Source of the DNA: Candidatus Martarchaeota archaeon
GTDB taxonomy: Archaea > Micrarchaeota > Micrarchaeia > Micrarchaeales > Micrarchaeaceae
DNA: 48,016 nt
Reading direction: 5' to 3'
Assembly: GCA_023473425.1 (NCBI GenBank)
Contig: JAMCYG010000003.1
Coordinates: 1 to 48,016 of the forward strand
In this document: positions 1 to 48,016 of the stretch, one piece after another
How the letters are laid out: each line of letters opens with the position of its first letter
Position numbering within the stretch: position 1 is the first letter of the stretch
Notes under the pieces: generated by a model
Seen by the model: only the letters and a program-made list of their open reading frames with translations
What the model was told of the DNA's origin: nothing
Database searches by the model: none
Translations under genes and position numbers: made by a program

Positions 1-208
1 TGTGGTCCGTGCAAATTTTCTTTTTTTGCCTTTTCATATAAGCTAAGTTTTTTCTCCATATATTCACAGTGATTTACTTTGTTACATGGATTTAAAAACG
101 CCGTGGCGGCATTCGGCAGTTGTTGAATCCTAAATTAGAATAGGCATAGCGCGTTTCTCGTTTCTCTTGATAAAAAAGGAAAAACTTGAAAATGAAACCA
201 TGCCTCCA
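1..208. other. Intergenic left edge, no gene seen
   Basis: This AT-rich stretch lies downstream of the oxidoreductase beta gene. I see no open frame with coding character, no tRNA and no convincing hairpin. Several T-runs near 20-60 could help end transcription, but no stem precedes them. The neighbouring gene on the left is outside the window. Confidence 0.5.
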
Positions 209-1138
209 TCAGCCCTTGACCGATAGCTCGTCAAGCGCCTTAGCCAGGTCAATTGTGGAGAGGTTGTCCTTGCCCGCTATGCTCTGCGAAGAGGGCGGCT
301 TTATCCCTCTCGAGATGAACCTGTCCTCGAACGTGTCGCCGTTCTCCCAGTCGAAGAACACGCCGGTGTTCATGCTGTCGGGCGTCTCGCCGAGGAGCAC
401 GCCTATCGCGTCCATGCGCTTCCTGTTTACCTCGTTCGCGTCCTTCGCGTTCTTCACGCGTCCGTCATAGCTTTCAGGCAGCTTGTGGGTGTGCTGCGAT
501 AGCCAGTTGGCTGAGGTGTATTCCGCATTGTAGGTCGGGCAACCCTGCAGTATGTCAACGATCGCCAGTCCTTTGTGTTTCAGTGCCTTGGTCATTATAT
601 CCGTCTGCTCCTTCACGTTGTAGCTTTCGGTCCTTGCCACAAACGTATATCCAGCCATTATGGCTATTGCCAAGGGATTTAGCGCTCCATTGATGTTTGG
701 AGCAGGCATTGACTTAGCTCTCCTGCCTTCGGGAAGAGTAGGGCTGGCCTGCCCCTTGGTCAAGGAGTATACCCCGTTGTCATGTATGAACAGTTTTATG
801 TCTACATTCCTCCTGCCAGCACTGACGAAATGCCCGGCCCCTATGCCATATGTGTCACCGTCGCCGCTGTCAAGTATGACAGTGAGCTCGGGGTTTGCAA
901 GCTTTATGCCTTCGGCAAATGGTATGGCCCTTCCATGAAGGGTATGCACGCCATTCGCGTTTATGAAATGCGGCAGCTTAGAGGAGCAGCCGATTCCAGA
1001 CACTATTACCGTCTTGTGGGGATCCAGCCCTGAAGCTATGATTGCGTTCTTGACTGACAGCAGTATGCCAAAATCGCCGCATCCAGGGCACCAATCGCTG
1101 TCCTCATTGGAAGTCAGTTCCTTTATGCTAGTAGCCAT
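209..1138 (-). CDS. 2-oxoacid:ferredoxin oxidoreductase, beta subunit
   Basis: This is the thiamine-diphosphate-binding beta subunit of a 2-oxoacid:ferredoxin oxidoreductase, which decarboxylates pyruvate or 2-oxoglutarate to the acyl-CoA and reduces ferredoxin in the cytosol. The 309-residue protein has WCPGCGDFG near the N-terminus (Cys17, Cys20), Cys51 in GIGCSS, the thiamine/Mg motif GDGD (92-95) with Asn121 in DNGVYSLTKGQ, and a further cysteine in LQGCPTYN near residue 200. These four cysteines fit the [4Fe-4S] site of the family. Length matches the two-subunit, Sulfolobus-type enzymes (about 305 residues). The ATG start lies inside the end of the alpha gene, so the two overlap by 11 bases and are co-translated. 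Substrate (pyruvate versus 2-oxoglutarate or broad range) cannot be told from the sequence, so no gene symbol is given. Confidence 0.93.
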   Translation of the reverse strand: MATSIKELTSNEDSDWCPGCGDFGILLSVKNAIIASGLDPHKTVIVSGIGCSSKLPHFINANGVHTLHGRAIPFAEGIKLANPELTVILDSGDGDTYGIGAGHFVSAGRRNVDIKLFIHDNGVYSLTKGQASPTLPEGRRAKSMPAPNINGALNPLAIAIMAGYTFVARTESYNVKEQTDIMTKALKHKGLAIVDILQGCPTYNAEYTSANWLSQHTHKLPESYDGRVKNAKDANEVNRKRMDAIGVLLGETPDSMNTGVFFDWENGDTFEDRFISRGIKPPSSQSIAGKDNLSTIDLAKALDELSVKG

Positions 1139-2936
1139 TCAACACCACCTTGCTTTTTCCCTTCATAACCTCATCCAGCCCAGATGCTAACTCATCGTAT
1201 CTCATGAACCTGCCATTATACTTCAGTATCTGGTTCTTGATCAGCACACCTGAAACTGACGCGATGTGCTGGCGAAGCTGGCCCGAAATGTTCTGCTCAA
1301 CGCATACCGAGTTCTTGGCAGAGGATATTATCTTGGCTATTTCCGGGTCCAGCGGTTCTATAACCTTCACTTGAAGGAAGGCTATATTCTTCTTTACAGA
1401 TACAACTTCGCGAATTGCACCGCATGGACCGCCCCACGATACCACGAGCAGGTCGGCGCTCTTTGGATTTCCGAATATCGAGTACTTCTCGTCCTTGCCG
1501 AGGCCGGACAGAATCAGCGCTGCTTTGCCGTTTCTTTTCTCCATCATCCTGTTCCTGTTGTTGGGATCCTCGTCAATGTGGCCATACTCATCATGCTCAT
1601 CGCCGGTTATCCATTCCACGCCGCCAGGGCCTCCCATTACAATTCTAGGCGATATGTTGTCATCGGTGAACTCGAACCTCTTGTAAACCTCACCCGTATT
1701 GGAAATGAGCTTGCCCCTATCTATCTTGTAGCTGCTCTTGAAGTCCTGCACAAACTTCCGAGACATGCTGGCAGAGGCCTGCGCTATCGCCTTCTCACCC
1801 AATACTATAACTGGCAGCTGATATCTCTCGGCATAGTTGAATGCATTCGCGACAACTTCTATGTACTCTTTTATGCTTCCGGGCGCAAGCACTATCCTGC
1901 CGAAGTCCCCATGGCCCTGATGCACGGCAAACATGAGATCACCCTGCTCCGTTCTTGTCGGCTGCCCTGTCGCAGGCGCGCCCCTCTGATGGTCTACGAC
2001 AACCACAGGTATCTCGCACATGCCTGCATATGTTATAGTCTCTGTCATCAGTGCAAGGCCAGGCCCGGATGTTGAGGTGGATGCCCTAATCCCTGCGTGG
2101 GCTGCACCAGTAGCCATCGCTATTACCGCAAGTTCGCTTTCAGGCTGGACTGTCCTTATGCCAAATTCGGTATGCGACTCTATGAACGTACTCTCGTCAC
2201 TCGCAGGCGTTATAGGGTAGTAGACCTGCATCTTGCAGCCAGCTATCGCTTTTCCGATTGCAGACGCCGTGAATCCCTCCATATATAGGAGGTCTTTGCC
2301 GCCCGCGGCCTCGAGCTTCATTACTGGCTTCATCCCTGATTCTGCTATGTATTTGAAGGTCTCGTCGGCAACTGCTATGTCCATATCTATTACTGTGACA
2401 GGCTTCTTGGCAAACTCGCTCTTGATCGCAGCGTCTATGTCAGCACCATTGAATCCCATCAGGAATGCCGATACAGCGACGCATATTATATTCTTGGCTA
2501 TAGCGACATTGTTGCTAGGGAGTTTGAGCTTCGTAGCCGCCGTACCTATTATCCTGTCAAAGTCGACTTGCAGGATGTTTATGTCGTTGCGCTTTATGAG
2601 TTTCCTGTCTATGCTTGTGTCAACTATCAGGGTACCGCCGGACTTCACGTCCTTTATGTGGCCGCCCTGGATCGGCTCCCCTCTCTTGTTTACCTCTCCG
2701 AAAACAGACTCCTTATCGAAGAAGACTGCTATATCGACAGTGCTAGGCAGTGATAATATTTCTTTGTCTGAAACCCTGACTGTGAAAAAGCTGTGCATTC
2801 CCTTTATGTTGGAGAAGTATTCCCTGTAACCGAAGGCATTGTAACCGAACTTCATCATTAGCCTAGCAAATAGGCCTAGCGCGGAGTCTATGCCGCTGCC
2901 TTGCTTGCCACCCGTCATCCAATTTATATCAACCAT
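1128..2936 (-). CDS. 2-oxoacid:ferredoxin oxidoreductase, fused gamma-alpha subunit
   Basis: This is the large subunit of the two-subunit oxidoreductase, with the gamma domain (first ~190 residues) fused to the alpha pyrimidine-binding domain. The YPITP motif that marks the alpha domain is at about residues 240-244, and the N-terminus (WMTGGKQGSGIDSA) matches the gamma-domain opening of the Sulfolobus enzymes. I chose the ATG at 2936, giving 602 residues, because family members start a few residues before this motif. A GTG at 2954 would add six residues. The gene is first in a two-gene operon with the beta subunit. It reads away from a 400-bp divergent intergenic region holding AT-rich TATA-like sequence near 3015-3032. 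No extra ferredoxin-type delta domain is present, as expected for the two-subunit type. Confidence 0.92.
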   Translation of the reverse strand: MVDINWMTGGKQGSGIDSALGLFARLMMKFGYNAFGYREYFSNIKGMHSFFTVRVSDKEILSLPSTVDIAVFFDKESVFGEVNKRGEPIQGGHIKDVKSGGTLIVDTSIDRKLIKRNDINILQVDFDRIIGTAATKLKLPSNNVAIAKNIICVAVSAFLMGFNGADIDAAIKSEFAKKPVTVIDMDIAVADETFKYIAESGMKPVMKLEAAGGKDLLYMEGFTASAIGKAIAGCKMQVYYPITPASDESTFIESHTEFGIRTVQPESELAVIAMATGAAHAGIRASTSTSGPGLALMTETITYAGMCEIPVVVVDHQRGAPATGQPTRTEQGDLMFAVHQGHGDFGRIVLAPGSIKEYIEVVANAFNYAERYQLPVIVLGEKAIAQASASMSRKFVQDFKSSYKIDRGKLISNTGEVYKRFEFTDDNISPRIVMGGPGGVEWITGDEHDEYGHIDEDPNNRNRMMEKRNGKAALILSGLGKDEKYSIFGNPKSADLLVVSWGGPCGAIREVVSVKKNIAFLQVKVIEPLDPEIAKIISSAKNSVCVEQNISGQLRQHIASVSGVLIKNQILKYNGRFMRYDELASGLDEVMKGKSKVVLNGY

Positions 2937-3334
2937 CCAACCACTATATGCCACTTAAGCCAAATCGGCATTGAAAGCCGGAATGCGCCACTAACAGTAG
3001 AATACAAATACAAAAATACGAATAAATATATGACATTTCATACACAGATATGCATGTAAAAGAATGAGTGCGCGCTACATAAATAATTATCTATGTAAAA
3101 AGGCGTACTAAATTGTATTTATGTTCAGACGAATATAGATAAACTTTAAAAACTTGGTGACCTATTACTTTTATAAGTGGGTTATAACAACCCGAAGGTG
3201 GGGCATGCTTCGTAAATCGCAATGCTATTCATTTTGCGGTTGGGCTGTTGGCCGGTTTGCTTCACGCGTTTTGATTGGACGAGTGTGCTTTCCACATTTG
3301 CAAAAGTCAAGCAAAATATGCACGGCGTATATAC
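2937..3334. promoter_or_regulatory. Divergent intergenic region with promoters for oxidoreductase and radical SAM genes
   Basis: About 400 bases separate two divergent genes and contain no convincing gene. AT-rich TATA-like sequence at 3015-3032 would serve the leftward oxidoreductase operon. A second TATA-like run near 3143-3152 (ctttaaaaac) points right. An interrupted palindrome TACATA (3076-3081) / TATGTA (3092-3097), centres 16 bases apart, could be an operator, but this is only suggestive. The rightward leader to 3335 is long for an archaeon, about 160 bases. It contains one 73-codon open frame (3154-3375) with no coding features I recognise. Confidence 0.4.
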
Positions 3335-5053
3335 ATGGCAAGGTTCGTGCTGATATCCGATACAACACTAGTTAACGACTATAGGAATTTTCCACTTCTG
3401 GATTTCCTTCCCACCGCACCCGCCAATACTGTACCCGAGTTCATATATAAATTCCTTAAGGGCCCGCCGCCGGCTTCCTTGCCGAACGGCGAAGCAGCGT
3501 ATTCCGCATACTCGCTTAGGAAAATAGAGGCCGCCCTCCTGCAAAGGTACCAAAGGGATGAGGTTGCGGTACCCCATGAGAATGCTATAGAGAAGTTTAT
3601 AGATGACAAAACCGAAATCATCGCTGTCACAACAATGGATCCGCTAGGGTATGGGCCGCTGACCATGTCATATGCGATGCTCTTCGGCAAGGACTATCGT
3701 CCTTGGGTCCGGGTAGAATGGAGCAGGCTTATCAGCAGGATAAATGCGGCCAGAAAGGGAAAGAAGGCAAAGCTCCTGATTGGAGGCCCTGGCGTATGGG
3801 AATTCACGATAACGCCGGAGGCTCTGGACGAGGAAGGCATAGACTATGCTTTCCAGGGAGAGTCCGAAGATATTGTAGTGGACCTCTTTGAGCAGATTTC
3901 CACTGGCAACATTGATAGCAACAAGTTTTATGAGGGCTTTCTGAGCTATGACGACAATTTTAGGCCTTCTTATAAGGAGCACCAGAAGTTCATATGCAGG
4001 AACCCAGCCACGAAGAGGATATTTCCCATGCTGGAAGAAATACCGAAGATCGTCAGGCCATCGATGAAAGGATTAGTGGAGGTCATGCGCGGATGCGGCA
4101 TAGGGTGCGACTTTTGCGAGGTGACGCTAAGGCCGCTCAGGTACGTACCGCCAGAGGTAGTGGCTGATGAGATAAAGGTGAATATGTCAGCGTATGGTGG
4201 CCCGACTTATGACAATGCGTGGCTGCAGAGCGACGAGATATTTGCATACGAACACGGGCGATTTTATCACCCGAATGAGGAAGCCCTAACTGAGCTTTTC
4301 AGTACAGTAATGGCGATAAAAGGCGTGAGGAGAACGAATCCGACTCATGGAAGAATATCCATACCTGCGGCGTTCCCGGAGCTCATAGATAAGCTGTCTA
4401 ATATAATCAAGGCCGGCCCGAACAACTGGATAGGGATACAGGTGGGCGTAGAGACGGGCAGTGACAGGCTGGCTGCGATACATATGCCAAACAAGACACT
4501 GCCGCTAAAAATAGGACCAGACGGGTCGTGGAAGGAGATAGTTTGGAACGGGACTAGGAACTTCAATAAGTACTGGTGGAGGCCGGCTTTCACAGTGCAG
4601 ACAGGGCAGAGGGATGAGACCGACGAGGACAACTGGGAGACAGTCAGCTTGATAAACTCAATGAGCAACTCTTCTGTAGATGGCAAGCCATTCGAATTTA
4701 CCATTACGCCGATGCAGAATGTCCCGCTAGGCAAGATAAAGAGCAGGGAGATATCTACTGATATGATGAGCGAGTCTCAGATTGCGGTCTACTACGCGGC
4801 CTACAGGCACCTTGCGAAGATGGCGTCAAGAAACGCGAGAAAGAGCAGCAATGGAAATATACTTGCAAAGGCAGGTATGTATGGCGCAGTCAACTTCGGT
4901 GGCTGGATAATGATGAAGTTTGTCGAGGGGCTTGCTAAGAAGAGGGGTCTTGACATTAGTAAGGTGAAAAGGTACGGCCTCGAAGGCGGATCCGTCGCCT
5001 CGATCAAGGAGCGCAAGTATGGCATAGAGTCTGTGCAGCAGATGCAGAAATAG
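3335..5053 (+). CDS. B12-binding-domain-type radical SAM protein
   Basis: This is a radical S-adenosylmethionine enzyme of the large archaeal and bacterial class that carries an N-terminal cobalamin-binding-like Rossmann domain. The 572-residue protein begins MARFVLISDTT, and I chose this start because the family opens with this beta-strand. An earlier ATG at 3275 would add an unlikely 20 residues. The N-terminal region includes an LLIGGPGVWEF strand-turn (about 147-157). The iron-sulfur motif CGIGCDFC (Cys254, Cys258, Cys261) has the canonical CxxxCxxC spacing. The C-terminus is rich in basic residues. The substrate is unknown, and nothing in the neighbours (archease convergent on the right) tells what is made. 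The cobalamin His motif DxHxxG is not evident, so real B12 binding is uncertain. Confidence 0.8.
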   Translation: MARFVLISDTTLVNDYRNFPLLDFLPTAPANTVPEFIYKFLKGPPPASLPNGEAAYSAYSLRKIEAALLQRYQRDEVAVPHENAIEKFIDDKTEIIAVTTMDPLGYGPLTMSYAMLFGKDYRPWVRVEWSRLISRINAARKGKKAKLLIGGPGVWEFTITPEALDEEGIDYAFQGESEDIVVDLFEQISTGNIDSNKFYEGFLSYDDNFRPSYKEHQKFICRNPATKRIFPMLEEIPKIVRPSMKGLVEVMRGCGIGCDFCEVTLRPLRYVPPEVVADEIKVNMSAYGGPTYDNAWLQSDEIFAYEHGRFYHPNEEALTELFSTVMAIKGVRRTNPTHGRISIPAAFPELIDKLSNIIKAGPNNWIGIQVGVETGSDRLAAIHMPNKTLPLKIGPDGSWKEIVWNGTRNFNKYWWRPAFTVQTGQRDETDEDNWETVSLINSMSNSSVDGKPFEFTITPMQNVPLGKIKSREISTDMMSESQIAVYYAAYRHLAKMASRNARKSSNGNILAKAGMYGAVNFGGWIMMKFVEGLAKKRGLDISKVKRYGLEGGSVASIKERKYGIESVQQMQK

Positions 5054-5064
5054 CAAGGGCATGT

Positions 5065-5514
5065 TCAGACATCAAGCACAACGCTCATTGAATACCTGCC
5101 TGCGCTCTTTGTTATTTTAAGGCTGTACCTGGACACTCCCTTGACGTCGAATTTCCTATATTCTGGGCGTTGGGCAATACCTTCCATGCGCAAGCTTATA
5201 GTGTATTTGCCATTTTTCTCTCCTGCGCTAAGCCCTGAGGCTCTTAAAGGAGAGATACCATTCGCGTCTGCAATTGAGAGCGCATCCTGGAGCGCCAGCC
5301 ATGCAAGCTCCTCTGCGCTGTCCGCACGATCCTTTATATTAAAACTGCGCATCCTGCCATCTTGCACGGCTGCTTCTGACACCTTGTCTAGGTAGGATAT
5401 GGTGTCAAATAGCGCAAGGAATGCGTTGCTGAAGAGCTCGCTAATGCTGCTGCCATAGGACACGAACTCGACGTCAGCTGTATGATTTATGAACTTGTAG
5501 CCGCTGCGCTGCAT
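5065..5514 (-). CDS. Archease
   Basis: Archease is a small cytosolic protein that activates the RNA ligase RtcB, speeding guanylylation during tRNA splicing and RNA repair. The 149-residue product has the family opening HTADVEF at residues 11-17 with the metal-binding Asp14, the following GSSISELFSNAFLALF helix, and the family ending in which a C-terminal Asp (Asp148) completes the metal site. Length is normal for the family (about 140-150). The gene is convergent with the radical SAM gene 11 bases away and divergent from the archaeosortase gene. A TATA-like gttaaaatac (reverse strand, about 5542-5551) sits roughly 30 bases before the ATG. No rtcB gene is in this window. Confidence 0.9.
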   Translation of the reverse strand: MQRSGYKFINHTADVEFVSYGSSISELFSNAFLALFDTISYLDKVSEAAVQDGRMRSFNIKDRADSAEELAWLALQDALSIADANGISPLRASGLSAGEKNGKYTISLRMEGIAQRPEYRKFDVKGVSRYSLKITKSAGRYSMSVVLDV

Positions 5515-5638
5515 TCTATCATGCTATAGTTGGTAGTAAAGTATTTTAACGCGCGCACATGACCCGCCAACCTATAAAGGTATAAATGTTTGTCGACAAT
5601 TATCTCTGTCCTGTGAAGACAAGAGTAACTTCTGAAAA
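5515..5638. promoter_or_regulatory. Divergent promoter region, archease / archaeosortase
   Basis: This 124-base divergent spacer has a TATA-like element on each strand. The leftward one is at about 5542-5551, for archease. The rightward one is within 5573-5588 (ctataaaggtataaat), about 55-65 bases before the archaeosortase start. No hairpin or RNA gene is evident. Confidence 0.4.
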
Positions 5639-7234
5639 GTGATGATGCCCATTACGGCGGAGGACAAAAAAGGTGTTTTGTTGAAAGGCGTCAGCCCAAA
5701 GGTTATAGGCATAGCGACACTGTTTGTAGCTTTCCTCCTTGGGTCATTTAATTCAATAGCGAAGACGGGATTCAGCATACTCGACACCGATTCAACCACC
5801 TATATCATAGTAGTAATGCTTATGCTTTTCGCGTTCATCGTGTTTTACCTCAAAGAAGACATCAAAGTGAGCACGCGAAAGAAGGACATAGCAATAGGCG
5901 GCATAATCCTAGCCGCATATGTGGTAGTGCTGTCATACCTAAGGGTATCGATGTCGTACGCATTCGCGACATATAGGATAGATGCAATAATGTTCCCGCT
6001 GCTGCTTGCGTCCCTCATAGCAACGCTCTTCGGCCTGAAATCGTTCAGAAAGTTCAACAAGCTCATGCTGTATTCGGTTTTTGCATCACCGCTGTTGCTG
6101 CTTCCACTGATACTCGCAAATGGTTTGTTTGCAAACCTCAATTCGGACATTGTATACAGCATACTTAGGGCTATGGGCGTAAACGCAGCCAAGAGTGGGA
6201 TAGCAATAAGTGGGGCATCCTCTACTATAACGATAGCGAGCACATGCGTGCCGGTCGGGATATTTATAGCTACGGCCATGCTGCTCCTTCCGCTCGCATA
6301 TCTTTATGAAGGGAAAAGGAGCAGGAAGGCGCTCTGGATAACCCTTGCCGTCGTCGCAGTTTTCATAATGAACATACTGCGTATGTCTGCGATAGCACTG
6401 GTATGGGCCCACAGCGGAATAGGCAGCGCAGCCGCGCTGTTCCATGCGTTCGCAGGGGAGTTCATATTCTACATAGCGATAGTGCTCTTTGTACTGCTTG
6501 CGGGCAAGTTCGGCTTATCATTGGACCGCAGAGCCCCCAGCAGAAAGAGCGCTGAGCGCAGTACCGACAGATTTCCGACATACCATGTGGCATTCGCGAT
6601 TCTCTTCGGAGCAGTAGCGTTCGTGCTGACACTGCCGTACGGCAGTATGGTCTATTCCAGTGCGGTACATTTCTATGGATCTTACAATGCAAGCTCCAAC
6701 CCGCAGCAGCTGGTTGCCCTAGAGTTAGGGACGCTCTCTGCAAAAGGCTTCAACATAAGCAATGCCGGAGCGGTGGATGGATTTGAGATATACACGGCCA
6801 GGAGTGGTAGTGGTGATACTGCAGTCATGGGTGTGCAGAATAATCAGATATCAATAGTTTCAGGCTATCTGAATATGCCGGCCCCAGGAGTGCAGATGTT
6901 CAGGAACACATCGGTAAAGGACATAACGGCAGAGCTGCTGCCGAACGGCATCTCTCTAATCAGTGGTGTCTCTAGTTCGAATAGCACCAGCTTCTACCTA
7001 GATTATTTCTCGGCACCATATGAGGTCAATGGCTCTGAGATTTCAGTGAACTACGAAATATTTACTATGATGAACAGCAGTACCAGCCTGTGCGGCCCTC
7101 AGTTGAACAACGGGCAGGCCGTCACTCTTGCAGTCAACAGCTTCGAGTCGGCAGTTTATAATATATTGGCGGGCCGCTTCAGCACCACTCCTCCTTTATG
7201 TTATGCATATAGGATAGCAGCAGGCGCTTCCTGA
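5639..7234 (+). CDS. Exosortase/archaeosortase family transpeptidase-like membrane protein
   Basis: Archaeosortases are polytopic membrane proteins that cleave and anchor surface proteins bearing a C-terminal tripartite sorting signal. The first ~290 residues form about eight hydrophobic helices and contain the family's catalytic triad in order: Cys203 (ASTCVPVG), Arg248 (NILRMS) and His269 (LFHAFAGEF). After that comes a further hydrophobic segment (about 312-330) and a C-terminal domain of about 200 residues that should lie outside the cell. A C-terminal soluble domain is seen in some exosortases. The start is GTG-ATG-ATG at 5639-5647, and any of the three is possible. The stop overlaps the ATG of the DNA glycosylase gene (TGATG). 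I could not find a clear sorting signal in the surface proteins of this window. Confidence 0.82.
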   Translation: MMMPITAEDKKGVLLKGVSPKVIGIATLFVAFLLGSFNSIAKTGFSILDTDSTTYIIVVMLMLFAFIVFYLKEDIKVSTRKKDIAIGGIILAAYVVVLSYLRVSMSYAFATYRIDAIMFPLLLASLIATLFGLKSFRKFNKLMLYSVFASPLLLLPLILANGLFANLNSDIVYSILRAMGVNAAKSGIAISGASSTITIASTCVPVGIFIATAMLLLPLAYLYEGKRSRKALWITLAVVAVFIMNILRMSAIALVWAHSGIGSAAALFHAFAGEFIFYIAIVLFVLLAGKFGLSLDRRAPSRKSAERSTDRFPTYHVAFAILFGAVAFVLTLPYGSMVYSSAVHFYGSYNASSNPQQLVALELGTLSAKGFNISNAGAVDGFEIYTARSGSGDTAVMGVQNNQISIVSGYLNMPAPGVQMFRNTSVKDITAELLPNGISLISGVSSSNSTSFYLDYFSAPYEVNGSEISVNYEIFTMMNSSTSLCGPQLNNGQAVTLAVNSFESAVYNILAGRFSTTPPLCYAYRIAAGAS

Positions 7235-7824
7235 TGAATGGCAGCAAGTCAAACAGAAAGAGGGAGATGGACGCCATCAACCATGAATACGAAAAATTAC
7301 CAAGCGCAAGGACATGGGCGCTGAGCCGCAGGCTGGTCAGAGGAGAAGGGCCGCTCGACAGCAAGATTATGGTTGTTGGGCAGGCGCCAGGCAGGTTCGA
7401 AGATGCATCCGGCAGACCATTCATCGGCGCAAGCGGGAAACTGCTGGACCGCCTGCTAGGCATCGCAGGCTTGGATAGGAAGGAAGTCTACATAACTAGC
7501 GTGGTGCAGTTCTTTCCGCCCAAAAACAGGAAGCCTTCTGATGAGGAAATAGCAAAATGCATGCCTTTTCTTAAGAAGCAGATTAATCTCATCAAGCCGG
7601 AGGTGATTGTGCTCCTTGGTGCAGTCTCGGCCGGGGCGCTAGTCGGAAAGAGCAAGGTGATGTCAGACCATGGCTCTTTCGTGGAACGGGATGGCATTAC
7701 ATATTTTGTGACACTACATCCAGCAGCGGGTGTTAGAATAAAGAGGAATATACCTGTTCTTGAAGGCGATTTCAAGCTGCTCGGAAAAAGGATATCTCGT
7801 GCACGCGCCAAATCGAGGAAGTGA
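7234..7824 (+). CDS. Uracil-DNA glycosylase, family-4-like, Fe-S cysteines mostly lost
   Basis: This is a DNA-repair glycosylase that should remove uracil from DNA. The 196-residue protein carries the family 4 layout: GEGP (38-40), motif A as GQAPG (49-53; family 4 usually GEAPG), GRPFIGASGKLLD (60-72), FPPKNRKP (94-101), and motif B LHPAAGVR (161-168). Family 4 enzymes normally hold a [4Fe-4S] cluster through four cysteines. By alignment to the family pattern, three of these positions are Leu22, Ala25 and Phe93, and only Cys109 (AKCMPF) is kept. The cluster is therefore probably absent. The gene overlaps the archaeosortase stop and faces the winged-helix regulator across a perfect 11-bp hairpin. 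It is not UDGX: the KRRIH insertion and GEQPG motif are missing. Confidence 0.85.
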   Translation: MNGSKSNRKREMDAINHEYEKLPSARTWALSRRLVRGEGPLDSKIMVVGQAPGRFEDASGRPFIGASGKLLDRLLGIAGLDRKEVYITSVVQFFPPKNRKPSDEEIAKCMPFLKKQINLIKPEVIVLLGAVSAGALVGKSKVMSDHGSFVERDGITYFVTLHPAAGVRIKRNIPVLEGDFKLLGKRISRARAKSRK

Positions 7825-7841
7825 ATGATTTGTGCGTATAG

Positions 7842-7874
7842 AGGGCCTGCAACAGCTAGTGCATTGCAGGCCCT
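7842..7874. terminator. Perfect 11-bp inverted repeat between convergent genes
   Basis: AGGGCCTGCAA (7842-7852) and TTGCAGGCCCT (7864-7874) form a perfect 11-bp stem with an 11-base loop. It fills the 57-base gap between two convergent genes, so it could end transcription from both sides. There is no strong T-tract, so it may act as an mRNA 3'-end stabiliser rather than a classic terminator. Confidence 0.6.
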
Positions 7875-7881
7875 ATTACGC

Positions 7882-8475
7882 CTATGGGGGTGAAACAATT
7901 AGCGTGCTTGATGTCTTGCCCGGATCAAACTTGTAGTAGACCTTATGACCCAGCTGGTACCTCTCTATGAGGCCCATCTTGTGCAGCCTGTTCAGGTGCG
8001 CCGATGCTGCATTTCTTCCCTTGTACTTCATTGCCGCCTTCAGGTCATCTGCACATGCCATGTCGTGTATCTGTATGAACTGGAGTATGCGCTTGTCCAG
8101 TTCTGACACGGGCAGCTCTTTTATGCGGCTCGATGCTTCGGGCTGCTGCAGCTCGTCCTGCAGCTCCTCCGCTTTCTCAGCATGTACGGGGCGAGCCTCC
8201 TTCTGCTCGCCGCCTTCCATGATGTCTAAGAGGGCATTCTCCATTCTTTCAAGGCTGTCGGACATACTTTTCAGAAGCAGCGTTGTTCTCTTATTTTCTT
8301 CTACCATATACTTTATTAGGGTCGCGAAGGATTCGTTGCTGCTTGTCTCCTTGCCATAGCCACTCTCGATCAGCCTATTGCCCTCGATCTTTTCATTTGC
8401 AATAGCGTGAAGCTGCCTTTTTATATTTTGCAGTTCATTATTGATGTTGCCTTTAGTTGGAGTTCGTGAAACCAT
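7882..8475 (-). CDS. Winged-helix transcriptional regulator with coiled-coil N-terminus
   Basis: This 197-residue cytosolic protein has two parts. The first ~110 residues are charged and helix-forming, with a probable coiled coil (around 55-85), which suggests dimerisation. Residues ~118-185 form an ArsR/MarR-like winged helix: ELDKRILQFIQIHDMACADDL, then the recognition helix GRNAASAHLNRLHKMGL, then a beta wing RYQLGHKVYYKF. It should bind DNA. Its own upstream region (8497-8549) holds five TCATGA-like half-sites at 11-bp steps, so autoregulation is likely. The target genes and ligand are unknown. No metal- or ligand-binding cysteine cluster is seen. Confidence 0.75.
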   Translation of the reverse strand: MVSRTPTKGNINNELQNIKRQLHAIANEKIEGNRLIESGYGKETSSNESFATLIKYMVEENKRTTLLLKSMSDSLERMENALLDIMEGGEQKEARPVHAEKAEELQDELQQPEASSRIKELPVSELDKRILQFIQIHDMACADDLKAAMKYKGRNAASAHLNRLHKMGLIERYQLGHKVYYKFDPGKTSSTLIVSPP

Positions 8476-8496
8476 TTGAACACTCTTGCGAACAAA

Positions 8497-8549
8497 TCAT
8501 GAAACGTGCACGAACGGATCATGCGTGAATCATGATTCAGTCATGATTC
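8497..8549. promoter_or_regulatory. Helically phased operator array (TCATGA half-sites)
   Basis: Half-sites begin at 8497 (TCATGA), 8508 (GCACGA, weak), 8519 (TCATGC), 8530 (TCATGA) and 8541 (TCATGA), exactly 11 bp apart, so all face one side of the helix. The last part contains the perfect palindrome GAATCATGATTC (8527-8538). A 13-base segment, CGAAC followed by AA or GG and ATCATG, repeats at 8489 and 8511 with 22-bp spacing. The array lies between a leftward TATA-like box (about 8564-8575) and the regulator start codon at 8475, a good place for repression. Confidence 0.6.
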
Positions 8550-8585
8550 TATTTGTAAATACTCATATATTTAAAGCTTTCTAGA

Positions 8586-8693
8586 ATGGGTTTTCTCAGG
8601 AGTATTAGTGGAAGTGGCCTTGCATGCGGCTGCCCGAAGCGCCTGCCGCGCGCCGTCAAGAAGCACAGACGTCGGAAACCGCTAGACAAATAA
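8586..8693 (+). CDS. Possible 35-residue basic small protein
   Basis: This short open frame sits in the regulator-KH gap. The gap is AT-rich on both sides, but this stretch is GC-rich like a coding sequence. The predicted peptide has a Cys-x-Cys in its middle and a very basic C-terminal half (KKHRRRKP). It resembles no ribosomal protein I recognise. It begins only about 15-20 bases after a TATA-like sequence, which is too close for a normal start site, and it lacks a clear ribosome binding site. It could equally be a short RNA or a chance frame. Confidence 0.25.
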   Translation: MGFLRSISGSGLACGCPKRLPRAVKKHRRRKPLDK

Positions 8694-8767
8694 ATAAATA
8701 GGCTAAGGACAATTACTATTGGCGACGGATTGCATATGCCTGTTTGCAATCGATCACGGTGCATTAG

Positions 8768-9283
8768 ATGGACCAGCTGTATATACCTCACGAGCGCGCC
8801 AAGGCGCTTGTCAAAAGCAGGGATCTGCTGAAGATAGAGAGAGCCAGCTCGTGCAGCATAAAGTCTAACGACAGCCTCGTGACAATCGACGGCGACCCGT
8901 ATGAGCAACTGCTTCTCAAGAATGTGATAGCTGCATATGGGAACGGCTTTGACGCCGACAGCGCGCTGCTCCTCATGAACGACGATTACTATATGTCTGT
9001 AATAGACATAGAGCTCTATGCGAAAAACGGGAGCAGGGCGCAACAGCTTAAAGCGAGGATAATCGGGGAGAACGGAAAGACGAAGAGATACATTGAAAGG
9101 GTCAGCTCCGCGAAGATAAGCGTATATGACGACCATGTGTGTGTCATTGGCGAGAGCGAAGCTATAGATGAGGCTGAAGCGGCGATATATTCGCTGCTTA
9201 AGGGAGAGAAGCACAAGACCGCCTACAGCAAGATGGAAGCAGCGCATAGGAAGAACAAAGCTGCGCGCAAGAGTATTATTTGA
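8768..9283 (+). CDS. KH-domain RNA-binding protein (Pno1/Dim2-like)
   Basis: This 171-residue cytosolic protein belongs to the archaeal KH-domain family related to eukaryotic Pno1/Dim2 and Krr1, which bind the 3' part of small-subunit rRNA during ribosome maturation. The second KH domain is clear: the GxxG-type loop in IIGENGKTKRYIER (GENG at 100-103), then VSSAKISVYDDHVCVIG and a closing helix. The first KH domain (about 1-75) is weaker. A GGTG ribosome binding site lies just before the ATG, and a TATA-like ataaataaata lies at 8688-8698. The gene is followed four bases later by Top6B. The KH-Top6B pairing is a conserved archaeal neighbourhood, which supports the call. Confidence 0.82.
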   Translation: MDQLYIPHERAKALVKSRDLLKIERASSCSIKSNDSLVTIDGDPYEQLLLKNVIAAYGNGFDADSALLLMNDDYYMSVIDIELYAKNGSRAQQLKARIIGENGKTKRYIERVSSAKISVYDDHVCVIGESEAIDEAEAAIYSLLKGEKHKTAYSKMEAAHRKNKAARKSII

Positions 9284-9287
9284 TGGT

Positions 9288-10937
9288 GTGAAAGTGGCGA
9301 CAAGGAGCGCGGATGAGATATTCAAAGAGTTCAAGGAGCATTCAGTAGCCGAGTTCTTCAAGAGGAACAGGCAGATGCTGGGCTATTCGGGAAAGGTAAG
9401 GTCTCTGGTAACTGCTGTACATGAGTACGTGACAAACTCGCTTGACGCATGCGAGGAAGCAGGCATACTGCCTTCGATATATGTGAAGGTAGAGCAGACT
9501 GGTGAGGATAGATACAGGGTAATCGTAGGGGATAACGGACCAGGCATACCCCAGAACTTCGCAGGCAAGGCGCTGGCCACGATACTTTCCGGCACCAAAT
9601 TTAACAGGTACATGCAGCAGCGAGGCCAGCAGGGCATCGGGGCAGCCGGCTGCACAATGTTCGCCCAGATAACTACCGGCAAGCCAATCCACTTCAAATC
9701 AGGCACAGGGAATGGAAAGGCATACGAATGCAATATATCGATAGACACCCTAAAGAACAAGCCGATTGTAGAGAACATGACACCGATAACTGAGGACTTC
9801 CACGGCAGCGAGGTGGCAGCCGAGTTCGGCGATGTGAAGTACGAGAACAGTGACAAGAGTGTCTATGAGTATCTCAGAAGGACGGCGCTTTCCAACCCGC
9901 ATCTGGAGCTCAGATTTGTAGACCCGACAGGAGCCGAGAGCACTTTCGTCAGGGCGACCGATCAGATACCCCAAAAGCCGAAGGCGGCACAACCGCATCC
10001 GCTTGGCATGACGATAAACGACCTGCTTGACATGGCAAAGGTCAGCGCGAACAACAAGATATCCGCGTTTCTCACAGAAAGCTTCTCTAGGTTCAGCCAG
10101 AACAAGCTAAGCGAAGTGAAGGGAATTGCGACAGGAGTAGATTTTGATAAAGCCCCAAAGTATATGACATGGGCCGATGCAGAAGCGATAATAAAGGCGA
10201 TAAAGGAAGTAAAATGGATAGCACCCGACGCGAGCTTCATAATACCGATAGGCAAAGCGCAGGTAGAAGTTGCAGTGAAGAACATACTGAATCCGGATTT
10301 CATGAGCGTCGTAGAGAGAAAGCCGCAGGTCTTCCGCGGCGGAGTCCCATTCATAGTTGAGGCAGCAGTAGCATTCGGCGGCCAAGCAGGCAGGAGCTCC
10401 GATGACGGGCAGCGCGGCAGCCTCATGAGGTTCGCGAACAGGGTGCCACTGCTCTACGATGCAGGGTCGTGCGCTATAACAGAAGCGGTAAGGAATCTGC
10501 AGTGGAAGAGGTATGGGCTGGACATGGAAACGCAGCCAGTAAGCGTATTCGTGAACGTTTCCTCGGTCTACATACCATATTCTGGAGTGGGTAAGGAAGC
10601 GATAGCGCAGGAAGAGGAGATAATGTTTGAGATAAGGCTGGCAGTGATGGATGCGCTGCGCGGAGTGCAGAGGTACGTAAGCGGCAGGAAGCAGGCAAGC
10701 CATGAGATGAGCAGGTACAAGCTGATCATGAGATACACGTCGCAGTTAGCTTCGGACCTCAGCGATATGTCTGACAAGGACAAAGAAGCCATAGAAAAAA
10801 ATCTCAGAGAGCTCGTAGAGATGCATTACCCGAAGGTCAGAGACACGCTGAATGGGAAGGAAAGCGATGAAGGAGCCGAAGAGGATGGCGAATATACCGG
10901 AAATGTTGAAGACAGCACTGGCCAGGAAGGCAGTTAG
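9288..10937 (+). CDS. top6B: DNA topoisomerase VI subunit B
   Basis: This is the ATP-binding subunit of the type IIB topoisomerase, which with subunit A relaxes and decatenates DNA. I chose the GTG at 9288, four bases after the KH stop, giving 549 residues, close to the usual ~530. GTG at 9294 is the alternative. GHKL ATPase motifs are intact: HEYVTNSLDA (catalytic Glu46, Mg-binding Asn50), DNGPGIP (82-88) and GQQGIGAAG (113-121). The helix-two-turns-helix and transducer regions follow. The acidic C-terminal tail (about 520-549, rich in Asp, Glu and Gly) is longer than usual. Subunit A is not adjacent and is not in the window, although it commonly follows in other archaea. Confidence 0.95.
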   Translation: MKVATRSADEIFKEFKEHSVAEFFKRNRQMLGYSGKVRSLVTAVHEYVTNSLDACEEAGILPSIYVKVEQTGEDRYRVIVGDNGPGIPQNFAGKALATILSGTKFNRYMQQRGQQGIGAAGCTMFAQITTGKPIHFKSGTGNGKAYECNISIDTLKNKPIVENMTPITEDFHGSEVAAEFGDVKYENSDKSVYEYLRRTALSNPHLELRFVDPTGAESTFVRATDQIPQKPKAAQPHPLGMTINDLLDMAKVSANNKISAFLTESFSRFSQNKLSEVKGIATGVDFDKAPKYMTWADAEAIIKAIKEVKWIAPDASFIIPIGKAQVEVAVKNILNPDFMSVVERKPQVFRGGVPFIVEAAVAFGGQAGRSSDDGQRGSLMRFANRVPLLYDAGSCAITEAVRNLQWKRYGLDMETQPVSVFVNVSSVYIPYSGVGKEAIAQEEEIMFEIRLAVMDALRGVQRYVSGRKQASHEMSRYKLIMRYTSQLASDLSDMSDKDKEAIEKNLRELVEMHYPKVRDTLNGKESDEGAEEDGEYTGNVEDSTGQEGS

Positions 10938-11048
10938 AGAAGAAGCATGCTGAGATTCAGTTCAGCATCTGACATACATTGTGCACTGCCGCTTACTTCT
11001 TTGCACCGCTTTGTATAGCTTTATACTGTTTTGCTGGATTGCCAATTG
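10938..11048. other. Convergent intergenic spacer with weak stem
   Basis: A 7-bp stem ATGCTGA (10947-10953) / TCAGCAT (10962-10968) lies just after the Top6B stop, and T-rich sequence follows at 10990-11035. It may mark the 3' ends of two converging transcripts. The stem is short, so the call is weak. Confidence 0.35.
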
Positions 11049-13439
11049 TCATCCCCAGATCTCAGCGGGGCTGTCGGAGTCCACCAGCTTCACGTGGCCT
11101 TCTGATATGTATATCCTAAGCTTGTCTATTTCTGGAGATGCATTCCTGAAGAGCATGTCGCGGAAGTCCTCGCGCCTGGAATTGTTCAGGAAAGCTATGT
11201 ATGTGGTAGACCCAGGGTATACCGGTATGTCGCTGAACTTGCTCGTCTTGGAGTATATGACAACGTAGGCCTTTTCGCCCTTGAGCGTCACAACCATATC
11301 AGCTGTGTCGCTCGCATCTATGTCTGTGAAGAAGTATGCGTGCGTGACAAGGTATAGTCTCAGCTTCTTGAATGTCGCGAGATACTCGATGTCGTGCCCG
11401 CTCTTGCTGATCCACTCCTTCGGAGCATACAACCCATCGACTGATTCCATAAGTCCGTTAAGTATTAGCTGGTCGAGTATGACGTCGAGATTGCTGAAGG
11501 TGAGGCTTACAGGAAGGTTGTTGTGCTTTATGTAGTCAGCGATAGAGTTCCTCAGCTCGGTTTGCGACAGCGGCATATACTTCCAGCGGTAGTGCAGGTT
11601 GACGCGGTCGAACACGTTTAGTATCTCGTTTGGCCTTATTGTTATCCTCTCCTTAGGCGGCGCAGGCATGTCAGCCACGTCTATGTAGAACTCGTCCCTG
11701 TTCGGGGCCTTTACGAGCTTGACCTCAAGCAGCACTATTATCAACACTATGGCTATCTCTATGTACTCTTTATTTATCGCGAGCGAGAAACCTTTGTTCG
11801 CACCGATATATGAATATGCGGCGCCAAGCGTAGCTATCGAGAAGTTGAGGCTCCCTTTCGGAACCACGGCCCCGCCAGGAAGCTGATAAACTATCTGGCC
11901 GCCGGACACGGTTCCTTTTTGAGGGTACTGGCCGTTCAGCGTGATCGTGTATGACATGTTGCTGATAGGCACGCCTCCTGCGGATATGCCAAGCGTGAAC
12001 CTTTTGCCACTGACGTTCTGGGCGATCATTGACAGGCTTATCTGCGGCACAGTAAACAGGGCAGCCCCGACAGTGTGGCCTGTGCTCACGACAGCCATGT
12101 ACTTCCCGCTCGGTATGTCAAACCTTACCTCTTTTATGAATGTAAAGTTGCCGCTGGCAGGCACAGACGACAGAGGTATGGTTTCAGCTACCTTCATAGC
12201 TGAATTGTACACAGTTATGACTGGCTGCTCGTACACAGGAGTGGATGAGCCGGTGAATATGTCTATGATTACTTGACTGTTTGCACCAGGAAGAACGCTC
12301 GTGCCCATCGACACTGTGCCGTTGAAGTGCGCCTCCGGCCTGAAGTAAACGTAGAACAGGCTATAGTTCTTTCCTGATGACGATGAAGTTGCATTGATAA
12401 TTATTCTGCCGTAAGCATTGTTTATTTTTGATATTCCGGTGCTGTTGACGCGCAGCGTAGAATTGTCCATCTGCAGCGCAAGAGTTCCTACGGCGCTGCG
12501 CACCGCGGTAGTATTTATGTAGGTGCTCCCGCTGGCATATTTCGGCATCCAGAACAGCTGATAGACAGCTTTGGCTATGTCGGATGCGAGCTGCTGCGGC
12601 GAATTCCATGACGTAGGATAGTTGGAGAATGCCACGAAAGAGCCATTTGCGTAGTTCACATAGCTTATGGCGCCGTACTGCGCCCCGTTGGTGAGATAGA
12701 ACGTGCTCTGGTTGAAGTAGTATCCAGGCGTGGCTACGGAACCGCGAGATGCAAACGAGAGGAACTGCGGTATCAGTGAGCTGTTGGTCGGCACCACTAC
12801 GGATCCGGAAAGCAGCAGGTTGGAAAGGCTTCCGCCGATGTATATGACACTGACTCCCTTGTCCATTAGGTACTGCATAGGCGTGGTGTTTTTGCCGCTC
12901 ATTGGGAGCAGCATTTGCTCAGGCATCAGCCCGCTCTGCACTATGAGTATGGAGCCGTTCCTTATCGAAGTGAGGTTGCCTAGCCCTATCGAGCTCAGAC
13001 CAGTGGAATTGATAAGCCCGTATCCTGCCAAATCCGACTGTATGTAGCTGTCGATTGCACCCGAATTGCCGCAGTTGTAGCATTCGCCGGCTGTCTGCAG
13101 CACGTATATGCTGCGCGGCACCTGGCTTGCGAACAATTCTGCCGTAGCATTTATCGCAGTCGCATTGGTGTACGAATAATTCAGTATTGCAACTGGCACG
13201 AGTGTGCCTGCGTTGCCGTAGTCCGCAGTAGTGAACGCGCTGAGAGCCCCGTACACCTTCGGAGGCAGAGGCGCCGTATAATTGCTTTGCGGCGCCGGCC
13301 CGGTCACGATGCCGCGTATCTCGAGTATGAAATAGGAGAATATCAGGACGATGATAACGGCTGCCGCTCCGGCTATCAGCAGCATGGTTTTCCTTGATTG
13401 GCGTGGCTTTTCCGCGCCTTTGTTGCTCTTTAACTGCAT
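11049..13439 (-). CDS. Large membrane protein, extracellular domains plus cytosolic C-terminal domain
   Basis: This 796-residue protein is the last gene of the transfer-machine cluster. A membrane helix at about 18-42 is followed by about 520 extracellular residues with many potential N-glycosylation sites and a CYNCGN motif. The first part alternates short hydrophobic strands and helices in a Rossmann-like way (SIYVLQT, GSILIVQSG, VSVIYIGGS). Later parts look like beta-sandwich repeats. A second membrane helix (about 568-590) leads to about 205 cytosolic residues that include a helical region (LRNSIADYIKHN onward) resembling a winged-helix fold. The layout suggests a surface sensor or structural anchor passing a signal inward. 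I do not recognise the family. It is 35 bases from the small basic protein gene. Confidence 0.6.
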   Translation of the reverse strand: MQLKSNKGAEKPRQSRKTMLLIAGAAAVIIVLIFSYFILEIRGIVTGPAPQSNYTAPLPPKVYGALSAFTTADYGNAGTLVPVAILNYSYTNATAINATAELFASQVPRSIYVLQTAGECYNCGNSGAIDSYIQSDLAGYGLINSTGLSSIGLGNLTSIRNGSILIVQSGLMPEQMLLPMSGKNTTPMQYLMDKGVSVIYIGGSLSNLLLSGSVVVPTNSSLIPQFLSFASRGSVATPGYYFNQSTFYLTNGAQYGAISYVNYANGSFVAFSNYPTSWNSPQQLASDIAKAVYQLFWMPKYASGSTYINTTAVRSAVGTLALQMDNSTLRVNSTGISKINNAYGRIIINATSSSSGKNYSLFYVYFRPEAHFNGTVSMGTSVLPGANSQVIIDIFTGSSTPVYEQPVITVYNSAMKVAETIPLSSVPASGNFTFIKEVRFDIPSGKYMAVVSTGHTVGAALFTVPQISLSMIAQNVSGKRFTLGISAGGVPISNMSYTITLNGQYPQKGTVSGGQIVYQLPGGAVVPKGSLNFSIATLGAAYSYIGANKGFSLAINKEYIEIAIVLIIVLLEVKLVKAPNRDEFYIDVADMPAPPKERITIRPNEILNVFDRVNLHYRWKYMPLSQTELRNSIADYIKHNNLPVSLTFSNLDVILDQLILNGLMESVDGLYAPKEWISKSGHDIEYLATFKKLRLYLVTHAYFFTDIDASDTADMVVTLKGEKAYVVIYSKTSKFSDIPVYPGSTTYIAFLNNSRREDFRDMLFRNASPEIDKLRIYISEGHVKLVDSDSPAEIWG

Positions 13440-13473
13440 CGCGCATTACCGCTGGCTAGTGTGATATGTGATC

Positions 13474-13614
13474 TCATACTGTATCTTTCTTCTTCCTTCC
13501 GAAAGCCTTCAGCAGCAACCTTGTAAACATGTTCTCCTGGCCCTCTGTCTTCTTGAGCACCTTGTATATCCTTACGTACTGGAGTCTGCGCCTTATCTTG
13601 ACGTAGTATTTCAT
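13474..13614 (-). CDS. Small basic protein, 46 residues, in transfer cluster
   Basis: This short gene begins one base after the stop of the coiled-coil protein gene and fills the gap before the 796-residue membrane protein, so it is very likely co-transcribed with both. The peptide starts MKYYVKIRRRLQYV and ends FGRKKKDTV. About a third of its residues are Lys or Arg and no membrane helix is present. Such a peptide could bind nucleic acid or membrane phospholipid, but this is a guess. It is a better coding candidate than most short frames because its boundaries fit the operon exactly. Confidence 0.5.
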   Translation of the reverse strand: MKYYVKIRRRLQYVRIYKVLKKTEGQENMFTRLLLKAFGRKKKDTV

Positions 13615-13615
13615 G

Positions 13616-14344
13616 CTAGCCCCTCAGCTCTATGTAGCCCTGAGACACCATCTTGTTGAGCACGTCCTCGACCCTGGTCGACACGATGTTGTGCGACTTG
13701 GAGAACTCGTTTATGTCTATGGTGCCGTCATGGGACTCTATCCAGTCCTCGACCATCACCATGAGCGACTCATCAGAGTAAGCCTCAAGCTTTGACATCC
13801 TTTCCTTTAGCGCTTTGTTGTCGCTCTCCAGCTGCGTGGCCCTGACAAGCAGCTCCTTGTTCGACGCCTGCAGCTCCAGGTTTAGCCTTTTCAGCTCCCT
13901 GTACTCGTTGAAGAGAGAATCGTAGTTGTTGAAGAGGGAGCTGTAGCTTGGCGAAAGCGCATTTATCACGTCGTCTATCGCAGAGTCGACGTGCTGGAAC
14001 AGGTCTGAATCGTCAACTACGTACAGGTCCGATACCAGCGAAAGAACAGACAGGAGGTTCTTGAGGACGAACAGCCTCCTCATCTTTACGCTAGCGTCCC
14101 TAGACCTTGTGTAGCTGACAGTCAGGGAATTGCGGCCCAACTCGAATATGTAGAATAAGTAGGGCCTCTTCTGTATGTCCCTGCTCTCTATCCTCACCAG
14201 TGTCAGCTTGTCAGCTTCTGCCCTCATGCTGTACATTTGCAGGGATGAAAATCGTTGAGATATATCCTTGAACTCGCCTTTTATGCTAGCCTTAAACTGT
14301 ATCTCTTCAGTGTCGGGCTCAGCCCCTTTCATCTCCTCAGCCAC
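13616..14344 (-). CDS. Coiled-coil cytosolic protein with C-terminal winged-helix-like domain
   Basis: This 242-residue protein has no signal or membrane helix. The first ~120 residues form a mixed domain. Residues ~130-190 are a long coiled coil (LFNEYRELKRLNLELQ, then leucine-spaced heptads), and the end (about 193-242) looks like a winged helix (MVEDWIESHDGTIDINEFS followed by VEDVLNKMVSQGYIEL). The start is GTG with a GGTG ribosome binding site; an ATG lies four codons on. A TATA-like box on the reverse strand near 14405-14415 could give this gene and the two after it an internal promoter. Its position inside the cluster suggests an adaptor or regulator of the machine. I do not recognise the family. 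Confidence 0.6.
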   Translation of the reverse strand: MAEEMKGAEPDTEEIQFKASIKGEFKDISQRFSSLQMYSMRAEADKLTLVRIESRDIQKRPYLFYIFELGRNSLTVSYTRSRDASVKMRRLFVLKNLLSVLSLVSDLYVVDDSDLFQHVDSAIDDVINALSPSYSSLFNNYDSLFNEYRELKRLNLELQASNKELLVRATQLESDNKALKERMSKLEAYSDESLMVMVEDWIESHDGTIDINEFSKSHNIVSTRVEDVLNKMVSQGYIELRG

Positions 14345-14448
14345 GCAAGCACACCCTTTGCAGACTCAGCGGTACTTCCCGCTGTCAGAATAATAAGCGG
14401 TTTTACTAATAAAATACCTTCGCACGCAGCCGCATAACACCATATAGT

Positions 14449-14949
14449 TCACTTCCTTGCGCTCTTGCTCCGGGCCTTCCTCCTGCGCACACTGCGGGCC
14501 TTTTCCGTGCCGATGCCAGCAGAAGGTACGCGAGTCGCAGTGCGGCTGGCAGAATCACGCGCCTTCCCGTGCTCTTCATGTATGTCAAGCGCAGGCATGT
14601 AGCTTATCTGAGCTAAGATGTACAGGAATAATATTAGGACCAAGCCGTATGCAAGCGCCAGCAGCTTCGAGGGGCTTACCAGCATCATTAGCGCAGTGAA
14701 TATCACGCCTATTCCCACATAGGTGAACTCCTTGCGCAAGTAGCTGTTCCTCAGCTTCTTGTACTTGGGATAGTCTTCCCTGCACACCACCAGATTGAAC
14801 TTCCGTTTATTGAGCGCACCCCTGCCGGTTATGGTCCTAGAGGCGTGTATCAGCGCCCTGTACGCCCTGAAAACAACATCTTCCCTTATCGGTATGCCCG
14901 GCTTCTCAGCGCCGCACATCACACATCTGTCCCCGGAATCAGCATCCAT
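14449..14949 (-). CDS. Membrane protein with N-terminal zinc-finger-like cysteines
   Basis: This 166-residue protein begins with CVMC (Cys9, Cys12) and a third cysteine in VVCREDYPKY (about 54), an incomplete treble-clef or zinc-ribbon pattern. Two membrane helices follow (about 76-95 and 97-115), then a basic, Ser/Arg/Lys-rich tail of about 50 residues ending RRRKARSKSARK. Both ends should be cytosolic. A GGTGG ribosome binding site precedes the ATG. It is 15 bases downstream of the small ATPase-related protein gene. The basic tail might touch nucleic acid near the membrane, which is a guess. No family was recognised. Confidence 0.55.
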   Translation of the reverse strand: MDADSGDRCVMCGAEKPGIPIREDVVFRAYRALIHASRTITGRGALNKRKFNLVVCREDYPKYKKLRNSYLRKEFTYVGIGVIFTALMMLVSPSKLLALAYGLVLILFLYILAQISYMPALDIHEEHGKARDSASRTATRVPSAGIGTEKARSVRRRKARSKSARK

Positions 14950-14964
14950 GCATCCACCTTTCCA

Positions 14965-15273
14965 TCAGCCGAAATCTATCGTAGCCTCGTAGACCCTCCC
15001 GGTCCTGGCTATTATTCTCTGCTCGTCCACAGAGCTCATTGCATCCGATATGGTAAGATCGTCGAGGCCCAGCCTCCTGAGCACATTGGTTATGCTCTCC
15101 CTGCTCAGGCCGGTCTTCTCCAGCATCGATATGAATGATATTATGTTGACGTGCCTGTGCGCTTTTTCCATGCTGCTAAACAGCGCTGCGAGCTCCTTCT
15201 CGTCTAGTCCGAACGCCACCAGCACGTGCCTGAGCTCCTGCCTTGATATTGTGTATGTCTTGGCTTCAGCCAT
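14965..15273 (-). CDS. Stand-alone copy of the ATPase C-terminal helical domain
   Basis: This 102-residue cytosolic protein matches the last ~65 residues of the ATPase encoded just upstream. Shared patterns include ISFISMLEKTGLS against ADFVNLMRDNGIT, NVLRRLGLDDLTISDAMSS against SFLKSLGIDDIIITRILSS, and LFSSMEK against IFKEMDE at the same spacing. It therefore looks like a duplicated domain, perhaps competing with or capping the ATPase or joining its hexamer. The ATG at 15273 lies inside the last codons of the ATPase gene (8-base overlap), which implies coupled translation. A GTG at 15282 would add three residues. The function is otherwise unknown. Confidence 0.7.
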   Translation of the reverse strand: MAEAKTYTISRQELRHVLVAFGLDEKELAALFSSMEKAHRHVNIISFISMLEKTGLSRESITNVLRRLGLDDLTISDAMSSVDEQRIIARTGRVYEATIDFG

Positions 15274-16783
15274 TCTCCGCACCTGTGGATGAGAGTATCC
15301 TCGTTATTATTATGTCGTCTATGCCAAGGCTCTTAAGGAACGAGACGATGTTCGGCACAGTTATGCCGTTGTCCCTCATGAGGTTGACGAAGTCCGCTAT
15401 CTTTATGCTCCTCTTCTGCTCGTCCATCTCCTTGAATATTGTGCTGATGGCGTCATTTGTGAAGTTGTACTCGACGAACTTGTTCTTAAGTTCCTCCTGC
15501 TCGAACTGGTAGTCCTTCTGTATGAGGTTGGCAGATATCTCGCTCTGCGTGAGAACCCCTGAGAGATCCAGGGTATAGACCTGCAGCGGCTCCTCGCCAT
15601 GTATCCTCTCGAGTACGAAAGTGCCAGGGAACTTCAAAGATGTCTGGAACGCCATAACAACTGCGGCCTGGCCCACTCCGAACTTGCTTATTTCAGAGCG
15701 TATGTGGTCAGAGAAGTTCATCGAGCCCTGAAGGTAATTGAGGAACTTCTCGAACTTTATGCTCAGTATGAAGTTAGTGCCGACGTTAGAGAATATCGCC
15801 TCGTTTATGTCTGTCGGGCTTTGCGACGCAACTATCAGGCCGAACTGGTACTTCCTGCCCTCCCTCACTATAGTTATCGCATCGCTCTTGTCATCGCTGG
15901 CCACTTTCCATGCCTCATCAAGCACTACCAGCGTCTTGAGCCCTTTGCTCTCGCTCCAGCCCTCGGACCTCATTATCTCTTTGAGCGTCTGCAGTATGAA
16001 GAGCGCTGCGAGCGCCCTGAACCTCTCGTCGGAAAGGTTCGATAGGTCTATATCGACGAGCCCGGATGACGCGAGCTTTGCTATGTTTATCGTGCTCTTC
16101 CTGGCAAAGTAGTCCTCGCCTTCGCGAGCGAACTGCCTGAGCCTATATATCGCGTTCTCTAGCTCTGCAGGGTACTGGTACGTGCCTTCCTGCAGCTTTT
16201 CCTGCAGCAGAGCTATGACGTTCTTCAGGTTCGGCGCATCCTTGCCTGCAGGAGCTTTCTCGGATATGTTGAAACCCATATTTACGTATGACTGCTCCAG
16301 GGCTTCTTCGGTAAGCCTCTTCTGCTCTGGGAACTCGCTTATATCTGTAAGTATGTCGAACGAATTCATTATCTGCTTGGTCCTGTCTATGGGCCTTATG
16401 CCTTCGACGTCCATTATGTTTATGCTGTCGCCCTTGCCGAGCGAGACCACTATACCGCCGCTCTGCGCTACCCACGACTTGTACTCGCCGGCCCAGTCTA
16501 TTATCACAGCGTTAGTGTTCCAGATGTAGCTGGCCCTTATGAGGAACGTCTTGACGAAGTAGCTCTTTCCTGCTCCGGTTATTCCGACAACAGCTATATG
16601 CGGGTTAGTCAGATTTAGGTGCGACCATGTGAACGGTATCTTGAATATCTTTGTAGTGCCTATGTATATCGACCTCATCATGTCCCCTAAGAGAGCCGTA
16701 GCCGGCGGCTCTGGCGGCCTTGAGAGGAACGACCTCTTAGCGATTTCGTTGCTCATTATCTGCTGAAGCTTAAGCATGCTCAT
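15266..16783 (-). CDS. VirB4/HerA-superfamily ATPase of the transfer machine (CedB-like)
   Basis: This is a motor ATPase of the VirB4/TraC/HerA group, which power type IV secretion and, as CedB in Crenarchaeota, DNA import. The 505-residue protein carries Walker A GITGAGKS (67-74), IIDWAGEYKSW (94-104), Walker B VVLDE (286-290) and the sensor-like VASQSPTD (318-325). There is no membrane helix. The membrane and N-terminal VirB4 parts seem to be supplied by the two proteins encoded just upstream, so VirB4 appears split. A C-terminal helical domain (about 435-500) is duplicated in the next gene. A GGTGA ribosome binding site precedes the ATG, and the upstream gene ends six bases away. A plain HerA helicase is less likely, because no HerA barrel or NurA partner is present. 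Confidence 0.82.
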   Translation of the reverse strand: MSMLKLQQIMSNEIAKRSFLSRPPEPPATALLGDMMRSIYIGTTKIFKIPFTWSHLNLTNPHIAVVGITGAGKSYFVKTFLIRASYIWNTNAVIIDWAGEYKSWVAQSGGIVVSLGKGDSINIMDVEGIRPIDRTKQIMNSFDILTDISEFPEQKRLTEEALEQSYVNMGFNISEKAPAGKDAPNLKNVIALLQEKLQEGTYQYPAELENAIYRLRQFAREGEDYFARKSTINIAKLASSGLVDIDLSNLSDERFRALAALFILQTLKEIMRSEGWSESKGLKTLVVLDEAWKVASDDKSDAITIVREGRKYQFGLIVASQSPTDINEAIFSNVGTNFILSIKFEKFLNYLQGSMNFSDHIRSEISKFGVGQAAVVMAFQTSLKFPGTFVLERIHGEEPLQVYTLDLSGVLTQSEISANLIQKDYQFEQEELKNKFVEYNFTNDAISTIFKEMDEQKRSIKIADFVNLMRDNGITVPNIVSFLKSLGIDDIIITRILSSTGAENG

Positions 16784-16788
16784 TCATT

Positions 16789-17619
16789 TCACCCTTGCGT
16801 ATCGAAACTCTGCGCCATCTCGCCGTAATGCGACGGGAGCGCAAAGTTGTATTTGAACAGATAGTAGAGCTCGCGCCCGGCTATCCTGTTTATCGAAAGA
16901 TCCATTGAGCTGAATGCCACTTTTATCTGGTCCACCTGGTAGCCGAGGCTGTCAAGCGCCTCCTTCTCGCTGATCCCTATCGCACTGGTCTCTAGGTACA
17001 TCAGTGCCGCTATCGGCCTCTCGCCCTGAGATATCCTGTCTATCTTGGCCTGTATGGTATTTATCTTCCTTTGTATATCAGTGACAGCCACTTCGGGATT
17101 GCTGCCTTGCATGGCCCTAGCCAGTTGGAACTCCTGGTAGCTCCTCCTGCCTTCGAGGTCATCCCTAACTTTCTGCACGTCAAGGCCTGACGCCAGCACG
17201 TGAAACTTCATCGGGAAGCCTATGTTGGACACTATGCGCTCCCAGTTCTCCGGTGCCGATATCATCTTGTACTCGTCGTCCTGTTCCGCGCTCTCTATCT
17301 TGAAAGTGTATGAGTACATGTTTGCAGTGAGATATCCTGTAGCGTAGTAGAGCCCGTTGACCTCTTTGACAATTGCGTTCTGCTGCTTCGGTATCTTGTA
17401 GCCGGCAGACGGCTGGAAGCTGACGCCGAGAAGCGAAGTGAATGCGGGAAATATAACGAAATCGGCCCAGTTCATGCCGACTATCAGAAGCACGGTGAGC
17501 AGCGTAAGTGCTATCGCTATCAGCGAGTATATGCCACCTCCGAAGTCGCCAAGCAGGACGAACACCATGATAGGCACCATCAGCGAGAACAAAAGGTATA
17601 TCGCTCCATCCCTGTCCAT
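16789..17619 (-). CDS. VirB3/VirB4 N-domain-like membrane protein 2
   Basis: This 276-residue protein starts with two close membrane helices (about 7-27 and 29-50), as in VirB3/PrgI proteins, followed by a cytosolic domain of about 220 residues. The domain begins VNGLYYATGYLTANMYSYTF, has a strand FPMKFHVLASGLDV, a long helical region with EGRRSYQEFQLARAM, and ends with a helix and strand around GRELYYLFKYNFALPS. This order resembles the N-terminal domain of VirB4-type ATPases, which sits before the motor domain. The gene lies between its apparent paralogue (stop two bases before this start) and the ATPase. The assignment rests on layout and fold-level pattern rather than on strong sequence identity. 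Confidence 0.5.
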   Translation of the reverse strand: MDRDGAIYLLFSLMVPIMVFVLLGDFGGGIYSLIAIALTLLTVLLIVGMNWADFVIFPAFTSLLGVSFQPSAGYKIPKQQNAIVKEVNGLYYATGYLTANMYSYTFKIESAEQDDEYKMISAPENWERIVSNIGFPMKFHVLASGLDVQKVRDDLEGRRSYQEFQLARAMQGSNPEVAVTDIQRKINTIQAKIDRISQGERPIAALMYLETSAIGISEKEALDSLGYQVDQIKVAFSSMDLSINRIAGRELYYLFKYNFALPSHYGEMAQSFDTQG

Positions 17620-17620
17620 G

Positions 17621-18454
17621 TCATATGACCTCTTCCTGTATATCCTTGTTTATCTTCTCGTGCATTGTTGACACCGGTATTAGGTACTCAGGCTCTACGA
17701 GCTTTAGAAGCTCGGTGCCGGTGACTATGCTCGGGGAGACGCCGAATGTCGCGCCTATCGCGGCCATAAGCTCCTTTGCCTTTTGCTGCGCAAGGCTCGA
17801 CGCCTCGAATTCCTTCATGCCTGATGCAGACACGCATGCATAGGAGAACAGCTCATATGAAGTTACTGAACCGATGTTGTCCATCATGCCTCTCCACATC
17901 GAGCTCTTGCCCTTCGCCCTCTCAACCTCGCTCTGCTTTGCGTTCGACTGCACGAGCCGGGCTTCCTCGGTCTCGGCGTCGTTCTGCGCCGCTCTTATAG
18001 TCTGTATAGCGGCGTCCTTGTTCATAACATAAAGTTGTGTAGTGAATCTGGTTGGGTCCTTTGCTGTGCTCACAAGCCTGCTGACCTGGTTCACGAAGTT
18101 GAGCTTCTGCTCGTCGCTCATCTCCGTAGCAGAGCTGTACACGGGTATGCTCACATATACAGTAGATACGAACGTCTCATTCTCCTTCCTCATTATGGAA
18201 TCAGATGATGGCGAGAGCCAGTATGCATTCTCCTTGCTCAGTATGACAGGCTTCTTCCTCTGCTTTATCATCGGCCCCAGCAAGTACGAATAATACCTTG
18301 ATGTAAAAGCCAGGAAGTCAAGCGCAAGCCCTACGAGCAGCAGTACGGCCTTACCATATCCCGGCACAAGCGATATCGGGAGCATAGCCGCGATCCCTAC
18401 TACTACCGCTGACGCGATGAGCAGCGAAACGAATGTTACGGCTTTCTGGTTCAT
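17621..18454 (-). CDS. VirB3/VirB4 N-domain-like membrane protein 1
   Basis: Like the next gene's product, this 277-residue protein has two N-terminal membrane helices (about 6-28 and 34-56), then a cytosolic domain with a strand FVSTVYVSIPVY, a long helical arm rich in Glu, Gln, Lys and Ala (about 150-190), and an ending with TGTELLKLVEPEYLIP. I chose the ATG at 18454; a TTG lies two codons earlier. A TATA-like sequence on the reverse strand at 18489-18497 lies about 33 bases upstream, so the second half of the cluster may have its own promoter. It probably serves with the following protein as the membrane platform for the ATPase. Confidence 0.5.
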   Translation of the reverse strand: MNQKAVTFVSLLIASAVVVGIAAMLPISLVPGYGKAVLLLVGLALDFLAFTSRYYSYLLGPMIKQRKKPVILSKENAYWLSPSSDSIMRKENETFVSTVYVSIPVYSSATEMSDEQKLNFVNQVSRLVSTAKDPTRFTTQLYVMNKDAAIQTIRAAQNDAETEEARLVQSNAKQSEVERAKGKSSMWRGMMDNIGSVTSYELFSYACVSASGMKEFEASSLAQQKAKELMAAIGATFGVSPSIVTGTELLKLVEPEYLIPVSTMHEKINKDIQEEVI

Positions 18455-18485
18455 CTGCAAGACCGAAGATGTGTGTTCTCATTAA

Positions 18486-18500
18486 AAGTTTTTATACCAT
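18486..18500 (-). promoter_or_regulatory. Internal TATA-like promoter in transfer cluster
   Basis: Reading leftward, this gives ggtataaaaac in the only sizeable gap between the array of six membrane proteins and the platform/ATPase genes. Its centre is about 33 bases from the ATG at 18454, as expected for a short-leader archaeal transcript. It would allow the energising module to be expressed apart from the channel proteins. Confidence 0.45.
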
Positions 18501-18515
18501 TCTTTTTGAGCACGC

Positions 18516-20315
18516 TCATATGAATCCCCTCGCCCTTCCTATTCCGTAGCTCGCGCCGCCTATAATCTGCGATACCTGCACTATGAACAAGTATGTCACG
18601 GCGATTATTAACGACGGATAGAACAGTATGAGCAGCCAATACGACCCCATTGCGCTCTCGACACCAGAAAGCGTTGTTGCAAGAGGGCTTGTGGGAGTGA
18701 GAGCATTTATCTGCGAGCCGGTGCCTGAGCCGAACTGGTTCAGCGTAGCAGAGAGTATGCTGAGCTGGGTGCCGAGCTGCGGAGCGGTGAAGTAGTACGC
18801 CAGCGCGAAGAGCGTCGGCATAACAAGATAGAAGCCCATAGCCATTGCCATGAGTATGCCGCCCAGGGCTCTTGTCGGCAGCAACGCCCTGAATATGACT
18901 CCAGGCACTAGGAATACAGGGATGGCAGCTATGGCGAAGAAGGCTATCAGGAAATACTCGGCGTAAAGGAGCGCTGCCGCGTCGGTGAGCATGCTTGCCA
19001 GCACCTGCGACGGCTCAAGCAGGAATATGCCCACTGCTGCGCTGAAGGGCGAGCGTACGGCGCTATTAGTAAGCTTTAGTATCTTGCCGGCTGCACCTCC
19101 GATGCCGCTGCTGCCCCCTATCGTCTCTATGTTGGTAGACATGGAAACGTAGAATGCTGCTGGAGCGTATATTGAAAATATGTTGCTGTAAATGCTTTGG
19201 GTGGAGCTTATAGTGGAATTTATCAGGTGGAATGCCGTAGCATACGGGTTTATCGGCCCGACCAGAGATCCAGGAAATAGGCCGAACATGACCGCACTGA
19301 TATAAAGGAAAACAAGCACAGTTATGGCGCTTGCAGTTGCCTCGAGGAATTCTCCCATGCCGAAGTTCCTGAGCGAGTCGCTCTTCGCGGCTATTCCCAC
19401 CATTATTATTAGGGCCGCTATGACAAACGCGAGCAGCACAGCCACTAGCGCAAGCGGCAGGTACTTAGACCACACCTGAGCAGTATAGTAATTTATGGGG
19501 CAGTACCAGTTCTCATTGGAGGTTATGATTGTAGCCAGGTTGGAAGGAAGGTAACCGCAACTGCCTGCAGCTACTGGCGGAGGCGTGGTCTTGCCGGAGC
19601 TGTTGGTTTGGCACGTGCCAGTCGCATACCCGCTGCTTGGATTGGTTCCTATGGTGCATAAGCTGCCGATGTATAGTGGGCTGGAGCCGCTGGCACATGT
19701 GTATCCGGAAGGGCAGGAGCTATATCCACAGTAGCCGTCCGGCGCCCCGACCAGGCAGCCCTGCGGCTGGAACTTGACCGGCTTCGAGATATTGGCGCCG
19801 TCGACAAGCAAGGAGCCTGAAGAATTCGCGGCCACGTACACCCCGGAGCGGTTGATGGAATACTGGTATGAGCCGTCGTACTCTGAGAATTTTATTGCAG
19901 TGCCATCGGAAGACTTGTCCACCCCGTTCAGTACTACCGACCATGTAGTGCCGTTTGGAAGGCCTGTCTCCGAAAATGTGATATTGTATTTGGTCGTGCC
20001 AGGATTGATATGGCTGTAAACGCAGGCATAGCAGCCGTTTGTCCCCCTCTCACAGATGCCTGCCGACTTTGATGGGCCCGCTGGGCACGAACCATAGTAG
20101 CCGCAGGTGTAGCCGCAGGTCTTATTGAGTATCGGGCGGATGTTAGGAGTCACAGGCAGCGTCGCGTTCATTGCAGAGGGCGAGAGCGTCGCTGTCTGCG
20201 CATGGGCAACAGGCACGGATGAGATGTATATGCTTGTTAAAGCAAATGCGGCGGCTGCCATGAGCGCGAAGAGCGCGACCTTCTCTGCGGGCGTTGCGCC
20301 GCGGATGCCTTTCAT
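18516..20315 (-). CDS. VirB6/TrbL-like polytopic protein F with large extracellular head
   Basis: This 599-residue protein starts with a signal-like helix. An extracellular head of about 250 residues follows. It contains a beta-sandwich unit of the archaeal surface-protein type opening NITFSETGLPNGTTWSV, flanked by two cysteine-rich segments (CGYTCGYYGSCPAG and CGYSSCPSGYTCASG patterns). A membrane region of about six helices follows. It carries the features shared by the five upstream paralogues: a short loop with Glu after the first core helix (GMGEFLEAT) and the signature FRALLPTRALGGILMA, then GFYLVMP. It is the last of six tandem paralogues, and the head is unique to it. The head may contact a partner cell or the pilus, which is inference. 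Confidence 0.62.
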   Translation of the reverse strand: MKGIRGATPAEKVALFALMAAAAFALTSIYISSVPVAHAQTATLSPSAMNATLPVTPNIRPILNKTCGYTCGYYGSCPAGPSKSAGICERGTNGCYACVYSHINPGTTKYNITFSETGLPNGTTWSVVLNGVDKSSDGTAIKFSEYDGSYQYSINRSGVYVAANSSGSLLVDGANISKPVKFQPQGCLVGAPDGYCGYSSCPSGYTCASGSSPLYIGSLCTIGTNPSSGYATGTCQTNSSGKTTPPPVAAGSCGYLPSNLATIITSNENWYCPINYYTAQVWSKYLPLALVAVLLAFVIAALIIMVGIAAKSDSLRNFGMGEFLEATASAITVLVFLYISAVMFGLFPGSLVGPINPYATAFHLINSTISSTQSIYSNIFSIYAPAAFYVSMSTNIETIGGSSGIGGAAGKILKLTNSAVRSPFSAAVGIFLLEPSQVLASMLTDAAALLYAEYFLIAFFAIAAIPVFLVPGVIFRALLPTRALGGILMAMAMGFYLVMPTLFALAYYFTAPQLGTQLSILSATLNQFGSGTGSQINALTPTSPLATTLSGVESAMGSYWLLILFYPSLIIAVTYLFIVQVSQIIGGASYGIGRARGFI

Positions 20316-20323
20316 ACTATCAC

Positions 20324-21367
20324 CTACACGACTGTGCTCAATAATGCCATGAAGCTGACCCTCTCGCCTATGGCACTAGAGAAGTCAGTTATGAACGCTT
20401 CCAGTATTGTAAAATTAAGGAAAGGTATGAATGTAAGCCCTGCTATTATATATCCAAGGCCTGCCGCAAAGGCGAGGCCTGCCGCGCCCGTAGGATCAAA
20501 TACAAATCCCAGCGTCGCGCCGGCAAGTGCGCCGGCAGTTCCAAGGAAAGACAACGGCGAAAGCGAGGCATCGATATAACCGTATGTCAGGCTTGTTATG
20601 AGCGGATAGACGAGGCCCAGGCCAAGTCCGAAAGCGATCATAGCTCCGCCGAATCTTCTCGAGAATCCCAGCGTCCTGGCTATCAGGCCGAGCACCAGGA
20701 AGAACGCGAGAAAGAGCAGCGAGCCCGACAGCAGCACGGTCTGCACCTGATTTAGCAGCAGCATAGTTATTATTCCAACGAACAGTATTCCGACCATTGA
20801 CTCGAAGTCCCTGGGCAGTATGTCGGTATTCGCGCTCGCGCTTATGTTGTACATGTTAGGCACAGAGAGTTTGAAGGCGAGGTTCGGATCTGCGGAGCCA
20901 ATCACAGTAGCCGCATAGTATGTAGTTATGAAGTAGTCGCCGGCGTTGCTGTTAAAGTACGCAAGGTCGCATGCAGATATGGCATATATGTCTGAGGCAG
21001 AGGAGCACGCGCTCGTCGGCAGCAAGCCCGCAGAGCTGTAAGCATGGCTGACTTTCAGCATGAACAGTGAAGAGAGCGCTACGAATATTAGTATCATCAC
21101 CAGCGAAAGCAGCGCCTCGTAAATCTGCATCCTGGACCAGCTTCTTGCCGTAGGGCTGCCGACAAGATAGCCTATCATATACACGAGGCCTGCAACCCCG
21201 AATACAAGCAGCACTGCTGCGAATGCGACTGGAAGCCATGATGCAGCGTTGAATGGGAGAGACTGCAGCAGCACAGGCTGCATAGTCAGGAATGCAGGAT
21301 GGGAAAGGCCAATGCTGGCGGTGTGCAACCCCGAACCAGGCATCACAAAATTTTGCATCTGCAGCAT
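20324..21367 (-). CDS. VirB6/TrbL-like polytopic protein E
   Basis: This 347-residue protein has about seven membrane helices and little soluble part, and is the most compact of the six paralogues. The first core helix ends with a loop holding SRMQIYEALLS, and the shared signature reads ARTLGFSRRFGGAMIAF, then GLGLVYP. The extracellular loop between them (about 110-190) contains two cysteines (TSACSSASD and ISACDLAY) that could form a disulfide. A GGTGG ribosome binding site precedes the ATG, and the next gene starts eight bases after the stop. VirB6 and TrbL form the inner-membrane channel of type IV systems, and CedA is the archaeal counterpart. The match is by topology and motif order. Confidence 0.6.
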   Translation of the reverse strand: MLQMQNFVMPGSGLHTASIGLSHPAFLTMQPVLLQSLPFNAASWLPVAFAAVLLVFGVAGLVYMIGYLVGSPTARSWSRMQIYEALLSLVMILIFVALSSLFMLKVSHAYSSAGLLPTSACSSASDIYAISACDLAYFNSNAGDYFITTYYAATVIGSADPNLAFKLSVPNMYNISASANTDILPRDFESMVGILFVGIITMLLLNQVQTVLLSGSLLFLAFFLVLGLIARTLGFSRRFGGAMIAFGLGLGLVYPLITSLTYGYIDASLSPLSFLGTAGALAGATLGFVFDPTGAAGLAFAAGLGYIIAGLTFIPFLNFTILEAFITDFSSAIGERVSFMALLSTVV

Positions 21368-21374
21368 GCCACCA

Positions 21375-22517
21375 CTATATGAGCTTCTTGAAGGCAGAGG
21401 TTCCGCTCAGGCTCTGCGCGCCGAGGTAATCTCCCATTATCTCGGCAAAGTCCAGCGATACTATAAACGATATGAACACGTCAAACAAGATAAATGCTAC
21501 TGGAGATATGACACTGGATATCGTCCCGTTTATTATGCCTTTGGAGAAGGTGCTGATAGCACTCTCAATATAATTCACAAAGAACGACCCTATGTTGTAC
21601 AGCGCAGAAAGAGTTACTCCGCTTGGCCCATAGTTATTGAAGAAACCGTTGACTGCGAACGGCTGCGTCAATGTCACTGGCGCTTCCGTGCATATGCTGC
21701 TGCCTGTGCACAGCATGGCGTGCAGCAGCAGCGGGAACACTATGTAAAGGCCGAGGAAAATTCCAAGGAAAGCCCCGCCCGCGGCCCTGGTCCATGGAAG
21801 CGCCCTGAGCACCAGCCCAAGGTAGAAGAATAATGGGAAGAGCCCGTATATTATGCCAAGTATTACAGGCACAGCTATCATTATGCCGACCATGCCCCCG
21901 GCTATGGAGAACATGTTGTTGATTGGTGTCATGACTGCGACGATGCCCTGATACGGCGTTGTCTGAATCCCGAAGCCGTTTGGCGAATACTGTATGGTAA
22001 TCGAGGCTATGAAGTTTAGGACGTCCTGATAGCTGCCTATGCTTACGAGCGCAGGCGCCGATGTGTACAGTGCAGTTATAGACAGAGCGTTGCAGTCTTG
22101 GTAGAATATGTTGGAGCTTATACCGCTTAGTGTTGCGGCATAGCCTGTGTTGAGCGATCCGTCGGCTGACAGCGTACCGATGAACACCACTGCTATTATC
22201 ACAGTTATTGCTATCTCTCCTATTTCATTCCTCATGAACCTTTTCAGGGTTTGTATATCGAAGCCGTACCCTATAGCGGCAACAAGCCCTATGACGGATA
22301 TCATCGCAAGCAGCACTATCAGCGTTATGTTGATTATGCTCGATATACCAAACTGGGTCGGCTGCTGTATGACAGTATTGCAGAAGCCGTTCGGTCCGTT
22401 GCTAGGAGTGGATGCCGATGCAGTGCCTGGGACTGCAGCAATTGCGAGGACAGCTGCAGCTATGACTAACGCAAAAATGGCCATGGGCCTGCGCTTCACC
22501 ACTTTTCCTACAGCCAT
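21375..22517 (-). CDS. VirB6/TrbL-like polytopic protein D
   Basis: This 380-residue protein begins with a signal-like helix, and I chose the ATG at 22517, preceded by AGGTG. An earlier GTG at 22526 is possible. It has about seven membrane helices. The Glu-bearing loop is RFMRNEIGEIAIT, and the shared signature is LRALPWTRAAGGAFLGI, then GLYIVFP. Extracellular cysteines are scattered (NGFCN, YQDCN, LCTGSSICTEA). Spacing to both neighbours is short (13 bases upstream, seven downstream), so it is in the same transcript. It probably forms part of a hetero-oligomeric membrane channel with its paralogues. Confidence 0.6.
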   Translation of the reverse strand: MAVGKVVKRRPMAIFALVIAAAVLAIAAVPGTASASTPSNGPNGFCNTVIQQPTQFGISSIINITLIVLLAMISVIGLVAAIGYGFDIQTLKRFMRNEIGEIAITVIIAVVFIGTLSADGSLNTGYAATLSGISSNIFYQDCNALSITALYTSAPALVSIGSYQDVLNFIASITIQYSPNGFGIQTTPYQGIVAVMTPINNMFSIAGGMVGIMIAVPVILGIIYGLFPLFFYLGLVLRALPWTRAAGGAFLGIFLGLYIVFPLLLHAMLCTGSSICTEAPVTLTQPFAVNGFFNNYGPSGVTLSALYNIGSFFVNYIESAISTFSKGIINGTISSVISPVAFILFDVFISFIVSLDFAEIMGDYLGAQSLSGTSAFKKLI

Positions 22518-22530
22518 GCTGCACACCTTT

Positions 22531-23949
22531 TCATATGAACTTCCCCAGGCCTGCGAGGCTCGTATCGCCTCCCATGAGCCCTGACAGACCTATTATTGCA
22601 CTGAGCGTTATTATTATGTTGATTATCGGAAGAAAGTATGCAGTCACTCCAGATATGCCGTACGCCTCAGCCACCTTAAACACCAACGCTGAAGCCTCGC
22701 TGGGCTTGCATGCGTTGCCATTAGGAGGGATGGAACCGCCGGGATTGGACGGATAGGGCAGCGGGAAGCTCGGCGCTGACGACACGAATGCACCGAAGGA
22801 GCCGGCTATGCCAGAGTAGACGCTGGAGAACGGCACCAGTAGCCATCCGGCGTCGGTCTCTTCCATTGTTGTTATCGGGTTAGAGCCGGTGATGTAGCAG
22901 CCGTTCCCGTTGTCGTTCAAGACATCGCTCATTTTAGGCTGCACGAAGAAGTTAAGGGTGTAAGGGCCACCAGACAGCGGAAGGTTTGTTATTGAATTGA
23001 ACCCATATGTAGAATTGTAGCCGGACGAGACTCCATTGCCTAGGGAGAGGTATTCTATGGAGAACACCGTCGGGTATATGATTATAGCGCCTATGGCTAC
23101 GGCTATGAGTAAGCCGCCTATCCTTCTAGTGAAGAACGTAGCCCTAAGGAGCAGTCCGGCGAACAGCAGCCATGGCCATGCATATAGGAATACCTGAATC
23201 ATCACGAGCTGGGCCACGAACGACTCTATGGCTGTGCTGAACAACACTATCAACTGGTTGGCGCTGCTGTAGATCAGCCTATATCCTGCGTATGGCTTGG
23301 CCGAGAAGGTGAACATGAAGAATGGCGGTCCCGGAGTGAGAGGAGTGGCACATTGCACTACTGTGCCCACACACCACGCCATCGACGGGGCGAGCTTTTC
23401 CAGGAATCCCAGATAAGCGTCAAAGACGAAGAGGCTGTTCAGGTTCTGGACAGACTGGTTAGTGAGGTTCGCTATCACCACGCCTGAAGCTGCGAGCGGA
23501 TAGTCGGCCTGCTGTGTTACAGTGGAGTGCTTGGAGACTATATCGCATATGCCGTTGTTCGTCTGCGTTTCGAGCACAGACCCTTTGCTATTATTGAGAA
23601 GCGATAGCATCGAATTGCTCTCGAGATTGGTGCACATGCTTGACATAGTAGTATGGTTCATCAGAGTGGTCGCATCCAGCGACTGATAGAACACAGACGA
23701 GAAAGTCAGTACGGTGAAGAGCACGATGAAGGCTATCACCGCAGTGCCGAACGCCTGGTAGAGCTCCCCGACTGCCGATTTCTTGACGCTGTTGTTCTGC
23801 AGCACTACGCCTATCGCGTACCAGAGGCCAACGATTCCGATGTCGAGCGCGATAGCTAGGAAGACGAGAGGGAGCAGGTCGGACCTTACGCTGCTGAAGC
23901 TGGACAGCAGCGGAAACAGGCTTCCGACCAAGGCAACAGCACCACTCAT
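22531..23949 (-). CDS. VirB6/TrbL-like polytopic protein C
   Basis: This 472-residue protein has the largest loops of the compact paralogues. The N-terminal helix is followed by the Glu loop VKKSAVGELYQAF (Glu62). A long extracellular part of about 140 residues, with several cysteines, comes before the shared signature LRATFFTRRIGGLLIAV, then GAIIIYP. A second extracellular loop of about 130 residues is rich in Asn, Pro, Ser and Gly and has two cysteines (GNGCYIT and GNACKPS). A final membrane helix ends the protein. No function beyond a channel-type membrane component can be stated from sequence. Confidence 0.6.
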   Translation of the reverse strand: MSGAVALVGSLFPLLSSFSSVRSDLLPLVFLAIALDIGIVGLWYAIGVVLQNNSVKKSAVGELYQAFGTAVIAFIVLFTVLTFSSVFYQSLDATTLMNHTTMSSMCTNLESNSMLSLLNNSKGSVLETQTNNGICDIVSKHSTVTQQADYPLAASGVVIANLTNQSVQNLNSLFVFDAYLGFLEKLAPSMAWCVGTVVQCATPLTPGPPFFMFTFSAKPYAGYRLIYSSANQLIVLFSTAIESFVAQLVMIQVFLYAWPWLLFAGLLLRATFFTRRIGGLLIAVAIGAIIIYPTVFSIEYLSLGNGVSSGYNSTYGFNSITNLPLSGGPYTLNFFVQPKMSDVLNDNGNGCYITGSNPITTMEETDAGWLLVPFSSVYSGIAGSFGAFVSSAPSFPLPYPSNPGGSIPPNGNACKPSEASALVFKVAEAYGISGVTAYFLPIINIIITLSAIIGLSGLMGGDTSLAGLGKFI

Positions 23950-23996
23950 TTAATCATCCGTTCATTCGATATTCATACACACTTCGCTCTCATCTC

Positions 23997-25382
23997 TCAT
24001 ATAGAACCCCAGAAGCTTGAAGCTCCGACTATGCCGTTGTTCAGCGCCTTCGTGAAGCTCATTGCGAAACCTATCGTCACCGCGAAGTTGAGCGCGAACA
24101 GCATTATTGCAGTAAATATGTACTGTGACATTGTCTTTACAAGGCTCAATGTAGTGTATGGCGCAGTGAATATTATTGTTATAGATTTGAAGCCTGCCAG
24201 CTGCGTGTAGAGGTAAAGCGGAGAGAGCGGGCTGCTGAGGCTCGTAGGCACCGAGACGCTTGAGTTGACCGAACCAGAGGCGTAGCTTGATATTCCGCCA
24301 AAGTATGAGCTTGGACTGATGGACAGCAGGTTGTACGAGCTGCCGATGTACTGGTAGTTAGGATTGCATGACGCTAGCGATGAGGATGTGCAAGGCGTGA
24401 ATATCCAGTGTATCACGTAGCTGTCGAAGGCTATTGTTAGCGGGTATATGAGATATGCAGCTATCGCTATCGCTATGAATACGTTAGCGGCGCTTCTCAA
24501 TCCATTACCGCCGTAGCCTGCATATGCGATTGACCTGAGCACAAGGGCTACGGGCAACAGGACTGTGAATGCGGTATACCTTATGAATGGTATGAGAATG
24601 TACTGCAGCATCAGCGTGCCAAGCGATGTTATCAGCAGTGTCGAGAACACAATAAGGTACTCATCCGCGAGTAGCGCAAGTGGTATGGATGGGTCGAAGT
24701 CAGGGCTTATGGTTACGAGCTTCCCGCTTGTGGAGAGCGCGAGGGACTGCAGCTTCTGGACGATCTTGCCGCCGCTCTCCGAGGCGTATTCCCCGATTGC
24801 AGTAATTATCCTGGAAGATAAGGAGAGCGACACAGAGTCCGAATACACCTGCGACAGCAGGCTGAGCCCGGTGTTGAACGTGAGGTTGCCCACGTAATAG
24901 TCTGCATAAGTGAATGGGTCCATGCTCTGCCCCGTGAGCTTTGTGCTGAGGTTGCTCACAGTGCTGCATGCAAATGTGGTGAAAGAGAGCAGTACTAGTA
25001 TAATAATTATGCTCAGGAATAGCTGCGAGATTTCAGTCTTGCTCATCTCTGATACTCTGGAGCTAACGGAGCGCGGCAGCAGCTTAGAGAGCACGTATAC
25101 TATTGATGTTATGAGCAGACCCACTATGACTACGAGGAAGTTTATGCTGAGCCAGCTATTTGTATAGTCGCTTGCGCCGTACAGTGCGCATGTTGGAGGG
25201 GCGACATAGGACGACCCGCTGAAGGATATGCTCTGGCTCTGCGCCGCTGCGGGGTACACGTGCGCGAGCAATGATGCAACAATCAGCACAATTGCAACGG
25301 CTGCAAGTGCTATGGTGAAGTAGCGCCCGTTTCTGCCTTTGGCGCCGTCACTGTGTAAGTGCGTATCGCTCATATCAATCAT
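23997..25382 (-). CDS. VirB6/TrbL-like polytopic protein B
   Basis: This 461-residue protein is the most divergent of the six. The N-terminal signal-like helix (about 21-43) is followed by the loop with SEMSKTEISQLF (Glu117). The shared signature is stretched: LRSIAYAGYGGNGLRSAANV, then AAYLIYP. An extracellular loop before the last helices contains the pair CTSSSLASC. The start codon overlaps the stop of the upstream gene (ATGA), which implies coupled translation. A second in-frame ATG is three codons on. It belongs to the same transcript as the neighbouring paralogues. Confidence 0.58.
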   Translation of the reverse strand: MIDMSDTHLHSDGAKGRNGRYFTIALAAVAIVLIVASLLAHVYPAAAQSQSISFSGSSYVAPPTCALYGASDYTNSWLSINFLVVIVGLLITSIVYVLSKLLPRSVSSRVSEMSKTEISQLFLSIIIILVLLSFTTFACSTVSNLSTKLTGQSMDPFTYADYYVGNLTFNTGLSLLSQVYSDSVSLSLSSRIITAIGEYASESGGKIVQKLQSLALSTSGKLVTISPDFDPSIPLALLADEYLIVFSTLLITSLGTLMLQYILIPFIRYTAFTVLLPVALVLRSIAYAGYGGNGLRSAANVFIAIAIAAYLIYPLTIAFDSYVIHWIFTPCTSSSLASCNPNYQYIGSSYNLLSISPSSYFGGISSYASGSVNSSVSVPTSLSSPLSPLYLYTQLAGFKSITIIFTAPYTTLSLVKTMSQYIFTAIMLFALNFAVTIGFAMSFTKALNNGIVGASSFWGSI

Positions 25383-26701
25383 GCCAGTTTGAATCTACCT
25401 ATTCCAGTCCTAAGCTTGCCTCCCAGCATTCCCGCAATCGCGTTTACCGCCGCTACAGTTATTATAAGATCAAATATGAAAAGTATTAGCTGGAGTATCT
25501 GGTCGAGCACATCAGTCGTTATCAGGTTGATTGCGGGATATATGCTGTTCATGCTGCTGAGTCCTGCGTTGACACCATTGTCCAGTGCCCCTGTGTCGCT
25601 CAGTGTCCTGCCTGTGACTAGCTGCAGAGTACCCAGATTAAGGCCAGTGCCCACATCAGATGCAAAGCATATAAGCGATCCGACCACACCGCCGCAGTTC
25701 GGCGTATACGATATTTTACCAACACTCATGGTAGACTGCATGTAGTCAGTGATCGGCATGTTGAGCCCCACAAGCAGCATAGGATACACTATTGCTATTC
25801 CTATGGCTATCGCTATAAGGGTGCCGCCGATGCCCCTAACTATAGGTATTGCCCTCAGCAGGACGCCGAGGGGCAGCAGCACAAGGAGCGATATGCCCAT
25901 GAAAGCGCCAAAGAAATCTTCCTGAATCTGGAGTATAGTAATGACAGGCAGGGTGACCAGTGTCATGATGTCTCCGAGCAGGCTGATTCCCGGGCCAGCA
26001 AGAGGGCCGAGCTCAAGCAGCCTGCTCACAAAAACGCTAGCCGAGAAGCCCGTATGCACCCATGATATGAATGGTGGAAGAGGAGGCACAGGAAATGGGG
26101 TCCACATGTTTACGATCGTGCCCTTTAGGAAACCTACTCCGAGAGATACTCCTACCAGCGAGCCCAGTGAGGAATAAGCAGAGGTAAGCTGCGGTGAGAG
26201 GTATCCATTGTTGGTTGTAGAGTACAGCAAACCGAGAGTGTTGGTTATCTCTGCTCCGGCGCCCACCCTGCTGCCAGTAAGCGTGCCAGAAGCCTCGACC
26301 TGTGATAAAGGATATCCTGCGAGTGCGACCGCAACGCTTCCTAGTATCACTAGCACGGCGAATATGAAAACGATTATTGCTATTGTCTTTACGGTTTCTC
26401 TCATCTCGCTCTTGTACCAGCCTTTCAAGGATTCCAGGCCGAAGACCTGCCCGAGCATGAATGCTATGCCCACAAACGCGAAGGAAAGCAGAAGCGCTAT
26501 CATCGATAGAGATAGGGATTCAGCGACGCAGCTGCCTATGTCGCTCCCCACATTGCTGTTGATGGCGCATGTCACTGATATGCTGGAAGGCGGCAGAGTG
26601 CTTGTCTGAGCAGCAGCGCTCATCGCCCCCGAGGAAGTAAATATCAGTATTGCCGCTAGAACGAAGGCAGTATATACGGCTATCCGGTGCACTCTTCGCA
26701 T
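25379..26701 (-). CDS. VirB6/TrbL-like polytopic protein A, first gene of the cluster
   Basis: This 440-residue protein opens the 15.7-kb minus-strand cluster. A signal peptide (about 6-32, ending SAAAQ) leads to a short extracellular segment with two cysteines (Cys45 and Cys58). The first core helix and the Glu loop KSEMRETVK (98-105) follow, then a long extracellular loop, then the shared signature LRAIPIVRGIGGTLIAI (282-298) with VYP at 305-307, then two more helices. The upstream 140-bp region is divergent from the Ala/Lys-rich protein gene and has a leftward TATA-like gatatttaag near 26731-26740. This is consistent with one main promoter for the cluster. Confidence 0.6.
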   Translation of the reverse strand: MRRVHRIAVYTAFVLAAILIFTSSGAMSAAAQTSTLPPSSISVTCAINSNVGSDIGSCVAESLSLSMIALLLSFAFVGIAFMLGQVFGLESLKGWYKSEMRETVKTIAIIVFIFAVLVILGSVAVALAGYPLSQVEASGTLTGSRVGAGAEITNTLGLLYSTTNNGYLSPQLTSAYSSLGSLVGVSLGVGFLKGTIVNMWTPFPVPPLPPFISWVHTGFSASVFVSRLLELGPLAGPGISLLGDIMTLVTLPVITILQIQEDFFGAFMGISLLVLLPLGVLLRAIPIVRGIGGTLIAIAIGIAIVYPMLLVGLNMPITDYMQSTMSVGKISYTPNCGGVVGSLICFASDVGTGLNLGTLQLVTGRTLSDTGALDNGVNAGLSSMNSIYPAINLITTDVLDQILQLILFIFDLIITVAAVNAIAGMLGGKLRTGIGRFKLA

Positions 26702-26841
26702 GCGACCAACATTTATAATCTCTATTAACGCTTAAATATCTGACAGAATGCGTCCACATGCGGGTCTACATTTTGGCGCCAGTCAAACGCCATGAATAGG
26801 TTTAAATATTAAGAAAGAGGGCTTATATAACGAGTGAGGGC
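26702..26841. promoter_or_regulatory. Divergent promoter region of the transfer cluster
   Basis: The leftward TATA-like gatatttaag (about 26731-26740) is about 34 bases before the first VirB6-like gene. The rightward TATA-like gtttaaatatta (about 26801-26813) is about 34 bases before the Ala/Lys-rich gene. The symmetric spacing suggests coordinated divergent expression. Confidence 0.5.
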
Positions 26842-28191
26842 ATGTTGCCGATTATAGCAGTGCTGTTGAGCTTCGGGGCAGTATACGCCTACATTCCAAT
26901 CATAATTATAGTAATACTAATAGCTGCAGCTGCGGGCCTTTCCAGAGGCACCGACATTTTCGCGATATTCGGGATAGGAACGCTTATAGGAGCAGGCGCA
27001 GTCAACAAGAAAGGGGGATTCAGCAGCGCTTTCAAGACTAAGAATGATCTTATTTCAAGGAGGGCGAATGCGGGCAAGTTTGGCTCAGGCTTAAAAAAAT
27101 CGACTAAAGGCATCGCCGCTTTCCGCGCCGCACGCGCCGCTGCTACTGCAAAAACTGCAGCTGCAGCTGCCAGAAGGACCGCAATAGCCAGCGGTGGGAT
27201 GATGAGTGCAGCTGCAATCGCAGCAGCAGTCAAGAAGGCGGGAGGAAACAGGAAGTACAGGAAGGCGTATGAAAAATCACTCAAGGAAGAGTTGCACAAT
27301 TTTGCAGCAGCGGGATCGCCCTTGGCTCCCGGATTGAAGGGAGTGAAAGGAGCAGCGGCCGGACTTGGCGCTGCAGGTGCTGCAGGCATTGCTGGTGCCG
27401 GTGCAGCTGGCGCTGCCGCAGCAGGAAAGGGTACAACCGACAGCGAAAAGTCTAAGTGGGCGACAAGGATAAATGCGAAGGAGTACCTGATATCAGAAGC
27501 AAAGGGCATGAAGGAAGGCCAAAAGTACAAGAGCAAGACGATTATAAAGCCGACTTCGCCGGAAGCTACCGTCGATATACTTGCGGTAAAAGCAAACCCG
27601 AGGAATCTTGATGAAAACATAAGGGACGCTGCCAACAAAAAAGATGCAAAGCTGTACCAGAAGGAGCAGCAGGCGGCATGGAATGAGCTGCTCAGGAGAA
27701 GCAGGAAAGATGAAAGCGCACGTACCGCAGTCAACGGTCTGCTAAATATTTACGGCCTGGAGCACCCGAAAGCAAACAGCAACAACGCGTATGTAGCGTC
27801 AGGCAATAGGGACCAATTCGTGAAGACATTCGAGGAAAGGTACAACAATTATAAGGAAGCAGGATGGTCCCCAAAGAAGCGCAGAGAGGTAAGGGAAGCT
27901 GAGGAAGCGGCATGGCTGAAGAAGACAATAGACAGCGATGCCGGGCGCGGGGACAGCAGGCTGCCGAAGCTAGATGAATTGTACAAAAGGCCGGACCTTG
28001 CCAGATCCCTTAGAAATCCAGGGCAGGATATATATGAGGCAGGCAGCTTCTCGAAGGCAATGAAGAATAAGGCTAAGAAGGTTAAGGAAGTCACCGATAG
28101 CACAGGCAAGCCGATATCAAATACAACGCTGGAGGGCAGCGGCTGGAAGAAATATTACAAGGAAACGCACAAAGGCAAGAAGAAGCCGTAG
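26842..28191 (+). CDS. Ala/Lys-rich membrane-anchored protein, divergent from transfer cluster
   Basis: This 449-residue protein begins with two or three short hydrophobic segments (about 1-55) that should anchor it in the membrane. The rest is soluble and basic: a Lys/Arg/Ala-rich stretch (about 80-140) that resembles the low-complexity tails of histone H1, a Gly/Ala linker (about 165-200), then a mixed charged domain of about 250 residues ending KGKKKP. The basic Ala-rich region could bind DNA next to the membrane channel, or this could be a scaffold. Both are inference. Only the orientation and shared promoter region link it to the machine. I know no homologue. Confidence 0.55.
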   Translation: MLPIIAVLLSFGAVYAYIPIIIIVILIAAAAGLSRGTDIFAIFGIGTLIGAGAVNKKGGFSSAFKTKNDLISRRANAGKFGSGLKKSTKGIAAFRAARAAATAKTAAAAARRTAIASGGMMSAAAIAAAVKKAGGNRKYRKAYEKSLKEELHNFAAAGSPLAPGLKGVKGAAAGLGAAGAAGIAGAGAAGAAAAGKGTTDSEKSKWATRINAKEYLISEAKGMKEGQKYKSKTIIKPTSPEATVDILAVKANPRNLDENIRDAANKKDAKLYQKEQQAAWNELLRRSRKDESARTAVNGLLNIYGLEHPKANSNNAYVASGNRDQFVKTFEERYNNYKEAGWSPKKRREVREAEEAAWLKKTIDSDAGRGDSRLPKLDELYKRPDLARSLRNPGQDIYEAGSFSKAMKNKAKKVKEVTDSTGKPISNTTLEGSGWKKYYKETHKGKKKP

Positions 28192-28331
28192 CTGCTCCTC
28201 CTCCAGTTCAGCAAGTACGTCCAGTACGTTCAGTAAATCCCAGAATCTTTTCGCTGCTCTATTTTTGCACGTTCGCCGCCTAGCCAAACGTGCCAGATCT
28301 TTTAGGCCGAATCCTATCATGGCTCATGGGC
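28192..28331. other. Convergent spacer, nothing definite
   Basis: This 140-base spacer lies between convergent stops. It holds short repeats (AGTACGT twice near 28212-28230), but I see no hairpin with a T-tract and no gene I trust. Confidence 0.4.
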
Positions 28332-29078
28332 TCATGACTTGAGCAGCGGGAATCTCTTCATGTAGAACTCGCTCTGCAGTACTACAAGGAAGGGTATTAT
28401 AAACAAGGAGTTGAAGACCAGGAGAGCTATACCAGAGAACTCAACTCCGAGTGCACCCTGCCCCCCTATCAACGTGAAAAGCTCATCGACGAGGCTCAGC
28501 AGGGCTATTCCAATCACGAGCCAGAGCAGGAAATAATCAAACCTCTTGATGAAGAATACGGCGCTTTTCTTCATCGCCCTTAGTATCTTTGAATCGTCTA
28601 TGACGATAGATGCAGGCGCGTAGAAGAAGAAAGGCGCAAGCACGAGGCCTACGATCGAAGTTATCAGCGCAGAGTGCCCGGTAGGCTGCGTGAACAGCCC
28701 TACAAGCGCGACTATCACTGTATAGATTATAAGAGTAGCAAACACAAGGCCCGTATAGTTTTCCAGCCCCTTCAGCACCTCTCTGCTTATCCCGGAGAAA
28801 GTGCGGCTGTGTTTCACGAGAACGTTGATAGATACCATCGCAAAGCTAAGGAATAGAGTCGAAAGGAATACCGCAACAACAATTATTATTGTAGTAAGCG
28901 GATTCAAGTTCTGGAGAGTGCTTGCCGACCTTATAAATATGCCGCCAAGGTCAGTAAATGTTGGGAACGAAGCAAATATAGGTATAAGGAATGCCACTAT
29001 AAATGCCAGGGAGAACAGTAGGAGCATGCGTATGTTCTTCACATACATATCGATTGCATACCTCACTACGTTGGTCAT
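28332..29078 (-). CDS. Six-helix membrane protein of unknown function
   Basis: This 248-residue polytopic protein has about six membrane helices. I use the ATG at 29078 with a GGTG ribosome binding site nine bases upstream; a GTG three codons earlier is possible. The layout, with a conserved amphipathic region between helices (SRTFSGISREVLKGLENYTG) and a cytosolic loop DDSKILRAMKKSAVFFIKRFDY, recalls small archaeal membrane families annotated only as domains of unknown function. It has no signature of the VirB6-like set. It lies between the transfer cluster and the pilin gene in the same orientation, so a role in assembly or export is possible but unproved. Confidence 0.55.
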   Translation of the reverse strand: MTNVVRYAIDMYVKNIRMLLLFSLAFIVAFLIPIFASFPTFTDLGGIFIRSASTLQNLNPLTTIIIVVAVFLSTLFLSFAMVSINVLVKHSRTFSGISREVLKGLENYTGLVFATLIIYTVIVALVGLFTQPTGHSALITSIVGLVLAPFFFYAPASIVIDDSKILRAMKKSAVFFIKRFDYFLLWLVIGIALLSLVDELFTLIGGQGALGVEFSGIALLVFNSLFIIPFLVVLQSEFYMKRFPLLKS

Positions 29079-29252
29079 GCGTGGCACCAGTTTGCGAAGC
29101 CTAATGGCTATTTTCTAATCTCTAATAAGCTATATAATGATATTCAAACACGCCGTTCGCAACTGTATTGAAGCGTATCATGCATGAAAAGCATGGAAAC
29201 ATGAAAGACCTGCTCGTGGCTGCGCCATAACAAACTTCATGGCATGCGCCAA

Positions 29253-29271
29253 AGAAGGTCAAAGACCTTCT
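29253..29271 (-). terminator. Hairpin terminator after pilin-like gene
   Basis: AGAAGGTC (29253-29260) and GACCTTCT (29264-29271) pair perfectly around a three-base loop, 19 bases after the pilin stop. Reading leftward, T bases follow the stem. A dedicated terminator fits a small abundant structural protein. Confidence 0.55.
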
Positions 29272-29289
29272 AGGCAGTAGCAGGCAGCA

Positions 29290-29685
29290 TCAGCTGCCGC
29301 ACGCCTGCGATACTGAGAACGACGTGTTGCCCACGTTCGCGACTATACTCAGTATCGGCCCTGCAAGAAGCACTATTATTACGCCTATTATGCCACCAAG
29401 TATCAGGCCCATTGCATAGCCCTGGAGCGTGCCCTTCATGCCGCCAGTAGCATGGGATATGGCATATATCGTGCCGCCGAGCACTATGAGCGCGAGCGCT
29501 ATAACGAATATGACAGTGTTTATTATGTGGTATATGCTGCACACTTCATTGATTATGGTCTGCTCAGCATTGTAAGTTGCCCCTGCAAGTGACATCATGC
29601 TTAGCAGCGTAAGCACAGGAAGTATTATCTTCGCACTTAGCAGCAACTTATACGTTCGAGAAGAGGGTATTTTACCGGCAATCAT
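29290..29685 (-). CDS. VirB2/TrbC/CedA1-like pilin
   Basis: This is probably the pilus subunit of the machine. The 131-residue precursor has a long basic n-region (KIPSSRTYKLLLSAK), a hydrophobic core and a likely signal peptidase site SLAGA/TY near residue 36. The mature part is about 95 residues: two membrane helices (about 51-73 and 88-110) joined by a short glycine and lysine loop (ISHATGGMKGTLQG), with the second helix reading GYAMGLILGGIIGVIIV. This is the VirB2 fold and loop pattern. Two cysteines (49 and 129) flank the helices and could form a disulfide. I chose the ATG at 29685. A GTG at 29715 would give 141 residues and sits about 24 bases from the TATA-like box. Confidence 0.68.
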   Translation of the reverse strand: MIAGKIPSSRTYKLLLSAKIILPVLTLLSMMSLAGATYNAEQTIINEVCSIYHIINTVIFVIALALIVLGGTIYAISHATGGMKGTLQGYAMGLILGGIIGVIIVLLAGPILSIVANVGNTSFSVSQACGS

Positions 29686-29721
29686 ATAACACACGTCTTT
29701 GCCAAATTTTATCACTTATAC

Positions 29722-29749
29722 ATATACAACCAGATTTAAATATGTATCG
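29722..29749 (-). promoter_or_regulatory. TATA-box promoter of the pilin-like gene
   Basis: Reading leftward, gatacatatttaaatc holds a strong TATA-like core at about 29733-29745. The transcript should begin near 29713, at or just before the GTG at 29715, so the mRNA is either leaderless from GTG or has about 28 bases before the ATG at 29685. Confidence 0.5.
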
Positions 29750-29902
29750 GGATTGCGGCACTGCGGCGGATGAGGACGGTGCGGACCGCGCAAATAGCAG
29801 CTATTATGGCCTTGCTTACCACAAGAAATATAATAAATGTAGCCAATCTTATTTCAAATGCCGCGTCAAAGCATGAGCCCAGCGCAGGCGTGAAGTGAAC
29901 AC

Positions 29903-31612
29903 ATGTACATTTTAGGGGTATGGGACGGCCACGATTCCGGAGCCGCGCTGATAGACGACGACTCTATAATATACGCTGCGAACGAGGAGCGATTTACCAA
30001 GAGAAAGCTGGAGATAGCTTTCCCGCACAATGCGATTGCCGCTGCACTTAAGTACGCTGCCATCAAGCCTTCTGACATAGACCATGTGGCATACACTACC
30101 ACCGAATTCACAAAAACGCTTGAGAGAATTTACCCCCAAATGAAAGAATCATATTACAGGTTCAGGCGTAGGAAGATACCGAAGCCGTGGAACGAGAGGT
30201 TCAGGCACAATCTTAAATACTCACTGACGAGCATAGGCGTATTGCCGCTTTGCACCCAGATAAGCAGCGCATACATAAGGCGCCAGCTGAAGAGGGACGG
30301 ATTCACACACAACTATAAGCTGCATGTGGTGGAGCACCACACGGCACATGCCGCAACTGCAGCCTTCACTTCCGGATTGGAGAACCAGCTTGTCATAACG
30401 TTGGACGGTTTGGGGGACGGCCTCTCTGGCTCGATAAGCACATTAGAGAATGGGAAGCTTGAGAGGAAGCAGGCGATAAGAGCCAGGGACTCCCTCGGCA
30501 TACTGTACGAGCAGGTAACAAACCTCCTGGGGATGAGAGAGCTGGAGGATGAGGGCAAGATAATGGCTATGGCCGATTATTCCTACCCATTCGACTTCGA
30601 GGAAAACAAGCTTAAGGATTTCTTTAAGGTGACCGGCACAACTATGCATGCGAGGTACGGTCCGCTGAGGCAGTATACGGAGCTGGAAAAGATATCATGG
30701 CAGATCCCGAGGGAGCAGACCGCGTACATGGCGCAGCAGCTGCTCGAGGTCGAGCTGGCCAAGTTCGTGAGCAACGCGCTCGACAGGTATGGATTCGGCA
30801 AGGTCTCTTTCGCAGGAGGCCTGTTCTCTAACGTCAAGGCCAACATGAAGGCAAGGAACCTCGATGCGCTTAAGAAGTGGTACGTGTTCCCGCACATGGG
30901 CGATGGAGGCATCGCGCTCGGAGCAGCGCTCTACACAAACTACTTGATAACTGGCAAGAGTGCATACAAGTTCTCAGCTTATCTCGGCGACAGCTTCTCG
31001 AGAGTTGATATAGAGAGCGCAGCGAAGCAGCACAAGGAGCTGTCTATTGATGAAGACGGCATGAAGGAGCAGGGCAAGCATGCGGCAGAGCTGATAGACG
31101 CGGACAATTACATACTTTGGTTCCAGGGCAGGATGGAGTACGGCCCTAGAGCCCTGGGCAACAGGAGCATACTAGCGAAGAGCGAGTCGCAGAGCGTCAA
31201 GGATAGGCTCAACCTCTATGTGAAGAAAAGGGAGTGGTTCCAGCCATTTGCACCTTCAATGCTAGAAGAGGATGCATCGAGGATACTGAAATATGACGAC
31301 AAAGGGCGCAGCACCTTCATGACAATGGCTTATGAGACGCGGGACGAGTCAAGAAACCTGATGACCTCGGTCACGCACGTAGACGGAACTGCGAGGCCCC
31401 AGACCGTCGCCGAAGAGAACCCTGCCTATATGGATCTGCTGAAGAATGTGAAGAGGGGGACGGGCTATGGGGTGGTGCTCAATACGAGTTTCAACATACA
31501 TGGCAAGCCGATCGTTATGACGCCGTCTGATGCGATAGAGATGATGCTTGCGACGAAGACGAAGTATCTCTTCATGGACGGCTACTTCATAACAAACAAG
31601 AAGGGTGTCTGA
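29903..31612 (+). CDS. Carbamoyltransferase (NodU/TobZ family)
   Basis: Enzymes of this family move a carbamoyl group from carbamoyl phosphate, through carbamoyl-adenylate, to a hydroxyl on a sugar or antibiotic. The 569-residue protein has the Kae1-like N-terminal domain with the metal site EHHTAHAATA (144-153), DGLGDGLSG (about 169-177), the SFAGGLFSN nucleotide-site segment, and a C-terminal domain with GRMEYGPRALGNRSI (about 409-423) and NTSFNIHGKPI. Length matches the family (about 540-600). It is followed 23 bases later by a PMT-like glycosyltransferase, then by other glycan genes, so the acceptor is probably a surface glycan sugar. It is not HypF, which would need extra N-terminal domains. 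Confidence 0.92.
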   Translation: MYILGVWDGHDSGAALIDDDSIIYAANEERFTKRKLEIAFPHNAIAAALKYAAIKPSDIDHVAYTTTEFTKTLERIYPQMKESYYRFRRRKIPKPWNERFRHNLKYSLTSIGVLPLCTQISSAYIRRQLKRDGFTHNYKLHVVEHHTAHAATAAFTSGLENQLVITLDGLGDGLSGSISTLENGKLERKQAIRARDSLGILYEQVTNLLGMRELEDEGKIMAMADYSYPFDFEENKLKDFFKVTGTTMHARYGPLRQYTELEKISWQIPREQTAYMAQQLLEVELAKFVSNALDRYGFGKVSFAGGLFSNVKANMKARNLDALKKWYVFPHMGDGGIALGAALYTNYLITGKSAYKFSAYLGDSFSRVDIESAAKQHKELSIDEDGMKEQGKHAAELIDADNYILWFQGRMEYGPRALGNRSILAKSESQSVKDRLNLYVKKREWFQPFAPSMLEEDASRILKYDDKGRSTFMTMAYETRDESRNLMTSVTHVDGTARPQTVAEENPAYMDLLKNVKRGTGYGVVLNTSFNIHGKPIVMTPSDAIEMMLATKTKYLFMDGYFITNKKGV

Positions 31613-31635
31613 GCCAAGGCTCTACGGCGATAAAG

Positions 31636-33366
31636 ATGTCAATTGCTGCTGAGGAATACCTTTTCACTTTCGGCATCACGCTGGCGTTCGTCGGCACTAT
31701 AGCGGCAGCATACCTGTCAAGGAGGGACATAGCTGCGGTTTTTAGAGAGGCGGGCTTCAGGAGGAAGCACCTGTACATCCTGCTCCTGGTCGTATTTGTC
31801 TTCGCTGCGGCTGAGCTTGCAATCGTCAAGCCGACGCAGCAGCTGTTCTTCGACGACGTAATATACCAGAGCATGGCGCAGCAGCTCATACACACAGGAC
31901 AAGCAGTAATGTGCAACTATGGCACCCCGACCTCGTGCTTCTCCGCGGAAGTATACCATGAGCCCATAGGGCTGCCGTTCAACCTGGCGATAGGGTTCAT
32001 ATTCTTTGGGATAAGCAGGGCGACCGCATACGGCACCATATTCGTGACGGCAGCACTCGGCGTCGCTATGTCGTTCCTGCTGGCGTTCGTGCTGTTCAAG
32101 GACGAATACGCCGCACTTTTCACAGGGCTGCTGATGGCGCTATCGCCAATAATGCTGGTCTGGGCTATGCCGACCACATCAGACATGCCGATGATGGCAT
32201 ATGCAACGATGGCATTGCTGTTCACCGTGATATTTGCAAAGAGGAAGCGCACTGGCACTTTCGCGCTTGCGGCGTTCTCACTTGGCTTCCTCCTCTACAT
32301 GAAAGTCGACTCTTTTGCATACTTGCTGATAGCTCCGCTGCTCTACCTCGCGATAGACGACAGATCGCTGCTCCGCTCGCTGCGCTCGAATGCAGCCATC
32401 CTGCGCAGGAACTTCCTTAACACCAAATTCCTCATCGTGCTGCTTATATTCGTGATCATAGTGGCTCCGGAAGTAGTGTACATGTACATTGAGCTGCTTA
32501 CCGGAAACTATGGGGTCACCAGCACGACCTACCTGCAGAACACCTGCAATAACATGCTGCCGGTACAGGCCAACGGCACTTTCAGCTTTTCTAACCTGAA
32601 CGCCAACATATGCAGCAACGTTGCATTCTGGTTCAACGCATACAAGAGTGACTATGTCATGCAGCCATTGATATTCACAGCATTGGCCATACTCGGCGCT
32701 GCACTTCTCGCATACAAGAGGCCGCGTGTGCTTCTCTTCATAGGCGTGTGGTTCGTAATACTGTTCTTTATATATGTTGCATTCTACGCAGGCGGAGTGC
32801 TGTATGGGGTCGATTGGAGGTTCATGCTGGCGCTGATAGTGCAGACCAGCCTGCTCGGAGGGATAGCACTGTCCTACATAGCAAAGGCGCTGATGACACC
32901 TGCGCGCATAGGCATGCTGCCAAGGCGTGCACGCACGATGATGGTTTACATAGCAATCGCGATATGCATAGCAATAGTTGTATGGCCTACATATACGCTT
33001 GTGCCGCTGCTCGGCGTGCAGCCAGCAAACATACCGCAGGCCAACGGAGCAAGGTTCTACGAGAACTTTATATACAACAGCACGGCAAGCATACCAAAGA
33101 GCTGTATAGTAATGTCGTACGACCCGACGTTCTTCAACATCAATGGGTTTGCCGCGGCGCAGCTGTCCGGCCTGAACGCCACTTCGTACAGGTCCTTCCA
33201 GAACGAGTACGGCTGCGTTGTGATCGACTATGGGTACTGGTGCAGCACTCCAGGCAACATATGCAGTATCACAACTAGCGGATTCAACCTAGCAACGATA
33301 AAGAAGGTTATAGACCCGGCAAACGGGGAGACCTTCGCACTCTACAGGATAACAGGCGTGAAGTAG
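31636..33366 (+). CDS. PMT/ArnT-like membrane glycosyltransferase
   Basis: This is a polytopic GT-C-fold transferase that uses a lipid-linked sugar to modify proteins or glycolipids on the outer face of the membrane. The 576-residue protein has about 12 membrane helices and the acidic first-loop motif FFDDVIYQSM (Asp73 and Asp74), the place where PMT and ArnT enzymes hold the catalytic Asp. A second extracellular loop with CNYGTPTSCF follows. A C-terminal extracellular domain of about 100 residues with four cysteines ends the protein. It is 23 bases downstream of the carbamoyltransferase gene and probably in one transcript with it. The sugar and acceptor are unknown. Confidence 0.8.
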   Translation: MSIAAEEYLFTFGITLAFVGTIAAAYLSRRDIAAVFREAGFRRKHLYILLLVVFVFAAAELAIVKPTQQLFFDDVIYQSMAQQLIHTGQAVMCNYGTPTSCFSAEVYHEPIGLPFNLAIGFIFFGISRATAYGTIFVTAALGVAMSFLLAFVLFKDEYAALFTGLLMALSPIMLVWAMPTTSDMPMMAYATMALLFTVIFAKRKRTGTFALAAFSLGFLLYMKVDSFAYLLIAPLLYLAIDDRSLLRSLRSNAAILRRNFLNTKFLIVLLIFVIIVAPEVVYMYIELLTGNYGVTSTTYLQNTCNNMLPVQANGTFSFSNLNANICSNVAFWFNAYKSDYVMQPLIFTALAILGAALLAYKRPRVLLFIGVWFVILFFIYVAFYAGGVLYGVDWRFMLALIVQTSLLGGIALSYIAKALMTPARIGMLPRRARTMMVYIAIAICIAIVVWPTYTLVPLLGVQPANIPQANGARFYENFIYNSTASIPKSCIVMSYDPTFFNINGFAAAQLSGLNATSYRSFQNEYGCVVIDYGYWCSTPGNICSITTSGFNLATIKKVIDPANGETFALYRITGVK

Positions 33367-33385
33367 CGTCACAGTTGCAATGCGC

Positions 33386-34087
33386 TCAGTTCCTGCCCAT
33401 GTTTTTGAGTATTGTCTTGAGGATTATATAGCCGTCCTGCCATGTCCTGAGCTTGCCGCTGCCTGTGGCCCTCTTCTTTTCCATGCTCGGCACCTCTAGG
33501 ACCCTGAGCCTCGCCTTTCTCGCCCTTATATTGATCTCAGTTTCTATGCCGAAGCCCTTCTCCCTGAGCTTAAGCTTCCTGAATGAATTCTTTGAGAAGC
33601 TCCTGTAGCCATAGCACATGTCGCTGTATCTTGAGCCGTAGAGCAGGTTGACCAGAGTGACGAAGCCTTTGTTCGCCAGCCTCCTGTAGATAGGCATGTC
33701 ATCCGAGCCCCCTCCAGTAAGATATCTCGAGCCCATGCATACGTCGTACCCGGTCTCTATTCCAGTTATAAGAAGCTTCAGCTCCGCAGGCCTGTTGGAT
33801 AGGTCTGCATCCATCGATATTATAATTTTGCCCCGCGCCGCATTGAATCCCTTTATCAGGGCGGAACCCTTCCCTTTGCTGTCGTACAGGACTTTCGCGC
33901 CTAGGGATTTCGCAATCTGGATTGTGCCATCGCTGGAATATCTGTCGACGACCAGTATCTCATATGAATAGCCGGAAAGCTCCTGCTTGACCCCTTTGAT
34001 TACCTTGCCTATATTGTCTTTCTCGTTCCATGTAGGTATGATTATGCTTACATATGGGGCAGCGCTGCGTTTATTTCTGGGGTTCAT
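33386..34087 (-). CDS. GT2 family glycosyltransferase (dolichyl-phosphate-sugar synthase-like)
   Basis: This is a cytosolic-face GT-A transferase that moves a sugar from a nucleotide donor, most likely to dolichyl phosphate. The 233-residue protein has VSIIIPTWNEKDNI (13-26), the donor site VVDRYSSDGT (46-55), the metal motif DADLS (93-97), the GSRYLTGGG segment and a later YGYRSFSK acceptor region, all standard for DPM1-type enzymes. It has no membrane helix. Its product could feed the membrane transferase that converges on it, which is inference. The two genes are convergent with a 19-base gap. Confidence 0.88.
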   Translation of the reverse strand: MNPRNKRSAAPYVSIIIPTWNEKDNIGKVIKGVKQELSGYSYEILVVDRYSSDGTIQIAKSLGAKVLYDSKGKGSALIKGFNAARGKIIISMDADLSNRPAELKLLITGIETGYDVCMGSRYLTGGGSDDMPIYRRLANKGFVTLVNLLYGSRYSDMCYGYRSFSKNSFRKLKLREKGFGIETEINIRARKARLRVLEVPSMEKKRATGSGKLRTWQDGYIILKTILKNMGRN

Positions 34088-34097
34088 GTGACCAACA

Positions 34098-34946
34098 TTA
34101 TTCTGATGGCTGCTGCTTGGTGGACTTCTTCGCCCTCCTACCCACCACGATTGATATCACTATGAGCGCGGCTATGATCAGTATCACGCCAACTATCAGC
34201 ATGATAAGGGTGTCAAAGCTGAATGGCGCAGCACTCTTTGACTTTAATGACAGGATCTGAAGTGTGGCATAGTGGGAGCCGTTATGATAGTACTGCGCGG
34301 CTATGCCCGCAGAGAACGAATTGTTATTTCCATAAATGGGCTTGTATGCGAATGAGACCTCTGACGAGCCACCCGGCGCGATCGAGACGTTCTTGTAGCT
34401 GGTGGCGTTCTGCGACGCATATAACGGCGATATCAGGAATGAGATACTTGCATTTATCGCGTATGGGCCGTAATTGACTACGGTGCCAATCACCTTGTCG
34501 CTCTTCTGCGACACATTTGTTACCAGCAGATTGCTCTGCACATAGTGGTTTATGTAGGATAGGCATGGAAACATCGTGACGAACGAGCTAGTGCCCTGCC
34601 TGTATGTGACTACGAACGTCTCCACATATGTGCCGCTGACTGAGAGGTTATGAAGGTCTATCTTAGAGACGCTGTAATTGCTTGCATTGAGCGCGGGCAA
34701 GAATATTGTGCTCTGGTTCGTCTGGGCACCAGCTATCACCGGTGCTATAACTACCTCCTGGGCAGGCCCGTTGCCGCTGTTATTCAGCCTGAAAAGCAGG
34801 TAACTGTGCGTTGCATTTATTGGAGAAGACGAGCATGCGCCAATAAGTGTAACAGTATACGCCGAACTCATCGAACTCATCGAGGAAAGGACAGCTACTG
34901 CAAGCGCAGAGAGAAGTATGTATCTGATAAAAGGTTTCGACATCAT
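34098..34946 (-). CDS. Secreted surface protein with C-terminal membrane anchor
   Basis: I start this 282-residue protein at the ATG-ATG at 34946. A frame start at 34967 adds seven residues that do not fit a signal peptide. Residues 1-30 are a signal peptide ending SMSSA/YT. The extracellular part (about 30-230) is beta-rich with many potential N-glycosylation sites, two cysteines (ACSSSP and FPCLSY), and reads like one or two Ig-like or CARDB-like domains. A membrane helix (about 243-266) and a short basic tail (GRRAKKSTKQQ) anchor it. It is not an archaeosortase substrate by pattern, because no short conserved motif precedes the helix. It is 10 bases upstream of the GT2 gene, so they share a transcript. 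Confidence 0.65.
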   Translation of the reverse strand: MMSKPFIRYILLSALAVAVLSSMSSMSSAYTVTLIGACSSSPINATHSYLLFRLNNSGNGPAQEVVIAPVIAGAQTNQSTIFLPALNASNYSVSKIDLHNLSVSGTYVETFVVTYRQGTSSFVTMFPCLSYINHYVQSNLLVTNVSQKSDKVIGTVVNYGPYAINASISFLISPLYASQNATSYKNVSIAPGGSSEVSFAYKPIYGNNNSFSAGIAAQYYHNGSHYATLQILSLKSKSAAPFSFDTLIMLIVGVILIIAALIVISIVVGRRAKKSTKQQPSE

Positions 34947-34967
34947 AAGCAACTCGCCCGCCTGCAA

Positions 34968-35035
34968 GATGGGCCGGCAATGTATAAATATTAGAGATAG
35001 TTTATATAATTTTATACTTTAGAGAGCTTTCATGA
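34968..35035. promoter_or_regulatory. Divergent promoter region, surface protein / radical SAM
   Basis: A leftward TATA-like atatttatac is near 34982-34991. A rightward tttatataatttta is near 35001-35014, about 30 bases before the radical SAM start. The two boxes are about 20 bases apart, so the two transcripts may compete. Confidence 0.45.
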
Positions 35036-36106
35036 GTGATGTCCTTGGGTGTAGGTAAGCTGATAGGGATAGCTGGCACGGCGCTGAAGAGCAATGTGGT
35101 AAAGCTCGGGAGGCCTTACAAGCTTAACTTCTGCATAACATACAACTGCCAAAGCAGGTGCAGGACATGCAACATATGGCAGATGAGGCCGAAGGGCGAG
35201 CTGACAATAGAAGAGATTCGTAAGTTGGCGGCCGCGAACCCTTACTTCAAATGGATAGAGCTTACAGGTGGAGAGCCCTTTCTTAGATCAGATATCGCAG
35301 AGATAGCCAAAGCTTTCAAGGAGCACTCTGACGGGCTTTACATACTCACTATGCCGACCAACTCTTTATGCGACCACAGCATGGTCGAATCTAAGCTCAG
35401 GCAGATACTCGATCTTGGTATACCAAGGGTAGCAATAACAGTAAGCCTCGATGGATACAAGGAGCTGCACGACATGATAAGGGGCATACCTGGCAACTAT
35501 GAGAAGGCAATAGACATGTTCAAGAGGCTGAAGGAGCTAAGGAAGAGCTACAGCAACTTATATTTCGTGTTCGGGTACACACTGAGCAAGCTGAACATGG
35601 GCAAGTTCGAGGAGACCTTCCAGGCTGTGAAGCGCGACATTCCAGACATAAAGTACAATGACTTCCACATCAACCTGGCGCAGATATCCACCAACTACTA
35701 CAACAATGGCGGCATGGACATAACGCCGAACGATCCTGTCGTAGTGAAGGAGATATCAGACTTCATAGACCACAGGGAGCCTACGGCAAGCGCCATAACG
35801 CTGATAGAGAACGCGTTCTTGAGGAGGCTGCTTGAGTACGCAAAGACGGGCGTCACCCCAATGCCGAGCAGGAGCCTTGAGGCATCCGTCTATCTTGACA
35901 GCTTCGGCAATGTGTTCCCATCAATAATGTGGGATATGAAGATCGGAAACGTACGGGATACGAACTTCAGCCTCGAACAAATACTCAAAGGCGAACAGGC
36001 GAAGCGCGCAATCGACGAGAAGAGGAAGGGCAAAGAGCCGCAGCACTGGACCTCGTGCGAGGCGTACCAGTCGCTCACGGGCAGCGTCATAAGCATATTA
36101 TCGTGA
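35036..36106 (+). CDS. Radical SAM protein
   Basis: This 356-residue radical SAM enzyme of the MoaA/SPASM-like group has LNFCITYNCQSRCRTC with the cluster cysteines at 38, 42 and 45, the SAM-binding GGEPFLR (about 79-85), and a strand with VSLDGYKELHD. The C-terminal part resembles a SPASM region (SVYLDSFGNVFPSIMWDMKIGN) but keeps only one cysteine, near the end (TSCEAY), so an extra cluster is unlikely. The start is GTG at 35036 with an in-frame ATG one codon later. The substrate is unknown. Related enzymes occur in glycan and lipid clusters, which suits the neighbours. Confidence 0.82.
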   Translation: MMSLGVGKLIGIAGTALKSNVVKLGRPYKLNFCITYNCQSRCRTCNIWQMRPKGELTIEEIRKLAAANPYFKWIELTGGEPFLRSDIAEIAKAFKEHSDGLYILTMPTNSLCDHSMVESKLRQILDLGIPRVAITVSLDGYKELHDMIRGIPGNYEKAIDMFKRLKELRKSYSNLYFVFGYTLSKLNMGKFEETFQAVKRDIPDIKYNDFHINLAQISTNYYNNGGMDITPNDPVVVKEISDFIDHREPTASAITLIENAFLRRLLEYAKTGVTPMPSRSLEASVYLDSFGNVFPSIMWDMKIGNVRDTNFSLEQILKGEQAKRAIDEKRKGKEPQHWTSCEAYQSLTGSVISILS

Positions 36107-36213
36107 TAGCGGTTGAATCACGATAGCGGTTGAGCGCCTTATTTTACAGCAGGCAACAGCAAACAACCATGCTGCAAACTCGTAGGAAGCGCTCGCTCTG
36201 CCGCCGTAAATTG
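36107..36213. other. Chromosomal flank of the integrated element
   Basis: This is sequence between the radical SAM gene and the left attachment repeat. It would originally have lain directly after the tRNA-Leu gene. A 12-base direct repeat, gatagcggttga, occurs at 36105-36116 and 36122-36133. Nothing else is evident. Confidence 0.45.
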
Positions 36214-36245
36214 AATTTGCAGGGGGAGAGATTTGAACTCTCGAA
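36214..36245 (-). repeat. Left attachment repeat
   Basis: This copy matches the tRNA-Leu 3' end (T-arm and acceptor strand) at 31 of 32 bases but has no other tRNA part next to it. The one mismatch at 36225 would break an acceptor-stem pair. It is therefore probably the element-derived version, which places strand exchange within about 36214-36224. Confidence 0.85.
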
Positions 36246-36301
36246 GGCGCTAAGGGTTTGAGAGTGTTTCCTAGCTGTTTCACGCCGATATTCCTAGCCA
36301 T
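36216..36301 (-). pseudogene. Integrase N-terminal fragment, int(N)
   Basis: Reading leftward from the ATG at 36301, the frame encodes 20 residues (MARNIGVKQL...), then enters the attachment repeat (SRVQISPPAN), then leaves the element into unrelated chromosome sequence. The same repeat in the same frame at the other end continues into the integrase body. This is the promoter-proximal part of the integrase gene as it would exist in the circular element. A TATA-like box (reverse strand, about 36321-36330) lies about 25 bases before the ATG. Confidence 0.75.
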
Positions 36302-36552
36302 ATTTCACACCAAAAACAACATAAATTTCTAAGCCAAGCAGGTTCATCTGAACCATAAATTATAGCCGAGCAAGGTATATAAGCAGAAACGGTTCAGATT
36401 TCCGGAGAATCTGAACCTTGAACCTCGCATAAGGTTATGCGAACAGTAACGTAAGCTCCAATATAAGGAATATGGTTATGCGGCCGTATAATCCAACCCA
36501 TATCTTCATTTCTAAGCGTGCAGATGTCCAGCGTATCTTCAAGCAACTTGTG
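36302..36552. promoter_or_regulatory. Regulatory region of the element with palindromes
   Basis: There is no gene here. Palindromes: GGTTCA-tc-TGAACC (36341-36354); GGTTCAGATT (36391-36400) with AATCTGAACC (36408-36417), a perfect 10-bp stem; CGCATAA-gg-TTATGCG (36426-36441). TATA-like boxes on the reverse strand are near 36321-36330 and 36374-36382, both pointing toward int(N). The shared GGTTCA core suggests operators for a repressor of integrase expression. The largest hairpin could also end the transcript of the winged-helix gene that stops at 36553. Confidence 0.5.
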
Positions 36553-37431
36553 TTATGGGCCGCTGCTCGCGGTGTTATTGTCACCTCCTATCTGATTCAA
36601 CTCATTCTCTACACTTACATTAAGCTGGTTCGTCGAGCCTACTTGTTCATTTGCATCAATGTTGTTTACAGCGACAGCCTTAAGCGAAGTTACAAGCATG
36701 TAAGTTGCATTCGCTGTGCTAGCTATCTTGGTGCGCATATCCATAAGTACGGACATGTTGCCAGCTGCGCCGACGCCAATAACATTGGCACTTAGCTGAT
36801 GATTTGGTACATCTACGTTGTAAGTCATGCCGTTTACGAGTATTCTGGCGGACGTTATGTTGAATCTGATCGTGCCAACACTGGCATTCATTGGCACTTT
36901 AAGCTTTCCTACCACCTCACTTACGTTTGTCAGCGACATCAAGTTTACTATACCTGTGGTATTATCAGTAATCCAGCCTGGTGAGTCGCGCATGCGAACC
37001 TGGAGGGAAGAATATGACACAAGCAAAGCCTGCGTGCCGTTGGGTACATTCGGCGGATCTGTTAGTTGGATTGTTAAGATGGTCGTGGCCTGCCCACCAT
37101 GCGGTATCAGGCCGATAAATGCGCCAACGCCGATGAATGCAGCTATGGCAATGCCCATCAGTATAAGCGGTATCATGTTGACTTCCTTGACGCAGATTGC
37201 CTTCTCAATGTTGAATCCGGGCTTTATGCGGTAGTATTTCCACCGTTTGGCATAACCGTTCTCTACTCTTTCTATCGCACCTATTCTCTCAAGCTCGGCA
37301 ATATGCACACTCACGGTGGACGGCGACAGACCCAGGAGTTTACTAATCTCTCCCGGCGTGCGTGGCCGCTTCGAAAGAATCTTGAGTACTCTCTTTTTCA
37401 TGTGCCATGTCTTGCTCATTGATGTCACCAT
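36553..37431 (-). CDS. Membrane-anchored winged-helix regulator with extracellular DUF4382-like domain
   Basis: This 292-residue protein has a clear ArsR-type winged helix at the start (KRVLKILSKRPRTPGEISKLLGLSPSTVSVHIAELERIGAIERV, given here as residues about 12-57), a wing (NGYAKRWKYYRI), one membrane helix (about 85-107) and an extracellular domain of about 180 residues. The extracellular part opens LTIQLTDPPNVPNGTQALLV, as in DUF4382 proteins, and has many potential N-glycosylation sites. It should read an outside signal and bind DNA inside. Its ATG overlaps the stop of the preceding gene. The likely target is the operon itself or integrase control. Confidence 0.72.
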   Translation of the reverse strand: MVTSMSKTWHMKKRVLKILSKRPRTPGEISKLLGLSPSTVSVHIAELERIGAIERVENGYAKRWKYYRIKPGFNIEKAICVKEVNMIPLILMGIAIAAFIGVGAFIGLIPHGGQATTILTIQLTDPPNVPNGTQALLVSYSSLQVRMRDSPGWITDNTTGIVNLMSLTNVSEVVGKLKVPMNASVGTIRFNITSARILVNGMTYNVDVPNHQLSANVIGVGAAGNMSVLMDMRTKIASTANATYMLVTSLKAVAVNNIDANEQVGSTNQLNVSVENELNQIGGDNNTASSGP

Positions 37432-37757
37432 TTCGTTTCAGGTTTCGGCTTTTCCCTCCTGATCAGCGCGGCATAAACCAGCAGCGCCCAGATTAAGAGT
37501 ACAGCTATGCCGGACAGAAAGATGACCTCTTTAATTTCTGAGGCATGTGCCAGTCCATTATGACTGATATTCCCGTATCCGAAGACCAGCATAGTAACGC
37601 CAGATACCAACATCGCTCCCATAACCATTACAATCGTCAATGGTCTCTTCAGTCTTTGCCGCATAATCCAGCACCTATATAATTCTAAAATCTTGCTTCC
37701 TGCACCGGTCCCGCCTACCAATTCTTTGGCGGGATCGGTGCCTGACTCTTTCCCCAT
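37425..37757 (-). CDS. Two-helix membrane protein of the element
   Basis: This small protein has two membrane helices (about 38-60 and 75-98 of the 110-residue form) and a basic tail (RREKPKPETKW). Two starts compete. ATG at 37757 overlaps the stop of the previous gene (TGATG), so coupling is possible. ATG at 37664 gives 79 residues (MRQRLKRPL...), a better membrane-protein N-terminus, and avoids translating through a strong hairpin (37702-37741). Its position before the membrane-anchored regulator suggests a partner or sensor subunit. No family was recognised. Confidence 0.5.
   Translation of the reverse strand: MGKESGTDPAKELVGGTGAGSKILELYRCWIMRQRLKRPLTIVMVMGAMLVSGVTMLVFGYGNISHNGLAHASEIKEVIFLSGIAVLLIWALLVYAALIRREKPKPETKW
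37702..37741 (-). terminator. Strong hairpin between element genes (terminator or attenuator)
   Basis: GCACCGGTCCCGCC (37702-37715) and GGCGGGATCGGTGC (37728-37741) form a 14-bp stem with one G-T mismatch and a 12-base loop. It starts 16 bases after the secreted-repeat protein stop and lies inside the long form of the next gene. Few T bases follow, so it may attenuate or protect the mRNA end rather than fully terminate. Confidence 0.5.
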
Positions 37758-38023
37758 CAGTTGCCGATTTCAGCTCCCGCATGCACGGTCTCTGCCGTGT
37801 CGGGGCCGCCGCCAACCTGCTGGACGTTGAGTCCACTCTGTACATCAGGCCCGCTTTGTACGTTCAGGCCGCTCTGTACATTCGCACCGCTCTGTGCGTT
37901 GGAGAGCGTTGACGCCCCTGCCAACGGCGTGTGCGTTGTGCTGCTTTGCGCAGCAACCATGCCAGCCATACCGGCTATTGTCAGTACTGTGGCAACCATC
38001 GCTGCCATTCCTATTCTGTTCAT
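37757..38023 (-). CDS. Secreted small repeat protein of the element
   Basis: This 88-residue protein has a signal peptide (about 1-25, ending MVAA/QS) and a mature part of about 60 residues. The mature part contains four and a half hexapeptide repeats of the form [N/D][V/A]QSG[x] (residues 42-68), encoded by an 18-bp tandem repeat at about 37820-37900. There are no cysteines and no membrane helix after the signal. It is the first gene of a three-gene operon with a GGTGA ribosome binding site and a TATA-like box near 38047-38060. Its function is unknown; surface coating or ligand for the membrane regulator are possibilities. Confidence 0.55.
   Translation of the reverse strand: MNRIGMAAMVATVLTIAGMAGMVAAQSSTTHTPLAGASTLSNAQSGANVQSGLNVQSGPDVQSGLNVQQVGGGPDTAETVHAGAEIGN
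37820..37900 (-). repeat. 18-bp tandem repeat, 4.5 copies, coding
   Basis: This in-frame tandem repeat lies inside the secreted protein gene and encodes the [N/D][V/A]QSG[x] hexapeptide. Such repeats change copy number by slippage, so length may vary between strains. Confidence 0.7.
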
Positions 38024-38279
38024 GCTATCACCAACACATTATTAGCTATAATATTAAAAGAGGTATTTAATTTGTTCGTTTTTATTTCGTTTTTAACGTC
38101 GTAGAATTTGAATACCTGATTGTGATAGTTTATAATCCTTAAACCCCAGCTCGTTCACTGGCTCAAGATGGTCGGTCATTGCATTCCCTTCCTCTTTCGC
38201 AGTTCACGAGGGGGTCGCCACAACTGGCTTTAAGCTTGCAACCAAGCAGCGGCTATCCTGGCCTTTAAGGAACCTCTGC

Positions 38280-38403
38280 GGCTGCTTCTGGGTGGGGGCA
38301 GAAGCAGCCTTGCTCGTTAGGTCGTAGTAGCCGTAGCCGCCGTCCGAACGAAGTTCGGCACGCCCGAACCTGCCCAGAGCAGGTGAAGGGCGTGAGGCGG
38401 CGG
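38280..38403 (+). ncRNA. Candidate structured RNA
   Basis: The sequence folds on paper into a first hairpin with a perfect 11-bp stem (38280-38290 with 38299-38309), followed by a three-way junction. The junction is closed by CCGCCG (38337-38342) with CGGCGG (38398-38403) and encloses CCGAAC/GTTCGG (38344-38358) and CACGCCC/GGGCGTG (38359-38365, 38388-38394), which itself holds CCTGC/GCAGG (38369-38383). The closely stacked stems and GC content well above the flanks argue for a functional RNA. A TATA-like box at 38128-38135 could drive it. The strand is uncertain. It is not RNase P, SRP or a tRNA by any motif I can see. Confidence 0.4.
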
Positions 38404-38410
38404 AGGCTTA

Positions 38411-38554
38411 CTAAAGACCTCAACTTAAGAGGTATGCTGTATTATTGATGGTTAGAAGTCCCTCGTGAATCAGAAGCTATTGAAGGTCTTGTCGTCGAGA
38501 GCCTACTAAAGACCTTTTGGGCTATAGGGTCTTTAGTCGCCCGGAGGTCTTTAG
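38411..38554. repeat. CTAAAGACC repeats, direct and inverted
   Basis: CTAAAGACCT occurs at 38411-38420 and 38506-38515, with reverse copies at 38527-38536 (one base different) and 38545-38554. The middle pair forms a perfect 10-bp stem ACTAAAGACC/GGTCTTTAGT (38505-38514, 38528-38537). Possible roles are iterons for replication or operators for the hicBA promoter just to the right. Confidence 0.55.
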
Positions 38555-38616
38555 TTAGGGCCAGGGCACCTCCTAAATTTAAATAGCTTGGGTTGTATAA
38601 TATACAGTGAACGGAC

Positions 38617-38841
38617 ATGAGAAGATATTTCAGGGTTGAAATAGAGCAGGACGAAGACGGCGTATTCGTAGCTACCGTACCGCAGTTGCCCGGATGCGTT
38701 TCTGATGGCAAGACTAGAAAGGAGGCCATAGAAAACGTCAAGGACGCCATAGCCGGTTATCTGGCTAGTCTTAAGAAGCACAACGAGCCGATACCGCCTT
38801 CTATAAAGGAGGAAGTCGTATCGGTGAATGTGAATGCCTAA
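38617..38841 (+). CDS. hicB: HicB family antitoxin
   Basis: This is the antitoxin partner of HicA, with a small RNase H-like fold. The 74-residue protein opens RYFRVEIEQDEDGVFVATVPQLPGCVSDGKTRKEAIENVKDAI, the standard HicB pattern (residues about 3-45). It ends without the usual ribbon-helix-helix or helix-turn-helix extension, so it probably cannot bind DNA by itself. The gene order antitoxin-then-toxin is the reverse of many hicAB loci but is known. Its stop overlaps the hicA start by eight bases. It sits next to the integrase and would help keep the element in the cell. Confidence 0.9.
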   Translation: MRRYFRVEIEQDEDGVFVATVPQLPGCVSDGKTRKEAIENVKDAIAGYLASLKKHNEPIPPSIKEEVVSVNVNA

Positions 38842-39061
38842 GATTCCTATAATATCAGCGGCAGAGGTAGTCAAGGCACTATCCAAGATTGGATATAGAT
38901 ACGACCATCAAACTGGAAGCCACATAATACTCAGAAATACGCAGCCTCCACACCGAAGAGCCGTAGTGCCAAATAGAAAAGAGGTGCCAAGAGGCACATT
39001 GCGTGCAATAATAAGGGAAGCCGGCTTAACAGTCGAAGAATTTGAACGGCTTCTAGACTAG
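38834..39061 (+). CDS. hicA: HicA family mRNA interferase toxin
   Basis: This is a small double-stranded-RNA-binding-fold toxin that cleaves mRNA. The 75-residue protein has GYRYDHQTGSHIILRN with the catalytic His30, then VVPNRKEVPRGTLRAIIREAGLTVEEF, the conserved family ending. Length is typical (about 60-85). It overlaps hicB by eight bases for coupled translation and converges on the integrase gene with a seven-base gap. All expected residues are present, so it should be active. Confidence 0.9.
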   Translation: MPKIPIISAAEVVKALSKIGYRYDHQTGSHIILRNTQPPHRRAVVPNRKEVPRGTLRAIIREAGLTVEEFERLLD

Positions 39062-39068
39062 ATTGTGT

Positions 39069-39836
39069 TCAATGGCTTAACGCTCTTTTCAGGTCTATGG
39101 CTTGACTCAATCCAAAGGCATTGTCTATTTCCTTGTATAGCTCATCCTTGCGTGTGGTTATGTAGGTCATTGTAGTACTTGGATTGCTGTGCCTTGCGAA
39201 CCTGCTGGTTAGCACTAGGTTGCCATTTGTCTGCTTAGCGAAGCTTGTTATAGCATAGTGCCTCAGGCTGTGGGTAGTCAGCCTGTGGAGGTGCCTTACG
39301 CTCCTGTTAGGGTTAGTTTCATCTGAGGTATCGTATACCTCGTCCAACCCTGCCAGCCGGACATAGTGCCTGAACCTGTTGCGGACGTAGTTTTGCTCTA
39401 AGAATGGTACCGACCGCTTGGTTCGCAGCTTTTCCGCATAGAACAGATAGCCCTGCGCCTCCTCAATCTCGGCCTTGTGCTTCGAGATGAAGGCTATGGT
39501 ATCCTTGAACAACGGCATCGGTATCAATAACGAGTCCATTACCCGAGCCTTTTCGGTCTTCAAGGTAAGTTCCCTCGTTTCTAGGTCTATCGAGTTTATG
39601 TTCACTCTGACCGCCTCGCCTATTCTAAGCCCAAGCTGCGCCTGATACCTGAATAGGAGGCGAAACCTGTCAGAGTCTATAACGTGAAGGAACCTTTGAA
39701 GCTGCGAATCGGAAAATGCCTTTGAGATTGAGCCATATTTCGGCGTTTTCTTCTTGCCGGCAAACCTCTTGGTTTGCGTCTTGTGCAATACTGATTGCAA
39801 CTGCTGTAATTGGTGCCATGAAACGTTCATGGACAC
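39069..39836 (-). CDS. Tyrosine recombinase, C-terminal part of split integrase, int(C)
   Basis: This is the catalytic body of the element's integrase, which would recombine the attachment sites. Catalytic residues are complete, numbered in this 255-residue form: Arg71 (LGLRIGEA), likely Lys96, HSLRH (189-193), His216 and the nucleophile Tyr225 (TTMTYI). GTG at 39836 is the first usable start in the integrated state. The frame stays open a further 31 codons to the attachment repeat and on into the tRNA, showing that the true N-terminus was separated by integration. Whether the truncated form is made or active is unknown. If it is inactive, excision would need another integrase copy. Confidence 0.85.
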   Translation of the reverse strand: MSMNVSWHQLQQLQSVLHKTQTKRFAGKKKTPKYGSISKAFSDSQLQRFLHVIDSDRFRLLFRYQAQLGLRIGEAVRVNINSIDLETRELTLKTEKARVMDSLLIPMPLFKDTIAFISKHKAEIEEAQGYLFYAEKLRTKRSVPFLEQNYVRNRFRHYVRLAGLDEVYDTSDETNPNRSVRHLHRLTTHSLRHYAITSFAKQTNGNLVLTSRFARHSNPSTTMTYITTRKDELYKEIDNAFGLSQAIDLKRALSH

Positions 39837-39928
39837 CTGCTTGAGGTTGTCGGAAAACCTATTGAAATCTTCCTTCCTTGAAGATTTCCATTTCGGATTT
39901 CTGAACCCTTGCTTGACGTCTATTTTTA

Positions 39929-39960
39929 AATTTGCAGGGAGAGAGATTTGAACTCTCGAA
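39929..39960 (-). repeat. Right attachment repeat (tRNA-Leu 3' end)
   Basis: This is the second copy of the 32-bp repeat and overlaps the T-arm and acceptor strand of the intact tRNA-Leu gene. Its base at 39940 keeps the acceptor pair, so it is probably the original chromosomal version. Confidence 0.85.
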
Positions 39961-40015
39961 CCCCTAAGGGAACGGGCCCTAAACCCGCCGCGTTTGGCCG
40001 CTCCGCCATCCCTGC
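39933..40015 (-). tRNA. tRNA-Leu (anticodon TAG)
   Basis: This is a full class II tRNA, 83 bases without an encoded CCA. Acceptor strands GCAGGGA and TCCCTGC pair exactly, with discriminator A. The anticodon stem GCGGG/CCCGT carries the loop TTTAGGG, giving anticodon TAG, which reads CUN leucine codons. The long variable arm CCC-TTA-GGG and the T-arm GAGAG-TTCAAAT-CTCTC are as expected for leucine. It is the integration target of the element on its left and divergent from the seryl-tRNA synthetase gene on its right. Confidence 0.93.
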
Positions 40016-40146
40016 AGGAACAGATAGAGATGGTGATTAAAATAGAAATAGCTTACTAATCCGCCTAGGAAAGAGATGAAGCCTACACAAATGGTTTTTA
40101 ACACTTGATTCTGATATATAGTAATAATATTCAAGGCGTGAGGCAA
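40016..40146. promoter_or_regulatory. Divergent promoter region, tRNA-Leu / seryl-tRNA synthetase
   Basis: A leftward TATA-like ctattttaat is near 40033-40043, about 22 bases from the tRNA 5' end. A rightward gatatata is near 40113-40120, about 30 bases before the synthetase ATG. A gtgagg ribosome binding site lies just before that ATG. Confidence 0.45.
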
Positions 40147-41457
40147 ATGATAACCACGAAGTACGTCAGGGACCATATAGACGAGATAAAGGCATCGCTC
40201 AGAAAGAGGAATAGCGACTATCCGATAGACGAACTTCTGGAGCTTGATAAGAGCTGGAGGGCTGCGCAGACAGAACTTCAGGCACTTCAGGCCAAGCGCA
40301 ACAAAGCTGGTCTCGAGATAAATGAGGTAAAGAAAGAGGGCGGCAACATAGACGAGAAAGTGGCTGCGCTCGCAGACGTGAAGAAAAGCATAGAGAGCCT
40401 GGAGAAAAAGCTGCCAGAATATGAGAGTAGGATAGAAGTGCTGCTTTACAAGCTGCCAAACATAATGCTACCAGAAGTGCCAGAGGGCAAGAGCGAGGAG
40501 CAGAACCCGGAGATAAGAAAAGTAGGGAAGATCAGGAATGAGAGCTCAAAGGGCCATGAGGAGCTGCTTGCTGGGCTAGGGCTGCTGGACATAGAGAGAG
40601 CAGCCAAGGTCGCTGGAGCCAGGTTCTACTACCTGCGCGGAGACATAGTGCTGCTCGAGCAGTCCCTTGAGAGGTTCGCGCTGGACGAGATGGTGAAGAA
40701 TGGGTACATGCCGATAGAGCCGCCGTTCCTTATGAAAAACAGGTACTATAAGGGCACTGTGCCGTTTGGGACCTTTGAGGAAATGCTGTACCTCGCGACA
40801 TCGCCAAGGGAAGCCGAAGCCAGGGCAGACTACGAGAAGATGGATGAAAACCTCTTCTTGATAGCGACTGCGGAGCATCCGCTGACTGCGATGCATGCAG
40901 AAGAGGTGTTCAGCGGCAAGGAGCTGCCGCTCAAGTATGTCGGTATAAGCCCATGCTTCAGGAGGGAAGCAGGCTCCCATGGGAAAGACACCAAAGGTAT
41001 ATTCAGGGTGCACCAGTTTAACAAAGTAGAGCAGGTCATCTTCTGCAAGCCAGAAGATTCGCCGAAGTACCACGAAGAGCTGCTCAGAAACATAGAAGGC
41101 ATGCTGGCGAAGCTTGAACTGCCGTACCGTGTGATAGAGATATGCGCAGGGGACATGTCAGCGAAGGACGCCAGGTCATTCGATGTAGAAGTTTATCTGC
41201 CGAGCCAGAAGAAGTACAGAGAGCTCATGTCCTGCTCGAACTGCACGGACTGGCAGAGCACCAGGCTGGACATAAAGTATGATGAGGGGAACGAGCGCAG
41301 GTTTGTGCACACCCTCAACGCTACGGCCATATCCATGGAGAGGATGATAGTGGCAATCGTAGAGAACTATTCGAACCCTGACGGTACAATAACAGTGCCG
41401 AAGGCTCTTGTGCCATACATGGGCAAGGAGGTCATAGGAGGCAATAGAAGCAAATAG
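40147..41457 (+). CDS. serS: Seryl-tRNA synthetase
   Basis: This class II synthetase charges tRNA-Ser. The 436-residue protein has the long N-terminal helical hairpin that grips the tRNA variable arm (about 20-110), motif 2 around CFRREAGSHGKDTKGIFRVHQF, and motif 3 NATAISMERMIVAIVENY. It is the common bacterial/eukaryotic/archaeal type, not the rare methanogen type with a zinc site. I chose the ATG at 40147 with a gtgagg site just before it; an upstream frame start at 40105 lies in the promoter. Length is typical (about 420-460). Confidence 0.96.
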   Translation: MITTKYVRDHIDEIKASLRKRNSDYPIDELLELDKSWRAAQTELQALQAKRNKAGLEINEVKKEGGNIDEKVAALADVKKSIESLEKKLPEYESRIEVLLYKLPNIMLPEVPEGKSEEQNPEIRKVGKIRNESSKGHEELLAGLGLLDIERAAKVAGARFYYLRGDIVLLEQSLERFALDEMVKNGYMPIEPPFLMKNRYYKGTVPFGTFEEMLYLATSPREAEARADYEKMDENLFLIATAEHPLTAMHAEEVFSGKELPLKYVGISPCFRREAGSHGKDTKGIFRVHQFNKVEQVIFCKPEDSPKYHEELLRNIEGMLAKLELPYRVIEICAGDMSAKDARSFDVEVYLPSQKKYRELMSCSNCTDWQSTRLDIKYDEGNERRFVHTLNATAISMERMIVAIVENYSNPDGTITVPKALVPYMGKEVIGGNRSK

Positions 41458-41600
41458 CGAGAGTTTATTAATTATATTAGCGAATGTGTATGTAGGCTGA
41501 TTTGCACGAACGTAGCAGACATTCTAGTTCTAGCAGTTGAAGGCAAAAGTTCCGCACAGGCATAGCCTGCGCGACAGGCAGGGCGCAGTGCGCGCCATGC
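41458..41600. other. Spacer before release factor gene
   Basis: There is an AT-rich TATA-like run (tttattaattatatta, about 41463-41478), then about 120 bases with GC-rich partial repeats (gcgcagtgcgcgcc) that may form a leader hairpin. No gene is evident. Confidence 0.35.
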
Positions 41601-42806
41601 GTGATGTTCATGAAAGAAGAGTATAAAATAAGGAAGGCCATACGGAGATTGGAAGGCATAAGGGGCACGGGAACCGAGCTGATAAGTTTATACGTTCCGC
41701 CAGACTTCCCGATAAGCGACGTAGTCGCGAAGCTGCGCGACGAGTACGGCCAGGCATCTAACATAAAGTCGAAGACCACAAGGCTAAACGTTCAAGGCGC
41801 AATAGACAAGATAATGCAGTACCTCAAGCTCTATCGCACGCCGCCGAAGAACGGCCTTGCGGTATTCTGCGGCAACATATCGGATATACAGGCCAAGCCA
41901 GACCTTGAGATATTCGCACTGGAGCCGCCGCAGCCCGTGAAGTCCAACATATACAGGTGCGACTCCACATTTCTCCTTGAGCCGCTCGAAGCGATGATAG
42001 CGGCAACAGACATATACATACTTCTTGTGATGGACGGGCGCGATGCTACGATAGCCACGCTCAAGGGCACGCACGTCAACATAGAGAAGAGAATGGCGTC
42101 GCTGGTGCACGCAAAGGTCAGGAAGGGAGGACAGTCGCAGGCGAGGTACAGCAGGATAATAGAGGGCTCGATAGTTGACTACTACAGGAGGGTTGCCGAC
42201 GCAGTGAACGAGGTATTCGCAAAGTACGGCAAGGTGAACGGGCTTATAGTGGGCGGGCCGGGGCCTTCGAAGGAGAACTTCCTGAAGGAGAAGGCGGTGA
42301 ACTACCAGATAAAGATAATAGGGCCGTTCGACACAGGATACACTGATGAGGAAGTCGGAATAAGGGAGCTATTGGAGAAGAGCAAAGAGGCGCTCTCGGA
42401 GCAGGCTACAGTAAAAGAGAAAGCACTGATGGACAGGTTCATGAATGAGGTAGCGAGGAAGGGACTCGCGACATTCGGCTACAAGCAGGTCAGGAAGGAG
42501 CTCGATGCAAACAACGTCTCAATACTGATAATAAGCGAGAACCTCGATATACACGAAGTCAGCTACAAGTGCACTGCATGCGGCGCGGAGTTCAAGGACA
42601 TCGAGCAGGGCGACAAGAGGAAGGAGAAGCACGAATGCGGCGGCAACCTCAGCGTGGTCGGCGACACAGATCCGATAGACAGTGTGATAAACGACGCAGA
42701 GAAGAATGGAGTGGAGATGGTTTTCGTATCCGAAGAGAGCCCGTATGGCAGGGAGCTGCTGGAGGGCTTCGGAGGCATAGCTGCACTGCTAAGGCACAGG
42801 GGCTGA
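41601..42806 (+). CDS. prf1: Peptide chain release factor aRF1
   Basis: This is the archaeal class-1 release factor that reads all three stop codons and triggers release of the finished protein. The 401-residue product has the stop-decoding NIKS loop (54-57), the catalytic GGQ (176-178, in RKGGQSQARYSRI), and a C-terminal domain with a zinc-type CTACGAEF...HECGG segment. Start options are GTG 41601, ATG 41604 and ATG 41610. Length is typical (about 400-420). It is co-directional with serS but has its own promoter region. Confidence 0.96.
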   Translation: MMFMKEEYKIRKAIRRLEGIRGTGTELISLYVPPDFPISDVVAKLRDEYGQASNIKSKTTRLNVQGAIDKIMQYLKLYRTPPKNGLAVFCGNISDIQAKPDLEIFALEPPQPVKSNIYRCDSTFLLEPLEAMIAATDIYILLVMDGRDATIATLKGTHVNIEKRMASLVHAKVRKGGQSQARYSRIIEGSIVDYYRRVADAVNEVFAKYGKVNGLIVGGPGPSKENFLKEKAVNYQIKIIGPFDTGYTDEEVGIRELLEKSKEALSEQATVKEKALMDRFMNEVARKGLATFGYKQVRKELDANNVSILIISENLDIHEVSYKCTACGAEFKDIEQGDKRKEKHECGGNLSVVGDTDPIDSVINDAEKNGVEMVFVSEESPYGRELLEGFGGIAALLRHRG

Positions 42807-42903
42807 CGAGAAGCCAGAGCGCTAGGCAGCGGGCTTGCTTTTGCATGTGCGCTTGCACACAAACAATATAAATATGTTGAGCCTAAAGTAAGCACGTTGA
42901 CCT
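42807..42903. promoter_or_regulatory. Promoter of the unknown 174-residue protein gene
   Basis: A clear TATA-like aatataaata near 42866-42875 lies about 33 bases before the ATG at 42904. No terminator hairpin after the release factor gene is evident. Confidence 0.45.
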
Positions 42904-43428
42904 ATGAGATCGAAATCGAAAAGAAGGCAGAAAGACGCGGCAGACATAGACTCATTCTCCGACAGGTTTGCTGGGATGCCGCACCTGGCTGAGGAATTCA
43001 AGATGCGCGTGGGCATCATGGCTGAGGATGCGCATGCATCTGGAGCAGACCTAGAAAAGGCGCGCAGATTCTTTGCTGAAAAGATGAGCAGCGAATCCGT
43101 GATCAGGGCCATGAGGAGCTACCCTCCGGAAAGCGATGAGACCCTATCGGTTTTCATATGGATAGCCAAATCCTGCTACAGGCATGTAAACATGCAGGAC
43201 ATAGAAAAGATGGCTACTGAGGACGAGCATTTTGACAGGCTCATGGAAGCAGTCAGAAATCTGTACCATACACCGCACCTTGCAAACAACATACTCAGGA
43301 TCGCAGCAGGAGCAAATGGCGACGCAGAGATACAGAGCACTGACAGCAGGACGGCAAAGCATATTGATGCAGAGGCTGCGGCGCTGGCGCGCACAGAGCA
43401 TAAGCAAGCTGACAACGGCAACAATTAA
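42904..43428 (+). CDS. Helical cytosolic protein of unknown function
   Basis: This 174-residue protein starts with a very basic stretch (MRSKSKRRQKD) and is otherwise alpha-helical and acidic. It has no membrane helix, no signal, and single cysteines only. Two weak internal patterns (FSDRFAGMPHLAEEFKMR and EHFDRLMEAVRNLYHTPHLANNI) both hold a PHLA-type turn between helices, suggesting a small repeat or helical bundle. The ending is low-complexity and polar. A TATA-like box precedes it. I recognise no family and give no function. Confidence 0.55.
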   Translation: MRSKSKRRQKDAADIDSFSDRFAGMPHLAEEFKMRVGIMAEDAHASGADLEKARRFFAEKMSSESVIRAMRSYPPESDETLSVFIWIAKSCYRHVNMQDIEKMATEDEHFDRLMEAVRNLYHTPHLANNILRIAAGANGDAEIQSTDSRTAKHIDAEAAALARTEHKQADNGNN

Positions 43429-43505
43429 CAATTAACGCCGTAAGGATTGCACACGCTCCGCACTGAATAGACTATTGGCTATAAGAAGCGCGGCTATTCA
43501 TCTTT

Positions 43506-44111
43506 TCATTTTATTTCTGATGCTATGCCGCACTCGTTAAGGAACGAGCTAGTGCCTGAAACGTAAAGGTCGTACGGCTTTATCACAGTGCTGTTCGTGG
43601 CGCTGTAGTTTATGAATATCCTTGGCAGGCCGGTGGAGAGGGCCAGGCACACCGATGGAGTCGTGTTGGTATAGTTTGTTATCGTAGACCCAAGGCCTCC
43701 TGATTTGTATGTGCATGAGGTCTGGTTCATTACGTAGAAGCCGATTGCGCTGACGCTCTTGTGTGTTGCAGCATTGGCTTCTATGGTCTCTATCAGTGCG
43801 GTCGCGCAAGCAATCGCCGACGGATATGCAGACTCGTTAGCTGAGCTCACATATATTGCCACACCATTAGACGTGAGAAAGTTGTTCATGAACGTTGAGA
43901 AGCTTGTCTGCTTGTTTCCCGGAGGATTGTACGAGACGAGAAGCAGCGCTGTGCCCACTATCGCTATTATTATCGCTACTGATACGACAAGAAAAGTAAC
44001 GCTGCGCGAGCGCGTAGCCGATGGCGCAAGCCCCTGGCGCTTCTGGCGCTGCGCTGCACTTTCCTGACCTTTTTCCTTCCTGTTGCTGACCTTAACATTA
44101 GCTGCCATCAT
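43506..44111 (-). CDS. Membrane-anchored extracellular protein with four-cysteine domain
   Basis: This 201-residue protein has a basic cytosolic start, one membrane helix (about 37-60) and an extracellular domain of about 140 residues. I chose the ATG at 44111, preceded by GGTGA; a TTG seven codons earlier is less likely. The domain has four main cysteines in the order IACATAL, QTSCTYK, SVCLAL, NECGIAS and resembles the C-terminal domain of the 718-residue protein encoded just upstream (ALACANS, YSCSVT, TSCYNK, SSCALS, with similar spacing and a shared [P]-x-[I/V]-x-I strand). The pair probably arose by duplication and may act together at the surface. Molecular function is unknown. Confidence 0.6.
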   Translation of the reverse strand: MMAANVKVSNRKEKGQESAAQRQKRQGLAPSATRSRSVTFLVVSVAIIIAIVGTALLLVSYNPPGNKQTSFSTFMNNFLTSNGVAIYVSSANESAYPSAIACATALIETIEANAATHKSVSAIGFYVMNQTSCTYKSGGLGSTITNYTNTTPSVCLALSTGLPRIFINYSATNSTVIKPYDLYVSGTSSFLNECGIASEIK

Positions 44112-44136
44112 TTCACCAGTTGAATTAACCAATTAA

Positions 44137-46293
44137 TCAATTCTGCCTCATCGCATAGAACAGCGTAGATAGTGCGCAGGAGCTGCCCTGCGTGTAGTTC
44201 CCTGACGCGTACAGCACAGCGCCGTACATACCCTTGTAGGTTATGTAGTTGCTGTTCCCTGCCTCTATCTGCACCATAGGCGTAGCTGTAGACAGTATCT
44301 TGTTGTAGCACGAGGTGCCGTTGTACGTAGCACTATTAAGCGTGACAGAGCACGAGTAGTTCTGCACACGTATTATGCTGACGTTCTTGACACCATTGGC
44401 CAGCAGCACTGCCTTCGTGGAATTGGCGCATGCCAGCGCAGGCGCGCTGTACTGTGACGAGCCGTTCAGCGCTATTACCGCTGTGGAGGTATGGCTCATC
44501 CTAGATATGAAAAGCGATGCAGGCAGGAAGTGGTTCGCGCCTGCGGCCGCGACAAACGTGACATACGCGTACAGCAGCGCTACGATGAACAGCACTGAGA
44601 ACAGGAGCATCCATGCCCTCCTGACAAGCTTGCCCTTCCTTATCCTCTTGGCCTTCTTGAGCTTGTAGTACGTCATGAAATAGAATATGCCTATGAGCAC
44701 TAGCGCTATTATGAATGAAAGCAGCGCCGCATAGAGAGGCGCAGAACTGATCTTCGATGGTATCGATGCACTAGAGCCGGAGACGAGGGCGCTCACGAAC
44801 CCGTAATCCACGCTCTTGACTAGCGAGCCAGCGCCTGGAGAGCCTCCAAACGAGTTGATCTTGGAATTTAGAGACTCGAGCTGCGCCATGAGTGGCGCAA
44901 TGCTGTTGCTGGTGAATGTGCCGTTGAGCTGCGCATTAAGGCTGCTCTCTTGCTTTGACAGGTTGGTTAGTTGTGCAGGAGGGTGCTTGTAGTCTATCTG
45001 CTTGAGCAGCGATAGCGCGGTATTCACCTTCGAGAGATTGAGGGCAGGGTAGTAGTTCTTGCCCACCAGCTTATACAGGCCGGTAAGGTTCGAGAGCATC
45101 GAGTTGAAGTTCGTAGATGATACGCTTATGTTTTGGTATATGCCCTTGGAAATTATGCTGTTGAAGAAACGGGTGAAGTTGCCGAGGGCGTTGCTCAGCG
45201 TTGCATTGTTGAACCTGCCGAGTAAGAACGTCGCGTTCGTCACGATAGAGTTGTACTCTGGATATGAGAAGTTCAGCATGTTGTTCAGCTGCGTTGTGTT
45301 CTTCTTAACTATAATGGGCATTACGTAGCTGCTCGCTATCTTTGAAGAGTTCTCGCTCACAGCCATTATATTCTTTGGAGTAACAGGCTCCGATAGTATG
45401 GCATTGAGCTCTAGGTTTGCCTGGGACATCCTAGATGTATTGAATGCCAGGTATCCGCAGTAGCCTATTGAGTAGCAGTACCATGGCCCCGTATTGCCGG
45501 AGTAGCTTGAGCATGGTGCGAGCTGGGATACTGGGAATCCTGATGGCAATGGAAACAATGGGTTCTGCGCCAGTGCAGCTGCCTGCGTGCCTATGCTTGA
45601 AAGGTTAGATTCTACCATGCCGAGCTTGGCTCCATAGTTGGTGGAGTTAACGCCGCTCAGCAGAGAGAATATGTTGGAATAAGTATGGTTCATCTCATGG
45701 TACTGCATGTTGAACTGCACCATGCCAGAGCCGAACGGGGTGTTCATGCCTCCGAGCTGCGTAAGAGTTCTCTCGCAATTCGGCACGCTCTCGCATGCGA
45801 GCATTATTGATGTATTGTCTGCAGGGTACACAGTGAGCCTGTTGAGCCCAGTCTCCTGCAGGCAGTCGGCTATAGGAGGATTGGCGTCGCTGCGGTACGC
45901 AGCTATAGTGCTGTTTATCGTGCTTATTGCGCTCTGATTAGGTGCGTATTTATTCAGCAGGAATGGAGATAGCGAAGCGTATATATCAGTGCTATTGAGC
46001 ATTATGCTGTATTTGCCGCCTGTTACGTTTACCACTATGTAACTTACATGGCTGCTGTTAAGCTGCATTATTATGTAGGACGCACCGTTGACCATCTCGC
46101 TGTAGTTGTAAGAGCTCTTGACGAGGGATGGCGGCAGGTACTGCGCCAGGTATCCACTAAGCGTGCTGTTTATCTGAATATAGTGTGCGCTTGTCGTGAC
46201 GCCGGCAGCGCCGGCATTAGAAAGCACTAGAGAGAGTGCAAACAGCGAGAGCGCGGACATTGAGAGGGTCAGGTAGAGCATTGCTTTTTTCAT
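44137..46293 (-). CDS. Large surface membrane protein with two central helices and four-cysteine C-terminal domain
   Basis: This 718-residue protein has a signal peptide (about 4-29, ending NAGAA/GV) and an extracellular part of about 490 residues with many potential N-glycosylation sites, repeated helical segments and several cysteines (CLQETG, CESVPNCERT, CSSYSG, CYSIGYC). Two membrane helices follow (about 520-545 and 560-587) around a very basic cytosolic loop (YKLKKAKRIRKGKLVRRAW). The final extracellular domain of about 130 residues has four cysteines and is shared with the next gene. A GGTGG ribosome binding site precedes the ATG. The layout suggests a structural or sensory surface protein. 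The family was not recognised. Confidence 0.6.
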   Translation of the reverse strand: MKKAMLYLTLSMSALSLFALSLVLSNAGAAGVTTSAHYIQINSTLSGYLAQYLPPSLVKSSYNYSEMVNGASYIIMQLNSSHVSYIVVNVTGGKYSIMLNSTDIYASLSPFLLNKYAPNQSAISTINSTIAAYRSDANPPIADCLQETGLNRLTVYPADNTSIMLACESVPNCERTLTQLGGMNTPFGSGMVQFNMQYHEMNHTYSNIFSLLSGVNSTNYGAKLGMVESNLSSIGTQAAALAQNPLFPLPSGFPVSQLAPCSSYSGNTGPWYCYSIGYCGYLAFNTSRMSQANLELNAILSEPVTPKNIMAVSENSSKIASSYVMPIIVKKNTTQLNNMLNFSYPEYNSIVTNATFLLGRFNNATLSNALGNFTRFFNSIISKGIYQNISVSSTNFNSMLSNLTGLYKLVGKNYYPALNLSKVNTALSLLKQIDYKHPPAQLTNLSKQESSLNAQLNGTFTSNSIAPLMAQLESLNSKINSFGGSPGAGSLVKSVDYGFVSALVSGSSASIPSKISSAPLYAALLSFIIALVLIGIFYFMTYYKLKKAKRIRKGKLVRRAWMLLFSVLFIVALLYAYVTFVAAAGANHFLPASLFISRMSHTSTAVIALNGSSQYSAPALACANSTKAVLLANGVKNVSIIRVQNYSCSVTLNSATYNGTSCYNKILSTATPMVQIEAGNSNYITYKGMYGAVLYASGNYTQGSSCALSTLFYAMRQN

Positions 46294-46485
46294 CGAAGAA
46301 CCACCATTTCAGGGTCTATGCTCTATTGTAAGAGAAAATTTATAAAGAAAGCGTTTATGTGAGGTATTTGCAGACGTGCTGCAGGCATGCACTGCAGGTA
46401 TGTGATGCAAAAGTACATGCATAATGCACATGCATAGCACATATGCATAGCTCGCGCATGTTGCTTATCATATGAAAAGAAATAG
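46294..46485. promoter_or_regulatory. Promoter region with phased ATGCATA repeats
   Basis: ATGCATA occurs at 46417, 46430 and 46443, exactly 13 bp apart. A leftward TATA-like tttataaatttt (about 46336-46346) lies about 45 bases before the 718-residue protein gene. The repeats lie about 80 bases upstream of the TATA box, a place for an activator or chromatin protein. Confidence 0.4.
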
Positions 46486-46520
46486 GAATAAAAAATTAAA
46501 AGGAAGGGCTTTCGCCCTTC
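46486..46520 (-). terminator. Intrinsic-type terminator of the S-layer gene
   Basis: GAAGGGC and GCCCTTC (46503-46509, 46514-46520) pair perfectly. Read leftward, the loop is the stable GAAA tetraloop and a T-rich tract (ttttaatttttt) follows. It lies 20 bases after the S-layer stop and is the clearest terminator in the window. Confidence 0.75.
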
Positions 46521-46539
46521 AGAGTACTGCGCTTAGCCA

Positions 46540-48016
46540 TCAGCTGCCGCTTGCCGCGTTGTTGTACAGGTCCTGTATGAACGCGTTCGCAGCCGCTGTC
46601 GTGTCAGCCGCCGTGTATCCTGCCACGTATATCCTCGCGCCAGAGCCGTTGCTTCCGCTGAACGCCTGCACTACATAGCCAGAGCCGTTACCCATGCTCG
46701 GGCTTGCCGTGAAGTTGTTCGCAGACTGCACCTGCTCGGAGAGGCTGTTGACGTAGCCGGATCCTATCAGTATCAGGCTGCCCGCCGGGTTGAGCGTTGA
46801 CGCGTTGTCAAGCACTACAAGCGGTGAGGTCGTCAGGTTCTTCAGTAGAACCGGCGATATCGCCTGCGATACGGAAGGTGTCGCGGTTATGTTGCTGATA
46901 CCCGTTATGCTGTACGTCGCGTTCGGGCCGAGAGCCAGCGTTCCAGTCACTTTCGAGACCGTCACGTTAGGCATGCCAAGGCTTGACAGGGACTGCCCTA
47001 TGCCGACTGGACCAACAGTGTGGTGTGTCAGCGTGGACGAGTTCTGGCCTGTTGCCGCAACATCGAATGACAGCATGTCCACGGCCTTCGCCATGTCAAC
47101 TGTCAGGGCTGTCGCGGTTATCGAGCCTATCTTGCTGCCCTTCTCAGTCCTGAAGCCAACACCTGCATTCACGTTAGCAGTCTGCGAAGACGTGTATGTC
47201 ATGTTGTTCTTCGTGCCACTTGGCGTGTAGTTCAGGTAGAACAGCGGATTCGGCTGAGCGCCTGCAGTGGAATTGAAGATTCCAAATGACAGGCTGTCAG
47301 TAAAGGTCGTGCTGTACGGCGTAGCAGGCAGTTCGCTCATTGTGTACTTGTAGTACCCAGTCTGGTTGCCCTTCGCTACACTCTCGGGGACAAGGCTGAA
47401 TGTCTGGGATGCCTGGCCGTTCTGCTGGTTGTACGTGACGCTACTGCCGCTAGTCAATGCGTCATAGTTCTGCCCGCTCTTCGAGTAGACTATCTGCGGC
47501 GTCGAGCTTTCGCTCAGCGTTCCAAGCAGCACATTGCCTGTAGTCCCATCCCCTTCACCTACTGTTAGCGATGCACCATTAAATGGTATCGCGTAGCTCA
47601 GGGTCACATTCGTGATGTTCACGAAAGGCTGAGACAGGAACGTGGTGTTCGTTATGGAAGGCGCATTGAAGACCAAGCTCTTAGTTGTCTTCTGGTTCTT
47701 CCCTATGAACCCTGTTACGTACACTGTCAGAGGCGTGTTCGCATTGACGTAGTTGCCTACCGCTCCGAGAGTACCATACAGCGTATTGAAGGTTATGGCA
47801 TTATTGGCGGCGATGGCGTTTACCGTGTTAGCCGCATACTCATACGGCGTGAGGTCGTACGTCAGCGTAGAGGTCTGCTGGCCTGCGCTAGTTGTGAACG
47901 CGTTTGGTATGCTGCTCGTCACTACCAGCTCCTGCGCCGGCTCGTTTATGGCTGTGGTGTTTATGTTAGTAAGCGGCGAACCCTTGTTCTGATATGCGAA
48001 CGCAGGCACGCTCTTC
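46540..48016 (-). CDS. S-layer-like surface protein, C-terminal part (runs off the window)
   Basis: At least 489 residues are encoded and the frame is still open at the right edge, so the N-terminus is missing. The part seen is beta-rich, almost free of Cys, and rich in Thr, Ser, Asn and Gly with many potential N-glycosylation sites. The end has the archaeal S-layer pattern GSLILIGSGYVNSLSEQV, then GYVVQAFSG and ARIYVAGYTAADTTAAANAF. It should be the main surface coat. There is no C-terminal membrane helix or sorting signal, so anchoring must come from the N-terminus or from partner proteins. The strong terminator downstream suits high expression. The 718-residue protein gene follows in the same direction. 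Confidence 0.8.
   Translation of the reverse strand, partial: KSVPAFAYQNKGSPLTNINTTAINEPAQELVVTSSIPNAFTTSAGQQTSTLTYDLTPYEYAANTVNAIAANNAITFNTLYGTLGAVGNYVNANTPLTVYVTGFIGKNQKTTKSLVFNAPSITNTTFLSQPFVNITNVTLSYAIPFNGASLTVGEGDGTTGNVLLGTLSESSTPQIVYSKSGQNYDALTSGSSVTYNQQNGQASQTFSLVPESVAKGNQTGYYKYTMSELPATPYSTTFTDSLSFGIFNSTAGAQPNPLFYLNYTPSGTKNNMTYTSSQTANVNAGVGFRTEKGSKIGSITATALTVDMAKAVDMLSFDVAATGQNSSTLTHHTVGPVGIGQSLSSLGMPNVTVSKVTGTLALGPNATYSITGISNITATPSVSQAISPVLLKNLTTSPLVVLDNASTLNPAGSLILIGSGYVNSLSEQVQSANNFTASPSMGNGSGYVVQAFSGSNGSGARIYVAGYTAADTTAAANAFIQDLYNNAASGS

Follow-up and report, generated by a model that had tools for sequence, protein, structure and literature searches.

The Ced system of the Sulfolobales consists of CedA, CedA1, CedB, CedD and CedE. 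It is chromosomal, has no relaxase, and combines VirB4-like ATPases with the polytopic proteins CedA and CedE and the pilin CedA1, which is related to the N-terminus of CedA; CedB and CedD share the VirB4-type N-terminal part between proteins (PMC9905601, PMC11868833). The locus described here is like Ced in these respects, in the last of them probably. Ced itself is induced by DNA damage and imports DNA with Ups pili. Kinship between pilin and channel N-terminus has been published for VirB2/VirB6 as well as for CedA1/CedA (PMC9905601). Ted (TedA/TedB/TedC), found in Thermoproteales, likewise has pilin, VirB6-like and VirB4-like components (PMC9905601). In other descriptions of type IV secretion, VirB6 forms a homopentamer (PMC12857230).

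The source genome is that of a Micrarchaeota archaeon. Micrarchaeota are tiny archaea, mostly attached to other archaea. The window, which is the whole analysed stretch of 48,016 nucleotides, holds a co-directional run on the minus strand at 11049-26701, in the order m440, m461, m472, m383, m347, m599, P1, P2, ATPase, d105, c166, b242, a796, with open reading frames confirmed where stated. Intergenic gaps within the run are mostly -17 to 55 bp. A first-pass annotation had counted 14 co-directional genes in 15.7 kb; the run is where it was said to be, and comprises 13 genes in 15.65 kb. The pilin gene lies upstream of it, at 29290-29715. The cluster is real, and because the same gene order is kept in other species, it is not a product of chance.

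Probably, this cluster is a domesticated and vertically inherited translocation machine of the type IV secretion system (T4SS) kind, most closely related to crenarchaeal Ced, with a six-protein channel, P1/P2 as anchor, a pilin and ATPase-driven transport. Nearly all Micrarchaeota have it, with six channel proteins in fixed order, and so it probably serves as core equipment that transports DNA or protein through the envelope. The original suggestion of a Ced-like system with a gene count unlike known Ced stands, given a CedD-type ATPase, matches to CedA and CedE models, and six paralogues. In the open-access literature that was searched, no paper describes such a Ced- or T4SS-like cluster for Micrarchaeota.

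The motor ATPase (15266..16783, minus strand) is of the CedD/CedB/VirB4 type by Pfam, NCBIfam and PDB matches, and does not have an N-terminal domain of its own. It matches DUF87 (4.5e-15), AAA_10 (1.6e-14) and the TraG P-loop (4.6e-8) in Pfam. Walker A (GITGAGKS, 67) and Walker B with its Glu (DEAWK, 289) are intact, and the catalytic residues are conserved across 13 homologues. CedD is the nearest named family (E 8.6e-24, best of 18,950 NCBIfam models), with CedB at 2.6e-15. Since the scores are below the NCBIfam equivalog cutoffs, the protein is a CedD/CedB homologue and not an equivalog. It had earlier been labelled as HerA/VirB4-type, and these matches bear out the VirB4/CedB type. A tblastn search of plasmids with the ATPase gave only weak DUF87/TraG-type matches; a plasmid origin was not found. 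The adjacent d105 (14965..15282, minus strand) is a free-standing protein paralogous to the C-terminal domain of the ATPase (HHalign 98.9%, columns 441-555 of the alignment).

The DUF87 domain also fits a HerA-type DNA repair or segregation motor that happens to have unrelated membrane genes beside it. Several HerA models match the ATPase, PADLOC and most PDB matches name HerA, and a Topo VI-B gene adjoins the locus. However, CedD scores 84 bits and HerA 58 bits, which makes CedD the closest curated family, with HerA behind. The PDB HerA chains align over some 60-150 columns each, whereas VirB4 (4ag5) spans columns 59-331. Pfam scans recognise no nuclease, and hence no NurA-like partner, among the other operon genes; the ATPase is strictly co-conserved with TM proteins and pilin, and a separate HerA-like gene is present on contig 7. 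HerA-NurA repair was rejected on model ranking and gene context, and a HerA-type repair or segregation motor is very improbable here.

Directly before the ATPase lie P1 (17621..18460) and P2 (16789..17619), both on the minus strand. As had been noticed at the outset, both have paired N-terminal membrane helices. In P1 this hairpin comes with a cytoplasmic alpha/beta domain, and in P2 with an alpha/beta domain that by Foldseek resembles the VirB4 N-terminal domain (model pLDDT 86.4). The two are paralogues (HHalign 99.6%). For the P2 model, the first of 350,542 PDB chains is 7o41_A, from the R388 T4SS inner membrane complex, which contains VirB4 (probability 0.93, E 0.11, not significant alone). 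P1/P2 match no family in a Pfam scan of 22 P proteins, and the P profile has no usable match among PDB sequences. Going by the structural model, P1 and P2 look like the separated N-terminal part of VirB4.

The pilin (29290..29715, minus strand) is VirB2/TedC-like by orthologue Pfam matches and profile comparison. It has a hydrophobic, signal-like N-terminal segment, two TM helices and a short polar loop with Lys. The signal peptide of TedC is cleavable, and the N-terminus here suggests the same (PMC9905601). The VirB2-like two-helix pilin of the first-pass annotation is confirmed through orthologues: among 11 aligned, 6 match PF04956 TrbC/VIRB2 (best 9.7e-8) and 6 match PF18895 T4SS_pilin, while the copy in the window itself matches no Pfam pilin family. 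It is via these models that a CedA1-like two-helix pilin is recognised. The pilin profile reaches 88% against R388 and R46 VirB2, with the next target at 0.6%. Among its PDB matches TrwL alone is related to conjugation (E 0.02, rank 2). In two families, f18 and f20, the pilin is located directly upstream of P/ATPase.

The six polytopic proteins are CedA/VirB6-like and all on the minus strand. From array position 1 to 6 these are m440 (25379..26701), m461 (23997..25382), m472 (22531..23949), m383 (21375..22526), m347 (20324..21367, AlphaFold model pLDDT 83.5) and m599 (18516..20315), which in this species has an additional Cys-containing region at its N-terminus. They were originally called paralogues, and all are indeed homologous pairwise (HHalign 98.2-99.8%). 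In one of them, m461, the N-terminal part is also a homologue of the pilins (HHalign 92%).

Run against whole genomes, the CedA and CedE models give 17 and 15 matches, and all of the 29 (of 32) that could be placed fall within arrays of the paralogues. The best are the m383 counterpart in Micrarchaeum A_DKE (NCBIfam CedA, 8.3e-7), placed at array position 4 by gene order in locus L064, and the m599 orthologue of family f15 (CedE, 1.5e-6). The comparison with CedA-type proteins that had been proposed as a check on the paralogues does lead to the arrays. Its scores are 15-27 bits, well short of the cutoffs of 330 and 400 bits. These models match nothing in six genomes without the system, nor in the window's own genome.

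A Pfam scan of 96 paralogues found no family, with TrbL in 0 of 96, and a PDB sequence search with the paralogue profiles had no usable match. The profiles also failed to match the two VirB6 sequences of R388 and R46 or, in the same shallow comparison, the proteins of Sulfolobus conjugative plasmids. As the ATPase itself reaches only 14.6% against the VirB4 control, this profile test is insensitive and too shallow to count. Foldseek with the m347 model places R388 chains, VirB6 going by length, at ranks 2 and 4 (E 0.9, not significant alone).

By sequence comparison, the number of paralogues is constant and each position is specific. All 42 Micrarchaeales loci that hold both array ends have six paralogues in the same order, and the family-wide set has 30 runs of six and none longer. 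The proteins at any one array position form an old lineage of their own, with 13 label changes versus 92 in shuffles. Every intact array has exactly six genes, except for one damaged case. Locus L184, with five paralogue genes and a disturbed gap, is the sole array not resolved to six. Apparent departures in L075, L081, L091 and L100 were rejected after stop-to-stop translation, as ORF-calling artefacts or frameshifts. What is new here is the exactly-six array, the old lineage behind each position, and the presence of two six-gene arrays in many families, some of these with one ATPase match.

Two arrays with one ATPase match could also mean that each of the six paralogues makes a separate channel, or that they are alternative modules, and that they do not form one complex. 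The paralogues are very divergent, which agrees with this, and the VirB6 arrays of Rickettsia vary (PMC2653234). But there are always six, in constant order, and arrays are duplicated or moved whole, as six. In ARM-1 the array stayed intact while the remainder of the cluster dispersed. This makes separate channels unlikely. That the six would instead assemble into one heteromer we infer from counting and co-conservation only.

Of the remaining genes, a796 (11049..13439, minus strand) has a TM segment, an extracellular region of ~530 aa, a second TM segment and a cytoplasmic domain, and is conserved alongside the ATPase in each of 20 loci compared. The product of b242 (13616..14344, minus strand) is cytoplasmic, with a coiled coil and a helical C-terminus that may be winged-helix. 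c166 (14449..14949, minus strand) has Cys pairs near the N-terminus, possibly a zinc ribbon, and a TM hairpin. The 6-TM protein t251 (28332..29087, minus strand) is conserved just upstream of the array. k449 (26842..28191, plus strand) was missing from the first-pass annotation; it has a hydrophobic N-terminus and a Lys/Arg-rich body (82 K+R vs 41 D+E). Since 9 other loci have a homologue between m599 and P1, transcribed in the same direction as these, it is probably an accessory part of the system. Several other families have, next after the array, a gene for a very large lipoprotein that may belong to the surface or to a tip.

Judged by gene content, the system is class-wide chromosomal core equipment. 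The ATPase is found in 32 of 32 near-complete genomes of the family, and in 89 of 96 of the phylum sample. The gene order, for which a check in other Micrarchaeota had been suggested, is kept: of 80 loci, 70 have P1-P2-ATPase-d105-c166 one after another and 40 have an unbroken row of 12 genes, and the array order holds in 42 of 42 loci with both ends. ATPase, P and paralogues are jointly present in 31 genomes and jointly absent in 6. Two lines with complete genomes have the gene set, ARM-1 (cocultured with Metallosphaera) and Micrarchaeum A_DKE. A mobile element was considered and rejected; this is a chromosomal core locus, many genomes have the Topo VI-B gene beside it, and sequence identity decreases with decreasing kinship. 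Related genomes (loci L171, L189, L191-L193) also have a separate four-gene module of a pilin, one CedA-like protein, P and ATPase. The ATPases of this module match CedB (8/8).

The relaxase family PF03432, the one family searched, is absent in 8 genomes, with a positive Lactococcus control. The VirD4-type coupling ATPase PF02534 is absent in 7 of 8, the single match being inside a giant surface protein. ComEC was searched for and not found either. Conjugation is unlikely given these absences. The lack of relaxase and VirD4-like ATPase first seen in the window extends to its own genome (PF03432, PF02534). It had been taken to favour import or exchange over conjugation, and uptake of nucleic acid had been suggested as a gain for the cell. 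Import rather than export, and nucleic acid as cargo, are unsupported, and the absence argues only against classical conjugation.

DNA is nevertheless the a priori favourite cargo, because all nearest characterised relatives move DNA. An apparatus for import or exchange was the initial reading; with DNA as cargo, serving repair or nucleotide supply, it is a fair candidate at somewhat under even chances. CedD, the closest ATPase family, is import-only in Saccharolobus (PMC11868833), and the missing ComEC fits too. Yet direction is not readable from sequence, CedE-type proteins also serve export (PMC11868833), and the conserved operon is without repair genes.

The same absence of relaxase, T4CP and ComEC would suit a machine that secretes proteins or effectors into an archaeal host, like the T4SS of Patescibacteria, which is essential for epibiotic growth and mostly without relaxases (PMC12102498, PMC12857230). 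The system is core in nearly all genomes of these host-dependent archaea, and the huge lipoprotein after the array could be a surface or tip protein. We find protein secretion doubtful, however: CedA/B/D/E move DNA, no effector gene was recognised, and T4SS protein export usually employs a coupling ATPase.

In the Ced-like machine that we favour, P1/P2 would be the membrane-anchored N-terminal part of VirB4, split from the motor, and would link the cytoplasmic ATPase ring to the membrane. Six different CedA-like proteins would form one heteromeric channel or pilus platform, each in its own place, whereas bacterial VirB6 is a homomer. The pilin would extend this channel outward. The ATPase would then drive DNA (or protein) across the single Micrarchaeota membrane while two cells are in contact.

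Exchange of material between DPANN archaea and their partner cells is an open question in the field, and the nanotubes, barrels and attachment organelles of cocultures have not been assigned to proteins (PMC11329633, PMC11420986). The cluster is a named, conserved and testable gene set. Cryo-tomography of Microcaldus ARM-1 found a large, 21-nm barrel in the envelope where intercellular nanotubes dock (PMC11329633). The ARM-1 genome has the components tested, namely the ATPase with downstream genes, P1/P2 and the six-gene array, so the machine may be this barrel. Only tentatively do we propose the full picture: an ancestral Micrarchaeota T4SS/Ced-like contact machine for macromolecular exchange with partners, perhaps identical to the ARM-1 barrel, in which six CedA/VirB6-type subunits that cannot replace one another make up a single heteromeric ring above a VirB4-type motor. 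A channel whose six VirB6-type subunits are fixed and all different would, if true, be a novel T4SS architecture.

Among known systems, the nanohaloarchaeal giant SPEARE proteins, with a VirB4/TraG domain, are another proposed T4SS-like device of DPANN archaea (PMC10266531). These are giant fused surface proteins, and a VirB6 array is not described for them. One Micrarchaeota genome (G139) also has a SPEARE-like giant protein, independent of this cluster.

The T4SS of Patescibacteria (CPR) is similarly conserved in ultra-small host-dependent cells, most clusters have no relaxase, and one component is expanded, with 6 pilins in Ca. S. epibionticum and arrays of 2-11 VirB2 (PMC12102498, PMC12857230). 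There it is the VirB2 pilin that is expanded, whereas in Micrarchaeota it is the VirB6-like channel, and CPR has VirD4 and VirB8-type parts. By analogy, the parallel with this essential T4SS suggests that both radiations recruited the same machine class. The Rickettsiales rvh T4SS has a row of 4-5 strongly diverged VirB6 genes (VirB6a-e) by VirB3-VirB4 (PMC2653234). It differs in having five genes, one of which is lost in R. massiliae, with extended proteins in a full bacterial T4SS; the Micrarchaeota array is six, constant, and repeated as whole arrays.

Ted is a minimal single-copy set, and resembles the separate four-gene module, not the six-array machine. Compared to Ced, the Micrarchaeota proteins have scores well under the NCBIfam equivalog cutoffs, P1/P2 probably carry the N-terminal part as proteins of their own, and d105, c166, b242, a796 and t251 are extra conserved genes. 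Finally, where Ced has one or two channel proteins, the Micrarchaeota array has six.

A single co-directional gene cluster was described here in the first-pass annotation. Such a cluster exists, although with 13 rather than 14 genes: the open reading frames between 11049 and 26701 are tightly packed on the minus strand, with t251 (a 6-TM protein) and the VirB2-like pilin gene (29290-29715, minus strand) upstream. The window is contig C6 of a 734.7 kb genome in 27 contigs. Homologous loci in public records mostly carry the label Candidatus Micrarchaeota; Micrarchaeum A_DKE and ARM-1, both with complete genomes, are among them. Most of the genomes are MAGs.

Across 80 named loci the recurrent order is t251-m440-m461-m472-m383-m347-m599-P1-P2-ATPase-d105-c166-b242-a796. 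Here m440 to m599 are six CedA/VirB6-like polytopic paralogues, P1 and P2 are paralogous TM-hairpin proteins, and the ATPase (15266-16783, minus strand) is of the CedD/CedB/VirB4 motor type. In 70 of the 80 loci P1 to c166 follow one another directly, in 40 twelve genes stand in a row, and the median gap between genes is 6 bp. More distant families keep P2, the ATPase, c166, b242 and a796 together, with the array elsewhere. ARM-1 has three separate blocks: the ATPase block at ~427 kb, the array at ~345 kb and P1-P2 at 450 kb.

The ATPase is present in 32/32 near-complete genomes from the window organism's family, and in 89/96 genomes of a phylum sample. Its identity is 66-77% within the family, 62-68% in a second family and 52-59% in most listed matches beyond. 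This smooth fall, together with a Topo VI-B gene as conserved neighbour, fits vertical inheritance and speaks against a mobile element. P was found in 31 of 37 scanned genomes; the six that lack it also lack the ATPase and the paralogues. That reduced genomes keep the system so strictly points to an important role.

The six paralogues are all mutually homologous. By E-value, their best NCBIfam models are CedA (1.7e-5) and CedE (4.2e-5). Run against whole genomes, these two models gave 32 matches, 29 of them inside arrays already located and three unplaced, and none in six genomes without the system. The natural structures closest to the m347 model include R388 T4SS chains, at non-significant E-values; judged by length, these are taken to be VirB6. 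Given sub-cutoff scores and no Pfam family, the VirB6 identity is a weak link. Pilin orthologues match TrbC/VirB2, and against R388, R46 and Sulfolobus plasmid proteins the pilin profile finds VirB2 at 88%, with the next at 0.6%. The N-terminal part of m461 resembles the pilin family (92%), the same relation as reported for CedA1/CedA and VirB2/VirB6 (PMC9905601).

An automatic count found 30 runs of exactly six paralogue genes and none longer. Runs with fewer genes come from a four-gene module with one paralogue each, from contig ends, or from arrays broken by ORF calling. All 42 of the 42 named loci with both array ends have the six in order; four irregular arrays among the named loci are artefacts or frameshifts, and L184 stands as the one apparent exception, showing five genes along with a disturbed gap. 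A tree of 139 proteins (22 arrays, 7 single genes) groups by array position, with 13 label changes where the minimum is 6 and shuffles give 92. Because of long branches and imperfect clades for positions 1, 3, 4 and 6, details are unsure, but the clustering by position is sure. This means that the six differentiated positions are older than the families compared. Going only by counting, we infer that the six would form one heteromeric assembly.

Many families have two arrays, and two different six-gene arrays occur within single genomes (G138, G167, G169, G139, G152, G175 and others). In G152, G167, G169 and G175 the ATPase search gave a single match at E 1e-15, as if two channels shared one motor.

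Among NCBIfam models the ATPase ranks CedD first (8.6e-24), followed by HerA (4e-16), VirB4 (2e-15) and CedB (2.6e-15); none of these scores reaches its equivalog cutoff. Walker A and B are present in the ATPase, an N-terminal domain is not; the matched part of CedD starts at residue 222. The missing part, a pair of TM helices with an alpha/beta domain, would be provided by P1/P2. For the predicted P2 model (pLDDT 86), the top Foldseek match in the whole PDB is 7o41 chain A (probability 0.93), from the R388 T4SS inner-membrane complex; at E 0.11 this is among the weak links. 7o41 is also the source of the VirB4 N-terminal domain in a Saccharolobus comparison with CedB/CedD (PMC11868833). The C-terminal domain of the ATPase also exists as a separate copy, d105.

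Some further features were noted in other loci and in the window. In six loci (L181, L182, L179, L184, L201, L203; families f3, f4, f5, f10, f20) the last array gene is followed by one for a protein of 1300-1730 aa that has a signal peptide, a lipobox-like Cys and a repeated CC motif, probably a huge array-linked surface lipoprotein. It is absent from this place in Micrarchaeales. In genome G139, L224 carries an a796 paralogue (14752-16788) and, at 7-9816, encodes a giant protein (at least 3269 aa) that resembles nanohaloarchaeal SPEARE proteins. It combines an extracellular part and a single TM helix with an ATPase domain of VirB4/TraG type at the C-terminus, whose tail is coiled-coil-like. 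In the window, carbamoyltransferase and PMT-type glycosyltransferase genes (29903-33366) adjoin the pilin and may concern surface glycan modification; the former is kept at that place in several relatives. There are also an exosortase/archaeosortase-like gene (5639-7234; PF09721, 4e-20) and an S-layer-like outer domain protein (46540-48009; PF05124). A phage-type integrase gene (39072-40016) directly downstream of the tRNA-Leu 3' end suggests that an element has integrated; a second copy of att is absent from the window.

A search for PF03432 found no relaxase, and the window genome has no VirD4-type ATPase, which makes classical conjugation unlikely. ComEC was not found either. By analogy, the system could serve DNA exchange, as in Ced, or protein delivery, as suspected for Patescibacteria; both readings are alive.

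A second module, made of a pilin, one CedA-like gene, P and an ATPase, occurs in ARM-1, A_DKE, G239, G190, G059 and G035 (loci L171, L187, L189, L191-L193). Its CedA-like proteins form one clade apart from the six positions, except for a long-branched ARM-1 copy. It was not found in the window genome (~89% complete), and in G239 (family f23) it is the only version found. This four-gene module is close to the Ced/Ted minimum.
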